Assembly: GCF_035917975.1 (NCBI RefSeq)
Contig: NZ_CP109130.1
Span: forward strand, 2,356,001-2,420,000
Origin: Streptosporangium sp. NBC_01756
Lineage (GTDB): Bacteria > Actinomycetota > Actinomycetes > Streptosporangiales > Streptosporangiaceae
Length of the DNA stretch: 64,000 bases
Direction of reading: 5' to 3'
Shown here: positions 1 through 64,000 of the stretch, one piece after another
Position numbering within the stretch: the first letter of the stretch is position 1
Layout: every line of letters begins with the position of its first letter
Position numbers and translations under genes: made by a program
The notes under the pieces: model-generated
Told to the model about the DNA's origin: nothing
Databases searched by the model: none
What the model saw: the letters and a program-made list of their open reading frames with translations, nothing else

Positions 1-566
1 ACAACGCGACCTGGGCGGCCGAGCACGGCTTCGGGTACCTGGATGGTGCCATCATGACGCCGATCACGACCATCGGAACATCGGCCGGGGTATTTCTGCA
101 CAGCGGTCCTGAGGAGCTTTACCGCGAGCACCGACCGACGCTGGACGCCCTGGGAGGCACCCACACCCACCTCGGCGAGGACATCGGCAGGGCGGCTGCA
201 TACGACATTGCCTTGCTCGACATCTTCTGGACCGCGATGGCGGGCTACGCACACGCGCTGGCGGTGGCCAGGGCCGAGGGGGTCACCGCGCGGGAACTGG
301 CACCGTTCGCCAAGGGAATCGGCACGATCCTTCCGCCGATCTTCGAGCAGGCTGTGGAGGACGTGGACAGCGGTAGGTTCTCCGGCGAAGGCAACCCGAT
401 CACCTCGGCGGTGTCGTCCATGGCCCATATCGTCCACACCTCCGAGGCCCATGGCATCGACGCGGGCGTGATGCGTGCGGCCGAAGGCCTGGCGCGCCGT
501 GCCATCGGACGGGGCCACGGCACCGACGGGTTCCTCCGGATCACCGAGATCCTCAACCCTCGCTGA
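1..566 (+). CDS. Imine reductase / 6PGDH-like NAD(P)-dependent oxidoreductase, 3' part
   Basis: The gene is cut by the left edge. The open frame starts at base 3 and reads N-A-T-W-A-A-E-H-G-F-G-Y-L-D-G-A-I-M-T-P before the first ATG at 54, so that ATG is internal. The YLDGAIMTP stretch, the helical all-alpha C-terminal part and the length after it fit the beta-hydroxyacid dehydrogenase / imine reductase family, which reduces C=N or C=O bonds with NADPH. The N-terminal Rossmann domain lies outside the window, so cofactor and substrate cannot be read. The gene ends in TGA at 564-566, with no clear terminator behind it. Other NAD-binding 6PGDH-type oxidoreductases remain possible. It does not look linked to the PKS genes 40 kb away. 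Confidence 0.75.
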   Translation, partial: NATWAAEHGFGYLDGAIMTPITTIGTSAGVFLHSGPEELYREHRPTLDALGGTHTHLGEDIGRAAAYDIALLDIFWTAMAGYAHALAVARAEGVTARELAPFAKGIGTILPPIFEQAVEDVDSGRFSGEGNPITSAVSSMAHIVHTSEAHGIDAGVMRAAEGLARRAIGRGHGTDGFLRITEILNPR

Positions 567-925
567 GGTGATCGATAGTTGGCGCCTTGGAACCGTCAGA
601 TGGGCGCCACTGAGAGACGTTTGATCTCAGTTTGAGTTCGTTCATCGAGAAGTAATCGCGCCACCACTGATCGTGTGTTGTGTTCGGTTGGTGACTGTGC
701 GCGCAACACCTGCGGTGCCATCGGATCGGTGCGGGCTAGAGGAGTTGTTTCTGCCATGTGAGATCGGCGCCGAGCCGAGGGAAGGGCTTGCGCTGGGTCC
801 AGCTTGGCCACGGCGGTGGACAGCGACGTGGCGTACGCGGGGAGACGAGGTCGTGTGCGCCGCCCGCCATCTGGGGTCGGTGCAGGCGGCGGGGTGTGAG
901 CCGGTGCGCCGGTTTTCTGGCGTGA
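567..925. other. Intergenic stretch, no gene recognised
   Basis: No reading frame here shows actinomycete third-position GC bias together with a start and a ribosome binding site. It separates the oxidoreductase from the decayed ORF that follows. I see no strong hairpin. Confidence 0.4.
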
Positions 926-1528
926 GGTTCCCCCCGTACGACAGCCACCGAGGAGATCCCTCCGCTCCCAGCCCAGAACTGGTTCGAGGCCCACTTCGCC
1001 GACTTCACCCAGCGCATGATCAACACCAATAACTGGACCATACGCCACCTGCGCAGGGCAGCCTCCCTCAAACTCGTCGAAATGACCGCGGGCACCCCAT
1101 GTGCACATAGCGCCGACGCCCTGGGCATGCCCCGGGGAAGCGCATCACGAACGATGTGGGTTCTCAAGGAACAGATCCCTAACGAGGAAATATGGCGCGA
1201 GTTCGAAACCGCCGTCGAACAGATCGCCTGCATCCTCGACAGCGACCCGAACCGCATCAACTACGCCGACCGGCGTCGCGCCATGGCCACCTGGGAGATG
1301 CCCCAGGCCGCCTGGACGCGACTCTGCACCGGCATCCCCAAGATGGCCCGAATGGCTACTCAAAACCCCTTGATCGGCACCGCACTTGTGTGGTCCGAAG
1401 TCACCCAAGCCGAGCATCTGCAGTGCCCGCCCCTGAAAGCCCTACGCCAAACCGATGGTCCACAGGCCCGCGGAGTCGGCGATCGAGTTGCCCAGTTTCT
1501 CACCCCCGGACGCCAGATGGCAGGATAG
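926..1528 (+). pseudogene. Decayed ORF, possible C-terminal remnant of a TniQ-like protein
   Basis: Protein-like sequence begins well before the first in-frame ATG at 1016: the frame opens after a TGA at 923 and reads EIPPLPAQNWFEAHFADFT directly into that ATG, with no start codon or ribosome binding site upstream. I read this as a 5'-truncated gene. The order 'HFADFT ... LRRAASLKLVEMTAG ... ADALGMP' recalls the C-terminal part of actinobacterial TniQ-like, transposition-associated proteins. That likeness is from memory and is weak. The frame ends in TAG at 1526-1528. It may be the scar of an old insertion. Alternatively it is an unrelated hypothetical protein. Confidence 0.35.
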
Positions 1529-2064
1529 CTCGCCCTCCGTCACAGTTTGAACCAGTACGCCGCCGACCTCGCGGCACGATGCGACAGCGGCACGAGGCCA
1601 CTATCACCAACCTGAGTTTCCCCAGAACAATCGGCCAACGCCACCAGAGCCGATCATGGTGACATTGCACAGGCCGACCCAACCTACATCCGCCATTTGT
1701 CGTTCACAACCGCCAACTACCGATCACAGGCACACCCGTCCGGGCACTCGATGATCTCTTCATGGATACCGCCGAGGGCGGACGGGGAGCGTGCCGGCGG
1801 CGAGATGAGCGGGACGGCCGCCTCCGCACTTCGCCGGAACACTCCAGAAAAAGAACCGGAACCGATGGGCCGCGCCGTAAACGGATGGCCGTTTCCCCAT
1901 GTGAGGACGGGATTTTCAGAACGGCTCCGGAAGGTGACGGAGAAAATCTTCATCGCGTCCCCGTCTTTTGTCAAATGTCTTTACATGACCAGATTTCATT
2001 ACTTACCGTGTCAAATCTCCGGGCTTTCCGATCACCGGAAGGCTTCCCCCCTGGAGGAGGATCC
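1529..2064. other. Intergenic region upstream of the amidase gene
   Basis: No gene is supported. The last 120 bases are noticeably AT-richer (around 1940-2030), with two GTCAAAT boxes near 1970 and 2010, which suggests the promoter region of the secreted amidase. The exact -35/-10 hexamers cannot be assigned with confidence. The ribosome binding site GGAGGAGG ends four bases before the ATG at 2065. Confidence 0.4.
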
Positions 2065-3594
2065 ATGGTTTCTGTCCAGGTACGCCGGTCGTACCGCCTC
2101 GCGGTGGCGTTCGCCGGCCTGCTCGCCGTCATGCTGGGCACGCTCAGCCCGCCGGCCAGCGCCGCTCCCTCGGACCCCCTGACCGACGCCTTCACCCATG
2201 CGGCCGCGACCTACGACGTGCCCCGTGACCTGCTGGTCGCGGTCGGCTACGCCGAGACCCATCTCGACGGGCACCGGGGCGAGCCGAGCGCCAGCGGCGG
2301 CTACGGGGTGATGCACCTGGTCAGCAACCCGACCGTGCACGCCCTGGAACAGGCCGCGAAACTGACCGCCCAGCCGGTGGAGACGCTCAAGAGCGACGAC
2401 GCGGCCAACGTCGCCGGCGGCGCCGCGGTGCTGCGCGCCCACGCCGATGAGCTCGGACTGGACGCGACCGCCCGCAAGGACACCGGGAAGTGGTACGCGG
2501 CGGTGGCCGAATACGGCAACGCCTCCTCCCCCGAGGTGGCCCGGCTGTACGCCGACACCGTCTACGACCTGCTCGCCAAGGGCGTCACGGCGGCCACCCC
2601 GAACGGCACCGTGACCGTGCAGGCGCAGGCCGTGACACCCGAGCGCGGCACCTACGCCCAGGCCCCCGACCTGAACGCCCCCCGCCTGGCGGCGGCCGTG
2701 GACTATCCGGGCGCCCACTGGGTGGCCGCCAGTTCCAGCAACTACACCGTCTCCAACCGGCCGGCCAGCAACGCGATCGACCGCATCGTCATCCACGTGA
2801 CCCAGGGCTCCTACGCCGGCACGATCTCCTGGTTCCAGAACCCCGCCGCCCAGGTCTCGGCGCACTACGTCGTCCGCTCCTCCGACGGTGACATCACCCA
2901 GATGGTCCGCGAGAAGGACCGGGCCTGGCACGCCCGCGACTGGAACAGCCGCTCCGTCGGCATCGAGCACGAAGGCTACGTCGACAACGCCTCCTGGTTC
3001 ACCGACGCGATGTACCGCGCCTCGGCCGCGCTGACCCGCAACATCGCCGACCGCTACAACATCCCCAAGGACCGCACCCACATCGTCGGGCACGTCGAGG
3101 TGCCGGGCAACGACCACACCGACCCGGGCCCGCACTGGAACTGGACCACGTACATGCAGTACGTCACCGGTGGCACTCCCCCCACCTGGTCCACCATCGT
3201 CGACAACGGCACGGCGGGGAAGTTCACCGCCAGCGCCAACTGGGGCACCTCGACCTACTCCACCCAGCGCTACGGCGCCGACTACCGGTTCGCCGACCCG
3301 GTGAGCCTCAGTGACACCTCCTGGTACCGGGCCACCATCCCCAGCGCGGGCTCCTACCGCGTCGAGGCCTGGTATCCGGCTCTCTCCGGTTACAACAGCG
3401 CCGCGCCGTACATCGTCGCCACCTCCGCGGGCAACACGACGGTCTACGTCGACCAGCGCACCGGCGGCGGGTCCTGGCGCAGCCTCGGCACCTTCACACT
3501 GAACGCCGGGGACCAGAACGTCGTCGGCGTGAGCCGGTGGACGTCCGGCACGGGGCTCGTCATCGCCGACGCGGTCCGGATCACCCGCCTCTGA
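2065..3594 (+). CDS. Secreted N-acetylmuramoyl-L-alanine amidase with golvesin-like C-terminal domain
   Basis: The predicted 509-aa exported enzyme cleaves the amide bond between N-acetylmuramic acid and L-alanine in peptidoglycan. The start at 2065 is chosen for its GGAGGAGG box and because it begins a normal signal peptide (Arg-rich n-region, LAVAFAGLLAVMLGTL core, ASA-AP cleavage near residue 34). Residues 35-200 resemble a lysozyme-like/transglycosylase-fold module. Residues 230-370 form an Amidase_2/PGRP domain with the expected zinc ligands: His in IVIHVTQ, His in RTHIVGHVEVPGN, and the DHTDPGPHW motif. The last 135 residues match a golvesin/CBM-like beta domain (WYPALSGYN, WRSLGTFTL). 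Two perfect hairpins follow. The role is inferred as cell-wall turnover or attack on other bacteria. The longer frame reaching back to 1762 would hide the signal peptide and is rejected. Confidence 0.88.
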   Translation: MVSVQVRRSYRLAVAFAGLLAVMLGTLSPPASAAPSDPLTDAFTHAAATYDVPRDLLVAVGYAETHLDGHRGEPSASGGYGVMHLVSNPTVHALEQAAKLTAQPVETLKSDDAANVAGGAAVLRAHADELGLDATARKDTGKWYAAVAEYGNASSPEVARLYADTVYDLLAKGVTAATPNGTVTVQAQAVTPERGTYAQAPDLNAPRLAAAVDYPGAHWVAASSSNYTVSNRPASNAIDRIVIHVTQGSYAGTISWFQNPAAQVSAHYVVRSSDGDITQMVREKDRAWHARDWNSRSVGIEHEGYVDNASWFTDAMYRASAALTRNIADRYNIPKDRTHIVGHVEVPGNDHTDPGPHWNWTTYMQYVTGGTPPTWSTIVDNGTAGKFTASANWGTSTYSTQRYGADYRFADPVSLSDTSWYRATIPSAGSYRVEAWYPALSGYNSAAPYIVATSAGNTTVYVDQRTGGGSWRSLGTFTLNAGDQNVVGVSRWTSGTGLVIADAVRITRL

Positions 3595-3600
3595 CGGCAC

Positions 3601-3678
3601 GTCGGCACCCCCGGCGAGGGTTCGCCGGGGGTGCCGACGGCCGCCGGTCCGGTACGGCACGCCGTACCGGACCGGCGG
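3601..3678. terminator. Two back-to-back perfect hairpins between convergent genes
   Basis: The first is a 17-bp perfect inverted repeat (3601-3617 with 3622-3638, 4-base loop). It is followed by an 18-bp perfect one (3641-3658 with 3661-3678, 2-base loop). There is no long T-tract, as is common in high-GC actinomycetes. They lie between the stops of two convergent genes, so they probably terminate transcription from both sides. Confidence 0.75.
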
Positions 3679-3708
3679 TGGGCGGTGGGCCTCAGCGGCC
3701 CCCGACCC

Positions 3709-4800
3709 TCAGAAGGCCGAGGTGTAGGTGCTCAGGGAGGGCTGGTCCACGCGGGTGCCGCCGTTGTAGCAGACGACGTTGCGGACGATCGCGACGTTGC
3801 CGGAGGTGTTCCAGAGGGTCACCAGGTTGCAGAACTCGGGGCCGGTCCCGTAGGCGGTCACCTGGACGTGGTCCTGCAGGACGCCGACCTTCGGGAAGGT
3901 CACCAGGCGCTGGCCGAGCCCGGCGGTCTGCACCGTGTTGGTCCCGCCCTGGGAGTTGTAGTTGACCTGCGGCGGCACCGGCGCGTAGGGGCCCGGGTTG
4001 GCCGGGGTGTTGTCGAAGGTGTAGGCGAAGTTCTTCGGCGGGACCGCCGCCCCCGTGATGGCCCGCTCACGCTGGTAGGTCAGCGTCCAGCCGGTGGCGA
4101 GCGGGACGTTCGTCGCGTTGTGGCAGCGCACCTGGACCGTCTGCGCACCGAGCGCCGAACTCCATCCGCCGACCTTGCAGCGGGCGGGCTGGTTCGAGTT
4201 GACCGCGGTCACCTGGACGTTCCCGGCGAGTCCCGACGAACCGAGCCCCGGCAGAGTGACATTCCAGACCCCCGCCACCACGGGGAGGACACTGTTGGCC
4301 GGTCCGGCCGAGTTGAACTGGGTGACGATCGAAGAGCCGTTGTGGTGGACGTAACCGAAAGCCTGCGGTGCGGGCAGGATGCCCGTGCTCTGCTCGAAGA
4401 CGATGCTGTACGGGGTGAACACCGGTCCCCCGCCGTACTTGTAGCACTGCACCACCGCGACCAGGTCGGCTCCCACCGGGCCCCACTTCTGCGCCTGGCA
4501 CCAGTAGGCGGTCTGGGCGATGGCCGTGACGTGCACGACGCCGCCGTCGATCGCGAGCTGGGGGAACGTCACATAGGTCTGACCCACCCCACCCGGAGCG
4601 ACCGAGACGTTGAATCCGGGCGCCCAGCTCCCCGCCTGGTGGGCGGGGTCGGGGATGCCCGAGGTGAGGTTGACGTGGGCGAACCCCCACCGGTTCGGGA
4701 CGGAGGCCTGCGCGCCGGTGGCCACGGCGATGAGCCCTGCGGCGAGCACGCTCAGCACACAGAGGATTCGGATGATCGCTTTTCGTAACCGGTGCACGTC
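3709..4800 (-). CDS. Secreted protein of unknown function with repeated domains
   Basis: I do not recognise the family. The GTG at 4800 gives 363 aa and a clean signal peptide (HRLRK, then IIRILCVLSVLAAGLIAVATG, cleavage at AQA-SV). A GGAACGAGG box lies 6 bases upstream. ATG starts at 4824 or 4890 are possible but add a charged leader. The mature part shows at least two related segments, each with 'VTFP.....D.VxVTAxxx...C' (near residues 70-95 and 300-330) and paired cysteines, so a tandem beta-sandwich protein with disulphides is likely. It is rich in N, G, T and V with few charges. It is convergent with the amidase. An extracellular or surface role is inferred only from the signal peptide. 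Confidence 0.65.
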   Translation of the reverse strand, partial: DVHRLRKAIIRILCVLSVLAAGLIAVATGAQASVPNRWGFAHVNLTSGIPDPAHQAGSWAPGFNVSVAPGGVGQTYVTFPQLAIDGGVVHVTAIAQTAYWCQAQKWGPVGADLVAVVQCYKYGGGPVFTPYSIVFEQSTGILPAPQAFGYVHHNGSSIVTQFNSAGPANSVLPVVAGVWNVTLPGLGSSGLAGNVQVTAVNSNQPARCKVGGWSSALGAQTVQVRCHNATNVPLATGWTLTYQRERAITGAAVPPKNFAYTFDNTPANPGPYAPVPPQVNYNSQGGTNTVQTAGLGQRLVTFPKVGVLQDHVQVTAYGTGPEFCNLVTLWNTSGNVAIVRNVVCYNGGTRVDQPSLSTYTSAF

Positions 4801-5104
4801 GGCCTCGTTCCACTCGGGGGGCATGAAGAACCGGACACGCCCGCGACACCGTACGGCATGCGGGTCGCGGCGCTGGAATGCCTGGTTCACAACTGGTTCT
4901 GAGCTCTTGATAGCTCGCCCGCCACCCCTTGAGAAGACCCAACCTTTCTTACGGCCATGACCGAACCGGGTCCCGGGAAGTCAATATTCGGCCCGCATCG
5001 GCACCATGGACCGCACAATCCGTTGAAACCCCTTCGGGGTCTCCGCCCCGTGGCCACCCGCCGTCGAACGGCAGGCCGAGGCCCCCGCGAAGACGGGAAG
5101 ATAA

Positions 5105-5300
5105 CCGCCCGCAGGCCGTGCCCGCTGAACTTGGCCACCCACTCGTCGTAGGTGGGCAGCAGCTCCCCGTCGCCGTCCAGGGCGCTGTAGACGGGGGTGT
5201 ACCCCGCCCCCGAGCCGAACAGGCGCGCCCCCAGCTCGATGCCCCGGGTGGTCGGCACCCCCCGGAAGGGAATTTTGGCGAGGGCGTTCAGGCGTTCAGA
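5105..5300 (-). pseudogene. Short protein-like fragment without a clear start
   Basis: On the minus strand one frame reads smoothly as protein: ERLNALAKIPFRGVPTTRG, then GARLFGSGAGYTPVYSALDG, then LLPTYDEWVAKFSGHGLRAV, after which the frame turns Arg/Pro-rich and non-protein-like. There is no start codon with a ribosome binding site at the front. It looks like a piece of a decayed or deleted gene. I cannot name the family. Confidence 0.25.
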
Positions 5301-5426
5301 CTGTGAAGATCAGCGAAAAGTACTGCGATGAGAGCTTTATGGTCAACTGTTCCGAAAGCTCTAAATCATCGTTGGTACAGGGTTAACACGCGGCTGATTA
5401 GGTGCGGGCGGCACCATCTCCAGCCC

Positions 5427-5804
5427 TCATCCGGAGGCTTGGGAGCCTCCGCGGGAGGCGTGTTCCAGCGAGCCGAGCACGTCGGCGTCGATGGAGAAGA
5501 AGGTGTAGAGATCGGTCATCCGCAACAGCCGCTCGAAGTGGCCCCGGACGCCCGCCAGCCGGAGCCATCCGCCCGCCTCGAAGACCGTGGTCATTCCACT
5601 GAGAAACGTCCGCAGGCCGTTGGAGTCACAGAAGGTCATCTCCCCCACGTCGAGCACGATCTGGACGTGCCCGTCGTCGACCAGTCCGCGGATGCTCTCC
5701 CTGAGGAATGGGCTGGAGTTACGGTCGATATCGCCCATGACAGTGATGACGGCGCACCCTGCCTCCTCATGATGGGTGACGCGAATGACCAGGTCTCTAC
5801 TCAT
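5427..5804 (-). CDS. STAS-domain anti-sigma factor antagonist
   Basis: This is a 125-aa single-domain protein of the SpoIIAA/RsbV type, which binds an anti-sigma kinase and releases a sigma factor when unphosphorylated. The ATG at 5804 is preferred because GGGAGA lies 9 bases upstream; an ATG eight codons earlier (5828) lacks this. The order 'VITVMGDIDRNSSPFLRESI ... IVLDVGEMTFCDSNGLRTFL' is the classic STAS fold, with the phosphorylatable Ser in CDSNGL (about residue 62). No anti-sigma kinase or sigma gene is adjacent, so it is probably an orphan that acts in a partner-switching network elsewhere. The 5'-side spacer (5805-5911) separates it from the permease. Confidence 0.85.
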   Translation of the reverse strand: MSRDLVIRVTHHEEAGCAVITVMGDIDRNSSPFLRESIRGLVDDGHVQIVLDVGEMTFCDSNGLRTFLSGMTTVFEAGGWLRLAGVRGHFERLLRMTDLYTFFSIDADVLGSLEHASRGGSQASG

Positions 5805-5911
5805 CGCTTGACATCTCCCATGCGGCAACGGCCCGGCCGTCGTCTGGACTGATCAAGGTATACCCGCCGAGCCTGGCAGGTTCGGCGACGGTCAGGAGAC
5901 ATGTGCGTAAC

Positions 5912-5979
5912 GGCCGCGCGTCGTGAGCCGTGCCGCCGGACCCGCCCGGGTCAGGCGGCACGGCTCATGACGCGCGGCC
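5912..5979 (-). terminator. Long hairpin plus 16-bp direct repeat after the permease gene
   Basis: Bases 5912-5937 pair with 5954-5979 (26 bp, one mismatch). The 16-base loop GGACCCGCCCGGGTCA is repeated exactly at 5980-5995, where it overlaps the permease stop codon. It is a likely terminator of the permease transcript. The copy of the loop at the gene end points to a local duplication. Confidence 0.65.
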
Positions 5980-5992
5980 GGACCCGCCCGGG

Positions 5993-7912
5993 TCAGCCGA
6001 CGTGGACCAGGGGGCGGCGTTCCGCGACGGGCTCGGCCTGACGGAGGACCTCCCGGGTGAGCGGGGGGACGTCTCCGCCGCCGAAGACCAGGTAGCGCAG
6101 GAGCGCCCCGATGGGGTTGCCCTCGGCCCAGTGGAAGTAGACGTTCGGCAGCTTCCCCGTCTCGTCGCGCAACTGGAGGAGGATGGCTGCGATCGCGTTG
6201 GGGATGGTGGCGCTCTCCACCCGCAGGATGCGGAAGCCGTACCGCTCCTCGCCGATCACCCGGAGTTCCGAGGTGAACTCGGACGCGTCGGGGACCGTCA
6301 CCTCCAGGAAGATCAGCCCCTCGGCGCGCCGGAGCCGGTGGCGCTCCCAGCCCTCCCGCGCCTTGTCGACGTACTCCCTGCAGTCGCGCACGTTCGGCTC
6401 GTTGGCGATCAGGTGGATCTCGGCGGCCTCGTTGATGTATCGGCGCGCCTCGTCGTTCATGGTGATCCGTGTGACCCGCAGCTCGGTCGAGCGGGTGGCC
6501 CGGGAGACCAGCGAGGTGACGACGATCGCCAGGACGAAGAAGAGCGCGATCACCAGGCCGTCGGGGCGCTCGATGATGTTGGCCACCGTCGCGTAGGCGA
6601 AGATCAGCGTGATGATCCCGAACGGCACGGCGACCTTGGTCCGGCCGTGCTTCAGCGCGGACAGCGTGACGGCGACCGCGGCCGACAGGATGAGGGCCAG
6701 CACGCCGGTGGCGTAGGCGCCGCCCTGCGACTCGACGTCCGCGCCGAAGAAGAGGGTGATCGCGAAGGAGACGAGCGTGAAGACCAGCACCATCGGCCGG
6801 GCGGCACGTGACCAGTCGGGGGCCATGCCGTACCGGGGCAGGTAGCGCGGCACGATGTTGAGCAGGCCGGCCAGCGCGGAGGCTCCGGCGAACCACAGGA
6901 TGGCGATCGTGCTGACGTCGTAGACGGTGCCGAACCAGTCGCCGAGGTAGCCGTGGGCCAGGTAGGCCAGGGCGCGCCCGTTGGCCTTTCCGCCCTCCTG
7001 GAACTCCTGCGCCGGGATCAGCAGGGTGGTGGCGAAGCTGGAGGTGATCAGGAAGACGCTCATGATGAGCGCGGCCGTGGTCAGCAGCTTCTTCGCGCCC
7101 TTGATCCGCTCCGACAGCTCACCTCTGACCAGCGGCATCACCGCCACGCCGGTCTCGAACCCGGACAGGCCCAGGGCGAGCTTGGGCATCACGTACAGGG
7201 AGACGGCGACCATCGCGATCGGGCTGGAGTGCTCGGCGGTGAGCGCCGTCCGCCAGTCGGTGATCAGCTCGGGATCGGCGGCGACCCGCTGGACGGCCAC
7301 GGCCAGCACGACCACGTTGAGGAGCAGGTAGACCACGACCAGCACGACCGCGATGGAGATCGCCTCGCTGAACCCGATGAGGAACACCCCGCCGAGCAGG
7401 GCGATCAGCACCAGGGTGACCGGCACCTGCCAGCTCTGCCAGGCGGCGGGGACGAACGGGTTGTGCAGGATGTGGGCGGTGGCGTCGGCGGCCGACAGGG
7501 TGATCGTCACGATGAAGGCGGTGGCGACGAACCCGAGCAGGAACAGCACCAGCAGTTTGCCGCGCCAGCCGGGCAGCAGGCTCTCCAGCATCGACAGCGA
7601 GCCCAGGCCGTTGGGGCTCTCCCTGGCGACCGCGCGATAGGTGGGCAGCGCGCCGAACATCGTCAGGGCGACGAGCAGCAGGGTGGCGACGGGACTGAGG
7701 GTCCCGGCCGCGAGGGCGGCGATGCCGGGCTGGTAACCCAGGGTGGAGAAGTAGTCGACGCCGGTGAGGCACATGACCTGCCACCAGGCGTGCTGCCGGT
7801 GCGGTGTCTCCTCCTGGTGCGGTCCCGGCGTTTTGAGGTCCGGCCGGTGCAGGCCGTCCAGTAACCATTTTCGGATTCCGGACCCGGTATCCGACGAGGT
7901 CGACGTGGTCAA
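5993..7912 (-). CDS. APC-superfamily amino-acid/cation permease
   Basis: This 639-aa membrane transporter has about 12 hydrophobic segments between residues 45 and 465 (for example [18 protein letters not shown] and [20 protein letters not shown]), followed by a ~170-aa soluble C-terminal tail. The family imports amino acids or K+ by ion coupling; the substrate cannot be read. The start is a TTG at 7912 with AGGGGAG about 7 bases upstream; no better in-frame start precedes the first membrane segment. Codon 17 (7862-7864) is a TTA leucine codon, so translation may depend on the bldA-type tRNA in a streptomycete-like host. A long hairpin follows the stop. It looks monocistronic. Confidence 0.8.
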
Positions 7913-8060
7913 CCTGGGCTCCCCTGCGTTTGAAAAACGTCAATAGCCGTCAAGAACAGAGGAACACTACCCAAGCCGGTTCAGGGGCCCCTTACCAGCC
8001 GCCTCCTTTCTCGTGTTCACGGCTGCGACCTGGGAGAACCCTTCGCGTACCAGCATGGGG

Positions 8061-8093
8061 AGGGTGGCCGGGATCGTCGCTCCCGGCCACCCT
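8061..8093 (-). terminator. 13-bp perfect hairpin downstream of the glucanase gene
   Basis: AGGGTGGCCGGGA (8061-8073) pairs perfectly with 8081-8093 across a 7-base loop. It lies 180 bases after the glucanase stop and before the permease promoter, so it is a likely terminator for the minus-strand glucanase transcript. No T-tract is present. Confidence 0.55.
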
Positions 8094-8204
8094 GTCTGTT
8101 GACCTGTCCGGTACGGCATGGCCCCCGGCCGGTCACGCGCGGTCCGGCCGGCGGTGCCGGCCTGCACGCCCGTCTCCTACCCGGTCGCCTCGCGAGCCGG
8201 CCGA

Positions 8205-8294
8205 CCCGGTGGCTCAGCCGAACGGCAGCCGCACCCCGGTAGCTCAGCCGAACGACGGCCGCACCCCGGTGACTCAGCCGAACGGCAGCCGCAC
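8205..8294 (-). repeat. Three tandem 30-bp copies of the 3' end of the glucanase gene
   Basis: Units 8205-8234, 8235-8264 and 8265-8294 are near-identical 30-mers. In the minus-strand sense each reads GTGCGG..., then TTCGGCTGA, then ..ACCGGG, which is the last codons plus stop of the glucanase and a 12-base tail. Only the copy at 8265-8294 is in the gene; the other two are duplicates after the stop codon. Differences between copies are 1-3 bases, so the expansion is fairly recent. Confidence 0.85.
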
Positions 8295-11213
8295 CAGCGA
8301 TCGGTCACCGGTGCCGAGGGTGGTGGTCCCGCCGCCGATGGCGTTCCAGACCTCCACTCTCACCCGGCCGCCGGACAGGTTGCCGTACGCCCCGGACGAG
8401 GACTGCGGCCCCGCCGCCTGGGTGTAGTGCTCCCAGCCGGTCACCGGATCGGTGGCGAAGTAGCGGTAGGTCTCCACCCGGTCCCAGCTGCCGTCGCCGG
8501 TCAGGTCGTAGGAGATCCGGGCCTGGGTGCCGTTGGCGACCGTGGTGCCCGCGTCCAGGAAGAGGTCGAAAGCGGTGGTCCCGCCGTTGTGGGTGGCGGT
8601 CAGCCCGGTCGCCGTGAAGACCTGCGCGTTCACCGGTGTGCCGTCGTGGTTGCCGTTGGCCGCGGCCAGTACGGCGGTGCCCGCCGTACCCGAGGTGCCC
8701 GGCAGCGCCCCGCCCGTCTGCAGGTAGCGCGTCGCGGCGAAGGGCCCCGTGGTCGGGGTGGGGGTGGGCGTCGGAGTGACGGTCGGCGTGACGGTGGGGG
8801 TGGGGGTCGGGTTGGCGCCGCCGCCGGCGTTGCCTCCGCTCCAGCTCTGCGCGCCCGAGGCGACCGTCTTACCCGCCGGCACGTTGAGCGTGGTGCCGTT
8901 GGAGAAGGTCACCGTGATCGCGGCGCCGGTGATGTTGGACGCCACGTAGGTGCGGGCGCCGTTCTTGCTGAACACCTTGGCCAGCGGGTGGTTGGCGGTG
9001 ACAGAGGTGTCCACCGTGCCCAGCGCGGCCAGGTTGCGGATCCAGTGGAAGGTGTGCGCCCTGCTCTCCCCCTCCTCCGGGGTGAAGCCGCCCGCCGCGC
9101 GGAGGTTGGCCAGCGCGGTGTCCCCGTTGCCCAGGGCGAGGAACTCCCAGATGATGTCCTGCCACACCGTGGGCGGCCCGCCGTTGTTCCTGGTCAGCTC
9201 GGCGTAGTTGGTGGTCACGTAGGCCGGGTTGTCGCCCAGGTAGAAGTGGCCGCCGGTGACCGGGAGCATGTTGATGCCCTGGATCATCTCCGGCTCGCCG
9301 CTGAACCAGGTGGCGTAGGCGGCGCCGTCCCCCCAGACCATGCCGACCGTGCTGTGCCCGAAGGCCGCGGGGAAGTTCTGGTTGCGCACGTCGAACCAGT
9401 ACTCCTGGATCGCCGCCGCCTGGGTCGTGTAGATGTAGACGCCCGCGTCGCGGACCGCGGTGTTCCCGGTGGCCTGGCCCCACTGGATGAGGGCGTTTGC
9501 GAAGTTCATGCCCTCCGACGAGGACTCCTGGTTGTTGCCCGCGCCGAACGCGCCGTGGCCCGAGGCCCAGTCGTGGCCGGCGTAGATGTCGAAGTCACGC
9601 AGGTAGGGGAAGCGCGTGTCGGCGCGGTCGTAGTTGTTGGCGTCGCGGATCAGCAGGTCGACCATGCCGCCGTACTGGCTCGCCTTCGCCCAGTTCGGGT
9701 CGTACTTGGCCAGGGTCGCGGCGGCCGCCACGTAGTAGCCGTAGTGGAAGTGGTGGTCGTTGAGCTCCTGGTCCGAGCCGTAGGAGGCGGGGTAGCCGAT
9801 CAGCGTGCCCCAGGTGGGGTTGAGGTAGAAGACACGGGAGGTCTTGCCCGGCGAGGCGGTGAACCAGTCGTTGAGCCGGGTGCGGATGGCGTTCAGCGCC
9901 GAGTCGCGGACCGAGGTGAGGTTGAGCTGGTCGGCGATCTCCGCGATCCGGGCGGCACGGCCCAGCCCCTTGCCGGTCCAGTAGGTGTCGTCGCCCCGGA
10001 TGTCCATCGGGTTGGCCAGTTCGGCGTTGAGCAGGCCGGTGACCGTGGCGAGGTCGGCGCCGGAGCCGTCGCCGACGGCGGGCACCTCGGGCAGCACGCC
10101 GGTGTACTTCATCGACGTGGTGAACTGCGTCCCGGTGACGATCTTCATCTGGCCGCGTGCGGAGGTGTAGGTCTGCGCGAGTGGAGTGGAACCGGTCAGA
10201 TGGTTCCACTGGTGCGGGTAGAGCGCGATGACGGTGCCGGTCGCGCTGCCCTGCCGGGCGGTGGTGGTGAAGGCGTACGTCGTGCTCAGCGTGCTGCTGC
10301 CCGGGTTGTAGGAGTAGGAGACCCGGGTGCCGGTGACGTGCGCGTGGGCGTACTGGCCGTAGGCGCTCGCCAGGGCGGCCCGGTCGCCGCCGGCCGGCAG
10401 CACCGCCACCGAGAAGAAGCCCTTGCCCGCCAGGGACGAGCTGATCGTCGTCCCGCCGACCGTCCAGGTCGCGCCCGTCGGGGCGTAGGCGACGTAGTCG
10501 TGGCCACCCGCGGTGAAGCCGATGGTGGCGCCGCTGTTGGACCACACCGCCGGGGTGCCCGAGGTGGTGATCTGCGCGTCCCCGCCGGTGATCTGGAAGT
10601 AGCTGAACGGCAGGCCGTGGCCGATGGTGGCCTTCATGGTCCGGCCGCCGCCGCTCCAGTACGGCGTGACGGTCCAGTCGCTCCAGCCGTCGACCTTGAC
10701 GTCGGGCGAGTTCAGGCCGGCGACGCCGACCAGGATGTCCTGGACGTAGGGGTAGTGGTACTCCCCGACCCCGGTCGCCGTGCCGCTGATCGCGGGGGTG
10801 GTGGTGTAGGAGAAGCCGAGGCCGCCCGCGAGGGTGTCGTAGGAGATCGGGTGGGCGTGGAGCGGCTCGCCGTACGAGCAGTCGGTCTTCTTGTAGAGGA
10901 TCGACGACCACCAGTCGTTGGTCGGGACGGCTCCCGAGGGCGCGTTGGCGGTCACCCACTGGCGCGGGTTGGTGGAGACGGAGCCGCAGCCGGTCGGCAG
11001 CGAGCGGCCGGCGGGCAGTGTGTCGGCGTAGCTGCCGGCGCCGACCGTGGCCGCCTCGGCGGAACGGGCCAGGCCGGCGCCGAACAGGGCGCCCACCAGG
11101 GCGAGGGCCACGCCGACGGCGAGGGCGCGCACGCGGGGGCGGGGACGGTGGGTGAGTCGTCTTGCGCGGGGCTGCGGACTGTCCGGACCCGTGGTCGGGA
11201 TCGAGGGATCCAT
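8274..11213 (-). CDS. Secreted GH81 endo-beta-1,3-glucanase with C-terminal CBM56-like domain
   Basis: This 979-aa extracellular enzyme is predicted to hydrolyse beta-1,3-glucan (laminarin, callose, fungal wall). The ATG at 11213 has GGAGG ten bases upstream. Residues 1-55 form a long Arg-rich signal peptide ending AEAA. The GH81 body spans about 60-790, with the catalytic region visible as GSDQELNDHHFHYGYY (Asp) and GAGNNQESSSEGMNF (the two Glu). A T/P linker of (PTPTPTVTPT)-type repeats near residues 800-825 (8745-8815) leads to a ~150-aa domain like CBM56 glucan-binding modules (FAATRYLQTG ... WEHYTQAAGPQSSSG). Two identical palindromic operators upstream suggest LacI-family control by a glucan-derived sugar. 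The 3' end is duplicated in tandem. Confidence 0.88.
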   Translation of the reverse strand: MDPSIPTTGPDSPQPRARRLTHRPRPRVRALAVGVALALVGALFGAGLARSAEAATVGAGSYADTLPAGRSLPTGCGSVSTNPRQWVTANAPSGAVPTNDWWSSILYKKTDCSYGEPLHAHPISYDTLAGGLGFSYTTTPAISGTATGVGEYHYPYVQDILVGVAGLNSPDVKVDGWSDWTVTPYWSGGGRTMKATIGHGLPFSYFQITGGDAQITTSGTPAVWSNSGATIGFTAGGHDYVAYAPTGATWTVGGTTISSSLAGKGFFSVAVLPAGGDRAALASAYGQYAHAHVTGTRVSYSYNPGSSTLSTTYAFTTTARQGSATGTVIALYPHQWNHLTGSTPLAQTYTSARGQMKIVTGTQFTTSMKYTGVLPEVPAVGDGSGADLATVTGLLNAELANPMDIRGDDTYWTGKGLGRAARIAEIADQLNLTSVRDSALNAIRTRLNDWFTASPGKTSRVFYLNPTWGTLIGYPASYGSDQELNDHHFHYGYYVAAAATLAKYDPNWAKASQYGGMVDLLIRDANNYDRADTRFPYLRDFDIYAGHDWASGHGAFGAGNNQESSSEGMNFANALIQWGQATGNTAVRDAGVYIYTTQAAAIQEYWFDVRNQNFPAAFGHSTVGMVWGDGAAYATWFSGEPEMIQGINMLPVTGGHFYLGDNPAYVTTNYAELTRNNGGPPTVWQDIIWEFLALGNGDTALANLRAAGGFTPEEGESRAHTFHWIRNLAALGTVDTSVTANHPLAKVFSKNGARTYVASNITGAAITVTFSNGTTLNVPAGKTVASGAQSWSGGNAGGGANPTPTPTVTPTVTPTPTPTPTTGPFAATRYLQTGGALPGTSGTAGTAVLAAANGNHDGTPVNAQVFTATGLTATHNGGTTAFDLFLDAGTTVANGTQARISYDLTGDGSWDRVETYRYFATDPVTGWEHYTQAAGPQSSSGAYGNLSGGRVRVEVWNAIGGGTTTLGTGDRSLVRLPFG

Positions 11214-11259
11214 GGGGGTGCCTCCGGGGGAGGGGTTGCGGATCTGCGGCGGACCGATC

Positions 11260-11274
11260 GTGAGAGCGCTCTCT
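11260..11274. promoter_or_regulatory. LacI-family operator, proximal copy
   Basis: GTGAGAGCGCTCTCT holds the perfect palindrome AGAGCGCTCT and lies 47 bases upstream of the glucanase ATG. It closely resembles the TGGGAGCGCTCCCA box of the actinobacterial CebR/CelR cello-oligosaccharide repressors. It is probably the repressor site of the glucanase promoter. Confidence 0.75.
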
Positions 11275-11455
11275 GACCGCGAAAGTAACAGCCCCCGTCA
11301 TGAACATCAATGTTTCACGTCGATAACAAAAAGGTAACTCGCCGAGACCGCAGCGGAAGGGAATCTCTGTGAAAACCAGGGATTTCTTCACGGGAGCCAC
11401 CCACCCGTAGCGCGCAACCGCTCCGCCCTGGCGAATACGCCATCCGCGCCGCATT

Positions 11456-11470
11456 GTGAGAGCGCTCTCT
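11456..11470. promoter_or_regulatory. LacI-family operator, distal copy
   Basis: An exact second copy of GTGAGAGCGCTCTCT lies 182 bases beyond the first in the divergent region. It may allow looping with the proximal site, or bring the small secreted gene on the plus strand (ATG at 11627) under the same repressor. Confidence 0.7.
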
Positions 11471-11626
11471 CCATCGGGTCGCGTACTGCGGTCGCGATGA
11501 CTCTCTGCACAGAGTGCCCGACCGGCGCAACCCACTCCGGGGTGACAGAACCAAGGCTGGACACTCAAAGTAGCGAACTGTTTACTTTGCGTGACCATTC
11601 CTGCATCTTCTGTCATAGGAGAAAGC

Positions 11627-11989
11627 ATGCGAAGCAAGAGGCTCACGACCATCGCACTGGCCGCCCTCGTCGGCTGCGCGGGCCTGACGACACTGGCTAC
11701 GACGTCGGCCTCCGCCTCGGCCCCCGGCACGGCCACCGCGGCCGACTTCTCCGGTTACCAGATCGTCAAGCTGCCCAACGCCAACGTCCCCAACTTCAGC
11801 CGGCGCACGGTCCGGTGCCCGGCCGGCAAGAAGGCGGTCGGCGGCGGTGCCGAGGCCCAGGGGAACGGCGCGATCCTGGTCGGGTCCTTCCCCACCGATG
11901 ACGGGGCCGGCTGGATCGGCCTCGGCCGGCAGATCGGCTACAACGACGTCGGCATCAGCGTCTACGCGATCTGCGCCAACGTCAGCTAG
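11627..11989 (+). CDS. Small secreted protein of unknown function
   Basis: This is a 120-aa exported protein of no family I recognise. The ATG at 11627 follows AGGAGAAAGC, an excellent ribosome binding site; an in-frame ATG 12 codons earlier (11591) would spoil the signal peptide. The leader is MRSKRLTTIALAALVGCAGL, cleaved after ASASA (about residue 33). The ~85-aa mature part is small, Gly-rich and carries two cysteines (VRCPAGKKAVGGGAEAQ and YAICANVS) that could form one disulphide. The GGGAE...G.ILVGSFPTDDGAGW pattern is seen in small secreted actinomycete proteins of unknown role. It is divergent from the glucanase and ends in an intrinsic terminator. Confidence 0.75.
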   Translation: MRSKRLTTIALAALVGCAGLTTLATTSASASAPGTATAADFSGYQIVKLPNANVPNFSRRTVRCPAGKKAVGGGAEAQGNGAILVGSFPTDDGAGWIGLGRQIGYNDVGISVYAICANVS

Positions 11990-11997
11990 CCCCCTCC

Positions 11998-12037
11998 CCC
12001 CTGGCCGGACCCCCGCCGGGTCCGGCCAGGGGTTTTT
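11998..12037 (+). terminator. Intrinsic terminator of the small secreted gene
   Basis: A perfect 15-bp stem (11998-12012 with 12018-12032, 5-base loop) is followed by TTTTT. It is one of the few textbook rho-independent terminators in this window. Confidence 0.9.
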
Positions 12038-12163
12038 CATGGGTGGACCCGCCGAGCCGGCCGTGGCCGGCGGCCTTCCCGCCGTGCCCGGCCCTCCCCG
12101 CCGCCGCCCGTCGGGCTACGTCACCGGAACGGCGGAGTCCCCCGGACTCCGGCGTGGGGAGCT

Positions 12164-13918
<1,755 letters not shown>

Positions 13919-13943
13919 TGTTCGATGTGATCCGTCCGGGCCG

Positions 13944-14132
13944 TCAGCGAATAAGGGTGGAGGACCAGGAGAGAGGGGACTGGTAGCCCGCCGGCTTCCA
14001 GCCGGACGCCGGCACCCGCGTCCCGTCGTCCTCCGGCTCTCGTGCCGCGATGAGGTGGAGCACCCCGACGAGCGCGACCAGTTCTTCGTCCGTCGGGTCG
14101 CCGGACACGATCCGGAGCAGGTCGCCGTCCAT
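13944..14132 (-). CDS. accE: Acyl-CoA carboxylase epsilon subunit
   Basis: This 62-aa protein is of the small actinobacterial epsilon type, which stabilises or activates the alpha-beta acyl-CoA carboxylase complex. It starts [20 protein letters not shown] and ends with a short W-containing tail ([10 protein letters not shown]). The '[20 protein letters not shown]' pattern is the family hallmark, seen also in PccE/AccE proteins. The ATG overlaps the stop of the beta-subunit gene by one base (TGATG at 14130-14134), so translation is coupled. Its position between beta and alpha genes supports the call. Confidence 0.87.
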
Positions 14133-15739
14133 CACATCGGGGGGTTTCCGTGCTTGCGCTGCGGCGCGGGGGCGTGCTTGGCCCGTAGCAGGCCGAGCGA
14201 GCGGATCAGCGTGATCCGTGTCTCGCACGGATCGATGACATCGTCGACCAGGCCGCGCTCCGCGGCGTAATAGGGATGCATGAGCGTCCTCCGGTAGTCC
14301 TCGACCCGCCTGGCCCGCATCTCCGCGGGGTCGTCCGCGGCGGCGATCTCCCTGCGGAAGATGATGTTGGCTGCTCCCTCGGCGCCCATGACCGCGATCT
14401 CGTTCGTGGGCCACGCGAAGGACAGGTCGGCGCCGATCGATCGCGAGTCCATCACGATGTAGGCGCCGCCGTACGCCTTGCGCACGATCACTTGGATGCG
14501 CGGTACGGTGGCCGCGCAGTAGGCGTAGAGCAGTTTGGCCCCGTGCCTGATGATCCCGTTGTGCTCCTGGTCGGACCCCGGGAGGAAGCCCGGTACGTCG
14601 ACGAGGCTGACGAGCGGGATGTTGAAGGAATCACACATCTGGATGAACCGGGCGCCCTTCTCGGACGCCTCGATGTCCAGCACCCCCGCCAGGTATGCCG
14701 GCTGGTTCGCCACGATGCCGGTCACATGGCCGTCGAAGGTGGCCAGCCCACAGATCAGGTTGGCCGCCCACCCCGCGTGGAACTCGAAGAACTCCCCGTC
14801 GTCCACGAGCTCCCTGATGAGCTCCAGCATGTCGTAGGACTGCGTGGGATTGGCGGGGACGAGGTCGAGCAGCGCCTCGTTGCGCCGTCCGGGGTGGTCG
14901 GTGGTCGGCACCTTCGGGGGCAGTTCGCGGTTGTTGGCGGGCAGCAGCGAGACCAGGTAGCGCACGTCCTCCAGACAGGAGACCTCATCCTGGTGCACGA
15001 ACCCGGCGACGCCGGAACGCGTGCCGTGCACCGAGGCGCCGCCCAGGTCGTCGTGGCTGATGTCCTCGCCGGTCACCGCCCTGACCACGTCGGGCCCGGT
15101 GATGAACATCTGCGAGATGTTCTGCACCATGAACACGAAGTCGGTGAGGGCCGGGGAGTAGGCAGCTCCCCCGGCGCACGGCCCGAGCATCACACTGATC
15201 TGCGGGATCACTCCGGACACCCGCACATTACGCTGAAAAATCCCGCCATATCCGGCGAGCGCGGTGACGCCCTCCTGGATCCGGGCTCCCGCACCGTCGT
15301 TGAGACTGATCAGCGGCACCCCGGCCGCCTCCGCCATGTCCATCACCTTGTGGATCTTCTCGGCGTGCGCCTCACCCAGCGCACCGCCGAACATCCGGAA
15401 GTCATGGGCGTAGACCATGACCTCACGCCCGTAGATCTTCCCCCATCCGGCCACGACCCCGTCGGTGTGCGGACGGCGCTGCTCCAGGCCGAATCCGGTC
15501 GCCCGGTGCCTCCGGAACGCCTCCACCTCCACGAACGAGTCGACGTCGAGCAGGATGTCGAGCCGCTCGCGCGCGGTCAGTTTGCCCTTGGTGTGCTGCC
15601 TGATCGTTGCCTCGGGATCGGGCCCCTGGTGTGCGCTCTCCCTGACGAGCCGCAGCTCCGTCACCCGATCACGCATGGTCTCACGTGGCAGGTCGGTCAC
15701 CGGTGTCGGGACCATCTCCGCCTCCTTCTGCACGTGCAT
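14132..15739 (-). CDS. pccB: Acyl-CoA carboxylase beta subunit (carboxyltransferase)
   Basis: The 535-aa carboxyltransferase moves CO2 from carboxybiotin to acetyl- or propionyl-CoA. The crotonase-like halves are intact: GGALGEAHAEKIHKVMDMA and SLNDGAGARIQEGVTALAGYG in the N-domain, and GFLPGSDQEHNGIIRHGAKL and KAYGGAYIVMDSRSIGADL in the C-domain. The ATG at 15739 has GAGGAG six bases upstream; an ATG at 15715 also has GGAGG, so the start is uncertain by eight codons. The Asp/Ile residue that sets acetyl versus propionyl preference was not assigned. As all three AT motifs seen downstream look malonyl-specific, malonyl-CoA is the likely product needed. Confidence 0.92.
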   Translation of the reverse strand: MHVQKEAEMVPTPVTDLPRETMRDRVTELRLVRESAHQGPDPEATIRQHTKGKLTARERLDILLDVDSFVEVEAFRRHRATGFGLEQRRPHTDGVVAGWGKIYGREVMVYAHDFRMFGGALGEAHAEKIHKVMDMAEAAGVPLISLNDGAGARIQEGVTALAGYGGIFQRNVRVSGVIPQISVMLGPCAGGAAYSPALTDFVFMVQNISQMFITGPDVVRAVTGEDISHDDLGGASVHGTRSGVAGFVHQDEVSCLEDVRYLVSLLPANNRELPPKVPTTDHPGRRNEALLDLVPANPTQSYDMLELIRELVDDGEFFEFHAGWAANLICGLATFDGHVTGIVANQPAYLAGVLDIEASEKGARFIQMCDSFNIPLVSLVDVPGFLPGSDQEHNGIIRHGAKLLYAYCAATVPRIQVIVRKAYGGAYIVMDSRSIGADLSFAWPTNEIAVMGAEGAANIIFRREIAAADDPAEMRARRVEDYRRTLMHPYYAAERGLVDDVIDPCETRITLIRSLGLLRAKHAPAPQRKHGNPPM

Positions 15740-15857
15740 GCGATCTCCTCGCGCCGGGTCTACTCCTTTAGGGCACGGTAAGACCGGTAAAACGGTCAGG
15801 ACATCCCCCTAATCACCCCGGAGGCCGGACGCGCGCCGCCCCGCCCGGCCGGTGTTC

Positions 15858-18665
15858 CTAGGGGTCGACCCGGTTCAGCTGGGAACGGGAGCCACCGAGG
15901 TCGAGACTCGACGGAAGGTCCGCGCGGCGGGTGATGTTGAGCTTGCGGTAGGTCCGCGTGAGGTGCTGCTCGACGGTGCTGACCGTGAGATAGAGCTTGC
16001 CGGCGATCTCCCGGTTGGTGTAGTCGGAGGCCGCGAGGATGGCGACCCTGCGTTCGGCGTCGCTCAGCACGGCGGCCAGGCCCTCCGTCTCCGACAGCGC
16101 CGCGACGACCTCACCCCCGCTGTCGCCGTTGCGGGAGAGCACCCTGGTCAGCGGGTCCGCCTGACATTCCTGGGCGACGGCCTCGGCCCGGCTGCTGATC
16201 ATCCTGGCCCGCCTGAACTCACCGAGCTCCTGGTAGGCCGCGGCGAGGTCGCACAGCGTCTTCGCCATCTCATAGCGGTCTCCGCCGGCCTGGAGCAGGT
16301 CGGCCGCCTGGCGGAGCAGCATCGGCCGGTGCCGTACCTCACCGGTCGCCGCGAACAGGCGCATGGCCATGCCGTGCACCCTGGGCGTGGCGGGCCCGCA
16401 CCGCTTGAGCTGGTCCTCCGCGAACCGGCGTGCCTGCTCGGGCTGCCCCAGACGCAGGCAGGCCTCGGCCGCGTCGACCCGCCACGGCACCAGACCGGGA
16501 GCGTCGATCCCCCAGGTGCTCATCAGCTCGCCGCAGAGCCGGAAGTCGCGCAGCGCCGGGCCGGGATAGTCGGTCGCCAGGTTGTAGCGGCCCCTGGCGT
16601 ACAGGTAGTGCAGGCCGTACCTGCTCTGGAAGATGGCCTCGGGCACCGGGTGGGAGAGGTGCTCGTGCACGACGTCGTTCTTCCCCATCGCGGTCGCCGC
16701 GATGATCAGGCTGCTCAGCGGCCCGCCGACGGCGACACCCCAGCTGCTCATCGGGATGATCTCAAGGGCGATGCGCGCGTGGTGCTCGGCCCCCGGCATG
16801 TCACCCTGGCGCAGCGCTATCTCCGCCCGGATGGCGGCGAGTCTCGCCTGCCGGCTCGGTGCGTGCCGCATACCGGCCTCCGCCATGAAGAAGTCGCACC
16901 AGGGGGCGGCCTGTTCCGACCACCCGCCGTAGGTGAGCGCCAGCAGCGCGCTCTCCACCGTTCCCATGGACATCTCGTCGAGGTGGCACTCGCGGAGGAT
17001 CCGCTCGGCCGTCTCCACGAGCCGGCCGTTCCGCTCGCCCACCAGCACACCCGCCAGCGCGAGGGTGGCCTCCAGCCGACGGTCGGCGGCGACCGAGGCG
17101 ATCACCGGCCGGGGCTTCTCACCCAGCGTCCGGCGGAGGTGGGCGTGGAAGGGAGGATAGGTGCAGCGGAGCCACGGGCGGGCGATGAGGAGCTCCGTCC
17201 CGGTCTCCAGGTCGCCGTCGTTGCCCGATTCCTTCAGGTATTCCAGCACCTCCCGCGCGTCGTCGAAACGGCCGTGCCACAGCAGGGCCTGCGCCAGCAC
17301 GATCGCGTCGCTCCCCCGCAGGCTGCCTCGTTGCAGACCGTCGGTGAGGTCGGCGAGGTGCCCGGCGGGCGCGCCCGGGTTGATCCGCCACTCGGCCCGC
17401 ATCAGCGTTGTGGTGATCTTCATGCGCTGCTGCTCGTCGGCGCACTCCCGCCAGGCCAGCCGGAGATAGGCCACCGCGGAGTCGACGCGCCCCTCACGCA
17501 GCACGAGCCGGGCCGCGTCCTCCAGCAGGGGGACGACCCAGGGCGCCTCGATCCGGCTCCCCTCCAGCAGGTGATCCGCGATCACCTCGGGAGAGGCCCC
17601 GCTCTCGTGCGCCAGTTCGGCGGCCCTGCGGTGCAGGTCCATCCGCCTGTCCACGCCGACATCGCCCAGCACCGCCGCGCGGGCCACCTCGTGCCGGAAG
17701 CAACCCACCCTGAGCAGGCCGGTCAGGGTGAGCGAGTGCAGCGCCTGGGACACATGGGCGGCCCCGCCGTCAAGCAGCCGGTCCAGCATGGCGGGATCCC
17801 CGAGCACCGCGAGCCCGCGCGCCACCTGGAGCGTCTGCGGCTCACCGCGCTGCAGGCAGGACACCACGGCCTGGCCGTACCGGTCGCCGACGACCGGCTC
17901 GGCCGGGGACTCGCCGGAGGCGCGGACGAAGTCCTGGTAGTCCTCGATCAGAGCGCCGACCAGCAGCGGGTTTCCCCCGCTCAGCGCGTGCCACTCCGCG
18001 GCGAAGCGGGCAGCCGGCTCCTTGCCCACCCGCTCGGCGGCCAGGGTCGCCACGCCCTCCTCGGACAGCAGGGCGAGCTGGACGCGCCGGCAGTGGGGCT
18101 GGCGCATCAATTCGGTCTCAAGGAACGTCTCGACGTACCGGCCGTTGTCGGAGTGGCTGAAGACGGCGGCGATCCTGGCGAACCTCAACCGCCGCAACAG
18201 GTAGGCCAGGCAGAGCTGGGAGGCCCGGTCCGCGAGGTGGATGTCGTCCACGACGACCAGCAGCGGATAGCGCTCGGAGAGTTCGAGGAGCACCGTGCAC
18301 AGCGCGTGGACGACCTGGGCGTCGACCGGTTCCAGGGTCTCGGCCCGGGGGTCGCCCGACATGACCGTACGGGCGCCCTCCTCCAGCAGGGCGAGGGCCC
18401 GGTCCCGCTCCTCCGCGACCAGCGGCGCGTCGTGGATCAGCTGCCCGAGCACGCCCATCGGCAGGTCCCGCTCGACGCGGGACCCGGTGGCGGTGATGGG
18501 CAGGGCACCCAGCTCGATCGCCTGCTCGGCGAAGGAGTGCAGCAACTCGCTCTTGCCGCTCGCGACCGTGCCGCTGATCAGCACCGCCCTGCCCTTGCCC
18601 GTCACCGCGCTGGTGAGCAGGCCTTCCAAGGAGGCCAGTGCCTCATCTCTTTCGACCAGGCCCAT
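15858..18665 (-). CDS. LAL-family (large ATP-binding LuxR) transcriptional regulator
   Basis: This 935-aa regulator has the LAL layout: an N-terminal AAA/STAND ATPase with Walker A GTVASGKS (residues ~32-39) and Walker B LLVVVDDIH (~135-143), a long TPR-like helical middle, and a C-terminal LuxR helix-turn-helix (ASDYTNREIAGKLYLTVSTV, ending about 20 residues before the stop). LAL proteins commonly activate macrolide and polyene clusters (PikD, NysRI types). The ATG at 18665 follows GGGAGG with an eight-base spacer. It lies 42 bases after the leuA stop on the same strand, so it is likely co-transcribed with the transthyretin-fold gene and leuA. Together with the SARP gene it makes two candidate pathway regulators in this cluster. 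Confidence 0.9.
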   Translation of the reverse strand: MGLVERDEALASLEGLLTSAVTGKGRAVLISGTVASGKSELLHSFAEQAIELGALPITATGSRVERDLPMGVLGQLIHDAPLVAEERDRALALLEEGARTVMSGDPRAETLEPVDAQVVHALCTVLLELSERYPLLVVVDDIHLADRASQLCLAYLLRRLRFARIAAVFSHSDNGRYVETFLETELMRQPHCRRVQLALLSEEGVATLAAERVGKEPAARFAAEWHALSGGNPLLVGALIEDYQDFVRASGESPAEPVVGDRYGQAVVSCLQRGEPQTLQVARGLAVLGDPAMLDRLLDGGAAHVSQALHSLTLTGLLRVGCFRHEVARAAVLGDVGVDRRMDLHRRAAELAHESGASPEVIADHLLEGSRIEAPWVVPLLEDAARLVLREGRVDSAVAYLRLAWRECADEQQRMKITTTLMRAEWRINPGAPAGHLADLTDGLQRGSLRGSDAIVLAQALLWHGRFDDAREVLEYLKESGNDGDLETGTELLIARPWLRCTYPPFHAHLRRTLGEKPRPVIASVAADRRLEATLALAGVLVGERNGRLVETAERILRECHLDEMSMGTVESALLALTYGGWSEQAAPWCDFFMAEAGMRHAPSRQARLAAIRAEIALRQGDMPGAEHHARIALEIIPMSSWGVAVGGPLSSLIIAATAMGKNDVVHEHLSHPVPEAIFQSRYGLHYLYARGRYNLATDYPGPALRDFRLCGELMSTWGIDAPGLVPWRVDAAEACLRLGQPEQARRFAEDQLKRCGPATPRVHGMAMRLFAATGEVRHRPMLLRQAADLLQAGGDRYEMAKTLCDLAAAYQELGEFRRARMISSRAEAVAQECQADPLTRVLSRNGDSGGEVVAALSETEGLAAVLSDAERRVAILAASDYTNREIAGKLYLTVSTVEQHLTRTYRKLNITRRADLPSSLDLGGSRSQLNRVDP

Positions 18666-18707
18666 GATCAGCCTCCCTTTCCTCGACGGACGCCGTCTCG
18701 GTACCGG

Positions 18708-20504
18708 CTACACGTATGACGCTAGGTTCCGCTCACTTCGGTTTCTTATCGAGCCGCTATCAGCGGCCTCCGACGGACTCCGGCCTGCTCGGAGCCCTGC
18801 CGGGGCGACCCCCGCGGACACGACGGGCAGCCGGGCGAGCGTCGCCCTGACCACGGCGGAGCGCACCGCCGCCACCGAGGCCGCCTCGACGTCGGCCTCC
18901 AGGCCCGCGCCCCAGAACACCCGCCCGTCCATCACGCACTCCGCGTAGACGGCGACGTCCGACCGGCCGGTGCCGGGCCGGCCCGTCGCCAGTCCGGTAC
19001 GGTGCACCGCCCGGACCTCGAATCCCCTGGCGGTGAGCACCGACCTGACGGACTGGATCGAGTCGGCCCGTGCCGCGCCGACGTCGAACCCGCCGCCGTC
19101 GACGTACAGCGAGGTCCGCACCGGCTGCTCGCCGCGCGGCAGCGGCACGGCGGAGTCCGTCATGTACTCGTCCTCGAAGAGCCGCCTGACCCGGCTCGGG
19201 GTGATCTCCTCGCCGTCGGCGTCGGCCCGCGACTGGACCACTTTCGCGAAGTCGACCTGCAGGTCGCGCGGCAGGCTCAGGCCGTACCACGCGCTCATGA
19301 TGTAGGCCACGCCCCCCTTGCCCGACTGGCTGTTGATCCGCACGACGGCCTCGTAGGTGCGGCCGAGGTCGGCGGGGTCGATCGGGAGGTAGGGCATCTC
19401 CCACGGCAGTTCGCCCACCGGGACGCCCTCTTCCGCGGCGCTGCGCTCAAGCGCGTCGAAGCCCTTCTTGATCGCGTCCTGGTGCGAGCCGGCGAAGGAG
19501 GTGTGCACGAGGTCGCCGCCGTACGGATGCCGGGGGTGGACGGCGATCCCGTTGCAGTCCTCCACCACCCGGCGGACCGTGTTGATGTCGGAGAAGTCGA
19601 TGCCGGGGTCGACGCCGTGGGTCAGCATGTTCAGCCCCAGCGTGACCAGGCAGACGTTGCCGGCCCGCTCGCCGTTGCCGAAGAGGCATCCCTCGATGCG
19701 GTCGGCCCCGGCGAGCAGTGCCAGCTCCGAGGACGCGACGCCGGTCCCGCGATCGTTGTGCGGATGGATGGACAGGCAGACGTGCTCACGCCTGGACAGG
19801 TTGCGGTGCAGCCATTCGATCTGGTCGGCGAAGACGTTGGGCAGCGAACGCTCCACGGTGGTCGGGAAGTTGAGGATGATCTCGCGGCCCGGCTCCGGCT
19901 GCCAGACGTCCATGACGGCCTCGCAGACCTCCAGGGAGAAGTCCGCCTCGGTGTCGTTGAACAGCTCGGGAGAATACTGGAAGCCCAGGTCGCAGTCCCG
20001 GAGGGTGCGTTCGGCGTACTTCATCATCAGCTGGGTGCCGCGCACGGCGAGATCCTTGCACTCATCCCTGCTCATGTCGAAGACCACACGCCGGAACAGC
20101 GGAGAGGTGGCGTTGTACAGGTGGATCGTGGCCCGGGGTGCCCCTTCGAGGCTCTCCACCGTGCGCCTGATCAGCTCGTCGCGGGCCTGCACCAGCACGG
20201 AGATCCGCACGTCGTCGGGGATGCGGTCCTGCTCGATCAGCACACGCAGGAAATCGTGGTCGTCCTGGCTCGCGACAGGGAACCCGACCTCTATCTCCCG
20301 GTAGCCCATGCCCACGAGCAGCTCGAACATCGCCAGCTTGCGCTCGGGGGTCATCGGGGCGGCCAGTGACTGGTTTCCGTCGCGAAGGTCTGTCGAGAGC
20401 CAGCGCGGCGCCGAGGTGATCGTGTTGTCCGGCCACGAACGGTCGGTGACGATTATCGGTCTGAACGGGCGGTACCGCCCGGCCGAGGTTCTTTTGGTCT
20501 GCAC
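18708..20504 (-). CDS. leuA: 2-isopropylmalate synthase (LeuA type)
   Basis: The 598-aa enzyme condenses acetyl-CoA with 2-ketoisovalerate, or a related 2-keto acid, in keto-acid chain elongation. The TIM-barrel signature STDLRDGNQSLAAPMTPERK, the metal motif SIHPHNDRGTGVASSELAL and GCLFGNGERAGNV are intact. The C-terminal LeuA-dimer/allosteric domain (about 480-580, GGFDVGAARADSIQSVRSVL) is present, so it is full length. I choose GTG at 20504 because GAAGGGAAT precedes it and the family's 'RPFRPIIVTDRSWPDN' N-terminus begins just after; the frame extends upstream only through the HIUase-like gene in another phase. No leuB, leuC or leuD lies nearby. Its place in an operon with a regulator suggests dedicated precursor supply rather than housekeeping. 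Confidence 0.9.
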   Translation of the reverse strand: MQTKRTSAGRYRPFRPIIVTDRSWPDNTITSAPRWLSTDLRDGNQSLAAPMTPERKLAMFELLVGMGYREIEVGFPVASQDDHDFLRVLIEQDRIPDDVRISVLVQARDELIRRTVESLEGAPRATIHLYNATSPLFRRVVFDMSRDECKDLAVRGTQLMMKYAERTLRDCDLGFQYSPELFNDTEADFSLEVCEAVMDVWQPEPGREIILNFPTTVERSLPNVFADQIEWLHRNLSRREHVCLSIHPHNDRGTGVASSELALLAGADRIEGCLFGNGERAGNVCLVTLGLNMLTHGVDPGIDFSDINTVRRVVEDCNGIAVHPRHPYGGDLVHTSFAGSHQDAIKKGFDALERSAAEEGVPVGELPWEMPYLPIDPADLGRTYEAVVRINSQSGKGGVAYIMSAWYGLSLPRDLQVDFAKVVQSRADADGEEITPSRVRRLFEDEYMTDSAVPLPRGEQPVRTSLYVDGGGFDVGAARADSIQSVRSVLTARGFEVRAVHRTGLATGRPGTGRSDVAVYAECVMDGRVFWGAGLEADVEAASVAAVRSAVVRATLARLPVVSAGVAPAGLRAGRSPSEAADSGSIRNRSERNLASYV

Positions 20505-20535
20505 TACCGGATTCCCTTCACTACCATCCTGCACA

Positions 20536-20874
20536 TCAATTGGATGACCCGAGGTAGGCCGAATAGGAATGAGGAGAGAGCAGCACCTGGATCTGGTAGG
20601 TGTCGACCTCGTTCTCAATCCGGAAAACCACGCTGATCTCGGGGTAGGCGGCGCTGAGGCCCAGGCCCACAAAGTAGTAACCACTGTCCAAGACGATTCG
20701 ATAGAGACCACGCTTGAGCTGCCGGCCGCCCCACTCCTTGATGTAGCCGTCACGGTCGGTGACGGCGTCGACCGTGGCCTGCCAGTGTCCGTTGTCGACC
20801 TGCTCCAGAGTCGCCCGTACGCCGGCGGCGGCCCGGCCATAGACACTGTCCAATGCCTGCACGGTGATAGCCAT
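20536..20874 (-). CDS. Transthyretin/HIUase-fold protein lacking HIUase catalytic residues
   Basis: The 112-aa protein aligns end to end with 5-hydroxyisourate hydrolases: ITVQALDSVYGRAAAGV for the usual THVLDxxxGRPAAGV, LKRGLYRIVLDSGYYF for the LxxGxYxLxFxTxxYF strand, YPEISVVFRI, and the C-terminal LLSPHSYSAYLGSSN for LLLSPYxYSTYRGS. Each catalytic position I can place is changed: His of THVLD is Gln, Arg of DGR is Tyr, His of HVPLLLSP is Gln, and Arg of YRGS is Leu. Urate breakdown is therefore unlikely. The ATG at 20874 has no obvious Shine-Dalgarno, so it may be leaderless. The leuA start is 31 bases downstream, so they form an operon. Function is unknown; a repurposed enzyme or binding protein in the pathway is inferred. 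Confidence 0.75.
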   Translation of the reverse strand: MAITVQALDSVYGRAAAGVRATLEQVDNGHWQATVDAVTDRDGYIKEWGGRQLKRGLYRIVLDSGYYFVGLGLSAAYPEISVVFRIENEVDTYQIQVLLSPHSYSAYLGSSN

Positions 20875-21235
20875 GTGAAAACACCAATCTGCCGGGCGAT
20901 CGCATACCCGGGCACCGATATCCGCCCGGAGAGGCCGGCGCCCATCTGGAGGGGACGTACGCATCCATCCGGGTGGACACTCCCGGCCGCTGGCCGTTCT
21001 CGCCTCATGCCAGGTTGCCGGAAGGCGCTATTCATTCGCCTTCCGCACGCTATCGGCCGCCCATCGATTCACCGGAAGGTTTTCCGAGTTCTGATTCGAC
21101 CGCTTTACGGGATCAACCGGAAAAGCGGACCGATAGAAATCCACCGACGGTTCGATAATGAGTGGATGGCAGCGGTTCCTACGTTGAGAACAGATCGGCC
21201 GACCGGCTGGTTCGCACCAGTGAAGGGGACCCACA

Positions 21236-21424
21236 ATGAGCTACGTCAGCCGCCGTTTCATCCGGATCGTCACCTCTGTGATCATCGCCGCAGCCGGCAC
21301 CGCCACCATGTGCGTCTCTCTCGGGCACGGTTCCGCCATGGCCGACACCTACGAGCCGGGCGCCGCCACCCCGACGCCGACCCCGACGTCGACCCCCCAG
21401 GGGGGCCACAACCCTTGGGGATGA
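21236..21424 (+). CDS. Tiny secreted Thr/Pro-rich peptide
   Basis: This is a 62-aa product with GAAGGGGA about 7 bases before the ATG. It has an N-terminal hydrophobic signal (FIRIVTSVIIAAAGTATMCV) and likely cleavage after SAMA, which would release a ~25-residue peptide DTYEPGAATPTPTPTSTPQG ending GHNPWG. The mature part is hydrophilic and unstructured, with a TPTPTPTSTP stretch. An intrinsic-type terminator follows immediately, so it is a one-gene unit between the divergent leuA operon and the SARP gene. I know no family for it. A signalling peptide or wall-bound tail is possible but not shown. Confidence 0.6.
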   Translation: MSYVSRRFIRIVTSVIIAAAGTATMCVSLGHGSAMADTYEPGAATPTPTPTSTPQGGHNPWG

Positions 21425-21445
21425 TCACCATTAGGGGGCAATCCC

Positions 21446-21480
21446 GCGATCGGAGGCCTGGCCTCCGATCGCGTTCTTTC
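21446..21480 (+). terminator. Terminator after the small peptide gene
   Basis: GCGATCGGAGGC (21446-21457) pairs perfectly with 21461-21472 across a three-base loop. A pyrimidine/T-rich tail (GTTCTTTCTT) follows. Confidence 0.8.
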
Positions 21481-21672
21481 TTGGTTTTCCTGCAGGTTAC
21501 AGGCAGTTTTCCGCAAGGATGACTGGGCGACAAACCAGTCAACAAATCGTCATTTTTAATGATCTACTATGGCAAAGCACCTATGCAAAGTAGTACCATC
21601 GCGGACGTGACATAGGGTACGCACGGCGTACTATGACGGGGCGCTGTTGCATTGCACACCCACGGAGGTCAC

Positions 21673-21789
21673 ATGCAACTCGGGGGCCGGATGACCGATA
21701 CTTCTCCCATCTCGCAAAGCAGGCTTTCGCATGACCGCGAGTTTCTGACGAGGGAATGCGGTGGAGTTTTACATCCTGGGTCTACTTGA
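21673..21789 (+). CDS. Upstream ORF overlapping the SARP start, with a TTA codon
   Basis: A 38-codon frame starts with ATG at 21673 behind CACGGAGGTCAC, the best ribosome binding site in this region, and reads MQLGGRMTDTSPISQSRLSH through to ECGGVLHPGST. It ends in TGA at 21787-21789, 29 bases inside the SARP gene in another phase. Its codon for Leu in GGVLHPG (21769-21771) is TTA and lies just after the SARP GTG. I interpret it as a regulatory uORF whose translation should affect SARP initiation. It may not yield a functional peptide. Confidence 0.55.
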   Translation: MQLGGRMTDTSPISQSRLSHDREFLTRECGGVLHPGST

Positions 21790-24700
21790 AGCCGTCCGGA
21801 CCAACGAACGATTAGATCTTGGGGGTATCAGGCAGCAGACGGTGCTGGCCACCCTTCTGCTGGATCCCAACAGGGTCGTCACCACCAGAAGGCTGATGGA
21901 GGCGATCTACGGGGACGATCCTCCCTCCACTTCCCGGGCGCAGGTGCAGATCTGCATCAGCGCACTGCGCAAGCTGTTCGCCGGCCACGGCGACAGTGAC
22001 CTCATCTCCACTCATCCGCAGGGCTACTCCATCCGCGTGCCCGAGGAGCAGATCGACGCCAAGCGCTTCGAGTCGCTCCTCCTGGCGGCCCAGCTCGCCC
22101 GCAGGACCGAGAACCTGGCGGAGGCCGTACGGCTCTACCGGCAGGCGCTGTCCCTGTGGCGCGGACCCGCGCTCGACGGCATCGACAGCAGGCTCGTGCA
22201 GTCCGCGGCGGGCCGGCTCGCCGAGCACCGCATCACCGCGAACGAGGACTGCGTCCAACTCGAACTCGACCTCGGCAGGCACCATGAGGTGATCGCCGAG
22301 CTCACCGAGCTGATCGAGGCCTACCCGCTGCGCGAACGGCTCCGCGGCCAGCTGATGACGGCCCTGTACCGGAGCGGACGGCAGGCCGAGGCCCTGCAGG
22401 TCTACCGGCAGACCCGGCAGGCGCTGATCGAGGAGCTGGGGATCGAGCCCAACGAGCGGCTCCAGCAGCTCGAGCACGCCATCCTCACCTCGGACGAGAG
22501 CCTCGGCGCGCCGGCGCAGCACACCGTCGAGGTGACCGCCGCCGTGCCGAAGGTGCCGGGCATGCTCCCCACCGACATCGCCGACTTCACCGGACGCTCG
22601 GAGCAGATCAGGGACCTGCGCCGGCACCTGCTGCGCGGCCCCGAGGGACGCACCGGCTTCGCCGTGCCCATCGCCGTGATCGGCGGCAAGGCGGGGATCG
22701 GCAAGACCACCGTCGCCATCCACGTCTCGCACAGCGTCGCCGCGCACTTCCCCGACGGCCAGCTCTTCGCCGACCTGCACGCGGACGCCTACCGCCCGGT
22801 GAGCCCGATGCAGGTGCTCGAACGGTTCCTGCGCGTACTGGGCGTGCACGGCGCCGCGCTACCCGACTCCCTGGAGGAGCGGGCCGAGATGTACCGCGCC
22901 CAGCTCTCCGGGCGCACGATGCTGATCGTGCTGGACAACGCGGCCTCGGAGAGCCAGATCCTGCCGCTGCTCCCCGGCAATCCGGACGCCGCCGTCATCA
23001 TCACCAGCCGCAGCAGGCTCGCCGGGCTCGCCGGCGCGCTCCACGTCAGCGTGGACAGCTTCGACTCCGAGCAGTCGGTGGCCCTCCTCTCCAGCATCGC
23101 GGGCACCGAGCGGATGCAGTCGGAGCCCGACGCCACCGCCGCACTGGCCGAGCTCTGCGGGCGCCTGCCGCTCGCGCTGCGCATCGCGGGCGCCCGGCTG
23201 TCCGCACGCCCCCACTGGAGCATCGAGCAACTGGTGGAGCGGCTGGAGGACGAGACCCGCCGCCTCGACGAGCTCAAGCACGGCGACATGGCGATCAGAG
23301 CCAGCATCTCGCTGACCTACGACAGCGTCGGCGAGGACGCACGGCGGCTGTTCCGCCGGCTCGCGATCCTGGACTGTCAGGTGTTCTCGGCGTGGGTCGG
23401 CGCACCGCTGCTGGACCAGACCTTCACCGACGCCCAGGACCTCCTCGACGACCTCGCCGACGCCCAGCTCCTGGAGACCACGGGCATCGGGCGGGGAGTG
23501 CACACGCAGTACCGCTTCCACGACCTCATCCAGGTGTTCGCCAGGGAGCGCCTGGCCGCGGAGGAGTCGGTCGACGAGCGCAACGCGGCACTCTCCCGGG
23601 TGCTCGGCTCCCTGCTCTTCCTCGCGCAGTCGGCGAGCCAGCGGGAGTACGGCGCGGACGCCCTCATCCACAGCGAGATCTCCTCCAGCGCGCTGCCGGC
23701 GCGGCTGGTCGACCAGCTCATCTCCGCACCGCTGGCGTGGTTCGAGCGGGAACGCCCACTGGTCGTCTCCGGCATCCGCCAGGCAGCCCAGGCCGGTTAC
23801 GTGGACCTCTGCTGGGGCCTCGCCATCTCGGCCGTGACCTTCTTCGAGTCGCGGGTCTACCTCGACGACTGGCGGGAGACCCATCAGATCGCGCTCGTCG
23901 CCGCGCAGCAGGGCGACGACAGGCGGGGCCAGGCGGCGATGCTCTACTCCATGGGCTCGCTCGCCATCACCGAGCAGCGCTTCAACGACGCACGCTGCTC
24001 CTTCGAGTCGGCCGTCGAACTGTTCAGCGAGATCGGCGACGCCCAGGGGATGGCCGTGGCCATCCGCAGCATCGGGTTCCTCGACCGGCTGGGCGGTGAC
24101 TTCGAGGAGGCGGCGGCGAACTACAGCCAGGCGCTGGAGATCTTCCGTGACGCCGGGAACGAGGTCGCGGCCGGCTATGTGCTGCACAACCTGGCCCAGC
24201 TCAGACTGGAGTGCGACGAACCCGCCGAGGCCAAGCGGTTGCTCACCGAGGCGCTGGACCTCAGCAAAGAGGGCGGCGGCAGGCGGGTCGAGGCACAGGT
24301 ACTGCACCGGATGGGCCACGCGCATCTCTCACTGAACGAACCGGATCTCGCCGCCGAGGTGTTCGAGCAGGCCCTGGAGATCGTGCGGGCCATCGGGGAC
24401 TCCACCGGGGAGGCGCACACGCTCCACGGGCTGGGCATCGCCCGGCTGCGGAACGGCGACCTCACCGGGGCGGGCACCGCACTGGACCATGCCCTCACCC
24501 TGGCGGCCAGCTCCAGCCAGCGCCTCGTCGAGGCATGGGTGTTGAGCGGGCTCGGCGAGATGGCCCTCCTGGACGGTGACCCGGAGCTGGCCGTGGCCCA
24601 CCTCCAGCAGGCGATGACGGTCTTCCACGGACTGCACACGCCGCTGAACGAGGCGCGCGCGCTGATAACGCTCGGCGACGCGCACTTCGCCGCGGGTGAC

Positions 24701-24826
24701 GCCGGGGCGGCGGGTGAGGCACTGACCAGGGCACTCGCCCTCACCGACAAGATCGGCCCACCAATGGGGGACCGGATACGCATACAGGTCGCCGCCAGAC
24801 TGGGGGAAGAGGAAATCGCGCCCTGA
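21761..24826 (+). CDS. AfsR/SARP-family transcriptional activator with NB-ARC and TPR domains
   Basis: The 1021-aa activator has an OmpR-like winged helix at residues 1-95 (LGGIRQQTVLATLLLDPNR ... LRKLF), a bacterial transcriptional activation domain at ~96-240 (AEHRITANEDCVQLELDLGR ... EELGIEPNERLQQLE), an NB-ARC ATPase at ~275-560 with Walker A GKAGIGKTT, and TPR repeats at ~720-1000. SARPs bind direct repeats near -35 of antibiotic genes. The GTG at 21761 is the only start after the in-frame stop at 21746, with GAGGGA 5 bases before it. Codon 18 (21812-21814) is TTA, implying bldA-type control, and an upstream ORF overlaps the start. AT-rich DNA at 21540-21600 probably holds the promoter. 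It is a likely master switch of the cluster. Confidence 0.92.
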   Translation: MEFYILGLLEAVRTNERLDLGGIRQQTVLATLLLDPNRVVTTRRLMEAIYGDDPPSTSRAQVQICISALRKLFAGHGDSDLISTHPQGYSIRVPEEQIDAKRFESLLLAAQLARRTENLAEAVRLYRQALSLWRGPALDGIDSRLVQSAAGRLAEHRITANEDCVQLELDLGRHHEVIAELTELIEAYPLRERLRGQLMTALYRSGRQAEALQVYRQTRQALIEELGIEPNERLQQLEHAILTSDESLGAPAQHTVEVTAAVPKVPGMLPTDIADFTGRSEQIRDLRRHLLRGPEGRTGFAVPIAVIGGKAGIGKTTVAIHVSHSVAAHFPDGQLFADLHADAYRPVSPMQVLERFLRVLGVHGAALPDSLEERAEMYRAQLSGRTMLIVLDNAASESQILPLLPGNPDAAVIITSRSRLAGLAGALHVSVDSFDSEQSVALLSSIAGTERMQSEPDATAALAELCGRLPLALRIAGARLSARPHWSIEQLVERLEDETRRLDELKHGDMAIRASISLTYDSVGEDARRLFRRLAILDCQVFSAWVGAPLLDQTFTDAQDLLDDLADAQLLETTGIGRGVHTQYRFHDLIQVFARERLAAEESVDERNAALSRVLGSLLFLAQSASQREYGADALIHSEISSSALPARLVDQLISAPLAWFERERPLVVSGIRQAAQAGYVDLCWGLAISAVTFFESRVYLDDWRETHQIALVAAQQGDDRRGQAAMLYSMGSLAITEQRFNDARCSFESAVELFSEIGDAQGMAVAIRSIGFLDRLGGDFEEAAANYSQALEIFRDAGNEVAAGYVLHNLAQLRLECDEPAEAKRLLTEALDLSKEGGGRRVEAQVLHRMGHAHLSLNEPDLAAEVFEQALEIVRAIGDSTGEAHTLHGLGIARLRNGDLTGAGTALDHALTLAASSSQRLVEAWVLSGLGEMALLDGDPELAVAHLQQAMTVFHGLHTPLNEARALITLGDAHFAAGDAGAAGEALTRALALTDKIGPPMGDRIRIQVAARLGEEEIAP

Positions 24827-24934
24827 ATACGCCGTCCCCTAGCCGGGCACCTAGGGCCCTTATGCCGGTCCCACAGGCCCGAGACATTCCGCCGGATCAT
24901 TCACCTGTAAATAGGCCGGTCATACCATCGCATT

Positions 24935-25789
24935 GTGACTAATGGCCAGAAAAACGGCGGAAGGCTGCTCGCAGTCAGTGACCTGCACGTGGCCCACCAG
25001 GAGAACCGGCAGATCGTGAAAGACCTCCGGCCCGGGTCGGAGGCCGACTGGCTACTGGTCGCCGGTGACGTCGGCGAACTCGCCTCCGACATCGAGTGGA
25101 CGCTCACCCTGCTCAAGGAGCGTTTCTCCACTGTGATATGGACGCCGGGCAATCACGAACTCTGGACGCCTCCCTACGATTCCGTCGACCTGCGCGGTGA
25201 ACAGCGCTACCGATATCTCGTCGAAATGTGCCGGCGGCTCGGAGTCGTCACACCCGAGGACGACTACCCCGTCTGGACGGGAGCGGGCGGCCCGGTGACC
25301 ATCGCCCCGCTGTTCCTCCTCTACGACTACACCTTCCGTCCTCCCGGCATGTCTCAGGAGGAGGCCATGAAGTGGGCGCACGAGTCGGGTGTCGTCTGCA
25401 CCGACGAGTATCTCCTCCATCCCGAGCCGTACCCGCACCGGGCGGCCTGGTGTCACGCCCGGATCCGGGAGTCCCAGCGCCGCCTCGCCGAGCGCGACAC
25501 CGACATCCCCACGATCCTCGTCAACCACTGGCCGTTGACGAGCGAGCCCACCAGGGTGCTGCGCTACCCGCAGTTCGCCCAGTGGTGCGGCACCGAGCAC
25601 ACGTACGACTGGCATCGGCGCTACGACGCGTTGGCCGTGGTCTACGGCCATCTGCACATCCCGCGCACCACATGGCAGGACGGCGTGCGATTCGAAGAAG
25701 TCTCCCTCGGCTACCCACGCGAGTGGCGCCGGTGGAACCGGACAGGGTCTCCCATCAGATCCGTGCTGCCCTATCGGGAAATATCATGA
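24935..25789 (+). CDS. Calcineurin-like metallophosphoesterase
   Basis: The 284-aa binuclear metallophosphoesterase has all five metal motifs: SDLHVAH (~15), AGDVGE (~44), TPGNHELW (~71), LVNHWP (~192) and YGHLHIP (~237). The family removes phosphate groups from nucleotides, proteins or CoA-like molecules; its substrate here cannot be read. It starts at GTG 24935. The stop overlaps the next ATG (ATGA at 25786-25789), so it is translationally coupled to a phosphopantetheinyl transferase. This pairing is familiar from other actinomycetes. A role in removing or recycling phosphopantetheine or its by-product PAP is an inference from that coupling only. Confidence 0.85.
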   Translation: MTNGQKNGGRLLAVSDLHVAHQENRQIVKDLRPGSEADWLLVAGDVGELASDIEWTLTLLKERFSTVIWTPGNHELWTPPYDSVDLRGEQRYRYLVEMCRRLGVVTPEDDYPVWTGAGGPVTIAPLFLLYDYTFRPPGMSQEEAMKWAHESGVVCTDEYLLHPEPYPHRAAWCHARIRESQRRLAERDTDIPTILVNHWPLTSEPTRVLRYPQFAQWCGTEHTYDWHRRYDALAVVYGHLHIPRTTWQDGVRFEEVSLGYPREWRRWNRTGSPIRSVLPYREIS

Positions 25790-26496
25790 TCAGAGCAATC
25801 CTGCCGCCGAACGTCGTGGCCGTCGACACCGTGGAAGACTCACTCGAAGGAACGCTGTTCCCCGCCGAGGAGCAGGTGATCAGCCAGGCGGTCGACAAGC
25901 GCCGCCGGGAGTTCACCACGGCACGGCTGTGCGCGAGGAGAGCGCTCCGCATGCTCGGCAAGCCGGAGGCACCGATCCTGCCCGGCCTGCGCGGTGAGCC
26001 GCAGTGGCCGGTCGGGGTGGTCGGCAGCATCACCCACTGCGCCGGCTACCGCGGGGCCGTCCTGGGCGACGCCACGCTCATCTCCTCGATCGGCATCGAC
26101 GCGGAGCCGGACGAGGAGCTGCCCTACGGCGTCCTCGACGCCATAGGGCTGCCGTCGGAGCGTGCCGCGGTGCAGACCCTCCTGCGCCGTCACCCCGGCG
26201 TGCGCTGGGACCGCCTGCTGTTCTGCGCCAAGGAGTCGGTGTACAAGACCTGGTTCCCGCTGACCCACCGATGGCTGAGTTTCGAGCACGCCTCGGTGAC
26301 CATCGACCCCGTCAGAGGCACCTTCACCGCGCGTCTCCTCGTGGAGGCCCCCGTCGTCTACGGGCAGCGGCTCAAGAGCCTCACCGGCCACTGGCTGGCC
26401 GCCGACGGCCTCCTCATCACCGCGATCGTCCTGCCCACCCCCGTGGTGCCTCCCGCGGCCCCGGTGCAGCAGCGACGCGCCGACGCGCGGACCTGA
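25786..26496 (+). CDS. Sfp-type 4'-phosphopantetheinyl transferase
   Basis: The 236-aa enzyme transfers 4'-phosphopantetheine from CoA to the active Ser of carrier proteins, making apo-ACP/PCP functional. The signature motifs are present: SITHCAGY (~82), SSIGIDAEPDEEL with the Mg-binding Asp/Glu (~103-113), and LLFCAKESVYKTWFPL (~145-160). It begins at the ATG overlapping the phosphoesterase stop, which fits translational coupling; a longer frame reaching upstream is only open sequence inside the phosphoesterase gene. Natural clients are the discrete carrier protein at 42.4 kb and the PKS ACPs. A short hairpin lies directly after the stop. Confidence 0.92.
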   Translation: MIRAILPPNVVAVDTVEDSLEGTLFPAEEQVISQAVDKRRREFTTARLCARRALRMLGKPEAPILPGLRGEPQWPVGVVGSITHCAGYRGAVLGDATLISSIGIDAEPDEELPYGVLDAIGLPSERAAVQTLLRRHPGVRWDRLLFCAKESVYKTWFPLTHRWLSFEHASVTIDPVRGTFTARLLVEAPVVYGQRLKSLTGHWLAADGLLITAIVLPTPVVPPAAPVQQRRADART

Positions 26497-26517
26497 GCCG
26501 CCGTTCCGTACGGCGGC
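26497..26517 (+). terminator. Short hairpin after the PPTase gene
   Basis: GCCGCCGT (26497-26504) pairs with 26510-26517 across a 5-base loop, starting right after the stop codon. It could end the phosphoesterase-PPTase transcript. There is no T-tract, so support is modest. Confidence 0.4.
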
Positions 26518-26669
26518 CGGATTCTCCGCGCTCAGTGGTCTGCGCCGTAAATCCTTTACTCAGAGGTGCGACGGTCCGTCCGACCCGCGCACATGGCGAG
26601 CGACTGGATGAGGTCGATGATCGTCCGTGGCCTACCCGCGTCATCGGCCGTCACACGCTCCGCGACGGG

Positions 26670-27464
26670 TCAGGAACGAACACCGTCAAGGAAGCCGCTG
26701 ATGAGGGTCAGCCACTCCTCGGGGCGCTCCACGAAGGGCAGGTGACCGGTGGCGATCTCGGCCTGCCGTGCCCCTTGGATGCCGTCGGCAAGCTCCCGGT
26801 GGTGGAAAGGCGTGACCAGGCTGTCGTACGTCGTGGAGATGACCAGTGTCGGTGCATGGATCTTGGGCAGGTCGTTCCGCACGTCGATTCGCTCGATCAG
26901 GTCCAGGTGCTCCGGTGTGCCCGACGGGATGGTCGCCGCGGTCGCCTTCAAGGCGGCGTCGAGGTCGTCCTGCCGGATTTCGTCGAGGGCGGGCGCACCG
27001 ATGCCGATCAGGAACAGGAATTCCGCCAGTCGCTCGAGTTCCCCCGCCCGCAGGAGTTCTTGCCACAACCGTACCGCGAGCAGGAAGCGTGGGTTCGGCT
27101 GGGCGAAGCTCGCGGTGAGCACGAGCGCTGTGACGCGTTCGGGGTGGCGGGTGGCAGCGCGGATGGCCAGTGGGCCGCCCATCGAGTACCCGGCGATGGC
27201 GAAGGATTCCAGGCCCTCCTCCACGGCGGTGGCGACCAGTTCATCCGCCAGTCCGTCCAAGGTCAGCGGTGCGCTCACACGCGCGGTACGTCCCGTGCCG
27301 GGATAGTCCGGCCCGATTACCGTGTGGCGCTCGCTGAGTCCGTCCAGGATCGGGCCGTAGTTGGGCTGGATGCCCCCACCGGCACCGTGGGCGAGCAGCA
27401 GACCGGGGCCTGAGCCGCGGACGATGCGCCCGAGCGAGGAAGGGGGAAGGGCAGCGGTTGACAT
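26670..27464 (-). CDS. Alpha/beta-hydrolase
   Basis: This 264-aa single-domain alpha/beta-hydrolase carries HGAGGGIQPNYGPIL (oxyanion region, ~25), the nucleophile elbow GYSMGG (~95), an acid in STTYDSLV (~220), and the catalytic His in TGHLPFVERPEEW (~245). The ATG at 27464 has a GGAAGAGAG box upstream. It follows the MFS gene on the same strand (44 bases), and both face the disrupted merR, so the trio looks like a drug-response unit. A cap-removing peptidase role, as VinJ plays in vicenistatin-type pathways, is conceivable by fold but the sequence lacks proline-iminopeptidase hallmarks. Esterase or lactonase activity is equally possible. Confidence 0.8.
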   Translation of the reverse strand: MSTAALPPSSLGRIVRGSGPGLLLAHGAGGGIQPNYGPILDGLSERHTVIGPDYPGTGRTARVSAPLTLDGLADELVATAVEEGLESFAIAGYSMGGPLAIRAATRHPERVTALVLTASFAQPNPRFLLAVRLWQELLRAGELERLAEFLFLIGIGAPALDEIRQDDLDAALKATAATIPSGTPEHLDLIERIDVRNDLPKIHAPTLVISTTYDSLVTPFHHRELADGIQGARQAEIATGHLPFVERPEEWLTLISGFLDGVRS

Positions 27465-27508
27465 GAGATTCTCTCTTCCGATGATGAGATTTCCTGCGTC
27501 GGTGAGCG

Positions 27509-28762
27509 TCAGCAGGTCGTGCGGGAAGGGCTGGGGTCGCGGTCGGCGATTCGCACCAGGAGGCCGGCCCGGCGGTGCAGGAAGGCGGCGTGAGCTGCCG
27601 GGGGCAGTGCGATGAGTGCTACCAACGCCCCGATCCACGCCAGATCGCTCAGTCCGAAGCCGGTGCTGAGAACCTCGCCCCCGATCTTGGAGCCACCCGC
27701 GACGCCCAGGTTGAACGCGGAGGCACTGATCGCGGTGACCAGGGTCGGCGCCGCGGGTGCCGCGACGAGTGCCCGCTCCTGCAGCAACGGGATGAGAGCA
27801 GCCGTGATCACACCGAGCACGAGCACGGTTGCGGCGGCCGCCCACCGGACATGGCTGGTGATCGCGAAGACCGCAAGAACGGCCACGAGTACGGCAAGCA
27901 GCGCACACAGGGAACCCCAGGGCGCACGATCGGCCAGTCGGCCACCAAGGATGTTGCCGGCCAGCGCACCGAAACCGAACACGGCCAGCAGCATGGTGAC
28001 CGCCGGTGACGCGAAGCCGCTCACCTCACCCAACAGCGGGGTGATGTAGGTGTAGACGGTGAACAGTCCGGCCTGCGCCGCGATGATGATCGCCAGAACG
28101 GTGACCACCTGGCGGTCGAGTAGCGCGCGTACCTCGGAGTGAAGGTGCGGTGGCGTATCCGGCTGGGGCGGCCGGATGAGGACCGCCACGGCGGCCAGGA
28201 TGAGGGCACTGAGCACGGCGATGCCCCAAAACGTCGCACGCCATCCGTAGTGGTCCCCGATCCAGGTCCCCAGCGGGGCGCCGAACACCGTAGCGAGATT
28301 CCAACCGGCCGCGACCACGGCGATCGCCCGGCCGCGATACATGGCAGGGGCCATCGAGACGCCGATCACCAAAGCCAACGCGAAGGACGTACTGTGGGTC
28401 AGCGCAATGATCATTCGGGCGGCCACCAGCATCGCGAAGCCGCCGGCCAGCGCCGCCATCACGTTGCCCGCGACGAACACGGTGACCAGTGCAAGTAGTG
28501 CCTTCCTGCGAGCAACCCGCAGCATCAGCAGGGAGACCAGCGGGCCGGCAACCGTGACGGTCAGCGCGTACCAGGTCACCAGCGAGCCGACGGCCGGTAA
28601 CGGCAGGCGCAGGTCCGCCGACAGATTCGGCAGAAGCCCCACCATCACCCACTCGGCTGTGCCTACCATGAACACGCATGCTGTGAGAACCGCCAGAGCC
28701 ACCCGTCGTCCCAGCGGGGAAGGCGAAGCGTCGGCCGATGAGATCGCAGCGCTCGTTGTCAT
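27509..28762 (-). CDS. MFS drug-efflux transporter (12 TM, DHA1-like)
   Basis: The 417-aa proton-linked exporter has twelve hydrophobic segments and no large soluble domain. The N-half shows TACVFMVGTAEWVMVGLLPN, typical of the AraJ/NepI/CmlA-like group, and AMYRGRAIAVVAAGWNLATV near the loop before TM5. It is divergent from a merR gene (ATG at 28821) with a 58-base shared promoter region, the usual layout for a MerR-controlled pump. Because merR is broken here, the pump may be unregulated. Whether it exports the cluster product is not known. Confidence 0.87.
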   Translation of the reverse strand: MTTSAAISSADASPSPLGRRVALAVLTACVFMVGTAEWVMVGLLPNLSADLRLPLPAVGSLVTWYALTVTVAGPLVSLLMLRVARRKALLALVTVFVAGNVMAALAGGFAMLVAARMIIALTHSTSFALALVIGVSMAPAMYRGRAIAVVAAGWNLATVFGAPLGTWIGDHYGWRATFWGIAVLSALILAAVAVLIRPPQPDTPPHLHSEVRALLDRQVVTVLAIIIAAQAGLFTVYTYITPLLGEVSGFASPAVTMLLAVFGFGALAGNILGGRLADRAPWGSLCALLAVLVAVLAVFAITSHVRWAAAATVLVLGVITAALIPLLQERALVAAPAAPTLVTAISASAFNLGVAGGSKIGGEVLSTGFGLSDLAWIGALVALIALPPAAHAAFLHRRAGLLVRIADRDPSPSRTTC

Positions 28763-28768
28763 GCGAGA

Positions 28769-28800
28769 ACGGTAGAGTCTGACATCTATGTGAGAGTCAA
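28769..28800 (-). promoter_or_regulatory. Likely MerR-type promoter of the MFS gene
   Basis: On the minus strand TTGACT (28800-28795) is followed after about 19-20 bases by a CTACC-type -10 region, with related GACTCTCA/TGTCAGACTC halves in between. A long spacer with dyad symmetry is the hallmark of MerR-controlled promoters. The -10 assignment is weak. Confidence 0.4.
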
Positions 28801-28820
28801 CGCGCTGAGGTGTACATCAC

Positions 28821-28923
28821 ATGCGCATCGGAGAAATGGTTCGGCGGACCGGGGTGAACGAGCGGCTGCTGGCCACTACGAAGAGCAGGGGTGGTATTAA
28901 TCTCCACCAACGCTTACGGCTCC
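28821..28923 (+). pseudogene. MerR-family regulator, frameshifted and interrupted by the IS element
   Basis: The frame from ATG 28821 reads MRIGEMVRRTGVNERLL, the standard MerR helix-turn-helix start. The family continuation 'RHYEEQGW' then appears in the next frame (CACTACGAAGAGCAG after 28871), so at least one base has been lost near 28871, and a TAA follows in that frame. The IS begins at 28924. I find no convincing rest of merR after the IS right end at 31104. The regulator is therefore dead. It originally faced the MFS gene and probably controlled it. Confidence 0.75.
28919..28923. repeat. Left copy of the 5-bp target site duplication
   Basis: GCTCC lies immediately before the TGT end of the IS and recurs right after the ACA end (31105-31109). 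Confidence 0.85.
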
Positions 28924-28978
28924 TGTCGACGACGGGTGAAAACTGACCCTGTGGCGACGGCCGAAAACTGACCCCCTT
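28924..28978 (+). repeat. Left terminal inverted repeat of the IS
   Basis: It begins TGTCGACGACGGGTGAAAAC and holds two CTGACCC boxes (28943-28949 and 28969-28975). It is imperfectly complementary to 31050-31104. Confidence 0.85.
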
Positions 28979-28994
28979 GTAGTCATTCTGGAGG

Positions 28995-30218
28995 GTGATC
29001 AAGGTGGAGGACTGGGCGGAGATCCGCCGATTGCACCGGGCTGAGACGATGCCGATCAAAGCCATCGCTCGGCGCATGGGTATCTCGAAGAACACGGTGA
29101 AAAGCGCGCTGGCGGCCGATGCACCGCCGAAGTACCAGCGGACGATCAAGGGATCAATCGTGGACGCGGCCGAGCCGCAGATCCGAAATCTCCTGCGGGA
29201 GTTCCCGGACATGCCCGCGACAGTGATCGCCGAACGGATCGGCTGGCAGCGGTCGCTCACCGTACTCAAGGAGCGGGTGCGTATCCTGCGACCTCAGTAC
29301 AGGCCTGTCGACCCGTCGTCACGGACGACCTACCAGGCCGGTGAACTGGCCCAATGCGACCTGTGGTTCCCGCCGGTGAAGGTGCCGGTCGGTGCCGGGC
29401 ACCGGGCCGGCCCGCCGGTACTGGTCATGGTGTCAGGCTATTCGCGGTGGCTGATGGCCCGGATGCTGCCGTCTCGCACGTCCGGTGATCTGTTCGCCGG
29501 ACACTGGGCGCTGCTGTCGGACCTGGGTGCGGTGCCCAAGACACTGGTATGGGACAACGAGTCCGCGATCGGCCAGTGGAAGCAGGGAAAGCCGCAGCTG
29601 ACCGCCGACGCCAACGCCTTCCGCGGCACCCTGGGCATCCAGATCGTGCAGTGCAAGCCCGCAGACCCCGAGGCCAAGGGGCTGGTGGAGCGAGCCAACG
29701 GCTACCTGGAAACCTCGTTTCTACCCGGCCGTGACTTCGTCTCCCCGCACGACTTCAACGCCCAGCTCGCCCACTGGCTGACCACGGCCAACGCACGGCA
29801 TCATCGGCGGATCGAGTGCCGGCCGGTGGACCGGCTGCAGGCGGACCTGGCGGCGATGGTGGCATTGCCGCCGGTCGCGCCGACGCTCGGGTGGCGCACC
29901 TCGACGCGGCTGCCGCGCGACCATTACGTGCGGATCGCCTCCTGTGACTACTCGGTGCATCCTTCGGCGATCGGCCGGCTGGTCGAGGTCGTCGCCGATC
30001 TGGGTCAGGTCAGTGTGACCTGCGCCGGGCAGCTCGTCGCTCGGCATGAGCGGTGCTGGGCAGCCCATCAGACCATCACCGACCCCCTGCACGAACAAGC
30101 CGCCGCGATGATGCGCGGCACGCGCGTGCCCAGGGCCGCCGGCGGCGCCGACACCGACGTCCAGCAGCGGTCTCTCAGCGACTACGACGCGTTGCTGGGC
30201 ATCGAGGAGGTGCGGTGA
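28995..30218 (+). CDS. istA: IstA transposase (IS21 family)
   Basis: The 407-aa DDE recombinase cuts and joins the IS ends. An N-terminal helix-turn-helix (IKAIARRMGISKNTVKSALA, ~22-41) precedes an rve/DDE core with Asp in LAQCDLWFPP (~119), Asp in LVWDNESAIG (~185) and Glu in EAKGLVERANGYL (~228), then an SH3-like C-terminal part (HYVRIASCDYSVHPSAIGR). The GTG at 28995 follows GGAG. It ends in TGATG, coupling it to istB. Confidence 0.93.
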   Translation: MIKVEDWAEIRRLHRAETMPIKAIARRMGISKNTVKSALAADAPPKYQRTIKGSIVDAAEPQIRNLLREFPDMPATVIAERIGWQRSLTVLKERVRILRPQYRPVDPSSRTTYQAGELAQCDLWFPPVKVPVGAGHRAGPPVLVMVSGYSRWLMARMLPSRTSGDLFAGHWALLSDLGAVPKTLVWDNESAIGQWKQGKPQLTADANAFRGTLGIQIVQCKPADPEAKGLVERANGYLETSFLPGRDFVSPHDFNAQLAHWLTTANARHHRRIECRPVDRLQADLAAMVALPPVAPTLGWRTSTRLPRDHYVRIASCDYSVHPSAIGRLVEVVADLGQVSVTCAGQLVARHERCWAAHQTITDPLHEQAAAMMRGTRVPRAAGGADTDVQQRSLSDYDALLGIEEVR

Positions 30219-31036
30219 TGGCAGGCACGACCCCTTCGAGCACATCGACGGCCGGTGGTTCCCGCAACGTCGAGGCCGAGCTGGCCTATCTGACCCGGGT
30301 GCTCAAGGCGCCGTCGTTGGCGGCCGCGGTTGACCGGCTCGCCGAGCGGGCCCGGGCCGAGTCCTGGAGCCATGAGGAGTTCCTGGCCGCCTGCCTGCAG
30401 CGGGAGGTCGCCGCCCGCGAATCCCATGGCGGTGAAGCGCGGATCCGCTTCGCCCGCTTCCCGGCCAGAAAAGCGCTGGAAGACTTCGACTACGACCATC
30501 AGCGTTCCCTCAAACGCGAGGTCATCGCTCATCTGGGCACGTTGGACTTTGTGGCCGCACGCGAAAACGTGGTCTTCCTCGGCCCGCCCGGCACCGGCAA
30601 GACCCACTTGTCCATCGGTTTGGGCGTCCGCGCCTGCCAGGCCGGGCACCGGGTCGCGTTCGCCACTGCCGCCCAATGGGTCGACCGCCTCGCCGAGGCT
30701 CATGCCGCCGGCAAACTTCAAGACGAGCTCGCCAAACTGTCGCGGATCCCGGTCCTGATCGTGGACGAGGTCGGTTACATCCCCTTCGAGGCCGAGGCCG
30801 CCAACCTGTTCTTCCAGCTGGTCTCCAGCCGATACGAGCGGGCGAGCTTGATCGTCACGAGCAATAAGCCCTTCGGGCGTTGGGGAGAGGTCTTCGGCGA
30901 CGACGTTGTCGCCGCAGCGATGATCGACCGCCTCGTCCACCACGCCGAGGTCATCAGCTTGAAAGGAGACAGCTATCGTCTCAAAAACCGCAGCCTCGGC
31001 CGCGTTCCTGCGGCTGACTACAGCAATGAACGGTAA
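30218..31036 (+). CDS. istB: IstB transposition helper ATPase
   Basis: The 272-aa AAA+ ATPase helps IstA select and deform the target DNA. Walker A GPPGTGKTHLSIGLG (~123-137), Walker B VLIVDEVGYIPFE (~182) and the sensor region LIVTSNKPFGRWGEVFGDD are intact. Its ATG shares one base with the istA stop. The frame extending upstream to 30053 is inside istA and not real. Confidence 0.93.
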   Translation: MAGTTPSSTSTAGGSRNVEAELAYLTRVLKAPSLAAAVDRLAERARAESWSHEEFLAACLQREVAARESHGGEARIRFARFPARKALEDFDYDHQRSLKREVIAHLGTLDFVAARENVVFLGPPGTGKTHLSIGLGVRACQAGHRVAFATAAQWVDRLAEAHAAGKLQDELAKLSRIPVLIVDEVGYIPFEAEAANLFFQLVSSRYERASLIVTSNKPFGRWGEVFGDDVVAAAMIDRLVHHAEVISLKGDSYRLKNRSLGRVPAADYSNER

Positions 31037-31049
31037 CGAACACCCACAT

Positions 31050-31104
31050 CAGGGGGTCAGAATTCAGGCGACGGCAGAGGGTCAGAATTCAGCCGACGTT
31101 GACA
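31050..31104 (-). repeat. Right terminal inverted repeat of the IS
   Basis: Read on the minus strand it begins TGTCAACGTCGGCTGAATTC and also holds two CTGACCC boxes. The right target duplication GCTCC follows at 31105-31109. Confidence 0.85.
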
Positions 31105-31406
31105 GCTCCGCACCGAACTGGCAGCCACCCCTGCCGCACCTGCGACGGCTGACGTCTACATGGATAGCTCTTCGTGTTTGAAAAACCACTCAAGGGTCAA
31201 GGCCGGGTGTGTCCAGGACGGGGTAACTCAGTCTTGAAATTTCTCCATCGAGAAGCCGGGCCTGATCCAGGGCGCCGGTAGGGATCACCTCTGCAAGATG
31301 GTAGGGACAGCCCCCGGAGAAGTGTCGTGTCCCCGTGACTGCCCGCGGACCCTCAACACGCGAGAGTCATGGGTGTAGCTCCTCACGACACCCCCTGGAG
31401 GATCCC
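31105..31406. other. Intergenic region between the IS and the sigma-factor remnant
   Basis: I see neither the rest of merR nor a sigma region 2 coding segment here. GGAGG lies six bases before the ATG at 31407. The AT-richer part around 31165-31250 may hold a promoter, but no hexamers can be named with confidence. Confidence 0.4.
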
Positions 31407-31982
31407 ATGAATGCAGCACTGCGAACCGTGACGGTCCCGGCGGGCGCGGCCGTACTCGGACGGCTCTCGCCGACCGAGCGAGCGGTCTTCGTCCTGCGTG
31501 AGTCCTTCTCCTACGGTTTCCGCGAGATCGCCGGCATGCTCGATCTCTCCGAGGCCTCGTGCCGGCGGATCCACCGGGCCGCCCGCCGTCCCGGCATGCG
31601 GAGCCCGGAGCCCCGGCGCCACCGGCTCGCCCCGCTCGACGGACGGCACGACGAGATCGTCGACCGTTTCCTGGCCACCGCGGCGCAGGGCGACCTGGAC
31701 GGTCTGGAGCCCATCCTGGCCGACGAGGTCGTGGCCCGCGCCGACGGCGAGGAGACCACTCTGATCCACGACCGCAAGGCCGCCGCCCGCCGCGCGGCGG
31801 GGCTGCTCGCCGGCTTCGGCACCCGCGCCGAGGTGGAGCGCGGCGAGGTGAACGGGCAGCCGGCCCTGGTCGCCCGGGTCGACGGCGAACTGGCGGGCGT
31901 GATCATCATGGAGATCGCCGACGGCCGGGTCAGCGCGCTCTGGTCGGTGCTCAGCCCCGCCCGGCTCGCCCCGCTCCGCTGA
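31407..31982 (+). CDS. ECF sigma-70 factor lacking region 2 (SigJ/ECF41-like)
   Basis: The 191-aa product starts directly with sigma region 4 (LSPTERAVFVLRESFSYGFREIAGMLDLS, ~18-46) and continues into a SnoaL-like domain (~75-185) as in SigJ/ECF41 sigma factors. The ~100-aa region 2, needed to bind core RNA polymerase and open the -10 element, is absent. The ATG at 31407 has a good GGAGG box, so it can be translated. I searched the 300 bases upstream by eye and see no region 2. Either it is a deletion remnant or a sigma4-SnoaL regulator. The 3' end overlaps nothing. Confidence 0.75.
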   Translation: MNAALRTVTVPAGAAVLGRLSPTERAVFVLRESFSYGFREIAGMLDLSEASCRRIHRAARRPGMRSPEPRRHRLAPLDGRHDEIVDRFLATAAQGDLDGLEPILADEVVARADGEETTLIHDRKAAARRAAGLLAGFGTRAEVERGEVNGQPALVARVDGELAGVIIMEIADGRVSALWSVLSPARLAPLR

Positions 31983-32105
31983 CGGATAGGGGTGGCCCGG
32001 ACGACTCTAGGGGGTGAATCACCTGCCGGAGTCCGTGCCGCTGTGCCTTTAATGAAGGACGGACGTGAACTCTCCTCCTCACCGCGTGAAAGGCGTCAGG
32101 TAAAG

Positions 32106-32870
32106 ATGGCTGACACACATGCAGCGGTCGGCTCGTGGATACGACGATTCCACCCGGCACCGGATGCCCCGACCCGCCTGGTGTGCCTCCCCCATGCAGG
32201 AGGATCGGCCCCGTTCTTCTTCCCCGTCTCGCGGACGCTGTCCCCGGCGGTCGACGTGCTCGCGGTCCAGTATCCCGGCAGGCAGGACCGGCGCGCCGAA
32301 CCGTGCGTCGACGACCTGGGCGAGCTCGCCGACCTGGTGACCCGCGAGCTGCGCGGGTGGCTCGACCGGCCGATCATGCTCTTCGGCCACAGCATGGGCG
32401 CGACGCTGGCGTTCGAGGTCGCGAGGAGGCTGGAGCAGGAGGGCACCGTACCGCTCGGGCTGTTCGCCTCCGGCCGGCGCGCGCCGTCCCGTCACCGCGA
32501 CGAGCGGGTGCACCTCGCCGACGACGACGGCCTGCTCGCCGACCTGAAACGGCTGAGCGGGACCAACTCCCAGGTGCTCGGAGACGACGAGATGGTGCGG
32601 ATGATCCTCCCCGCCGTGCGGAGCGACTACCGGGCCGCGGAGACCTACCGCTACCGGCCCGGACCGCCGCTGAGCTGCCCGATCGTGGCGCTGACCGGCG
32701 ACGACGACCCTCACGTGACGATGGAGGAGGCACGGGCCTGGAGTGAGCACACCGCCGCGGACTTCTCGCTGCGGGTGTACCCCGGGGGGCACTTCTACCT
32801 CAACACCCACGCGGCCGCCGTCATCGGCGTGATCTCCGGCCACATCGCCGGGCGGGTCGCCACCGGCTGA
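32106..32870 (+). CDS. Type II (editing) thioesterase
   Basis: The 254-aa alpha/beta-hydrolase is of the GrsT/RifR class, which frees carrier proteins from wrong or stalled acyl groups in PKS/NRPS systems. It shows CLPHAGGSAPFFFPVSRTLS (~21-40), QYPGRQDRRAEPCVDDL, nucleophile FGHSMGATLAFEVARRL (~94-110), the Asp in LTGDDDPHV (~198) and catalytic His in YPGGHFYLN (~227). The ATG at 32106 matches the family N-terminus; the frame reaches back to 31992 but that part looks non-coding. It is the first gene of a plus-strand group with the ABC exporter and supports cluster membership. Confidence 0.92.
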   Translation: MADTHAAVGSWIRRFHPAPDAPTRLVCLPHAGGSAPFFFPVSRTLSPAVDVLAVQYPGRQDRRAEPCVDDLGELADLVTRELRGWLDRPIMLFGHSMGATLAFEVARRLEQEGTVPLGLFASGRRAPSRHRDERVHLADDDGLLADLKRLSGTNSQVLGDDEMVRMILPAVRSDYRAAETYRYRPGPPLSCPIVALTGDDDPHVTMEEARAWSEHTAADFSLRVYPGGHFYLNTHAAAVIGVISGHIAGRVATG

Positions 32871-32907
32871 CAGACCTTCCACAACGACGGGGGCACCCCC
32901 GAAACCA

Positions 32908-32937
32908 AGAGCCATCGCGTGCCGACGCGGTGGCTCT
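32908..32937 (+). terminator. Hairpin between the thioesterase and ABC genes
   Basis: AGAGCCATCGCGT (32908-32920) pairs with 32925-32937 with one G-U pair and a 4-base loop. It may terminate or attenuate transcription into the ABC exporter. Confidence 0.5.
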
Positions 32938-32957
32938 CATCACGAAAGGGAGCGGTA

Positions 32958-33722
32958 GTGAACAGAGCCGATGATGTGGTTCAGCTGCATTCGGTACGGA
33001 AGGTCTACGGTCGCAGCGGCGGAGCCGTCGTGGCGCTGGACGGGGTCACGATCGGATTCCGCAAGGGCACCATGTCCGCGGTCATGGGGCCGTCCGGATC
33101 GGGCAAGAGCACGTTCCTGCAGTGCGCGGCCGGGCTCGACAAGCCGACGTCGGGCTCGATCTCCTTCGAGGGCCAGGAGATCACCGGACTGGACGAGGTG
33201 CGGCTGACCAAGCTGCGACGGGAGCGGATCGGCTTCATCTTCCAGGCGTTCAACCTCCTGCCGGCGCTGACCGTGCTGCAGAACGTCACGCTGCCGCTGC
33301 GGCTGGCGGGCCGTACCCCCGACAACGGCAAGGTCGCCGAGGTGATCTCACGGGTCGGGCTCACCGAGCGCAGGAACCACCGGCCGCACGAGCTGTCCGG
33401 CGGGCAGCAGCAGCGGGTCGCCATCGCGCGGGCACTGGTCACCGAGCCCGCCGCGATCTTCGCCGACGAGCCGACCGGCGCGCTGGACACCCGCACCGCG
33501 CTCGACGTGCTGGAACTGCTGCGCGAGTCGGTCGAGGGGGCCGGTCAGACGGTCGTGATGGTCACCCACGACCCGGTCGCCGCCTCCTACGCGGACCGCG
33601 TCGTGTTCCTGGCCGACGGTCACTTCGTGGACGAGCTGGCGCAGCCGACGGCAGAGCAGGTCGCGGACCGGATGACCCATCTGGGCGCATGGGACGCGTT
33701 GAAGGTAAGGGGGCGGTACTGA
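32958..33722 (+). CDS. MacB/LolD-type ABC transporter ATP-binding protein
   Basis: The 254-aa ATPase powers the adjacent FtsX-type permease. Walker A GPSGSGKST (~40-48), Q-loop FIFQAFNLLP, signature LSGGQQQRVAIARAL (~145) and Walker B AIFADEPTGALD (~167) are all present. The GTG at 32958 has GAAAGGGAG upstream. The stop overlaps the permease ATG in TGATG form, so the two are coupled. Confidence 0.92.
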   Translation: MNRADDVVQLHSVRKVYGRSGGAVVALDGVTIGFRKGTMSAVMGPSGSGKSTFLQCAAGLDKPTSGSISFEGQEITGLDEVRLTKLRRERIGFIFQAFNLLPALTVLQNVTLPLRLAGRTPDNGKVAEVISRVGLTERRNHRPHELSGGQQQRVAIARALVTEPAAIFADEPTGALDTRTALDVLELLRESVEGAGQTVVMVTHDPVAASYADRVVFLADGHFVDELAQPTAEQVADRMTHLGAWDALKVRGRY

Positions 33723-36313
33723 TGTGGCGGCTGGCGCTGAGCAGTCTGCAACACCGGCTGGGCGCGTTCACCGCGACGTTCGTGGCGATGGCGCTCGGCG
33801 TCGCGATCGTCTCGGCCTGCGGCGGCCTGATGGAGACCGGTATCCGCCTCGACATCCCGCCGCAGCGGCTCGCCTCGGCCCCGATCGTGGTCACCGGCGA
33901 CCAGTCCTACATCCTGCCGCGTGCCCCGGCAGCGCCGGTGAGCAAGACCGACGAGGACGAAGAGGAGGAGGAAGAGGAGACCGAGTGGGGGACCCTCACC
34001 GAGCGGGTCCGGCTGGACGCCGGCCTGACCGCCGTGATCGCGGCGGTGCCGGGGGTGGCCAAGGCCGTCGGTGACGTGTCGTTCCCGGCCATGACCATCA
34101 AGGACGAGGAGCAGGCGAACGGTCACGGCTGGCCCTCCGCCGAGCTCGGGCCGTACCGGATCGGATCGGGTACGGCACCGGCCCAGCCGGGCGACGTCGT
34201 GCTCGACGCGGGTCTGGCCGAGCGTTCGGGCGCGCGGGTCGGCGACCGGATCCCGATCGCGGTCGGCGGGACGACCAAGACGTTCAGGGTCACCGGCGTC
34301 GCCGCCCTCGCCGGGGAGGTCGAGACCACCGAGGCCGCCATGTTCTTCACCCCCGCGGAGGCCGACGCCCTCTCGGGTCACAGCGGCCGGCTGGACGCCA
34401 TCGGCGTCGTGCCCACGGCGGGGGTCGCCCTGGAGGATCTCCAGCGGCGGGTCGGGGACGCGCTGCGCGGCAAGGCGGCGGTCCTGCTCACCGGCGACCA
34501 GCGCGGCCTGGCGGAGTTCCCGCAGGCGACCAACAGCAGCGAGGACCTGATCACCCTGGCGGCGGTGTTCGGCGGCCTGCTGATCATCGTCGTCATGTTC
34601 GTGGTCGCCAGCACCCTCGGCCTGTCCATCCAGCAGCGCCGGCGTGAGATGGCGCTGCTCCAGGCGATCGGCGCGACACCGGGCCAGATGCGCCGGATGG
34701 TGCTGGGCGAGGCGGCGACGATCGCCGTGTTCGCCACGGCCGCCGGCTGCCTGTTCGGACCCTACCTGAGCGGGTGGCTGTTCGACCGGCTGGTGGGGAC
34801 CGGCATGGTCCCGGGGGTGGTGGAGTTCCGCCAGGGCTTCATCCCGGCCATCGTCGCGGCGGGCGTGTCCGTGATCACCACACTGGTGGCGGCCATGATC
34901 TCGGCCAGGGAGGCGACCCGCAGCAGGCCGTCGGAGGCGCTCGTCGAGGCCGCCGCCCAGCGGAGCACGGTCGGCCCACTGCGGATCTCGCTCGCCCTGC
35001 TGTGTTTCGCCGGCGGTCTGGCGCTGGCCATGGTGACCGTGCTCGTGATGAGCGGTCCCGAGTCCGCCGCCACCGCAGGACCGGCGGTGCTGCTGTGGGC
35101 CATCGGGCTCGCGTTCATCTCCCCCGCCGTCACCAAGGGCCTGATCGCCGTCTTCAGCAGGCTGATCGACAGGTTCTCCGGACCGCCCGGATACCTCGCG
35201 ATGCTCAACGCGCGCGCCAGGACCGCCCAGATGGCAGCCGCGGTGACGCCCATCATGCTCGCGACCGGCATGGCCACCGCGAACCTCTACGTCCAGACGA
35301 CCCAGGTGGACGCGGCCAAGGCCGCCTACGTCGAGAACCTCCGCGCGGACGCCGTCCTCGCCTCGGCCACCGGCGGTCTCGCCCCCGGCCTCCTCGACGG
35401 CGTCCGGCGCATACCCGGCGTGGCCGGCGCCTCGGAGTTCGTCACCAGCACGGGCTTCGTGGAGCAGCCCTACGACCCTTCCCAGTCGGACGAGGGCTGG
35501 ACGCTGCAGGGCATCACCGGCGACGGCGCGCAGCAGACCACGGCGGTGTCCGTGACCGCCGGCGCGCTCGCCGACCTGCGGGGGGACACCGTGGCACTGG
35601 CCGCCCGGCACGCGCGCGAACTGGGACGCAAGGTGGGCGACACGATCACGATGCGGCTCGGCGACCGCGCCGCGGTGCAGTTGCGGATCGTCGCGCTGGT
35701 GGCCGCGGAGCCGGACGCGCAGACCGTCCTGATGCCCGCGGACGTGCTGGCCGCGCACACCGCGGCCGGACGGCCGCCCCAGATCCTGGTGCGCGCCGCG
35801 CCGGGCGCCGACACCGGCGAGCTGACCGACGCGCTGACCGCGTTCGTCGCGAAGCGGCCCGACGTGCGGGTGACCGACCGCGACGCGCTCACCGCGGAGT
35901 ACGGCCGGCGGCAGGACACCGGCGCGTGGGTCAACTACCTGCTGGTCGCGATGATCATCGCCTACACCGCGATCTCCGTGGTGAACACCCAGGTGATGGG
36001 CACCACCGACCGGCGCAGGGAACTGGCCCTGCAACGGCTCACCGGCTCCACGCCCGAGCAGGTGATGCGGATGATGGGCGCCGAGGCGCTGCTGATCGCC
36101 GGCGTCGGGATCCTGCTCGGCACACTGGCGTCGATGATCAGCCTGATCCCCTTCAGCATCGCGGTCAGCGGGACGCCGTTCCCGTCCGGCCCGGTGTGGA
36201 TCTACCTCACCGTGGTCGCCTTCGGTTTCCTGCTGACCCTCGGTGCGACCTGGGCACCGACCTGGACGACCATGCGGTCCCAGCAGGCGAGCGCGGTGCT
36301 CGCGGCCCGCTAG
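33722..36313 (+). CDS. FtsX-like ABC transporter permease
   Basis: The 863-aa membrane protein has two FtsX/MacB_PCD repeats: a first TM near residue 20, a large outer domain, TMs at ~285-420, then TMs near 450-480, a second outer domain and three final TMs (~745-850). This two-half form is common in actinomycete resistance/export pumps paired with a MacB-like ATPase. An acidic low-complexity run (DEDEEEEEEETE, about residues 77-88, at 33952-33985) sits in the first outer domain and is unusual. Export of the cluster's product or of cell-envelope material is inferred from neighbours only. Confidence 0.88.
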   Translation: MWRLALSSLQHRLGAFTATFVAMALGVAIVSACGGLMETGIRLDIPPQRLASAPIVVTGDQSYILPRAPAAPVSKTDEDEEEEEEETEWGTLTERVRLDAGLTAVIAAVPGVAKAVGDVSFPAMTIKDEEQANGHGWPSAELGPYRIGSGTAPAQPGDVVLDAGLAERSGARVGDRIPIAVGGTTKTFRVTGVAALAGEVETTEAAMFFTPAEADALSGHSGRLDAIGVVPTAGVALEDLQRRVGDALRGKAAVLLTGDQRGLAEFPQATNSSEDLITLAAVFGGLLIIVVMFVVASTLGLSIQQRRREMALLQAIGATPGQMRRMVLGEAATIAVFATAAGCLFGPYLSGWLFDRLVGTGMVPGVVEFRQGFIPAIVAAGVSVITTLVAAMISAREATRSRPSEALVEAAAQRSTVGPLRISLALLCFAGGLALAMVTVLVMSGPESAATAGPAVLLWAIGLAFISPAVTKGLIAVFSRLIDRFSGPPGYLAMLNARARTAQMAAAVTPIMLATGMATANLYVQTTQVDAAKAAYVENLRADAVLASATGGLAPGLLDGVRRIPGVAGASEFVTSTGFVEQPYDPSQSDEGWTLQGITGDGAQQTTAVSVTAGALADLRGDTVALAARHARELGRKVGDTITMRLGDRAAVQLRIVALVAAEPDAQTVLMPADVLAAHTAAGRPPQILVRAAPGADTGELTDALTAFVAKRPDVRVTDRDALTAEYGRRQDTGAWVNYLLVAMIIAYTAISVVNTQVMGTTDRRRELALQRLTGSTPEQVMRMMGAEALLIAGVGILLGTLASMISLIPFSIAVSGTPFPSGPVWIYLTVVAFGFLLTLGATWAPTWTTMRSQQASAVLAAR

Positions 36314-36735
36314 GTGTGGTGACCGCAGAGGTCGAGCACGGGGGGATGTTCGCGGTTTGAGGGAGGGTCTCCGGGTTCGGTGTGGATCGCGACATCTCCA
36401 CCGAGCGGACGGAGGCCCTCCTGCACCGCGATGCCTCGTTGAGCCAGAGCGGGAACTGTCGGTAGGACACCGAGTCGGCCGTCCCGCCGCCGTACTCCAG
36501 GCGATCCGCGACCTCCTCGGCAGGTGATCACGGAGAGTCGGTCTCGTCACTGAACATGACCGCGAAGAGACTGTCGAAGTCCAGGGTTCGGCGTGTCCCG
36601 GGCATGCTGCTCTTGAGACCCGGCTCACGACGGGCGTGGGCGATGTCGGCGCGGCCGGGCGGGCGGTGCTGATCGCCAGGTTTCCGAAGCCGGCGAGCGT
36701 TCGGGGTGCGGTTCCCGTCCCGACTTTTCGCCGTG
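36314..36735. other. Intergenic region after the ABC operon
   Basis: No gene is firmly supported. On the minus strand a 25-codon frame, MPGTRRTLDFDSLFAVMFSD plus a few residues, ends in TGA near 36528. It has only a weak ribosome binding site, so I do not call it. Confidence 0.35.
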
Positions 36736-36900
36736 CGCGCTGCGGTGGGTGGGTGTTCCGGCCGGGCCTGTCGCGGTTCGCGCTGCGGTGGGTGGGTGTT
36801 CCGGCCGGCCGTCGCAGTCACTGTCTCGTTTTTCAGGCCTCCGGCCTGGCGGGTGCGGTGGTTGCGCTTTTTTATAAGCCGGCCGGAACACCCACCCACC
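36736..36900. repeat. 30-bp direct repeats plus an inverted copy
   Basis: A 30-base unit holding GGTGGGTGGGTGTTCCGGCC occurs at 36736-36765 and 36779-36808 (period 43). Its 22-base core recurs inverted at 36879-36900, so the second direct copy can pair with the inverted one around a ~70-base loop containing a T-tract (TTTTTT near 36870). It is not CRISPR: only two direct copies, and the inverted one breaks the pattern. Confidence 0.8.
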
Positions 36901-37228
36901 TCCGCGCCAGGCTGTCTGGCCGTACGGCGTGCGGACCGTAGTCGCATGCTTTCCGGCCGCCGGCGGGCTCTTTGACGCTGAAGCGATCCGTGCGGGGCCG
37001 TTCGGGGTTGTCCGCCGTAGCTGACGCGTTCCTCTCCGACCAGTGCAGGGCCGAGCGCCGCAGAGAGGAGGATCGGGAGGGAAGTGCGGGCTCGCCGATT
37101 GGTGATCGTTCGTTGGGAAGTGCCAGGGCGCCCAGGCGGTCGGCCTCGCCGCGCGCCTGGTTGAGCTCAGCAGAATCCGGCCGCCGGAGCCATCCGGCGA
37201 CGACGGCGTCCCGAACGTGATCGTTCAT
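36872..37228 (-). pseudogene. Possible truncated ORF running into the repeat
   Basis: From an ATG at 37228 with GCAGGTGG upstream, the first ~37 codons (MNDHVRDAVVAGWLRRPDSA, then LNQARGEADRLGALAL) have good actinomycete codon bias. The later ones (SRSSSLRRS..., ending RWVGVPAGL from the inverted repeat) do not. I read it as the head of a gene whose tail was lost or replaced by the repeat. The family is not recognised. Confidence 0.3.
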
Positions 37229-37264
37229 GTGGCCACCTGCCCAGCACCTGGTCCGCCCAGCTTG

Positions 37265-37294
37265 TATAAGCACTATTATATAAGTGCTGTTATA
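37265..37294. promoter_or_regulatory. AT-rich palindromic operator/promoter
   Basis: AGCACT-ATTATATA-AGTGCT (37269-37274 and 37283-37288) sits in a very AT-rich block 15 bases before an ATG at 37303. Such an AT island is striking in GC-rich DNA. It probably marks a promoter whose core overlaps a repressor site. Confidence 0.6.
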
Positions 37295-37302
37295 TTGACG
37301 CC

Positions 37303-37446
37303 ATGACGTCTTCGGACCCCGCCACGCCACCCGGCCGACGCCAAGCGCTTCGCGTCATGCGAGACCGGATCCTCGCCCACCACGACGGGCCTCGTGCCGA
37401 CCCGGCGCCCGCGACTGCTTCCCCATCGGCGGAGCGGTGCTCGTGA
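37303..37446 (+). CDS. 47-aa ORF coupled to the MFS gene
   Basis: The frame reads MTSSDPATPPGRRQALRVMR through to PSAERCS and ends in TGA at 37444-37446, overlapping the GTG of the MFS gene by four bases (GTGA). I recognise no domain. It could be a short leader peptide needed for coupled translation of the transporter, or the stub of a lost regulator. Confidence 0.4.
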   Translation: MTSSDPATPPGRRQALRVMRDRILAHHDGPRADPAPATASPSAERCS

Positions 37447-38771
37447 CCTGGCGCGCACGGCTGATCGACCTCCGCCCTCTCCACACCAGCCGGCCGTTCC
37501 GCGACCTGTGGATCGGTTCCTCCCTCGCCTCACTCGGTCAGCAGCTCGCCGTTGTCGCCGTCCTCCTGCAGGTCTGGGACCTCACTCACAGCTCGCTCTG
37601 GACCGGTGCCATCGGGCTTGCCACCGCCGTACCCCTGCTCGTCCTCGGGCTGATCGGCGGATCACTGGCCGACGCCGTCGACCGCAGGACCCTGGTCCGT
37701 GCCACCACCGCGGGCCAGGTCCTGACAGCGGCAGGCCTCGTGGCGCAGGCCGCCGCAGGCAACCGGTCGGTCCTACTGCTGCTCGCCCTGGTCGCCGCAC
37801 AGTCCGGCTGCGCGGCACTCGGAGCACCGGCACGGCGCACCTTCCCCGTCCGGTTGCTCCCCGCCGACCAGGTCGCCGCCGGGCTCGCCCTGCAGAACGT
37901 CGCCTTCCAGGCCGCCATGCTCGCCGGGCCCGCCCTCGCCGGCGTCGTGCTGGCCCAATGGGGATATCCCACCGCGTACGCGATCCAGGCCCTCGCCGGT
38001 GTCGCGTCGCTGATCGCCGTGATCCGGCTGCCTCCGATGCCCGCTCAGCGCACCACCGACGACCGGCAGCCTGTGGACGGCCCGCGGCGACGGCGCGGTC
38101 CGACCCGAGGGGGCTGGCGGATCATCTTTCGGCGCCCCACCCTGTGGGGTTCCTTCGCCACCGACCTGGCCGCCACCGTGCTGGCCATGCCGATCGCGAT
38201 CTTCCCTCTGATCAACGAGATCCGCTTCGAAGGCAGCCCCCGGACCCTGGGACTCTTCCTGTCCGCGGTCGCGGTCGGCGGGCTCAGTGCCGGTCTGCTC
38301 TCCGGAACCGTCACCCGGCTGCACCGCAGCGGTCTCGTCCAGCTTGTCGCAGCCACGGTCTGGGGCCTCGCCCTCGCCGGCTTCGGACTGGCCGGACCCC
38401 TCTGGCTCGCCCTCTGCTGCCTCGCGGTCGCCGGTGCGGCCGACACCGTCTCCGTGGTCACCCGAGGCGCACTGGTCCAGCTTGAGGCACCCGACCACTA
38501 CCGCGGGCGGGTCTCCTCGGTCGAGCACGTCATCGGCATCGCCGGTCCCGAGGTCGGCAACTTCCGTGGAGGACTTCTCGCCTCTCTGACGTCCGCACCC
38601 ACCGCGCTCATCGTGGGCGGCCTGGGGGCCGCGCTCTCCGTTGTCGCCGTTGGCCTGGTCAACCGCCCCCTGCGCGATTACCGCACCCCGGCCGGAGACG
38701 GAGGCCCGCCCCCACCCGAAGTGCCATCGGCGCCATCCGCACAGGAGACCGTTCTCGACGAAGCACGCTGA
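37443..38771 (+). CDS. MFS transporter (EntS-like, 12 TM)
   Basis: The ~442-aa exporter is of the MFS_3/EntS-like class: first TM after RDLWIGSSLASLGQQLAVVA, motif A GGSLADAVDRRTLVR (~65-80), TM bundle to about residue 405, and a Pro-rich cytosolic tail (GGPPPPEVPSAPSA). GTG at 37443 overlaps the stop of the preceding small ORF; GTG at 37437 is an alternative. The AT-rich palindrome upstream probably regulates it. Drug or siderophore-like export is the family role; the substrate is unknown. Confidence 0.83.
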   Translation: MTWRARLIDLRPLHTSRPFRDLWIGSSLASLGQQLAVVAVLLQVWDLTHSSLWTGAIGLATAVPLLVLGLIGGSLADAVDRRTLVRATTAGQVLTAAGLVAQAAAGNRSVLLLLALVAAQSGCAALGAPARRTFPVRLLPADQVAAGLALQNVAFQAAMLAGPALAGVVLAQWGYPTAYAIQALAGVASLIAVIRLPPMPAQRTTDDRQPVDGPRRRRGPTRGGWRIIFRRPTLWGSFATDLAATVLAMPIAIFPLINEIRFEGSPRTLGLFLSAVAVGGLSAGLLSGTVTRLHRSGLVQLVAATVWGLALAGFGLAGPLWLALCCLAVAGAADTVSVVTRGALVQLEAPDHYRGRVSSVEHVIGIAGPEVGNFRGGLLASLTSAPTALIVGGLGAALSVVAVGLVNRPLRDYRTPAGDGGPPPPEVPSAPSAQETVLDEAR

Positions 38772-38917
38772 CTTCCTCCGTACGGCTGAAGCCCGGCGTC
38801 CCCACGTCCAAGGAGGTTCGATGAGGCAACGGCTCTCCCGCCCCGTGGCCGGGTTCTGCCGCCGCACAGGCCGGGGACCGGTCTGGCTGTGACCGCAAGG
38901 AGAGCTGGAGAGCACCG

Positions 38918-38968
38918 GGACGCGGATGAGCGGGTACGGCCGCCGGCCGTACCCGCTCATCCGCGTCC
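38918..38968. terminator. 24-bp perfect hairpin between convergent MFS genes
   Basis: 38918-38941 pairs perfectly with 38945-38968 across a 3-base loop. It lies about 150 bases after the first MFS stop and 32 bases from the stop of the second, convergent one, so it is a likely two-way terminator. Confidence 0.8.
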
Positions 38969-39000
38969 GGTTCGTCGCGCCGCCGGGGCGGAGCGGCGTC

Positions 39001-40653
39001 TCACCGGGTGACGCCGTTGCCCCTGCTCTCCGCGTCGGCGACCGGGACCGGCTCCTGCTCCTGCTCCGCTTCCTGCTCGCCCTTTTCCGAGCCGGCCGCC
39101 GGACCGTCTTCCGAGCCGTCCGCTGAGCCGTTCTCCGCGTAGGAGATGTGGCGCAGCCGTACGACGGTGACGACGGCGGCGACCAGGGCCACACCCACTC
39201 CCACCAGGGCGGCGGTGGTGAGCGACGCGGTGAACGCCGCGCGGGCCGCGGTGAGCAGCGCCGCTCCCTGCTCGCCGCCCAGCCGCCCGGCGGCGGCGGT
39301 GGCCGCGCCGATCGTCTCGCGCGCCGCCTCCGGGACCACCGCGGCGACACCCTTCGGCAGGTCCGTGATGAGCGCGCTGCCGTAGACGGCGGCCCCGATG
39401 CTGCCGAAGACGGCGATGCCGAAGGCGCCGCCGAGCTCCTGCGCGGTCCGCTGCAGCGCCGCCACGGAACCCGCCCGTTCGGCCGGGGCGACCGAGACGA
39501 CCATGTCGGTGAGCAGCGGAAGGACGACCGAACTGCTGACGCCGATGGCGGCGGCGCCGCCGAGCACCAGCAGCAGGTTCCGGTCCACCGTGAGCTGCGT
39601 CATGGCGGCGAACCCCCCGACGCCGATGAGGAACATCACCGCGATCACGTAGGCCGGGCGGACCGTGTTGACCAGGTTGGTGGCGATCGGCGCGAAGACA
39701 CCGGCCAGCACGGGTGTGATCAGCAGCCACAGTCCGGCCTCCATCGGGCTCATGCCGAGCACCTCAAGGAGGTACTGCGTGGTGAACATGCCGAAGCCGA
39801 CCACGCAGAAGAAGGACGCCAGGGTGAGAAAGAGGGTCGGGCCGAAGCCGCGGGACCTGAACAGCCCGGGATCGATCATCGGATGGGACAGGTGCGTCTG
39901 GCGGAGGACGAACACCGCCGCGACGACCAGACCGATGACGATGGATCCGGCCGAGAACGTGCCGATGCCGCTGGTGGCGGCCTCCTTCAGTCCCCACACC
40001 AGGGCGAGCGCGGCGACGAGCGACAGCAGCGAGCTGAGCACGTCGAACGAGCCGATCTTGGCCTTGGGCGTGCGGACCTCCGAGACCAGCAGCGGGATGG
40101 CGACCAGCAGGACCGCGATGACGGGCACGTTGATCAGGAAGACCGAGCCCCACCAGAAGTTGCTCAGCAGCACGCCGCCGACCACCGGACCGAGGCTGAC
40201 GCCCATCGCCGAGCCGATCGAGAAGACGGCGATCGCCGAACGGCGCTGCTTCTCGTCGTGGAAGGTGTTGCGGACCAGCCCGAGCGCGGACGGCATCAGC
40301 GTCGATCCCGCGAGTCCCTGCAGGGCGCGGGCGACGATGAGCATCTCGGGGCTCGTCGAGAACGCGGCCAGGGCCGAGGCCAGGCCGAAGAGTGCGGAAC
40401 CTATCATGATCAACCGTCGCCGGCCGATGATGTCACCGATGTTGCCCATGGTGATCAACATTCCGGCCAGCACGAACCCGTAGATGTCGATCATCCACAG
40501 CTGCTCGACGCCGGTGGGCTGGAGTGCTCCCGCTATGGAGGGGACCGCGAAGTAGAGGACCGTGATGTCCATGGCCACCAGGAGCGGCGAAAGGGTGAGC
40601 GCGGCGAGCGCGAACCATTCCCTCCGGCCGGCCGAAGCGTTTGACGAAGTCAT
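39001..40653 (-). CDS. MFS exporter, DHA2 family (14 TM, EmrB/QacA-like)
   Basis: The 550-aa proton-driven multidrug exporter has about 14 hydrophobic segments, starting LSPLLVAMDITVLYFAVPSI, with the DHA2 hallmark 'MDITVxxxAxPxI', motif A GNIGDIIGRRRLIMIG and motif C SIGSAMGVSLGPVVGG. The tail is very acidic and Gln/Glu-rich (KGEQEAEQEQEPVPV). It lies 94 bases after the adenylation gene on the same strand, suggesting joint expression, and is the best candidate in this window for self-resistance and product export. Confidence 0.9.
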   Translation of the reverse strand: MTSSNASAGRREWFALAALTLSPLLVAMDITVLYFAVPSIAGALQPTGVEQLWMIDIYGFVLAGMLITMGNIGDIIGRRRLIMIGSALFGLASALAAFSTSPEMLIVARALQGLAGSTLMPSALGLVRNTFHDEKQRRSAIAVFSIGSAMGVSLGPVVGGVLLSNFWWGSVFLINVPVIAVLLVAIPLLVSEVRTPKAKIGSFDVLSSLLSLVAALALVWGLKEAATSGIGTFSAGSIVIGLVVAAVFVLRQTHLSHPMIDPGLFRSRGFGPTLFLTLASFFCVVGFGMFTTQYLLEVLGMSPMEAGLWLLITPVLAGVFAPIATNLVNTVRPAYVIAVMFLIGVGGFAAMTQLTVDRNLLLVLGGAAAIGVSSSVVLPLLTDMVVSVAPAERAGSVAALQRTAQELGGAFGIAVFGSIGAAVYGSALITDLPKGVAAVVPEAARETIGAATAAAGRLGGEQGAALLTAARAAFTASLTTAALVGVGVALVAAVVTVVRLRHISYAENGSADGSEDGPAAGSEKGEQEAEQEQEPVPVADAESRGNGVTR

Positions 40654-40747
40654 ACGACCACCGTTATCTCAATTGACAGAAGCGTTAAAGGCATGTGCGT
40701 GAGATCGGGCATTCTGATCGGCCTCAAAAAGGAGATCGCGGTGTCCG

Positions 40748-42310
40748 TCAGCCGCGTTTCCCCACCGCGAGGAGCATGTCGGCCGCCTCACCCGCCAGCC
40801 GTCCCCTGTCCACCTTCCGGTTGGAGTTCAGCGGGAACTCCTCGACGTGCCGGTAGTGCCTGGGCTGCATTCCCCGGGGAAGGAGCTTGCCGACCTGGCG
40901 GGCGAGTTCGGCCGGGGCGGCGGGAACCCCGGTGTAGAAGACGACGAGCTCGGTTCCGTTCTCGGTCTCCCTGGTCACGGTGACCGCGTCGTCCACGCCC
41001 TGGCACTGGCTGATCGCGTGGTCGACCTCGGCGAGCTCGACCCGCCAGCCCTGGACCTGGACCTGGGCGTCCAGGCGGCCGAGGTAGAGGAGCTCGCCGT
41101 TCGCGAGGCGCCGGACCCGGTCCCCGGTGCGGTACCAGGTGCGCCCGTCGTACGGGAGGAACCTGCCCTCGTCGTCGGCCGGGTCGAGATATCCGGCGGT
41201 CATCTGCGGGCCCGTGATGCACAGCTCGCCTTCGGCCTCGGCGACCTGCCCGTCCGGGGCCACCAGGATGTGGTCATGGCCCTCGTGCACCGCCCCGATG
41301 GGGACGAGGCCGTTCACGCCCAGTTCGGGGGAGGTCTCCGCGGCCCAGCGGTGCCCGGTCACGGTGATGGTCAGCTCCGTCGGGCCGTACAGGTTCTCCA
41401 CGGCCGAGCCGCTCGCCGCCGCCTGCCAGTCCGCCGCGTCCGAGGACTTCAGCGCCTCCCCGGCGAACAGGCTCCAGCGCAGCGTCGGCAGCGATCCGGG
41501 GGCGAGGCCGCCCAGCCTGCGCACCAGCGAGATCGCGATCGGTGTGGAGAACCACACCGTCATCCCCCTCTCCGCTAAGAAGGCGGGCATGTCCCGGTAG
41601 GCCTGCGCCGGCACCGAGTGCACGCTCGCCCCCGCGCCCCAGGCGCAGAACAGGTCGAACATCGCGCAGTCGAAGTTCAGGTCGAAGGTCTGGGAGAAGA
41701 CGTCGTCGGCGGTGAAGTCGTAGCGCTCGTCCAGCAGCCGGAAGTAGTGATCGGTGCTGCCGTGCGTGATCGGCACGCCCTTGGGACGGCCCGTCGAACC
41801 CGAGGTGAACAGCACATACGCGACGTCGGACGCCTGGACGGGCCGTGGCTCGCCGAGGGAGTCCGCCGGTGAGATCGGGACGGTGCGGAACGGCCCGCCG
41901 TCGGCGCCGCCGATCGGGAGCACCGGGACCTCCGGCCACGGGCCGGAGAGCTCCGACAGCGTGGCCAGCCCCTGACCGTCGGCCAGCAGCGCGGAGACCC
42001 CCGCCGCCTCCAGCATCCGCTGGGTGCGCGCCGCCGGGAAGTCCGCGTGCAGCGGCACGACCGTGACGCCGGCGTAGAGCCCGGCGAGGATGGCGACGTA
42101 GGTGTCGATCCCCCTGCCGGCCAGCACGCCGACGGCCCCGGGTGGCTCATCCGAACCGGCGAGCAGCGAACCCGCCCACTGCAGCGCCTTCTCATGGGCC
42201 GCCTCGTAAGTGATCGTCTCGGCGCCGACGCGGACGGCGGGGCGTCCCGCCGACACGGCGAGTCCGCGCAGGAAACGCGCGTAAAGCGCGTTCTCAGTCG
42301 CCACGTTCAT
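40748..42310 (-). CDS. Free-standing adenylation enzyme A1 (amino-acid:ACP ligase)
   Basis: The 520-aa ANL-family enzyme activates an amino acid as its AMP ester and loads a carrier protein. Core motifs: YVLFTSGSTGRPKGVPITHG (A3), SQTFDLNFDCAMFDLFCAWG (A4, with the Asp that holds an alpha-amino group in FDCA), NLYGPTELTITVTG (A5), TWYRTGDRVRR (A7), GRLDAQVQVQGWRVEL (A8) and NRKVDRGRL (A10 Lys). The ATG at 42310 has GGAGG 4 bases before it; no carrier or condensation domain is fused. It is divergent from the discrete carrier gene. By analogy to VinM of vicenistatin synthesis I infer it may add the capping amino acid, with the second ligase (47.9 kb) loading the starter; the roles could be swapped. 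Confidence 0.87.
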   Translation of the reverse strand: MNVATENALYARFLRGLAVSAGRPAVRVGAETITYEAAHEKALQWAGSLLAGSDEPPGAVGVLAGRGIDTYVAILAGLYAGVTVVPLHADFPAARTQRMLEAAGVSALLADGQGLATLSELSGPWPEVPVLPIGGADGGPFRTVPISPADSLGEPRPVQASDVAYVLFTSGSTGRPKGVPITHGSTDHYFRLLDERYDFTADDVFSQTFDLNFDCAMFDLFCAWGAGASVHSVPAQAYRDMPAFLAERGMTVWFSTPIAISLVRRLGGLAPGSLPTLRWSLFAGEALKSSDAADWQAAASGSAVENLYGPTELTITVTGHRWAAETSPELGVNGLVPIGAVHEGHDHILVAPDGQVAEAEGELCITGPQMTAGYLDPADDEGRFLPYDGRTWYRTGDRVRRLANGELLYLGRLDAQVQVQGWRVELAEVDHAISQCQGVDDAVTVTRETENGTELVVFYTGVPAAPAELARQVGKLLPRGMQPRHYRHVEEFPLNSNRKVDRGRLAGEAADMLLAVGKRG

Positions 42311-42369
42311 CATTCCTCCGAGAAAAGGGGTGCGACAACGACTTGTCTTCTGCGTTGAACCAAGCTTAT

Positions 42370-42387
42370 CTTTCTCATCGGAGAAAG
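42370..42387. promoter_or_regulatory. Palindrome in the A1/ACP divergent promoter region
   Basis: CTTTCTC-ATCG-GAGAAAG is a perfect 7-bp inverted repeat in the 102-base gap between the two divergent starts. It is a candidate operator for a shared regulator, or a short stem in the carrier mRNA leader. Confidence 0.45.
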
Positions 42388-42412
42388 AATCCCGATATAG
42401 TTTGGAGCCACT

Positions 42413-42661
42413 ATGTGGGACGATGAGTTCGAACAAATCCTGCGCACCTCCCTGCCGTTTCTGGGAGATGACGAAGAGCTGAAGGAGGACACTGACCTGC
42501 GGTCTCTCGGCCTGGACTCCATGGGCACGGTCGACCTGCTCGCAAAGCTGGAGAAGAAATACGACGTGCGATTCCTCGACGAGGCCCTGAGCATGGAAAC
42601 GTTCGCCACACCACGCAGCCTGTGGACGACCCTCTCAACAATGACCGGGTCGACAGTCTGA
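42413..42661 (+). CDS. Discrete acyl/peptidyl carrier protein
   Basis: The 82-aa stand-alone carrier protein is a four-helix bundle with the phosphopantetheine site Ser in [18 protein letters not shown] (Ser ~36). It is acidic before the site ([12 protein letters not shown]), as in ACP/PCPs. The ATG follows TTTGGAGCC. Being next to A1 and the discrete AT, it is the likely shuttle that carries the activated amino acid (VinL-like role). The PPTase at 25.8 kb would activate it. Confidence 0.9.
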
Positions 42662-42726
42662 AATCGAGCGGAACTGCCCTCCGAGCAATCGGACGGCATT
42701 TCCGCTCTATATTCATGCCACCACGC

Positions 42727-43668
42727 TCAGGCGACGGCACGGCGTGGCCGCAGGGCCGCCCTGGGGTCGATCGGGACGATCTCGAAGTCCCGGGTCGCAC
42801 ACTCCACGCGTCCGAAGAGCCGGTCAGGGCCCGATATGTAGAGCGTGCCGACGTTCAGCCGCTTGAAGGTGGCCAGGACGTCCGGCCAGCACACCGGCCT
42901 GACGAACCCGTCCAGCAGCATGGTCCGCACGTCGCCGCCGGTGGTGAGCACCGCGCCGTCCTGGTCCGCCACGACGGGGATCCGCGGGTCGGCGAACCGG
43001 AGGCCGGCGAGGACCTCCTTCTCCATCAGGTCGCGCAGCGGGGCCAGCGCCCTGGTGTGCATGGGGGGGCGCATGGGGTAAAGGGGCAGGCCGCCGTGGG
43101 CCCGCAGCCGTTCCTTGAACCATTCCAGCCGGTCCTCGCGCAGGGTGACCATCGAGAAGTCGTGGTCCACCCGGCACGAGATGTCGTACCACTCGCCCTG
43201 CTCCTCCAGCTCGTCGAGCACCCGCCGGAGCACGTCCTGCGGGGTCCTCGCGAAGGACTGCGTCACCAGGTCGCGGCACTCGCGGCCGGCGAACTCGTCC
43301 AGGCCGCGGGCGAGGAGGGACGTCATCGAGACGGCGTCCTCGAAGGTCAGGGCGCCGGAGTAGGCCGCCGCGACCTTCCCGCCGAAACTGGTGCCGGCGC
43401 AGACCGCGGGCTCGACGCCGAACCGGTCCGCGGACCACTCGGCCAGCGCGAGGCAGACCACCAGGAACGCCACCTGCGCGTGTTCGGTGTAGTCCCCCTT
43501 CGCCTCCCGGTAGCGGTCGAAGAGCGAATATCCGAGCACCTCGTCCGCGTCGGCCAGCAGCCTGCGCGCCACAGGGTTGATGAGTAGGAATCTGGCCACA
43601 CCGTCGAAATCCGACGGGCCCATGCCGGGAAAGACGATCGCGGGATCCGGCCGAAGATCGGTTTCCAT
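42727..43668 (-). CDS. Discrete acyltransferase (VinK-like, aminoacyl shuttle candidate)
   Basis: The 313-aa FabD/AT-fold protein has the start AIVFPGMGPSDFDGVARFL and the nucleophile Ser in CAGTSFGGKVAAAYSGA (~90-106). It carries GTSFGG where malonyl/methylmalonyl ATs have GHSxGE. His in PMHTRALAPLRDLM (~202) fits the second catalytic residue. The changed elbow argues against a malonyl-CoA enzyme and for transfer of an aminoacyl or dipeptidyl group between carrier proteins, the role of VinK-type ATs in macrolactam pathways. It is convergent with the carrier gene (66-base gap). The ATG at 43668 follows GGGAGA. Confidence 0.83.
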   Translation of the reverse strand: METDLRPDPAIVFPGMGPSDFDGVARFLLINPVARRLLADADEVLGYSLFDRYREAKGDYTEHAQVAFLVVCLALAEWSADRFGVEPAVCAGTSFGGKVAAAYSGALTFEDAVSMTSLLARGLDEFAGRECRDLVTQSFARTPQDVLRRVLDELEEQGEWYDISCRVDHDFSMVTLREDRLEWFKERLRAHGGLPLYPMRPPMHTRALAPLRDLMEKEVLAGLRFADPRIPVVADQDGAVLTTGGDVRTMLLDGFVRPVCWPDVLATFKRLNVGTLYISGPDRLFGRVECATRDFEIVPIDPRAALRPRRAVA

Positions 43669-43952
43669 CGTGGTATCTCCCTTCGCCTGTCTCCCTCAGG
43701 ACTGGGTCGCAACTGCCACCCAAGCAAGTCTGTGCGGGAGACGGCCTTTTCCAGAACCCCTAACGGCCCTTACTTCCACCCCGCGACAAGCACATTTCTC
43801 TCATGCGCGCTTCTTCGAATAAGGGGACCAAGGGGCCCGGACAGGGGATGACAGGGAGCCCGTTCCACATTGAGATGGTTTAGTGCCAGTACTTCACCGG
43901 CAGGATTATGCCTGTTCTGGAATCGTTCAGGCGATCGAAGGGCGACCATCGC

Positions 43953-45167
43953 ATGACTGAAAACAGCAACGAGCCCCCTGTCTTCCCCATGGCCAGGAAG
44001 TGCCCGTTCGACCCGCCACCCGAGTACGCGAAGATGCGTGCCGAAGACCCGGTCACCAAGGTGAAACTCCAGTGGTCGCAAAAAGAATTCTGGGTGGTCA
44101 CCCGGCAGGAGCACGTACGGCAGGTCCTCAGCGACTCGACGATGAGCTCGAATTGGAAACTGCCGCATTATCCGCTCCAGGTCCCCGTTCCCGATGAAAT
44201 GCTCCAGCAGTTGGAGCTGCCGCTGGTCGGCACGGACCCGCCGGAGCACAGCCCCCGGCGCCGCATGCTCATCCCGGAGCTGACCGCCAAGCGGGTCCAG
44301 GCCCTGCGTCCCCGCATCCAGGAGATCGTGGACGACCACATCGACGCGATGCTGAAGGCCGGCGGACCGGTCGACCTGGTGACGGCCCTGGCCTTCCCGG
44401 TGCCGGCCCTGCTCTTCTGCGAACTGCTCGGCGTCCCGGCCGAGGACAGCGACTTCTTCCGGTCGGCGGCCGAGACGCTGGTCAGGACCGACGTCGAGCA
44501 GGACGAGATGATCCGGTCGCAGATCGCACTGGAGGCCTACCTCGACAAGCTCGTCACGCGGAAGGAGACCGAGGAGGGCGACGACCTGCTCCGCAGGATC
44601 GTCGTCAAGAACCGCGAGACTCCGACGATCGAGCGGCGTGACATCGTCAACCTGGCCAAGAACCTGCTGTTCGGCGGGTTCGACACCACCTCCAACATGA
44701 TCGCGCTGGGCGTGCTCGTCCTGCTGGAGAACCCCGACCAGCTCGCCGCGGTCAGGGAGGACCCCTCGCTGCTCCCCCAGGCGATCGAGGAGCTGATCCG
44801 CTACCTCAGCATCGCCGACTCCAGCCCGGCCAGGGCCGTGCGGCAGGACGTCGAGGTCGGCGGGGTCCTCATCCGCGAGGGTGAGGGCATCATCGCGCTC
44901 ACCGCCTCCGCCAACCGAGACGAGTCGGTCTGGGAGGACGCCGACACGTTCGACATCTACCGCAAACCCATCATGCACTCCGCCTTCGGCCACGGGATCC
45001 ACCAGTGCCCCGGCGCCAACCTCGTGCGCTACGAACTGGAGATCGTGTTCGGGACCCTGATCAGCCGCATCCCCGGCCTGCGGCTCGCGGTGCCGCTGGA
45101 CGAGATCGCCTTCAAGAGCGGCACCCTCGTCCAGGGCGTACACGGCGAACTGCCCGTCACCTGGTGA
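43953..45167 (+). CDS. Cytochrome P450 monooxygenase
   Basis: The 404-aa bacterial P450 has the I-helix LLFGGFDTTSNM (~238-249), the ExxR in IEELIRYL (~284), and the heme-binding loop SAFGHGIHQCPGANLVRYEL with Cys ligand (~351). The ATG at 43953 gives the usual length; an ATG at 43908 adds 15 residues without P450 character. It lies alone on the plus strand between two minus-strand blocks and ends in a strong terminator. Tailoring oxidation of the polyketide or hydroxylation of the starter amino acid are both possible. Confidence 0.93.
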   Translation: MTENSNEPPVFPMARKCPFDPPPEYAKMRAEDPVTKVKLQWSQKEFWVVTRQEHVRQVLSDSTMSSNWKLPHYPLQVPVPDEMLQQLELPLVGTDPPEHSPRRRMLIPELTAKRVQALRPRIQEIVDDHIDAMLKAGGPVDLVTALAFPVPALLFCELLGVPAEDSDFFRSAAETLVRTDVEQDEMIRSQIALEAYLDKLVTRKETEEGDDLLRRIVVKNRETPTIERRDIVNLAKNLLFGGFDTTSNMIALGVLVLLENPDQLAAVREDPSLLPQAIEELIRYLSIADSSPARAVRQDVEVGGVLIREGEGIIALTASANRDESVWEDADTFDIYRKPIMHSAFGHGIHQCPGANLVRYELEIVFGTLISRIPGLRLAVPLDEIAFKSGTLVQGVHGELPVTW

Positions 45168-45197
45168 GGCCGGGCGGACCCGCCCGGACACAGAGCG

Positions 45198-45230
45198 AAG
45201 GGATTGCCGAGGCACCGGCAATCCCTTCTT
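45198..45230 (+). terminator. Terminator after the P450 gene
   Basis: A perfect 12-bp stem (45198-45209 with 45216-45227, 6-base loop) ends in a CTTCTT pyrimidine tail. It separates the P450 from the convergent aminotransferase gene. Confidence 0.85.
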
Positions 45231-45255
45231 CCGTACGCCGAGGACGACCCCGGCC

Positions 45256-46512
45256 TCACGCACACAACTTGGTGAAACTCTCCTCGATCCTGGTCAGCAG
45301 GTCGACGATGTGGGGCAGCCGCAACGGGTCGGCGGCGCGCAGCGCCTGCCGCTGCTCCTTCGCCGTGTCGCCGTAGAGGATGCCCGTCGCGATCTTGACC
45401 CGCAGCGCCTTCTCGCTGTCACCGAGGTGGTGGCCGCCGAGCACCGCGATGCCGTACGAGTCCAGGAGGTGCTGGGTCAGCGAGGCGGAGTCCGTGACGC
45501 CGCGCCGGGTCAGCCGCTCACGGACCGGCTCGAAGTCGGGATAGATGTAGAACCCGCCGGTCGGCTGCCGGCACGAGGCCCCGGCTCCGACCACGATCTC
45601 GTGCATCGCCCGGGCCATGGCGCCGTGCAGCCGCGCGCAGTCCGCCAGGTGTGCGCGGATCTCGGGCGGCTCGGACAGCGCGTACGCCGCGACGTCCTGC
45701 ATGGGGGTGGCCAGGGCGGACCACACCTCGCTCGCGAACGAGGTGACGCCCGCCTGGATCCGGCGCCCCCACGCCCCCGAGGGGAAGCGCGCCAGGCCGA
45801 TCCGCCAGCCGCCGACCGCGAGGCTCTTGCTGAGTCCCGTGGTGACGACGGTGCGTTTCGGCACCACCTCGGCCGGGCTGAGCACGGGATGGTAGGGGTC
45901 GTGGACGATGTCCCGATAGATCTCGTCGGAGACGATGAGCAGGTCCTCCTCCTCGGCGATCGCGCAGAGCTCGCGCACGAGCGCCGGTGAGGCGATGGTC
46001 CCGGTCGGGTTGTCGGGGAGGGTCATGACCAGGATCCTCGGATCGTGGTCGAGCACCCGGGCCGCGTCGATCGCCTCCCTGAGCGCCTCGGGTTCCGGCA
46101 CGCCGCCGCACTCGTCGGGGATCGGCACGCTGATCGCCGTCTTACCCGCGAGATGGGCCTGCGGTGCGTAGCTGTTCCAACTCGGGCGGGGCAGCAGCAC
46201 GTCACCGGGGACGACCATGTTCAACGCCATCAGCAGCGGTTTGCTGCCGGGGGCGACGATCACCTGGTCCGGTCCGGTGGGCATGCGGCGGCGGGTGAAG
46301 TAACCCGCCGCCGCCTCGCGGACCGCCGCGTCACCGGCGACGGGGCCGTAGGCGTTGCGCCCTGCGCTGGTGACGAGCCGGTCGATCAGAGCAGGGTGAA
46401 CGGGCAGGCGCGCCTCGCCGAACCCGAGGTGGACGATCTGTTCACCTCGGGCCTTGCGTTCCGCGACAAGCTGGTTGAGGGCTAAGTTGGGCGAGATTCT
46501 TCCACTGGCCAA
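45256..46512 (-). CDS. PLP-dependent class I/II aminotransferase
   Basis: The 418-aa fold-type I PLP enzyme has the Schiff-base Lys in TTGLSKSLAVGGWRIGLA (~227), Asp/Tyr contacts in LIVSDEIYRDIVHDP (~190) and NPTGT (~165). It starts at a TTG (46512) with AAGGGATC upstream; there is no in-frame ATG near. Codon 10 (46483-46485) is TTA, a second candidate for bldA control in the cluster. It lies only 12 bases after the aminomutase gene, so both act in amino-acid starter supply. It may form the alpha-amino acid from a keto acid (which would fit the leuA gene) or process the beta-amino acid. A decarboxylase-like side activity cannot be excluded. Confidence 0.88.
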   Translation of the reverse strand: MASGRISPNLALNQLVAERKARGEQIVHLGFGEARLPVHPALIDRLVTSAGRNAYGPVAGDAAVREAAAGYFTRRRMPTGPDQVIVAPGSKPLLMALNMVVPGDVLLPRPSWNSYAPQAHLAGKTAISVPIPDECGGVPEPEALREAIDAARVLDHDPRILVMTLPDNPTGTIASPALVRELCAIAEEEDLLIVSDEIYRDIVHDPYHPVLSPAEVVPKRTVVTTGLSKSLAVGGWRIGLARFPSGAWGRRIQAGVTSFASEVWSALATPMQDVAAYALSEPPEIRAHLADCARLHGAMARAMHEIVVGAGASCRQPTGGFYIYPDFEPVRERLTRRGVTDSASLTQHLLDSYGIAVLGGHHLGDSEKALRVKIATGILYGDTAKEQRQALRAADPLRLPHIVDLLTRIEESFTKLCA

Positions 46513-46524
46513 TGCGAGATCCCT

Positions 46525-47844
46525 TCATGGGTGCCGTCTGACGGCCGCCGTCAGGTCGGCATCGGTCGCCGGGTCGAGTTCGAGGTCGTCGAGCCACGAA
46601 GCGCTGCTGGAGAATCGCGCTCGGAACGGCCGGCCGACCAGCGACGGGTCACGCGCCTGCAGGAAGCGGAGCTGGAAGAAACGCCCTTCGGACGTCTCCT
46701 CCACCCCGTCCACGGCGACCTTGCCCGGCGTGGCCGACATGACCGGCCCGCGCACGGTGCGCGCCAGGCCGGGAAGCCTCTGGTACGCCTCGCGGAAGAT
46801 CTCCTGCGAGCGGGCCAGCGGAACCTTGAAGTAGCCGTGCGGGCCCGTGTCCCGCTCCACGAACATGTAGTAGGGCACCGCTCCGGCCGCCAGTTCCGCG
46901 CGCCACAGCTCGCTCCAGACATCTGGATCGTCGTTGACGTGAGCGATGATCGGCGCCTGGCAGTAGACCAGCGCGCCGGTCGTCCTGATGCGGGCCACCG
47001 CCTGCCGGGCCGGTCCGGTCGCGAGTTCGCGCGGATGGCTGAAGTGCGCCATCACCGCGAGGTTGCGCCCCGAGGCCACCACCTCCTCATAGAGCCGCAG
47101 GACGTCGTCGGCGTCCTTGTCCGTGACGAAGCGGTGCGGCCAGTAGGCGACCGACTTCGTGCCGATGCGGATGGTGCGGACCGTGTCGATCGCGAGCAGC
47201 GGCTCCAGGTGGCTGCGCAGCCGCTCGGTGGACATCACCATGGGGTCGCCGCCGGTGACCAGCACGTCGCTGACCTCCGGATGCCGGCGCAGGTAGGAGA
47301 CCAGCTGCTCGGGACCGGGCGCCGCGAAGCGCAGGTCCGCGTCCCCGACGAACTGCGCCCACCGGAAGCAGTAGGTGCAGTACGTGTGACAGGTCTGGCC
47401 CTGGCCGGGGAAGTACAGCACGGTCTCGCGGTACTTGTGCTGCATCCCCGGCAGCGCGGCACCGTCGTCGGTGGGCACGTTGAGCTCGCGCTGGCCGGAC
47501 GGATGCGGGTTCAGGGTCTCCCTGATCCGCTGCACCTCCGCCTTGAGCCCGGCCCGGTCGCCGGCCGCGTCCGCCGCGGCGAGGCGCCGGAGATCGTCGT
47601 CCGCCAGCATGCCCCGCTGGGGGAAGACCAGCTGGAAGACGGGATCCTCGGGGATCCGCCGCCAGTCGATGAGTTCTGACAGGACGTACTCGTTCACCCG
47701 GAACGGCAGCACCATCGAGATCAGCCGTACGGCCTCCCGGACGTCGTCGGGGAGCCCGTACCTCTGGGCGATCTCGTTGATGTGCCGCGGCCCGTAGGCG
47801 CGGAAGCGAGCAGTCTCGATGGGATCGAGGGTCAGCAGGGACAT
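46525..47844 (-). CDS. Radical-SAM 2,3-aminomutase (KamA family), probably not lysine-specific
   Basis: The 439-aa enzyme would shift an amino group from C2 to C3 using PLP and S-adenosylmethionine. The radical-SAM cluster CHTYCTYC (CX3CX2C, ~152-159), the GGE-like VTGGDPMV motif and the PLP-Lys motif SATPGKVAVDG are in KamA order. Lysine-binding Asp293 of KamA is kept (HVNDD), but the position of Asp330 (KamA YYIYQCD) is Arg here (YYMFVER). The epsilon-amino pocket is therefore changed, and lysine is a poor guess; glutamate or a hydrophobic amino acid is more likely. The ATG at 47844 has GGAGG 9 bases ahead. It is 25 bases after adenylase A2, which should load its beta-amino acid product. 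Confidence 0.9.
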   Translation of the reverse strand: MSLLTLDPIETARFRAYGPRHINEIAQRYGLPDDVREAVRLISMVLPFRVNEYVLSELIDWRRIPEDPVFQLVFPQRGMLADDDLRRLAAADAAGDRAGLKAEVQRIRETLNPHPSGQRELNVPTDDGAALPGMQHKYRETVLYFPGQGQTCHTYCTYCFRWAQFVGDADLRFAAPGPEQLVSYLRRHPEVSDVLVTGGDPMVMSTERLRSHLEPLLAIDTVRTIRIGTKSVAYWPHRFVTDKDADDVLRLYEEVVASGRNLAVMAHFSHPRELATGPARQAVARIRTTGALVYCQAPIIAHVNDDPDVWSELWRAELAAGAVPYYMFVERDTGPHGYFKVPLARSQEIFREAYQRLPGLARTVRGPVMSATPGKVAVDGVEETSEGRFFQLRFLQARDPSLVGRPFRARFSSSASWLDDLELDPATDADLTAAVRRHP

Positions 47845-47869
47845 CCGACCAGTCCTCCGGTCTTGTGGA

Positions 47870-49414
47870 TCATGTGGTCACCTGTGCCGCCAGTGCCACG
47901 CGGTCGAGCTTTCCGTTGTCGGTGACCGGCAGCTCGTCGAGGACGTGCAACTGCTGGGGCACCATGTACTCGGGCAGGGTCTGCGAGCAGAAGTCACGCA
48001 GTTTCATCTTGTCCAGCGCCCCCGCCGAGACGACGAACGCGTTCAGCACCGGGTCCCCGCCCTGCCGGGGCACGACCAGCGCGGCCGCGGCCGCGACGCC
48101 GGGGAACTCCCGCATCCGGTGTTCCACCTCGCCGAGCTCGACCCGGTTACCGCGGATCTGCACCTGCGAGTCGACGCGGCCGCAGTAGTAGAGCTCGCCT
48201 TCCGGGCCCCGGTAGGCGAGGTCGCCGGTACGGAACACCACCTGTCCCGACCGGGGGTCATGGGGGTCGGGCACCAGTGCGGCCCGGGTCAGCTCCGGAT
48301 CGCCCCAGTAGCCGTTGAACAGCGACGGGGTGCGCAGGTGGATCACGCCGACGGCACCCGGTTCCTCGACGCTCGCACCCGCCTCGTCGATGAGCACCAT
48401 CTCCGAGCCCGGGTAGCCGGAGCCGATCGAGAGCCTCTCCATGTCGTCGGGGATGGGATCGGGGACGTAGGTCAGCGACGCCGCCATCACCTCGGTGGGC
48501 CCGTAGCAGTTGACCACGCGCAGCTCGGGGAGCAGGCTCCGCAGTCGGCGCAGCTCGGCGAGCGGGAACTCCTCGCCGGAGAACAGGATGCCGCGCAGCT
48601 GGTCGAGCCCGGCCAGCTCCTCGGGCTCGTGCCTGAGCACCGGCCGCCAGATCGAGGGAACCCCGTCCACCTGGGTCGCCCGGGTGTCCCGCAGGAAGCG
48701 CAGGAACTTTCTGGGCCAGCGCAGCGAGGCCCGCGGCACCGGCATGATCGTCGCACCGCTCCCCAGCGCGAGTCCGATGTCGAGCAGGGAGAAGTCGAAC
48801 TGCAGCGGCGAGGTGGTCGCCACCCGGTCGTCCGGGGTGACGATCCCCCGGCGCAGCATCCCCCGGTAGAAGGAGAGCACGCCGCGGTGGCTCATCACCA
48901 CACCCTTGGGGCGGCCGGTCGTGCCCGAGGTGAAGATGATGTAGGCCGGATCGGTGGTGATGGCCTCCCGGCTGAGGCGGGGCCGGGCGGCGGGCCGGCG
49001 TTCGACGTCCAGCCCCGCCGGGCCGAACCTCCCGGTGCCGATGTGCCCGGGGATCCCCTCACGGCGCCCGGCGGGAGTCTGGACGTGCAGTGCGGGCTCG
49101 GCGGAGGACAGGATCCACTGCAACCGGCCGGACGGCGTCTCCGGGCTCACCGGGATGAACGGCAGTCCCAGCGCGGAGCAGGCGGCCAGCATCGCGATCG
49201 CGGACCCGGAGTTGTCGGATTCGATGACGACCCGGTCACCGGCGTTCAGCCCCAGTTCGGCGAGCGCCGCCCGGTAGTCGTCGACCTGGTTCTCAAGCTG
49301 CCGGTAGGTGACGACGCGGAGACCGTCGTTCTCTCCCTGCTCGATCACCGCGGGCTTGTCGGGAGTCGACCCCGCAGCCGACAGCAGGAACGTGTGCATT
49401 TTGTCGAAGTGCAT
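47870..49414 (-). CDS. Free-standing adenylation enzyme A2 (beta-amino acid:ACP ligase candidate)
   Basis: The 514-aa ANL enzyme has motifs [20 protein letters not shown] (A3), [20 protein letters not shown] (A4), [19 protein letters not shown] (A5), [12 protein letters not shown] (A7), [16 protein letters not shown] (A8) and [11 protein letters not shown] (A10). The A4 text [16 protein letters not shown] differs from ordinary NRPS A domains and recalls VinN/IdnL1-type beta-amino acid ligases as I remember them. It sits 25 bases before the aminomutase and 20 bases after a PKS gene, which fits activation of the beta-amino starter. The ATG at 49414 follows AAGGTGAG. No carrier domain is fused, so it should act on the discrete carrier protein at 42.4 kb. 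Confidence 0.87.
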
Positions 49415-49434
49415 CAACGTCTCACCTTCACCAG

Positions 49435-52400
49435 CTACTCGGAGGTTTCGAGTTCGTTGTCGAGGATGTCGAAGAGCTCGGCCGCGGAGACGTCGATCAG
49501 GTCGTCGTCGATGACCGGCTTTCCCTTGTCGAAGAGCTCCGCCCGCAGGTGCCCGGCGACCGCCGAGACCGACGGGTAGTCGAAGACCAGCATCGGGATG
49601 AGGCGGCGCCCGGTGACGGCGACCATCCGGTTGCGCAGCTCCAGCGCGCTGAGCGAGTCGAACCCCATGTCCAGGAAGCCCCGGTCGACGTCGACCGCCT
49701 CTGGACGGTCGTGCCCGAGGACCGCGGCCGTGTGGCTGCGCACGATCTCCAGCAGGGCCCGGTCGCGTTCGGCCGCCGGCATGTCGGCCAGGCGCCGCAT
49801 CACGTCGGTGCCGCCCGCCGTACCGGCCGCGGCGGCCTGCCTGGCGGGTAGCCGCACCAGACCGCGGAGCAGGGCCGGGATCTCGTCCGCGCGGGTGCGC
49901 AGCGCGGCGGCGTCGACGCGCATCGGCACCGTCACGGCACGGTCGGCGTGCAGCGCCGCGTCGAATGCCGCCAGGGCCTCCTGCGCGGTGAACGCGGGCA
50001 GCCCCTGGCGCCGCATCCGGGCCAGGTCGGTGTCGCTCAGCCAGCGGCTCATGCCGGTCTTGACGGCCCAGGCCCCGAACGCCAGCGAGGTGGCGGGCAG
50101 TCCCCGCGCCCGGCGGTGTACGGCGAGCGCGTCGAGGAACACGTTCGCCGCCGAGTATCCGGCCTGCCCGGCGGCGAGCACCATGCCGCCCGCCGAGGAG
50201 AGCAGCACGAAGGCGGAGAGGTCGAGGTCCGCGGTCAGCTCGTGCAGGTGCCAGGCGGCGTCGGCCTTGGGCGCGAGCACCGCGTCCACCCGTTCCGGTG
50301 TCCAGGAACCGACCAGGCCGTTGTCCACCAGGCCCGCCACGTGCACGACCCCGGTCAGCGAGGGGACCGTGCCCAGCAGCCCGGCGAGCGCGTCCCGGTC
50401 CGCGACGTCACACGCGGCGATCTCCACCTCCGCGCCGAAGCCCGCCAGCTCCTCACGCAGCTCCGTCGCCCCCGGGGCGTTTTGGCCGCTCCGGCTGGTC
50501 AGCAGGAGGCGCCGCACCCCGTGCTCGGTCACCAGATGACGGGCCACCAGGGCGCCGATACCGCCGGTGCCGCCGGTGACGAGCACCGTGCCCGTTCCCC
50601 AGTCCGGTGTCCCCGAGGCCGTCACCGCCGCCCTGGTCAGGCGGGGTACGCGAGGCTCGCCCCGGCGGACCGCGACCTCGGGCTCGGCCAGGGCGATCAC
50701 CCCGGGCAGCGCCCGCGCGGACTCCTCCGTCCCGTCGACGTCCACCAGCACGAACCGGCCGGGGTTCTCCGCCTGAGCCGCACGGACCAGACCCCACACC
50801 GGCGCCTGCCGCACATCGACGTCGTCTCCGTCGTCCACCGCTCCCCTGGTCACGACGACCAGCCGCGAGGTGGCGAACCGCTCGTCGGCCAGCCACTCCT
50901 GGATGGCGCCCAGCACCCCGCCGAGCGCCGACCGCACACCGGAGAGGACGTCCCCGGACGGGGTGGCGGCCTCGACGACCACCGCGTCGGGCACCTCGGC
51001 GCCCGCCGCGACGGCCCTGCCCAGGGTGGCCAGGTCCGGGTAGGCGTCGGCGTCGAGGCCGAACTCGTCCACCCCGGCCACCACCCACGACGGCCCGGCC
51101 TCGGCGGGCAGGTCGCCCGGCGACACCCACTCCACACCGAACACCGGCTCGTGCCGGCGGGAGGCGCCGAGCTGCTCGGCCGAGACCTCACGGAAGGTCA
51201 GCGACTCCACCGACGCCACCGGCGCCCCGGACAGGTCGGCCAACCGCATCGACACGATGTTCTCGTTCAGCCACGACAGGTGGACCCGCAGTCCCGTCGC
51301 ACCGGCCGCGTGCAGCGACGCGCCCGCCCAGGAGAAGGGCAGCAGGGTCCGCTCGTCGGTGGGCTCGCCGGGCGCCTGCGCGGCGACGCTCAGCGCGTGC
51401 ATCGAGCTGTCGAGCAGTGCCGGGTGCACCCCGAACCGTCCGGCCTCCTCGTACCCTCGCTCCGGCAGGGTGACCTCGGCGAACACCTCGTCCCCCGATT
51501 TCCAGGCGGCGGTGAGCCCCTGGAACATCGGGCCGTAGCCGTACCCCTGCTGGAGGAGCAGGTCGTAGGCGTCCCGCACGTCCAGCTCGGTGGCGCCCTC
51601 CGGCGGCCACGCGCGGAGGTCGAAGGACGGCGCCGGGTCGCCGGGGGCGAGCACACCGTCGCCGTGCAGCGTCCACGGCACGTCCGAGGGGGCCTCCTCG
51701 TCGCGGGAGTAGATGCGGAGCAGCCGCCGTCCGGAGTCGTCGGGGCCGCCGACGGCGACCTGCAGCGCGATCCCGCCGCGCTCCGGCAGCACCAGCGGCG
51801 CCTGGAGCGTCAGCTCCTCGACGACCTCGCAGCCGGTCTGCGCGCCGGCCCGCAGCGCCAGCTCCAGGAAGCCGGTGCCGGGGAGCAGCAGGCTGCCGAG
51901 CACGTCGTGGTCGGCGATCCACTGCTGGCCCTCAAGTGAGAGCCGGCCCGTCAGCACCGCGCCGTCGGTGTCCGGCAGCGCGACGACCGCGCTGAGCAGC
52001 GGATGTTCCGCCGGCTGCTGGCCGTGGTCGGTGGCCCTGCCCGTCGTCTGCGAGATGACCCAGTACGGCCGGCGTTGGAAGGCGTAGGTCGGCAGATCCA
52101 CCCGGCCGACCCCGAACCCGGCGTAGAACGCCCCCCAGTCCACCCGCACACCACCGACATACAACCGGGCCAGCGCACCCAGCAGCGTCGCGGCCTCCCC
52201 ACGACCCTTACGCAACCCGGAGACCACCGTCACCGCATCCGGATCCACGATCTGCTGAGTCAGCGCGGTCAACACCCCGTCCGGACCCACCTCCACGAAC
52301 CGGGCCACCCCGCGCTCCGCCAGCCACGCCACCCGATCGGTGAACCGGACCGCGTCACGTACGTGCCGCACCCAGTACTCCGGGTCCTGCACCTCCGCCA

Positions 52401-54732
52401 ACGCCACCGGGATCGTCGGCGGGTGGTAGGTCAGCCCTTCGGCCACCGCCCGGAACTCCGCCAGCATCGGCTCCATCAGAACCGAATGGAACGCGTGGGA
52501 GACCTTCAACCGGGTGGTCTTACGGCCCTCGGCGGTGAACCGGGCGGCGATCTCCACCACCGCGTCCTCCACCCCCGACACCACCACCGACCGCGGCCCG
52601 TTCACCGCCGCGACACTCACCTTCTCGGTCACCAGCGGAAGCACTTCCTCCTCGGTCGCCTGGATCGCGACCATCGCCCCACCCGCCGGCAACGCCTGCA
52701 TCAACCGGCCCCGAGCCGCCACCAACCGAGCCGCATCCGACAGCGACAACACCCCCGCCACATGCGCCGCAGCCAACTCCCCGATCGAATGCCCCGCCAG
52801 ATAATCCGGCCGCACCCCCCACGACTCCACCAACCGAAACAGCGCCACCTCCACCGCGAACGTCGCCGTCTGGGTATAGACCGTCTGGTTCAGCAGGTCC
52901 GCGTCATGCCCCCACATCACCTCACGCAGCGGAACATCCAGGTACCCGTCGAGCTCGGCGAGCACCGCGTCCAACGCCTGCGCGAACACCGGGAAAGCCG
53001 CATACAGCTCCCGGCCCATCCCCAACCGCTGCGCACCCTGACCGGTGAACAGGAACGCCGTCGAACCCTTGGCCCGCGCCAACCCCCGCACCACACCCGG
53101 ACCATCGCCGGCCACCGCCGCCAGACCATCCAGCAACTCCTGCCGATCACCGGCCACCACCACCGCCCGCTGCTCCAACGCCGCCCGCGTCGTCGCCAGC
53201 GAAAACCCCAGATCACCCAGACCAAGACCCGGCCGCTCCCGCACAAAATCAACCAACCGCCGCGCCTGCGCCGCCAACGCCTCAGGACTACGCGCCGACA
53301 CCACCACCGGCACCACCGGCAACCCCGGCAGACCTGGCAGCCCTGGCAGCACCGTGCCATCAGACCCCGAGCCCGATTCCGGCTCCGGCTCGGCCGCCTC
53401 GATGATCACATGCGCGTTGGTACCGCTCAGCCCGAACGACGACACCGCCGCACGACGCGGACGATCACTCTCCGGCCACGAGACCGGCTCTCTGAGCAGC
53501 TCGACCGCGCCGGATTCCCAGTCCACCTGCCGCGTCGGTTCCTCGATGTGCAGGGTGCGGGGCAGCACTCCGTACCGGATGGCCTGGACCATCTTGATGA
53601 TGCCCGCTACCCCGGCCGCCGCCTGGGTGTGACCCATGTTCGACTTGATCGAGCCCAGCCAGAGCGGCCGGTCCTCCCGCCGGTCCTGGCCGTAGGTGGC
53701 CAGCAGCGCCTGCGCCTCGATCGGGTCGCCCAGCTTCGTCCCGGTGCCGTGCGCCTCCACCGCGTCCACGTCGGCGGGAGTGAGTCCGGCGTTGGCGAGG
53801 GCCTGGCGGATCACCCGCTGCTGCGACGGGCCGTTCGGCGTCGTCAGGCCGCTCGACGCACCGTCCTGGTTGACGGCGCTGCCGCGCACGACCGCGAGCA
53901 CCGGGTGGCCGTTGCGCCGCGCGTCCGACAGGCGTTCCAGGACCAGCATGCCGACGCCCTCGGAGCAGCCCGTCCCGTCGGCCTCGACCGAGAACGACTT
54001 GCACCGCCCGTCGGCGGCGAGGCCCCGCTGCGTACTGAAGTAGACGAACATGTCCGGCTCGGTCATCACGGTCACCCCGCCGGCCAGCGCCAGCGAGCAC
54101 TCGCCCGAGCGCAGCGCCTGCGCCGCCAGGTGCACCGCGACCAGCGAGGACGAGCAGGCCGTGTCCACCGTGACCGCGGGCCCCTCCAGACCGAGGGTGA
54201 ACGCCACCCGCCCGGTGACCAGGCTGCCGTCGCTCGTGCCGAACCCGTAGTCGTGGTACATCACCCCGGCGTAGACGCCGGTCCTGCTGCCCTTGAGCGA
54301 GGCCGGGTCGATGCCCGCCCGCTCGACGGCCTCCCACGACGCTTCCAGCAGCAGCCGCTGCTGGGGGTCCATCCCGAGCGCCTCGCGGGGGGAGATGCCG
54401 AAGAAGTCGGGGTCGAACTCGGCCGCGTCGTAGAGGAAGCCCCCTTCGCGGGCGATGCTCTTGCCCGGCTTGCCCGGTTCGGGGTCATACAGCCCGTCGA
54501 GGTCCCAGCCGCGGTCACCGGGGAACCCCGAGACCGCGTCCACCCCGTCGGCCACCAGCCGCCACAGGTCCTCCGGCGAGCTGACCCCGCCCGGATAGCG
54601 GCAGGCCATGCCCACGACCGCGATCGGCTCGCCGGCCGCCGCGACGAGTTTGCTGTTCTGGCCGCGCAGCCGCTCGTTCTCGAGCATGGCCGCGCGGAGC
54701 GCCTCGACTATCTGGTCTACTGATGCGTTCAC
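49435..54732 (-). CDS. Type I PKS, one module: KS-AT-DH-KR-ACP
   Basis: The 1765-aa single extension module has an N-terminal docking coiled coil (~1-32) and a KS with [14 protein letters not shown] (~191), [12 protein letters not shown] and KSNMGHTQ. The AT has [11 protein letters not shown] (~648) and SHAFHS (~745), so malonyl-CoA is predicted. The DH (~912-1180) shows [12 protein letters not shown] and [10 protein letters not shown], the KR (~1390-1560) shows [11 protein letters not shown] with Ser in LLSSAGG and Tyr in GYSAAN, and the ACP has [12 protein letters not shown] (~1690). It would add two carbons and leave a C=C bond. The C-terminus ([20 protein letters not shown]) is a docking tail, and there is no thioesterase, so another PKS acts after it. 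GTG start at 54732, 15 bases after the previous PKS stop. Confidence 0.95.
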
Positions 54733-54747
54733 GGGTCAGCCTCTCGC

Positions 54748-57700
54748 TCAGTTGGAGTCGCCGGTCGCGAGGGCCGCGCGGACGAGGTCATCGATCGCCA
54801 TGTTCCTGATCGCGTCGCTCTGGTCGGCGGCCGGTCGACTCGGCTGGGCCTGGTCTGGTGTGGCGAGTCCGAGGAGCGCGTCAAGCAGCCCGGCCTCGCG
54901 CAACCTGGTGATCGGGATCCCCTCGATGGCCGCGCGGATCTCGCTCTCCTCCATGTCCACGGCCGGCGCGTCCTCGATGTCGGGCAGGAGCTCGGCGAGC
55001 AGGAAGGCGGCCAGCGCGGACGGGTTGGGGTAGTCGAACATCAGCGTCGCGGGCAGCCGGAGCCCGGTGGCGGTCTGCAGCCGGTTGCGCAGCTCGATCC
55101 CGGCCAGCGAGTCGAGTCCCATCTCGGTGAACCCGCGGTCGGGCTCGATCGCGTCGGGCTCGTCGTGGCGCACCGCCGCGACGTGCGTCCGGACCAGGTC
55201 GAGCAGGACCCTGTCCCGCTCGGCCCGGCCGAGCCCGGCGAGACGCTGCTCCAGCGGCACCGGGCTCGCGGAGGCCGCGGCCTGGGGCGCCCGCCGGGGT
55301 GCGGACCGCGTAGGACGGCGGCTGTTCGTCCGGACTATGTCGCGGAACATGGCGGACACCTCGGCTCCCGAGGCGGCGAGCTTCTCCGCGTCCAGCCGCA
55401 TCGGGACCAGTAGCGCCTCGCCGAGACCGACGGCCTCGTCGAAGAGCACCAGCCCCTCGGCCGACGAGATCGGCGGCATGCCCTGCCCGGCCATCCGCTG
55501 CTCCTCCGTCCCGGCGTCGACCGCCGTCCCGCCGAGCCCGGTCTGCGTCGTCCACAGTCCGTAGGCCAGTGCGGTGGCCGGGAGACCCGCGGCCCGGCGC
55601 TGCCAGGCCAGCGCGTCGCCGAACCTGTTGGCCGCCCCGTAGTTCGCCTGGCCCGCCCCCATCACCAGTCCGGAGACGGAGGAGAACAGCACGAACGCCG
55701 ACAGGTCGAGGCCGGCGGTCAGCTCGTGCAGGTTCCAGGCGCCCGCGACCTTGGGGGCGAGGACGTCGTCGAACTGCCGGGAGGTGAGCGATTCGAGCAA
55801 GCCGTTGTCCATGACGCCGGCGGCGTGCACCACGCCGCGCAGCGGGTGCGCGTCCGGGATCGACGCCAGCGTCTCCGCCAGGGCGTCCCGGTCGGCGACG
55901 TCGCACGCGGCCACGGTGACGCTCGCACCCAGCCCGCCCAGTTCCTCGCGCAGCTCCGCGACCCCGGCGGCGTCGGGGCCCCGGCGGCTGGTCAGCAGCA
56001 GATGCCTGACTCCGTGCACGGACACGAGGTGCCGGGCCACCAGGGCGCCCAGTCCGCTCGTCCCCCCGGTGACCAGGACCGTGCCCGAACCGTCCCACGG
56101 CGCGGCGCTCTCCACGTCGCTCGCCGGCACCCCGGCCAGGCGCGGCACCCGTACGTCGATGCCACGCACCGCGATCTCCGGTTCGCCGAGTGAGGGCAGG
56201 TAGGACGGCATCCGGTCGTCGTCGAGGTCCACCAGCAGGAACCGGCCGGGGTTCTCCGCCTGGGCGCCGCGGACCAGGCCCCACACCGGCGCGAGCCGTA
56301 CGTCGACCTCGTCCTCCTCCGCCACGCCGACGGCGCCACGGGTGACGACCACCAGCCGGGATGAGGCGAACCGCGGTTCGGCGAGCCAGGACTTCAGTGT
56401 GCCGAGCACCCGGTCCAGCACCGAGCGCACGGCCGCGGACATCTCGCCGGCGGGCGCGGGGCAGGGCAACGCCACCAGTTCCGGTACGGCGGCGCCGCCG
56501 TCGACGGCTGTGACCAGCGCGTCGAGGTCCGGGAACACGGCCGCGCCGTCGAGGCCGAGGCCGTCGGTGCCGAGCACCGCCCAGACGCCGGGCGCGGCCT
56601 CCGCGGCGGTGCCGACCGGCAGGTGGCTCCAGCCGACCTGGTACAGCGACTCCCGCTGCCTGGTGCCCGTGGAGGCCGCCGCCGCGGCGGCGATCCTGTC
56701 CGGTGTGACGGGCCGGACCACCAGCGACTCCACGGTCGCGACGGGCGCGCCCGTGCTGTCTGCGAGTTCCAGCCGCACCGAGTCCGGCCCGATGCCGGTG
56801 ATCCGTACCCGCATCCGCGGCGCGCCGCCGGAGTGCAGGGTGACGCCGGTCCAGGCGAAGGGGAGCTGCGAGGCTCCGATGTCCTGCGGCATGCGCCCGC
56901 CGAGGAAGTCGGTGGCGCTCAGCGCGGCGTCGAGCAGCGACGGGTGCACGCGGAACTCGGCCGCGTCGGTCCACGCCTCGTCGGGGAGCGCGACCTCGGC
57001 GAAGACCTCCTCACCCCGCCGCCAGACCGAGCGCAGGCCGCGGAACATCGGGCCGTAGTGGTAGCCCTGGCTGGTGAGGTAGTCGTAGACGTCGCTGATG
57101 TCCACCGCCTCGGACCCGGCGGGCGGCCAGACGCCGGACCCGAGCTGGAACGACGCGGGGGTCACCGGCGTGTCCTCTCCGGCGGCCAGGACACCCGACG
57201 CGTGCCGGGTCCACGGCACATGCGGTGGCGCGTCCTCCACTCTGGAGTACACCGTCAGGGGGCGCCTGCCGGAGCCGTCCGCCTCGCCGACGACGACCTG
57301 GATCGCGGTGCCGCCGGTCTCGGTGAGCGTCATCAGCGCCTCGATCGTGAGCTCCTCGACCAGGTCGCAGCCCACCTCCTCACCGGCACGCAGCGCCAGC
57401 TCCACATATCCGGTGCCGGGCAGCAGGAGGGTGCCCTGCACGGCGTGGTCGGCCAGCCACGTCTGCGTGTCGATGGCCAGCCGGCCGGTGAGCACCACGC
57501 CGCCCGCCTCCGGTGCGGCGACCACCGCGCTCAGCAGCGGGTGCTCCGCCGCCTGCTGGCCGCTCATGACCACGTCGCCGCCGGTGGTGGGCGGGGCGTC
57601 CAGCCAGTAGCGGCGCTTCTCGAACGCGTACGTCGGCAGTTCGACCCGGCCGGGGCGCCATCCGGCGAAGAACCTCCCCCAGTCGGGGCTCGCGCCCGTC

Positions 57701-60700
57701 CCGTGCAGCCGGGCGACCGCGGTGACCGCGGTCTCGGCCTCCGGCCTGTCCCGGCGCAGCACGGGAACCAGCGTCCGGCCGGACCCGGTGAGGCAGTTCT
57801 CGGCCATCGCGGTGAGCACGCCGTCGGGGCCCAGCTCGACGAACCAGGTCACCCCTTCCGACTCCAGGTGGCGCACGCCGTCGGCGAAGCGGACCGCCTC
57901 ACGCACGTGCCGCACCCAGTAGTCCGCGTCCTGCGTCTCGGCCAGGCCGCCGGTCAGGTTGGACACCACGCGGATCCTCGGCTCGTGGTAGGCGAGCCGC
58001 CGGGCGACGTTGCCGAACTCCTCCAGCATCGGCTCCATCAGCACCGAGTGGAACGCGTGCGAGACCCGCAGCCGGGTGGTCTTGCGGCCCTCGGCGGTCA
58101 GCCGTGCCGCGATCTCCTCGACCACGTCCGCCACCCCGGACACGACCACCGAGCGCGGCCCGTTCACCGCCGCGATACTCACCCGATCGGTCACCAGCGG
58201 CAGGACCTCCTCCTCGGTCGCCTGCACCGCGATCATCGCGCCCCCCTGCGGAAGCGCCTGCATCAACCGGCCGCGAGCCGCCACCAGGGTGCAGGCGTCC
58301 GGCAGGGACAGCACCCCCGCCACATGGGACGCCGCCAACTCCCCGATGGAGTGGCCCATCACGACGTCGGGGGCCAGCCCCCACGACTCGACGAGCCGGA
58401 ACAGCGCGACCTCGACCGCGAACAGTCCGGCCTGGGTGTACACCGTCTGGTTCAGCAGGTCGGCGTCCTGCCCCCACATCACCTCGCGCAACGGCTGCGG
58501 GAGATGCGGGTCCAGGTGTCCGCACACGGTGTCCAGCGCGTCGGCGAACACCGGGAAGGTCTCGTACAGCTCCCGGCCCATGCCCAGCCGCTGCGCGCCC
58601 TGGCCGGTGAACAGGAACGCGGTCAGCCCCGTGGCGGAGGCCGACCCCCGCACCACGTCCGCCGGTTCCTCGTCCCGTGCGAGCGCGGTGAGCGCGCGCA
58701 GTGCGGCCTCGTGGTCGGAGGCGAGCACCACCGCGCGGTGCTCCAGCGCGGCCCGGGTCGTCGCCAGCGAGAAGCCGACGTCGACCAGTCGCGAGCCGGG
58801 GTCCGCGGTGAGGTGCTCCCGCAGCCGTTCCGCCTGCGCGGGCAGGGCCTTCGCGGTCTTCGCCGACAGCACCAGCGGCACGAGCGGCGGTTCCGGTACG
58901 GCGTCCGCCGGCTCGGTGTGGTCCGCCCGGGGCGCCTGCTCGACGATCACGTGCGCGTTGGTGCCGCTCAGCCCGAACGACGAGACGCCGGCCCGCCTCG
59001 GGTGGCCGTTCTCCGGCCACGAGACCGCCTCGGTGAGCAGCTTCACGTTGCCCGCCGACCAGTCCACCTGCGGCGACGGCTCCTCGGCGTACAGGGTGGG
59101 AGGCAGCGTCCCGTTCCGGATGGCCTCGACCATCTTGATCACACCGGCCACGCCCGCCGCCGCCTGCGCGTGTCCCATGTTCGACTTGATCGACCCCAGC
59201 CAGAGCGGCCGGTCCTCGGGCCGGTCCTGACCGTAGGTGGCCAGCAGCGCCTGCGCCTCGATCGGGTCACCCAGCCGGGTGCCGGTGCCGTGCGCCTCCA
59301 CCGCGTCCACCTCGGAGGTCGTCAGCCCGGAGGCGGCCAGCGCCCGCTGGATCACCCGCTGCTGGGACGGCCCGTTGGGAGCCGTCAGCCCGTTCGACGC
59401 GCCGTCCTGGTTGATCGCCGAGCCGCGCACGACGGCCAGCACGGGGTGGCCGTTGCGCTCCGCGTCCGACAGCCGTTCGAGCAGCAGGACGCCGATGCCC
59501 TCGCTCCAGCCCGTGCCGTCCGCCCCGGAGCCGAACGACCTGCAACGGCCGTCCGCCGACAGGCCGCGCTGGCGGCTGAAGTCCACGAACACATCCGGCG
59601 TCGGCAGCACCGTCACGCCGCCTGCGAGCGCCATGGAGATCTCGTTCTGGCGCAGCGCCTGGCAGGCCAGGTGGATGGCCACCAGCGAGGACGAGCAGGC
59701 CGTGTCCACGGTGACCGCGGGGCCTTCGAGGCCGAGCGTGTAGGCGACCCGTCCCGAGGCGATGCTCGCCGCGCTGCCGTTGCTGAGGTAGCCGGCCAGA
59801 TCGTCCGGCACACTCGACAGCCGGCTGCCGTACTCGTGGTACATCACACCCGCGTAGACACCGGTCTGGCTGCCGCGCATCGACTCGGGGTCGATCCCGC
59901 CCAGCTCGAACGCCTCCCATGCCGCCTGGAGCAGCAACCGCTGCTGCGGGTCCATGGCCAGCGCCTCGCGCGGCATGATGCCGAAGAACTCGGGGTCGAA
60001 CTCCGTCGCGTCGTGCAGGAACCCACCGCGGCGCGCGTAGGTCTTGCCCGGTGTGCCGGGCTCGGGGTCGTAGACGCCGTCGACGTCCCAGCCGCGGTCG
60101 GCGGGGAAGTCCGAGGTCGCGTCCACCCCGTCGGCCACCAGCCGCCACAGGTCCTCCGCGGAGCGCACGCCGCCGGGGAACCGGCAGCTGATCGCGACGA
60201 TCGCGATCGGCTCGTCCGGCGACACCGTGGCGGTCGTCGTGGCGGCCGGCGCAGGTGCCGTGACGGCCACGCCGGAGAGCTTCGTCTTGAGGTAATCGGC
60301 AGCCGCACGGGTGGTCGGGTAGTCGAACACCAGTGTGGCGGGCAGCTGCAGGCCGGTGGCCGACCTCAGCGCGTTGCGCAGTTCCACTGCGGCCAGCGAG
60401 TCGAACCCGAGCTCCTTGAAAGCCCGGTCGGGACCGACCGCTCCGGCATCGGCGTGGCCCAGCACGGTCGCGACGTGGGCGCGCACCAGTTCCAGCAGCG
60501 CGCGGTCGCGCTCCGCCTCGGTGAGCCCGGCGAGCCGGCGTGCCAGCGCGTCGCCCTCCCCTTCCTGGCCCGCGCCGCTCGCCATCCGGCGGGCCGGGCC
60601 GCGCACGAGTCCGCGCAGCAGCGCGGGGATCTCGTCGGCCCTGGCCCGGAGGGTGGCCTGGTCCACGTTGACGGACACCACCGCGGCCTCTCCGGTGGCG

Positions 60701-63700
60701 AGCGCCGCGTCGAACGACGCCAGTCCCTCTGCCACGGTCAGCGCGGGCAGCCCCAGGCGCCGCATCCGGTCCAGGTCGGAGCCGGTCAGCTCGCCACCGA
60801 GGCCGGTGTTCACCTCCCAGAGGCCGAAGGCCATCGCGGTCGCGGGCAACCCCGACGCCCTGCGATGCGCCGCCAACCCGTCCAGGAACACATTCGCCGC
60901 CGCATAATTGCCCTGCCCCGCGGCCAGCACCAGACCACCCGCCGAAGAGAACAACACGAACGCCGACAACCCCAGATCCGCCGTCAACTCATGCAGATGC
61001 CACGCCGCGTCCGCCTTCGGCGCCAGCACCGCATCCAACCGCTCCGCCGTCAGCGCACCGACCAGGCCGTTGTCAGCCACCCCCGCCGCATGCACCACAC
61101 CGGTCAACGAACCGATCCCCGCCACCAACTCCGCGAGCGCATCCCGGTCGGCCACATCACACGCCGCGACCGTGACCTCGGCACCCAACCCGGACAGCTC
61201 CCGCTGCAACTCCACCGCACCCGGAGCAGCCAGCCCCCGACGACTGGTCAGCACCAACTCCCGCACCCCGTGCTCCACCACCAGATGACGAGCCACCAAA
61301 GCACCCAGACCACCCGTACCACCCGTGACCAGCACCGCACCCGTCCCCCAGTCCGGGACCGCCGCCGTCACCGCCACCCTGCTCAGACGCGGCACCCGCA
61401 CCTCACCCCGGCGCACCGCCAGCTCGGGCTCCCCCGAGCCGGCGATCCGGGGCAGGACCCGGGCGGAGTCCTCCGTCCCGTCGACGTCGACGAGCACGAT
61501 CCGGCCGGGGTTCTCCGCCTGAGCCGCACGGACCAGACCCCACACCGGCGCCTGCCGTACGTCGACGTCCTCGTCCGGCTCCACCGCGACCGCACCCCGG
61601 GTCACCACCACCAACCGCGAAGCGGCGAACCGCTCCTCGGCCAGCCAGCCCTGGATCGCCGCCAGCGCGTGACCGCCCACCGTACGCACATCGGACAGGA
61701 CCTCACCCGACGGCGCAGCACACTCCACAACCACCACCCCGGGCACCACACCACCCAGCGAGGACAGCTCCTCACCCGCCCCGACCACGACCCAGCCATC
61801 CGCCTGAGCCGTGGGTGCGGCTATCTCGGTCCAGTCCACCTTGAACGGTGACCGGCGCTGATCGCCCTGCGCGGCGTTGAGCTGTTCGGCCGAGACGGGC
61901 AACGAGACCAGCGAGCCGACCGACAGCACCGGCCGGCCGGTCGCGTCGGCCACGTCGATGGCGGAGACCTCCTCGCCGCGGATCCGGCGGATGCGTACCC
62001 GCAGCTCGGTCGCCCCCGCCGCGTGCAGGGTCACCCCGGCCCAGGTGAAGGGCAGCAGGGTCCGGCCCGCCTCGGCGAGCAGGTCGGCGTGCATCGCCGT
62101 GTCCAGCAGCGCCGGGTGCAGCCCGAACCGCCGGGCCTCGTCGTGTGCCTCTTCGGGGAGGGCGACCTCGGCGAACACGTCGTCGCCCGACTTCCAGGCC
62201 GCCTTCAGCCCCTGGAACAGCGGCCCGTAGCCGTAGCCCCGGGCGGCCAGGTGCTCATAGGCGCCCTCGACCTCGATCGCGGTCGCGCCACGCGGCGGCC
62301 ACTGTGCCAGGTCGAAGGTGGGAACCTCCGCGTCGCGGGCGAGGGCACCGGTAGCGTGCCGGGTCCACGGGCGGTCCCCTTCGTCATCCCTGGAGTAGAT
62401 GTTGATCGGTCGCAGGCCCGTCGTGTCCGGCTCGCCGACGACGACCTGCAGGGCGAGGCCGCCGCGCTCGGGCAGCACCAGCGGCGCCTCCAGGGTCAGC
62501 TCGTCGATGCGCCCGCAGCCCACCTGGTCGCCCGCCCGCGCCGCCAGCTCGACGAATCCGGTGCCGGGCAGCAGGATCCGGCCGAGCACGCCGTGGTCGG
62601 CGATCCACGCCTGGGCGTCCAGCGACAGGCGCCCGGTCAGCACCACTCCGCCCGAGTCCGGGGCCACGAGTGCGGCGCTGAGCAGCGGGTGCTCGACCGG
62701 CTCCAGGCCGGCCGAGCCGACGTCGCCGGTCTGCCTGCCCGAGACGTCCAGCCAGTACCTCTTCCGTTGGAAGGCGTAGGTGGGCAGGTCGATCCCGGTG
62801 ACGGCGGCTCCGGAGAAGAAGGCCTTCCAATCGAGCGCGATGCCACGGGCATAGGCCCGGCCCAGCGCCGAAAGCAACTCACGCCGCTCGTCACGGCCCC
62901 GACGCAGCACGGAGACGAACGCCATACCGTCCTCATCGGCGACGCCACCGGCGGCCATCGCCGACAACACCGCGTCCGGACCCAGCTCGACGAACGTCAC
63001 GGCCCCGCGCTCCGCCAGCCACGCCACCCGATCGGTGAACCGGACCGCGTCCCGCACATGCCGCACCCAGTACTCCGGGTCCCGCACCTCCGCCAGAGCG
63101 ATCGGGACCGTCGGCGGGTGGTAGGTCAGCCCTTCGGCGACCTGCCGGAACTCGGCCAGCATCGGCTCCATCAACACCGAGTGGAACGCGTGGGAGACCT
63201 TCAACCGGGTGGTCTTACGGCCCTCGGCGGCGAACCGGGCGGCGATCTCCACCACCGCGTCCTCCACCCCCGACACCACCACCGACCGCGGACCGTTCAC
63301 CGCCGCGACACTCACCCGCTCGGTCACCAGCGGAAGCACTTCCTCCTCGGTCGCCTGAATCGCGACCATCGCCCCACCCGCCGGGAGCGCCTGCATCAAC
63401 CGGCCCCGAGCCGCCACCAACCGAGCCGCATCCGACAGCGACAACACCCCGGCGACATGCGCCGCGGCCAACTCCCCGATGGAATGCCCGGCCAGGTAGT
63501 CCGGCCGCACCCCCCACGATTCGACGAGCCGATACAGCGCCACCTCAACCGCGAACGTCGCCGTCTGAGTGAACACCGTCTGGTTCAGCAGCTCCGCGTC
63601 ATGCCCCCACATCACCTCACGCAGCGGGAGATCCAGGTGCCCGTCGAGCTCGGCCAGCACCGCGTCCAACACGTCGGCGAACACCGGGAAGGCCTCGTAC

Positions 63701-64000
63701 AACTCTCGGCCCATGCCGAGCCGTTGGGCGCCCTGACCGGTGAACAGGAACGCGAGCCTGCCCGACCGGACCGAGTCCTGGACCACACCCTCGCCCGCCG
63801 ACACCCCGGTGGACCCATCGGCCAACACCGCCAGACCGTCCAGCATCGCCGCACGATCCTCGCCCAGCAGCACCGCCCGATACTCCAACGCCGCACGCGT
63901 CGTAGCGAGCGCAGAACCCACCACCGCCAGCCGGTCCTCCGGCAACGACTCCACATGGGAACGGAGCTTCCCCGCCTGCGCCCGCAACGCCTGCGGCGAC
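54748..64000 (-). CDS. Type I PKS, at least two modules, 5' end outside the window
   Basis: The open frame runs past the right edge (the Met at 63987 is internal). What is visible is AT-DH-KR-ACP of one module (AT GHSIGE at ~63480, HAFHS ~63180; DH from ~62700; KR GGTGGLG ~61320; ACP LGFDSLAAVEL ~60410). A complete module follows: KS (EPIAIVAISCRFPGG at ~60210; TACSSS ~59695), AT (GHSIGE ~58355, HAFHS ~58050), DH ~57545-56900, KR GGTSGLG ~56065, ACP MGLDSLAGIEL ~55110, then a docking tail (IRNMAIDDLVRAAL) for the next PKS. Both ATs look malonyl-specific, and both DH His/Asp motifs and KR Ser/Tyr residues are present, so each module should install a double bond. With the next gene this predicts at least a conjugated triene. 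All three KRs read V/A/M-D-N where B-type KRs have L-D-D. Confidence 0.95.
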   Translation of the reverse strand, partial: SPQALRAQAGKLRSHVESLPEDRLAVVGSALATTRAALEYRAVLLGEDRAAMLDGLAVLADGSTGVSAGEGVVQDSVRSGRLAFLFTGQGAQRLGMGRELYEAFPVFADVLDAVLAELDGHLDLPLREVMWGHDAELLNQTVFTQTATFAVEVALYRLVESWGVRPDYLAGHSIGELAAAHVAGVLSLSDAARLVAARGRLMQALPAGGAMVAIQATEEEVLPLVTERVSVAAVNGPRSVVVSGVEDAVVEIAARFAAEGRKTTRLKVSHAFHSVLMEPMLAEFRQVAEGLTYHPPTVPIALAEVRDPEYWVRHVRDAVRFTDRVAWLAERGAVTFVELGPDAVLSAMAAGGVADEDGMAFVSVLRRGRDERRELLSALGRAYARGIALDWKAFFSGAAVTGIDLPTYAFQRKRYWLDVSGRQTGDVGSAGLEPVEHPLLSAALVAPDSGGVVLTGRLSLDAQAWIADHGVLGRILLPGTGFVELAARAGDQVGCGRIDELTLEAPLVLPERGGLALQVVVGEPDTTGLRPINIYSRDDEGDRPWTRHATGALARDAEVPTFDLAQWPPRGATAIEVEGAYEHLAARGYGYGPLFQGLKAAWKSGDDVFAEVALPEEAHDEARRFGLHPALLDTAMHADLLAEAGRTLLPFTWAGVTLHAAGATELRVRIRRIRGEEVSAIDVADATGRPVLSVGSLVSLPVSAEQLNAAQGDQRRSPFKVDWTEIAAPTAQADGWVVVGAGEELSSLGGVVPGVVVVECAAPSGEVLSDVRTVGGHALAAIQGWLAEERFAASRLVVVTRGAVAVEPDEDVDVRQAPVWGLVRAAQAENPGRIVLVDVDGTEDSARVLPRIAGSGEPELAVRRGEVRVPRLSRVAVTAAVPDWGTGAVLVTGGTGGLGALVARHLVVEHGVRELVLTSRRGLAAPGAVELQRELSGLGAEVTVAACDVADRDALAELVAGIGSLTGVVHAAGVADNGLVGALTAERLDAVLAPKADAAWHLHELTADLGLSAFVLFSSAGGLVLAAGQGNYAAANVFLDGLAAHRRASGLPATAMAFGLWEVNTGLGGELTGSDLDRMRRLGLPALTVAEGLASFDAALATGEAAVVSVNVDQATLRARADEIPALLRGLVRGPARRMASGAGQEGEGDALARRLAGLTEAERDRALLELVRAHVATVLGHADAGAVGPDRAFKELGFDSLAAVELRNALRSATGLQLPATLVFDYPTTRAAADYLKTKLSGVAVTAPAPAATTTATVSPDEPIAIVAISCRFPGGVRSAEDLWRLVADGVDATSDFPADRGWDVDGVYDPEPGTPGKTYARRGGFLHDATEFDPEFFGIMPREALAMDPQQRLLLQAAWEAFELGGIDPESMRGSQTGVYAGVMYHEYGSRLSSVPDDLAGYLSNGSAASIASGRVAYTLGLEGPAVTVDTACSSSLVAIHLACQALRQNEISMALAGGVTVLPTPDVFVDFSRQRGLSADGRCRSFGSGADGTGWSEGIGVLLLERLSDAERNGHPVLAVVRGSAINQDGASNGLTAPNGPSQQRVIQRALAASGLTTSEVDAVEAHGTGTRLGDPIEAQALLATYGQDRPEDRPLWLGSIKSNMGHAQAAAGVAGVIKMVEAIRNGTLPPTLYAEEPSPQVDWSAGNVKLLTEAVSWPENGHPRRAGVSSFGLSGTNAHVIVEQAPRADHTEPADAVPEPPLVPLVLSAKTAKALPAQAERLREHLTADPGSRLVDVGFSLATTRAALEHRAVVLASDHEAALRALTALARDEEPADVVRGSASATGLTAFLFTGQGAQRLGMGRELYETFPVFADALDTVCGHLDPHLPQPLREVMWGQDADLLNQTVYTQAGLFAVEVALFRLVESWGLAPDVVMGHSIGELAASHVAGVLSLPDACTLVAARGRLMQALPQGGAMIAVQATEEEVLPLVTDRVSIAAVNGPRSVVVSGVADVVEEIAARLTAEGRKTTRLRVSHAFHSVLMEPMLEEFGNVARRLAYHEPRIRVVSNLTGGLAETQDADYWVRHVREAVRFADGVRHLESEGVTWFVELGPDGVLTAMAENCLTGSGRTLVPVLRRDRPEAETAVTAVARLHGTGASPDWGRFFAGWRPGRVELPTYAFEKRRYWLDAPPTTGGDVVMSGQQAAEHPLLSAVVAAPEAGGVVLTGRLAIDTQTWLADHAVQGTLLLPGTGYVELALRAGEEVGCDLVEELTIEALMTLTETGGTAIQVVVGEADGSGRRPLTVYSRVEDAPPHVPWTRHASGVLAAGEDTPVTPASFQLGSGVWPPAGSEAVDISDVYDYLTSQGYHYGPMFRGLRSVWRRGEEVFAEVALPDEAWTDAAEFRVHPSLLDAALSATDFLGGRMPQDIGASQLPFAWTGVTLHSGGAPRMRVRITGIGPDSVRLELADSTGAPVATVESLVVRPVTPDRIAAAAAASTGTRQRESLYQVGWSHLPVGTAAEAAPGVWAVLGTDGLGLDGAAVFPDLDALVTAVDGGAAVPELVALPCPAPAGEMSAAVRSVLDRVLGTLKSWLAEPRFASSRLVVVTRGAVGVAEEDEVDVRLAPVWGLVRGAQAENPGRFLLVDLDDDRMPSYLPSLGEPEIAVRGIDVRVPRLAGVPASDVESAAPWDGSGTVLVTGGTSGLGALVARHLVSVHGVRHLLLTSRRGPDAAGVAELREELGGLGASVTVAACDVADRDALAETLASIPDAHPLRGVVHAAGVMDNGLLESLTSRQFDDVLAPKVAGAWNLHELTAGLDLSAFVLFSSVSGLVMGAGQANYGAANRFGDALAWQRRAAGLPATALAYGLWTTQTGLGGTAVDAGTEEQRMAGQGMPPISSAEGLVLFDEAVGLGEALLVPMRLDAEKLAASGAEVSAMFRDIVRTNSRRPTRSAPRRAPQAAASASPVPLEQRLAGLGRAERDRVLLDLVRTHVAAVRHDEPDAIEPDRGFTEMGLDSLAGIELRNRLQTATGLRLPATLMFDYPNPSALAAFLLAELLPDIEDAPAVDMEESEIRAAIEGIPITRLREAGLLDALLGLATPDQAQPSRPAADQSDAIRNMAIDDLVRAALATGDSN

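What the first reader, a model, noticed from the sequence alone, without database searches (positions are those of the whole stretch)
40748..64000. Core of a candidate beta-amino-acid-primed polyene macrolactam cluster
Seen: two free-standing adenylation enzymes, one discrete carrier protein, one discrete AT, a 2,3-aminomutase with an aminotransferase, and three consecutive malonyl-type KS-AT-DH-KR-ACP modules. Known: in vicenistatin-, incednine- and hitachimycin-type pathways a beta-amino acid is adenylated onto a free carrier, capped with a second amino acid, and handed by a VinK-type AT to the PKS; the amine later closes a lactam. Inferred: this locus makes a polyene macrolactam with an aminomutase-derived starter. 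The mix with leuA and a catalytically altered transthyretin-fold protein is unlike the pathways I can recall.
Basis: partly seen in the sequence, partly recalled or inferred. Interest (0 to 1): 0.8.

Follow-up and report, generated by a model that had tools for sequence, protein, structure and literature searches.

The report
Ordinary 3-aminobutyrate-primed polyene macrolactam cluster
This is a complete but conventional antibiotic-type gene cluster that very probably makes a ring-shaped polyene starting from the small amino acid 3-aminobutyrate, by a pathway already known from incednine and pretilactam.

Summary
The window lies on one 9.0 Mb contig, so I read past its right edge. The locus holds all five shared parts of beta-amino-acid-primed macrolactam pathways: an IdnL1-type adenylation enzyme, a free carrier protein, a VinM/IdnL7-type second adenylation enzyme, a VinK transferase, and a VinJ peptidase outside the window. 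The first PKS opens ACP-KS, not KSQ-AT-ACP. Eleven modules and a terminal TE predict a 26-membered lactam.

The radical SAM aminomutase plus "aminotransferase" pair matches the published IdnL4/IdnL3 and pretilactam plmK/plmJ pairs, where glutamate becomes beta-glutamate and then (S)-3-aminobutyrate. The PLP gene is therefore most likely a decarboxylase. The starter is known, not new.

Close relatives exist: a colinear 10-module Streptomyces cluster, a 13-module cluster in a related genus, and a pretilactam-like Micromonospora cluster.

leuA is a second IPMS paralogue lying between two regulators (SARP and LAL). That arrangement recurs in related genomes, in 7 of 8 loci looked at without a PKS match within the 14-20 kb fetched, so it is probably not a starter gene. 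I did not identify the product or find the transthyretin-fold protein.

The parts
47870..49417 (-). A1: beta-amino-acid adenylation enzyme, IdnL1/HitB/CmiS6 type (names of the PDB entries recalled)
   Evidence: phmmer vs PDB: 7dq5 706 bits, 5jjq 678, 5jjp 658; pocket stretch [18 protein letters not shown] identical to 5jjq, 7dq5 reads QFDFALFDIG; the Leu-Leu of SLLDIG kept in 15 of 16 A1 relatives aligned
46525..47844 (-). KamA-family radical SAM 2,3-aminomutase, IdnL4/PlmK type (glutamate 2,3-aminomutase by orthology)
   Evidence: NCBIfam KamA hits, all below cut-offs; 74% to the Actinosynnema pretiosum protein P0096; CxxxCxxC read from sequence
45256..46512 (-). Fold-type I PLP enzyme annotated as aminotransferase; by conserved pairing the IdnL3/PlmJ-type beta-glutamate decarboxylase
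   Evidence: PF00155 E 6e-45; beside the aminomutase in 19 of 80 loci, all 19 with KamA at 66% or more; 418 aa vs 419 aa for plmJ
43908..45167 (+). Cytochrome P450, CYP105-like, probable tailoring hydroxylase
   Evidence: PF00067 E 4e-28; 2z36 359 bits
42727..43668 (-). VinK-type dipeptidyl acyltransferase
   Evidence: PF21124 E 3.8e-32; 5czc 371 bits over residues 9-310
42413..42661 (+). Stand-alone carrier protein, VinL/PlmF type, 82 aa, GLDSM motif
   Evidence: PF00550 E 1.2e-9 (given with one extra codon in front); reading frame; plmF is 82 aa
40748..42310 (-). A2: second adenylation enzyme, VinM/IdnL7 type (protecting alpha-amino acid)
   Evidence: 8k4r 701 bits, 6akd 632 bits, next best 304
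49435..54732 (-). PKS2: module 4, KS-AT(malonyl)-DH-KR-ACP
54748..64000 (-). PKS1 (continues to 70989): loading ACP then modules 1-3, each KS-AT(malonyl)-DH-KR-ACP; in the window module 3 whole and module 2 without its KS
39001..40653 (-). MFS exporter
   Evidence: PF07690 E 2.8e-44; 53-55% homologue in the G147 cluster
37437..38771 (+). MFS transporter, membership of the cluster uncertain
   Evidence: PF05977 E 9.3e-33; no match in the G147 stretch
33122..36313 (+). FtsX-like permease (plm5-like; true start probably downstream)
   Evidence: PF02687 E 2.4e-29; homologues in G147 (38%) and G005 (45%) clusters; plm5
32919..33722 (+). ABC transporter ATPase (plm4-like)
   Evidence: PF00005 E 6.8e-34; 67% in the G147 cluster
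31992..32870 (+). Type II thioesterase
   Evidence: PF00975 E 1.6e-55; 58% in the G147 cluster
15858..18665 (-). LAL-type LuxR regulator (probable cluster regulator)
   Evidence: AAA_16 + GerE; 62% in the G147 cluster
18708..20450 (-). leuA2, second 2-isopropylmalate synthase paralogue, in the regulatory cassette
   Evidence: NF002991 738 bits, over its cut-off of 455; housekeeping copy elsewhere
21761..24826 (+). SARP-NB-ARC-TPR regulator
   Evidence: PF03704 E 1.7e-45, PF00931, TPR; 56% in the G147 cluster

Best explanation
The locus is the left part of a complete type I PKS cluster (about 31-113 kb in window coordinates, with a regulatory cassette from 15.8 kb) that makes a 26-membered polyene macrolactam from an (S)-3-aminobutyrate starter. 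Inferred route: the aminomutase turns glutamate into beta-glutamate; the PLP enzyme decarboxylates it to 3-aminobutyrate; A1 loads that on the free carrier protein; A2 caps it with a small alpha-amino acid; the VinK-type AT moves the dipeptide to the ACP at the N-terminus of PKS1. Eleven malonyl modules extend the chain in the order PKS1 (M1-3), PKS2 (M4), PKS3 (M5, KS-AT-ACP, leaves a ketone), PKS4 (M6, KR only, leaves a hydroxyl), PKS5 (M7-10), PKS6 (M11-TE). The VinJ-type peptidase removes the cap and the TE closes the lactam. P450, FAD, luciferase-like/flavin-reductase and SDR enzymes tailor it. Predicted aglycone: tetraene - C15 ketone - C13 hydroxyl - pentaene amide, C26H31NO3, [M+H]+ 406.238 (worked out by hand). 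Gene content, domain order and homology are shown; every chemical step is inferred from characterised relatives.
For: All five conserved parts are present, each with the characterised type as best or near-best PDB match: A1, A2 (31), VinK (32), VinJ 3wmr 485 bits (34), and the carrier protein by Pfam (79); the links from PDB codes to these names are recalled. A1's pocket stretch is identical to 5jjq, recalled as IdnL1, and its Leu-Leu is kept in 15 of 16 A1 relatives. Aminomutase and PLP enzyme lie side by side in 19 of 80 relatives and are both in the pretilactam table. A loading ACP precedes KS1; 11 KS; all 11 ATs read GHSIG...HAFH; terminal TE. By my reading, the docking tails fall into two classes that leave only PKS1>2>(3,4)>5>6, and gene order in relatives gives 3>4.
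Against: No product is known. The aminomutase scores under every NCBIfam cut-off listed, including glutamate 2,3-aminomutase (88 of 650 bits), and that score is below its lysine score (112 of 525); the position of LAM Asp293 could not be fixed from the alignment. IdnL4 activity has not been seen in vitro (PMC11284099). A1's best PDB match is 7dq5 (beta-phenylalanine type), 28 bits above 5jjq. A1 has Leu where 5jjq and 7dq5 have Phe; among 16 A1 relatives 6 have Leu and 10 Phe. Four ATs carry a 32-aa insertion of unknown effect. Five of nine DHs have another residue for Gly in HxxxGxxxxP. VinK was seen beside the aminomutase in only 5 of 80 loci within the held flanks.
Confidence: 0.88

Rival explanations
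1. The starter is another beta-amino acid made by transamination plus aminomutase, for example a leuA-elongated alpha-keto acid aminated by the PLP enzyme and then shifted by the aminomutase (3-aminopentanoate or longer).
For: leuA2 lies 20 kb to the left and is also in the G147 cluster; the PLP enzyme is annotated as an aminotransferase; A1 has Leu at the 328-like position. PMC11284099 says IdnL1 also accepts 3-aminopentanoate (passage).
Against: leuA2 is next to LAL in 9 of 9 same-genus relatives that have it, and 7 of 8 loci fetched show no match to this cluster's PKS within 14-20 kb. None of the neighbouring proteins scanned by Pfam is leuB or leuC/D, though not every ORF was scanned. The pretilactam table lists the aminomutase and PLP genes and no leuA, and its product has a 3-aminobutyrate-derived end.
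Confidence: 0.06
2. The module order is PKS4 before PKS3, so the hydroxyl is at C15 and the ketone at C13; same class, different product.
For: PKS3 and PKS4 have the same docking classes at both ends, so tails alone do not order them.
Against: Gene order here, in G001 and in G002 is PKS3-like then PKS4-like, and in G147 the gene ending in the KS-AT-ACP module is followed by the KS-AT-KR gene.
Confidence: 0.12
3. An ordinary polyene macrolide or linear polyene with KSQ or acetate loading, with unrelated adenylation genes nearby.
For: None found.
Against: ACP-KS start of PKS1, VinK- and VinJ-type proteins, and the starter genes beside similar PKS genes in G147, G001, G002 and G005.
Confidence: 0.02

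Closest known systems
Pretilactam (plm) cluster, Actinosynnema pretiosum, with mirilactam and salinilactam (PMC6631532)
   Same: 3-aminobutyrate gene set incl. aminomutase (74% identity to the A. pretiosum protein P0096), PLP gene of 419 aa, 82-aa carrier, two adenylation genes, VinK-type AT, peptidase, P450, 11 modules, 26-membered ring; LuxR, ABC and FtsX genes listed beside it
   Different: plm has one methyl branch and a polyol stretch; here all 11 ATs are malonyl-type, with one KR-less module and one KR-only module; PKS gene division differs; FAD, luciferase-like, flavin reductase and SDR genes here are not in the plm table as separate genes
Incednine (idn) starter pathway: IdnL4, IdnL3, IdnL1, IdnL7 (PMC11284099)
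   Same: Aminomutase, PLP enzyme, A1 with identical pocket stretch, A2 of the same family
   Different: Incednine is 24-membered and glycosylated; no sugar gene was among the proteins scanned here
Vicenistatin loading machinery VinN/L/M/K/J
   Same: VinK-type 5czc 371 bits, VinJ-type 3wmr 485 bits, VinM-type 8k4r 701 bits (PDB names recalled)
   Different: A1 is not VinN-like (3wvn, recalled as VinN, only 138 bits), and no glutamate mutase/VinO-type gene was among the proteins scanned
Unnamed cluster in Streptomyces sp. AC1-42W (L018, L098-L102)
   Same: Colinear PKS set with KS-AT-ACP (62%) and KS-AT-KR-ACP (60%) genes, A1, MFS, KamA, PLP gene, A2, VinK
   Different: 10 modules instead of 11
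Unnamed cluster in G147 (same family, other genus)
   Same: Same starter genes, PKS1- and PKS2-like genes, FAD enzyme, luciferase-like enzyme, SDR, ABC, FtsX, TEII, SARP, leuA2, LAL
   Different: 13 modules, one methylmalonyl-type AT; no P450 match among its ORFs

Membership tests
Beta-amino-acid-primed macrolactam pathway | Beta-amino-acid-selective stand-alone adenylation enzyme | tested here: met
   selectivity by sequence only
Beta-amino-acid-primed macrolactam pathway | Stand-alone carrier protein | tested here: met
Beta-amino-acid-primed macrolactam pathway | Second adenylation enzyme of VinM/IdnL7 type | tested here: met
Beta-amino-acid-primed macrolactam pathway | VinK-type dipeptidyltransferase | tested here: met
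Beta-amino-acid-primed macrolactam pathway | Loading ACP at the start of the first PKS | tested here: met
   ACP (LGLDSL motif) then KS1 with DTACSGS
Beta-amino-acid-primed macrolactam pathway | VinJ-type amidohydrolase and terminal TE | tested here: met
3-aminobutyrate (IdnL3/IdnL4) subtype | Paired KamA-type aminomutase and PLP enzyme | tested here: met
   compared with plm by size, annotation and one protein, not with the idn sequences themselves
3-aminobutyrate (IdnL3/IdnL4) subtype | A1 pocket of IdnL1 type | tested here: met
   identical stretch; Leu-Leu kept in 15 of 16 relatives, L029 has Leu-Phe; the 328-like residue differs from 5jjq
3-aminobutyrate (IdnL3/IdnL4) subtype | Glutamate rather than lysine specificity of the aminomutase | tested here: inconclusive
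   gapped and ungapped registers put Glu or Arg at LAM Asp293 (role of that residue recalled); one search scores favour neither
3-aminobutyrate (IdnL3/IdnL4) subtype | Decarboxylase activity on beta-glutamate | not testable with these tools
   needs an enzyme assay
26-membered macrolactam | 11 extension modules on a 3-aminobutyrate starter | tested here: met
   one search counts 11 KS; ring size inferred by analogy with plm

The most novel reading that the evidence does not exclude
Besides a possibly undescribed all-malonate 26-membered macrolactam, the leuA2 paralogue held between a SARP-NB-ARC-TPR regulator and a LAL regulator may be an autoregulator synthase. Its product, 2-isopropylmalate or a close analogue, would be the ligand sensed by one of these two large ATPase regulators and would switch on the cluster. 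The catalytic motifs are kept and the C-terminal region has diverged from the housekeeping copy. leuA2 is next to LAL in 9 of 9 same-genus relatives that have it, but not in two more distant genomes with a 61-66% copy (L146, L151).
Probability: 0.05. Interest if true: 0.7.

Novelty: new member of a known kind. Interest (0 to 1): 0.22.

Why it matters
It is a full, well-bounded macrolactam cluster in a family (probably that of Planomonospora, judged only from the best named protein hit, P0002) where 4 of 341 genomes searched, the own one included, carry this aminomutase type at E 1e-180 or better. The product can be predicted closely enough to look for by mass and polyene UV. For method, it shows that aminomutase plus "aminotransferase" in such clusters should be read as the known glutamate to 3-aminobutyrate route, not as a new starter pathway.

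Tried and rejected
A leuA-fed starter (keto-acid elongation, transamination, aminomutase) was considered and rejected: leuA2 keeps company with regulators, and the published plm gene table has no leuA.

A KSQ or acetate-loaded PKS was tested and rejected.

Lysine as aminomutase substrate: tried through the LAM alignment, inconclusive.

Product identity: papers on pretilactam, streptolactam, weddellamycin and streptolactam D were checked. None has this module pattern in the parts I saw. A search with six terms (macrolactam and five genus names, any two required) held 217 papers and listed 20; judged by titles and abstract starts, none reports a macrolactam from these genera with such a cluster. 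A search for luciferase-like monooxygenase with polyene macrolactam gave 0 papers. This does not show that the product is unpublished.

A first check of A1 pockets by a strict pattern found it in only 7 of 20 loci and not in G147; a proper alignment showed that the pattern was too strict.

Small ORFs 36872-37330 and 5328-5852, tried as candidates for the transthyretin-fold protein, matched no NCBIfam family, so that protein was not found. Three proteins beside the second KamA of the genome gave no Pfam family.


Full report
Where it is. The window is bases 2356001-2420000 of a single 9,002,924-base contig. I fetched the neighbouring stretches and use window coordinates throughout; values above 64000 lie to the right. 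The PKS holds 11 ketosynthases between 53.9 and 108.5 kb.

Starter genes. A1 (47870-49417) matches 7dq5 at 706 bits, 5jjq at 678 and 5jjp at 658; 3wvn scores only 138. I recall these as HitB, IdnL1, CmiS6 and VinN; the tables do not give those names. Over the substrate pocket A1 reads [18 protein letters not shown], identical to 5jjq, while 7dq5 reads QFDFALFDIG. Of 16 other A1s aligned (22 loci and G147 scanned; 7 loci had none at 50% or more), 15 keep the Leu-Leu and L029 has Leu-Phe. The review PMC11284099 (section 5 read) says that specificity can now be predicted from such sequences and lists IdnL1 as 3-aminobutyrate-specific. One pocket residue argues for caution: A1 has Leu where 5jjq and 7dq5 have Phe, as do 6 of the 16 relatives. 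A2 matches 8k4r at 701 bits and 6akd at 632, with everything else at 304 or less; I recall these as VinM and IdnL7. The discrete AT carries the VinK small domain and matches 5czc at 371 bits. The alpha/beta hydrolase at 72327-73418 matches 3wmr, recalled as VinJ, at 485 bits. The carrier protein is 82 aa.

The aminomutase and the "aminotransferase". PMC11284099 (passages) describes IdnL4, a radical SAM enzyme needed for 3-aminobutyrate, and IdnL3, a PLP-dependent beta-glutamate decarboxylase. PMC6631532 (parts 1 and 2 of 4 and the tables read) lists plmK, 450 aa, "l-lysine 2,3-aminomutase", and plmJ, 419 aa, "aminotransferase", and speaks of seven genes for 3-aminobutyrate. Here they are 439 and 418 aa; an Actinosynnema pretiosum aminomutase is 74% identical (P0096). 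The PLP gene lies beside the aminomutase in 19 of 80, all 19 with an aminomutase of 66% or more. None of the 58 loci at 61% or below has it. Three loci at 64-72% lack it (L029, L037, L038), two of them ending close to the gene. A1 at 54% or more is in 15 of 80 and VinK at 50% or more in 5 of 80 within the held flanks. Glutamate specificity rests on this orthology; the direct residue test was inconclusive, and the family scores do not decide it (lysine 112 bits, glutamate 88, both far under cut-off).

The assembly line. PKS1 (54748-70989) starts with an ACP directly followed by KS1, which has an intact DTACSGS motif. Modules M1-4 and M7-11 carry DH and KR, M5 is KS-AT-ACP, M6 has KR without DH, and M11 ends in a TE. 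All 11 ATs have GHSIG and HAFH, read as malonyl-specific. Five of the nine DHs (M1, M7, M9, M10, M11) have Asp, Asn or Glu for the Gly of HxxxGxxxxP; I take them as active, which is an assumption. Docking tails fall into two classes: PKS1 and PKS5 C-termini fit PKS2 and PKS6 N-termini, while PKS2, PKS3 and PKS4 C-termini fit PKS3, PKS4 and PKS5 N-termini. This is my reading; no docking program was run. With the TE in PKS6, the order is PKS1>2>(3,4)>5>6, and gene order here and in relatives gives 3>4. On a 3-aminobutyrate starter this yields a 26-membered ring, as in the 11-module pretilactam, with tetraene, C15 ketone, C13 hydroxyl and pentaene amide, C26H31NO3 (hand calculation).

Relatives. 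Streptomyces sp. AC1-42W has a colinear 10-module version with the same two small PKS genes (PKS3-like 62%, PKS4-like 60%), and Streptomyces sp. 2131.1 a similar one. G147, same family but another genus, has a 13-module version that also shares the FAD enzyme (53%), luciferase-like enzyme (71%), SDR (60%), flavin reductase (60%), ABC (67%), FtsX (38%), TEII (58%), SARP (56%), LAL (62%) and leuA2 (77%). This gives a shared gene set from 15.8 to 112.7 kb, in a different order. Micromonospora wenchangensis has four PKS ORFs close in size to plm (7096, 3008, 1807 and 1586 against 7110, 3092, 1816 and 1606 aa); the fifth, 4031 aa in my rough call and overlapping its neighbour, does not fit plmD at 5400. 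VinK relatives are in 28 of 250 family genomes examined at E 1e-20 or better, and this aminomutase type in 4 of 341 at E 1e-180 or better, the own genome included in both.

leuA. The genome has a housekeeping leuA at 6533818 (873 bits, over the TIGR00970 cut-off of 697). The window copy scores 689, just under it, but is over the cut-off of the NF002991 subfamily. Of 16 same-genus genomes including the own one, 10 have a copy at 60% or more. In the 9 others it is next to a LAL gene each time; a copy in another genus (L146, 66%) and one in another family of the order (L151, 61%) show no LAL in the held stretch. In 7 of 8 fetched loci the SARP gene is also there. One of the 8 shows a PKS match and another a 30% adenylation match within 14-20 kb. 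So leuA2 travels with regulators and is weak evidence for a leucine-type starter. Active-site motifs STDLRDGNQ and HPHNDRGT are kept (catalytic role recalled).

Verdict. The locus is real, complete and well predicted, and it belongs to an established class. The remaining unknowns are the exact product, the tailoring steps and the odd AT insertions. Other papers were seen only as passages (PMC10662134; PMC9230918; PMC7824713; PMC11051340; PMC12063178) or as listings.

Noticed in passing
window 15858-24826: SARP-NB-ARC-TPR gene, leuA2 and LAL gene lie together: leuA2 is next to LAL in 9 of 9 same-genus relatives that have leuA2, and SARP is also adjacent in 7 of 8 fetched loci, 7 of 8 without a PKS match in 14-20 kb. 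A paper search listed 12 of 86 papers, none of the 12 with the words isopropylmalate synthase.
   Followed up: partly
PKS5 (79331-100426) and PKS6 (73256-79324), right of the window: Four of 11 ATs (M7, M8, M9, M11) carry 32 extra residues between GHSIG and HAFH that look like an internal duplication (spacing 131 against 99); 0 of 43 ATs measured in the four related clusters exceed 103.
   Followed up: partly
window 28995-31036: IS21-type istA/istB pair inserted between the MFS gene (27509-28762) and the type II thioesterase side of the cluster.
   Followed up: no
window 12164-15739: Biotin carboxylase and carboxyltransferase genes next to the cassette; the carboxyltransferase is 83% identical to one in the G147 stretch, where the biotin carboxylase gave no match; both are in G150. 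Possibly malonyl-CoA supply.
   Followed up: partly
G000:C1:3762690-3763943 (in L119 and L179): Second KamA-family protein, 58% identical to the cluster one, like a widespread group (Nocardiopsis, Marinobacter, Myxococcales and others) without the PLP partner. Three nearby proteins match no Pfam family.
   Followed up: partly
right of the window, 108609-112669: FAD enzyme, luciferase-like monooxygenase and flavin reductase at the right end of the cluster, shared with G147; tailoring role unknown.
   Followed up: partly
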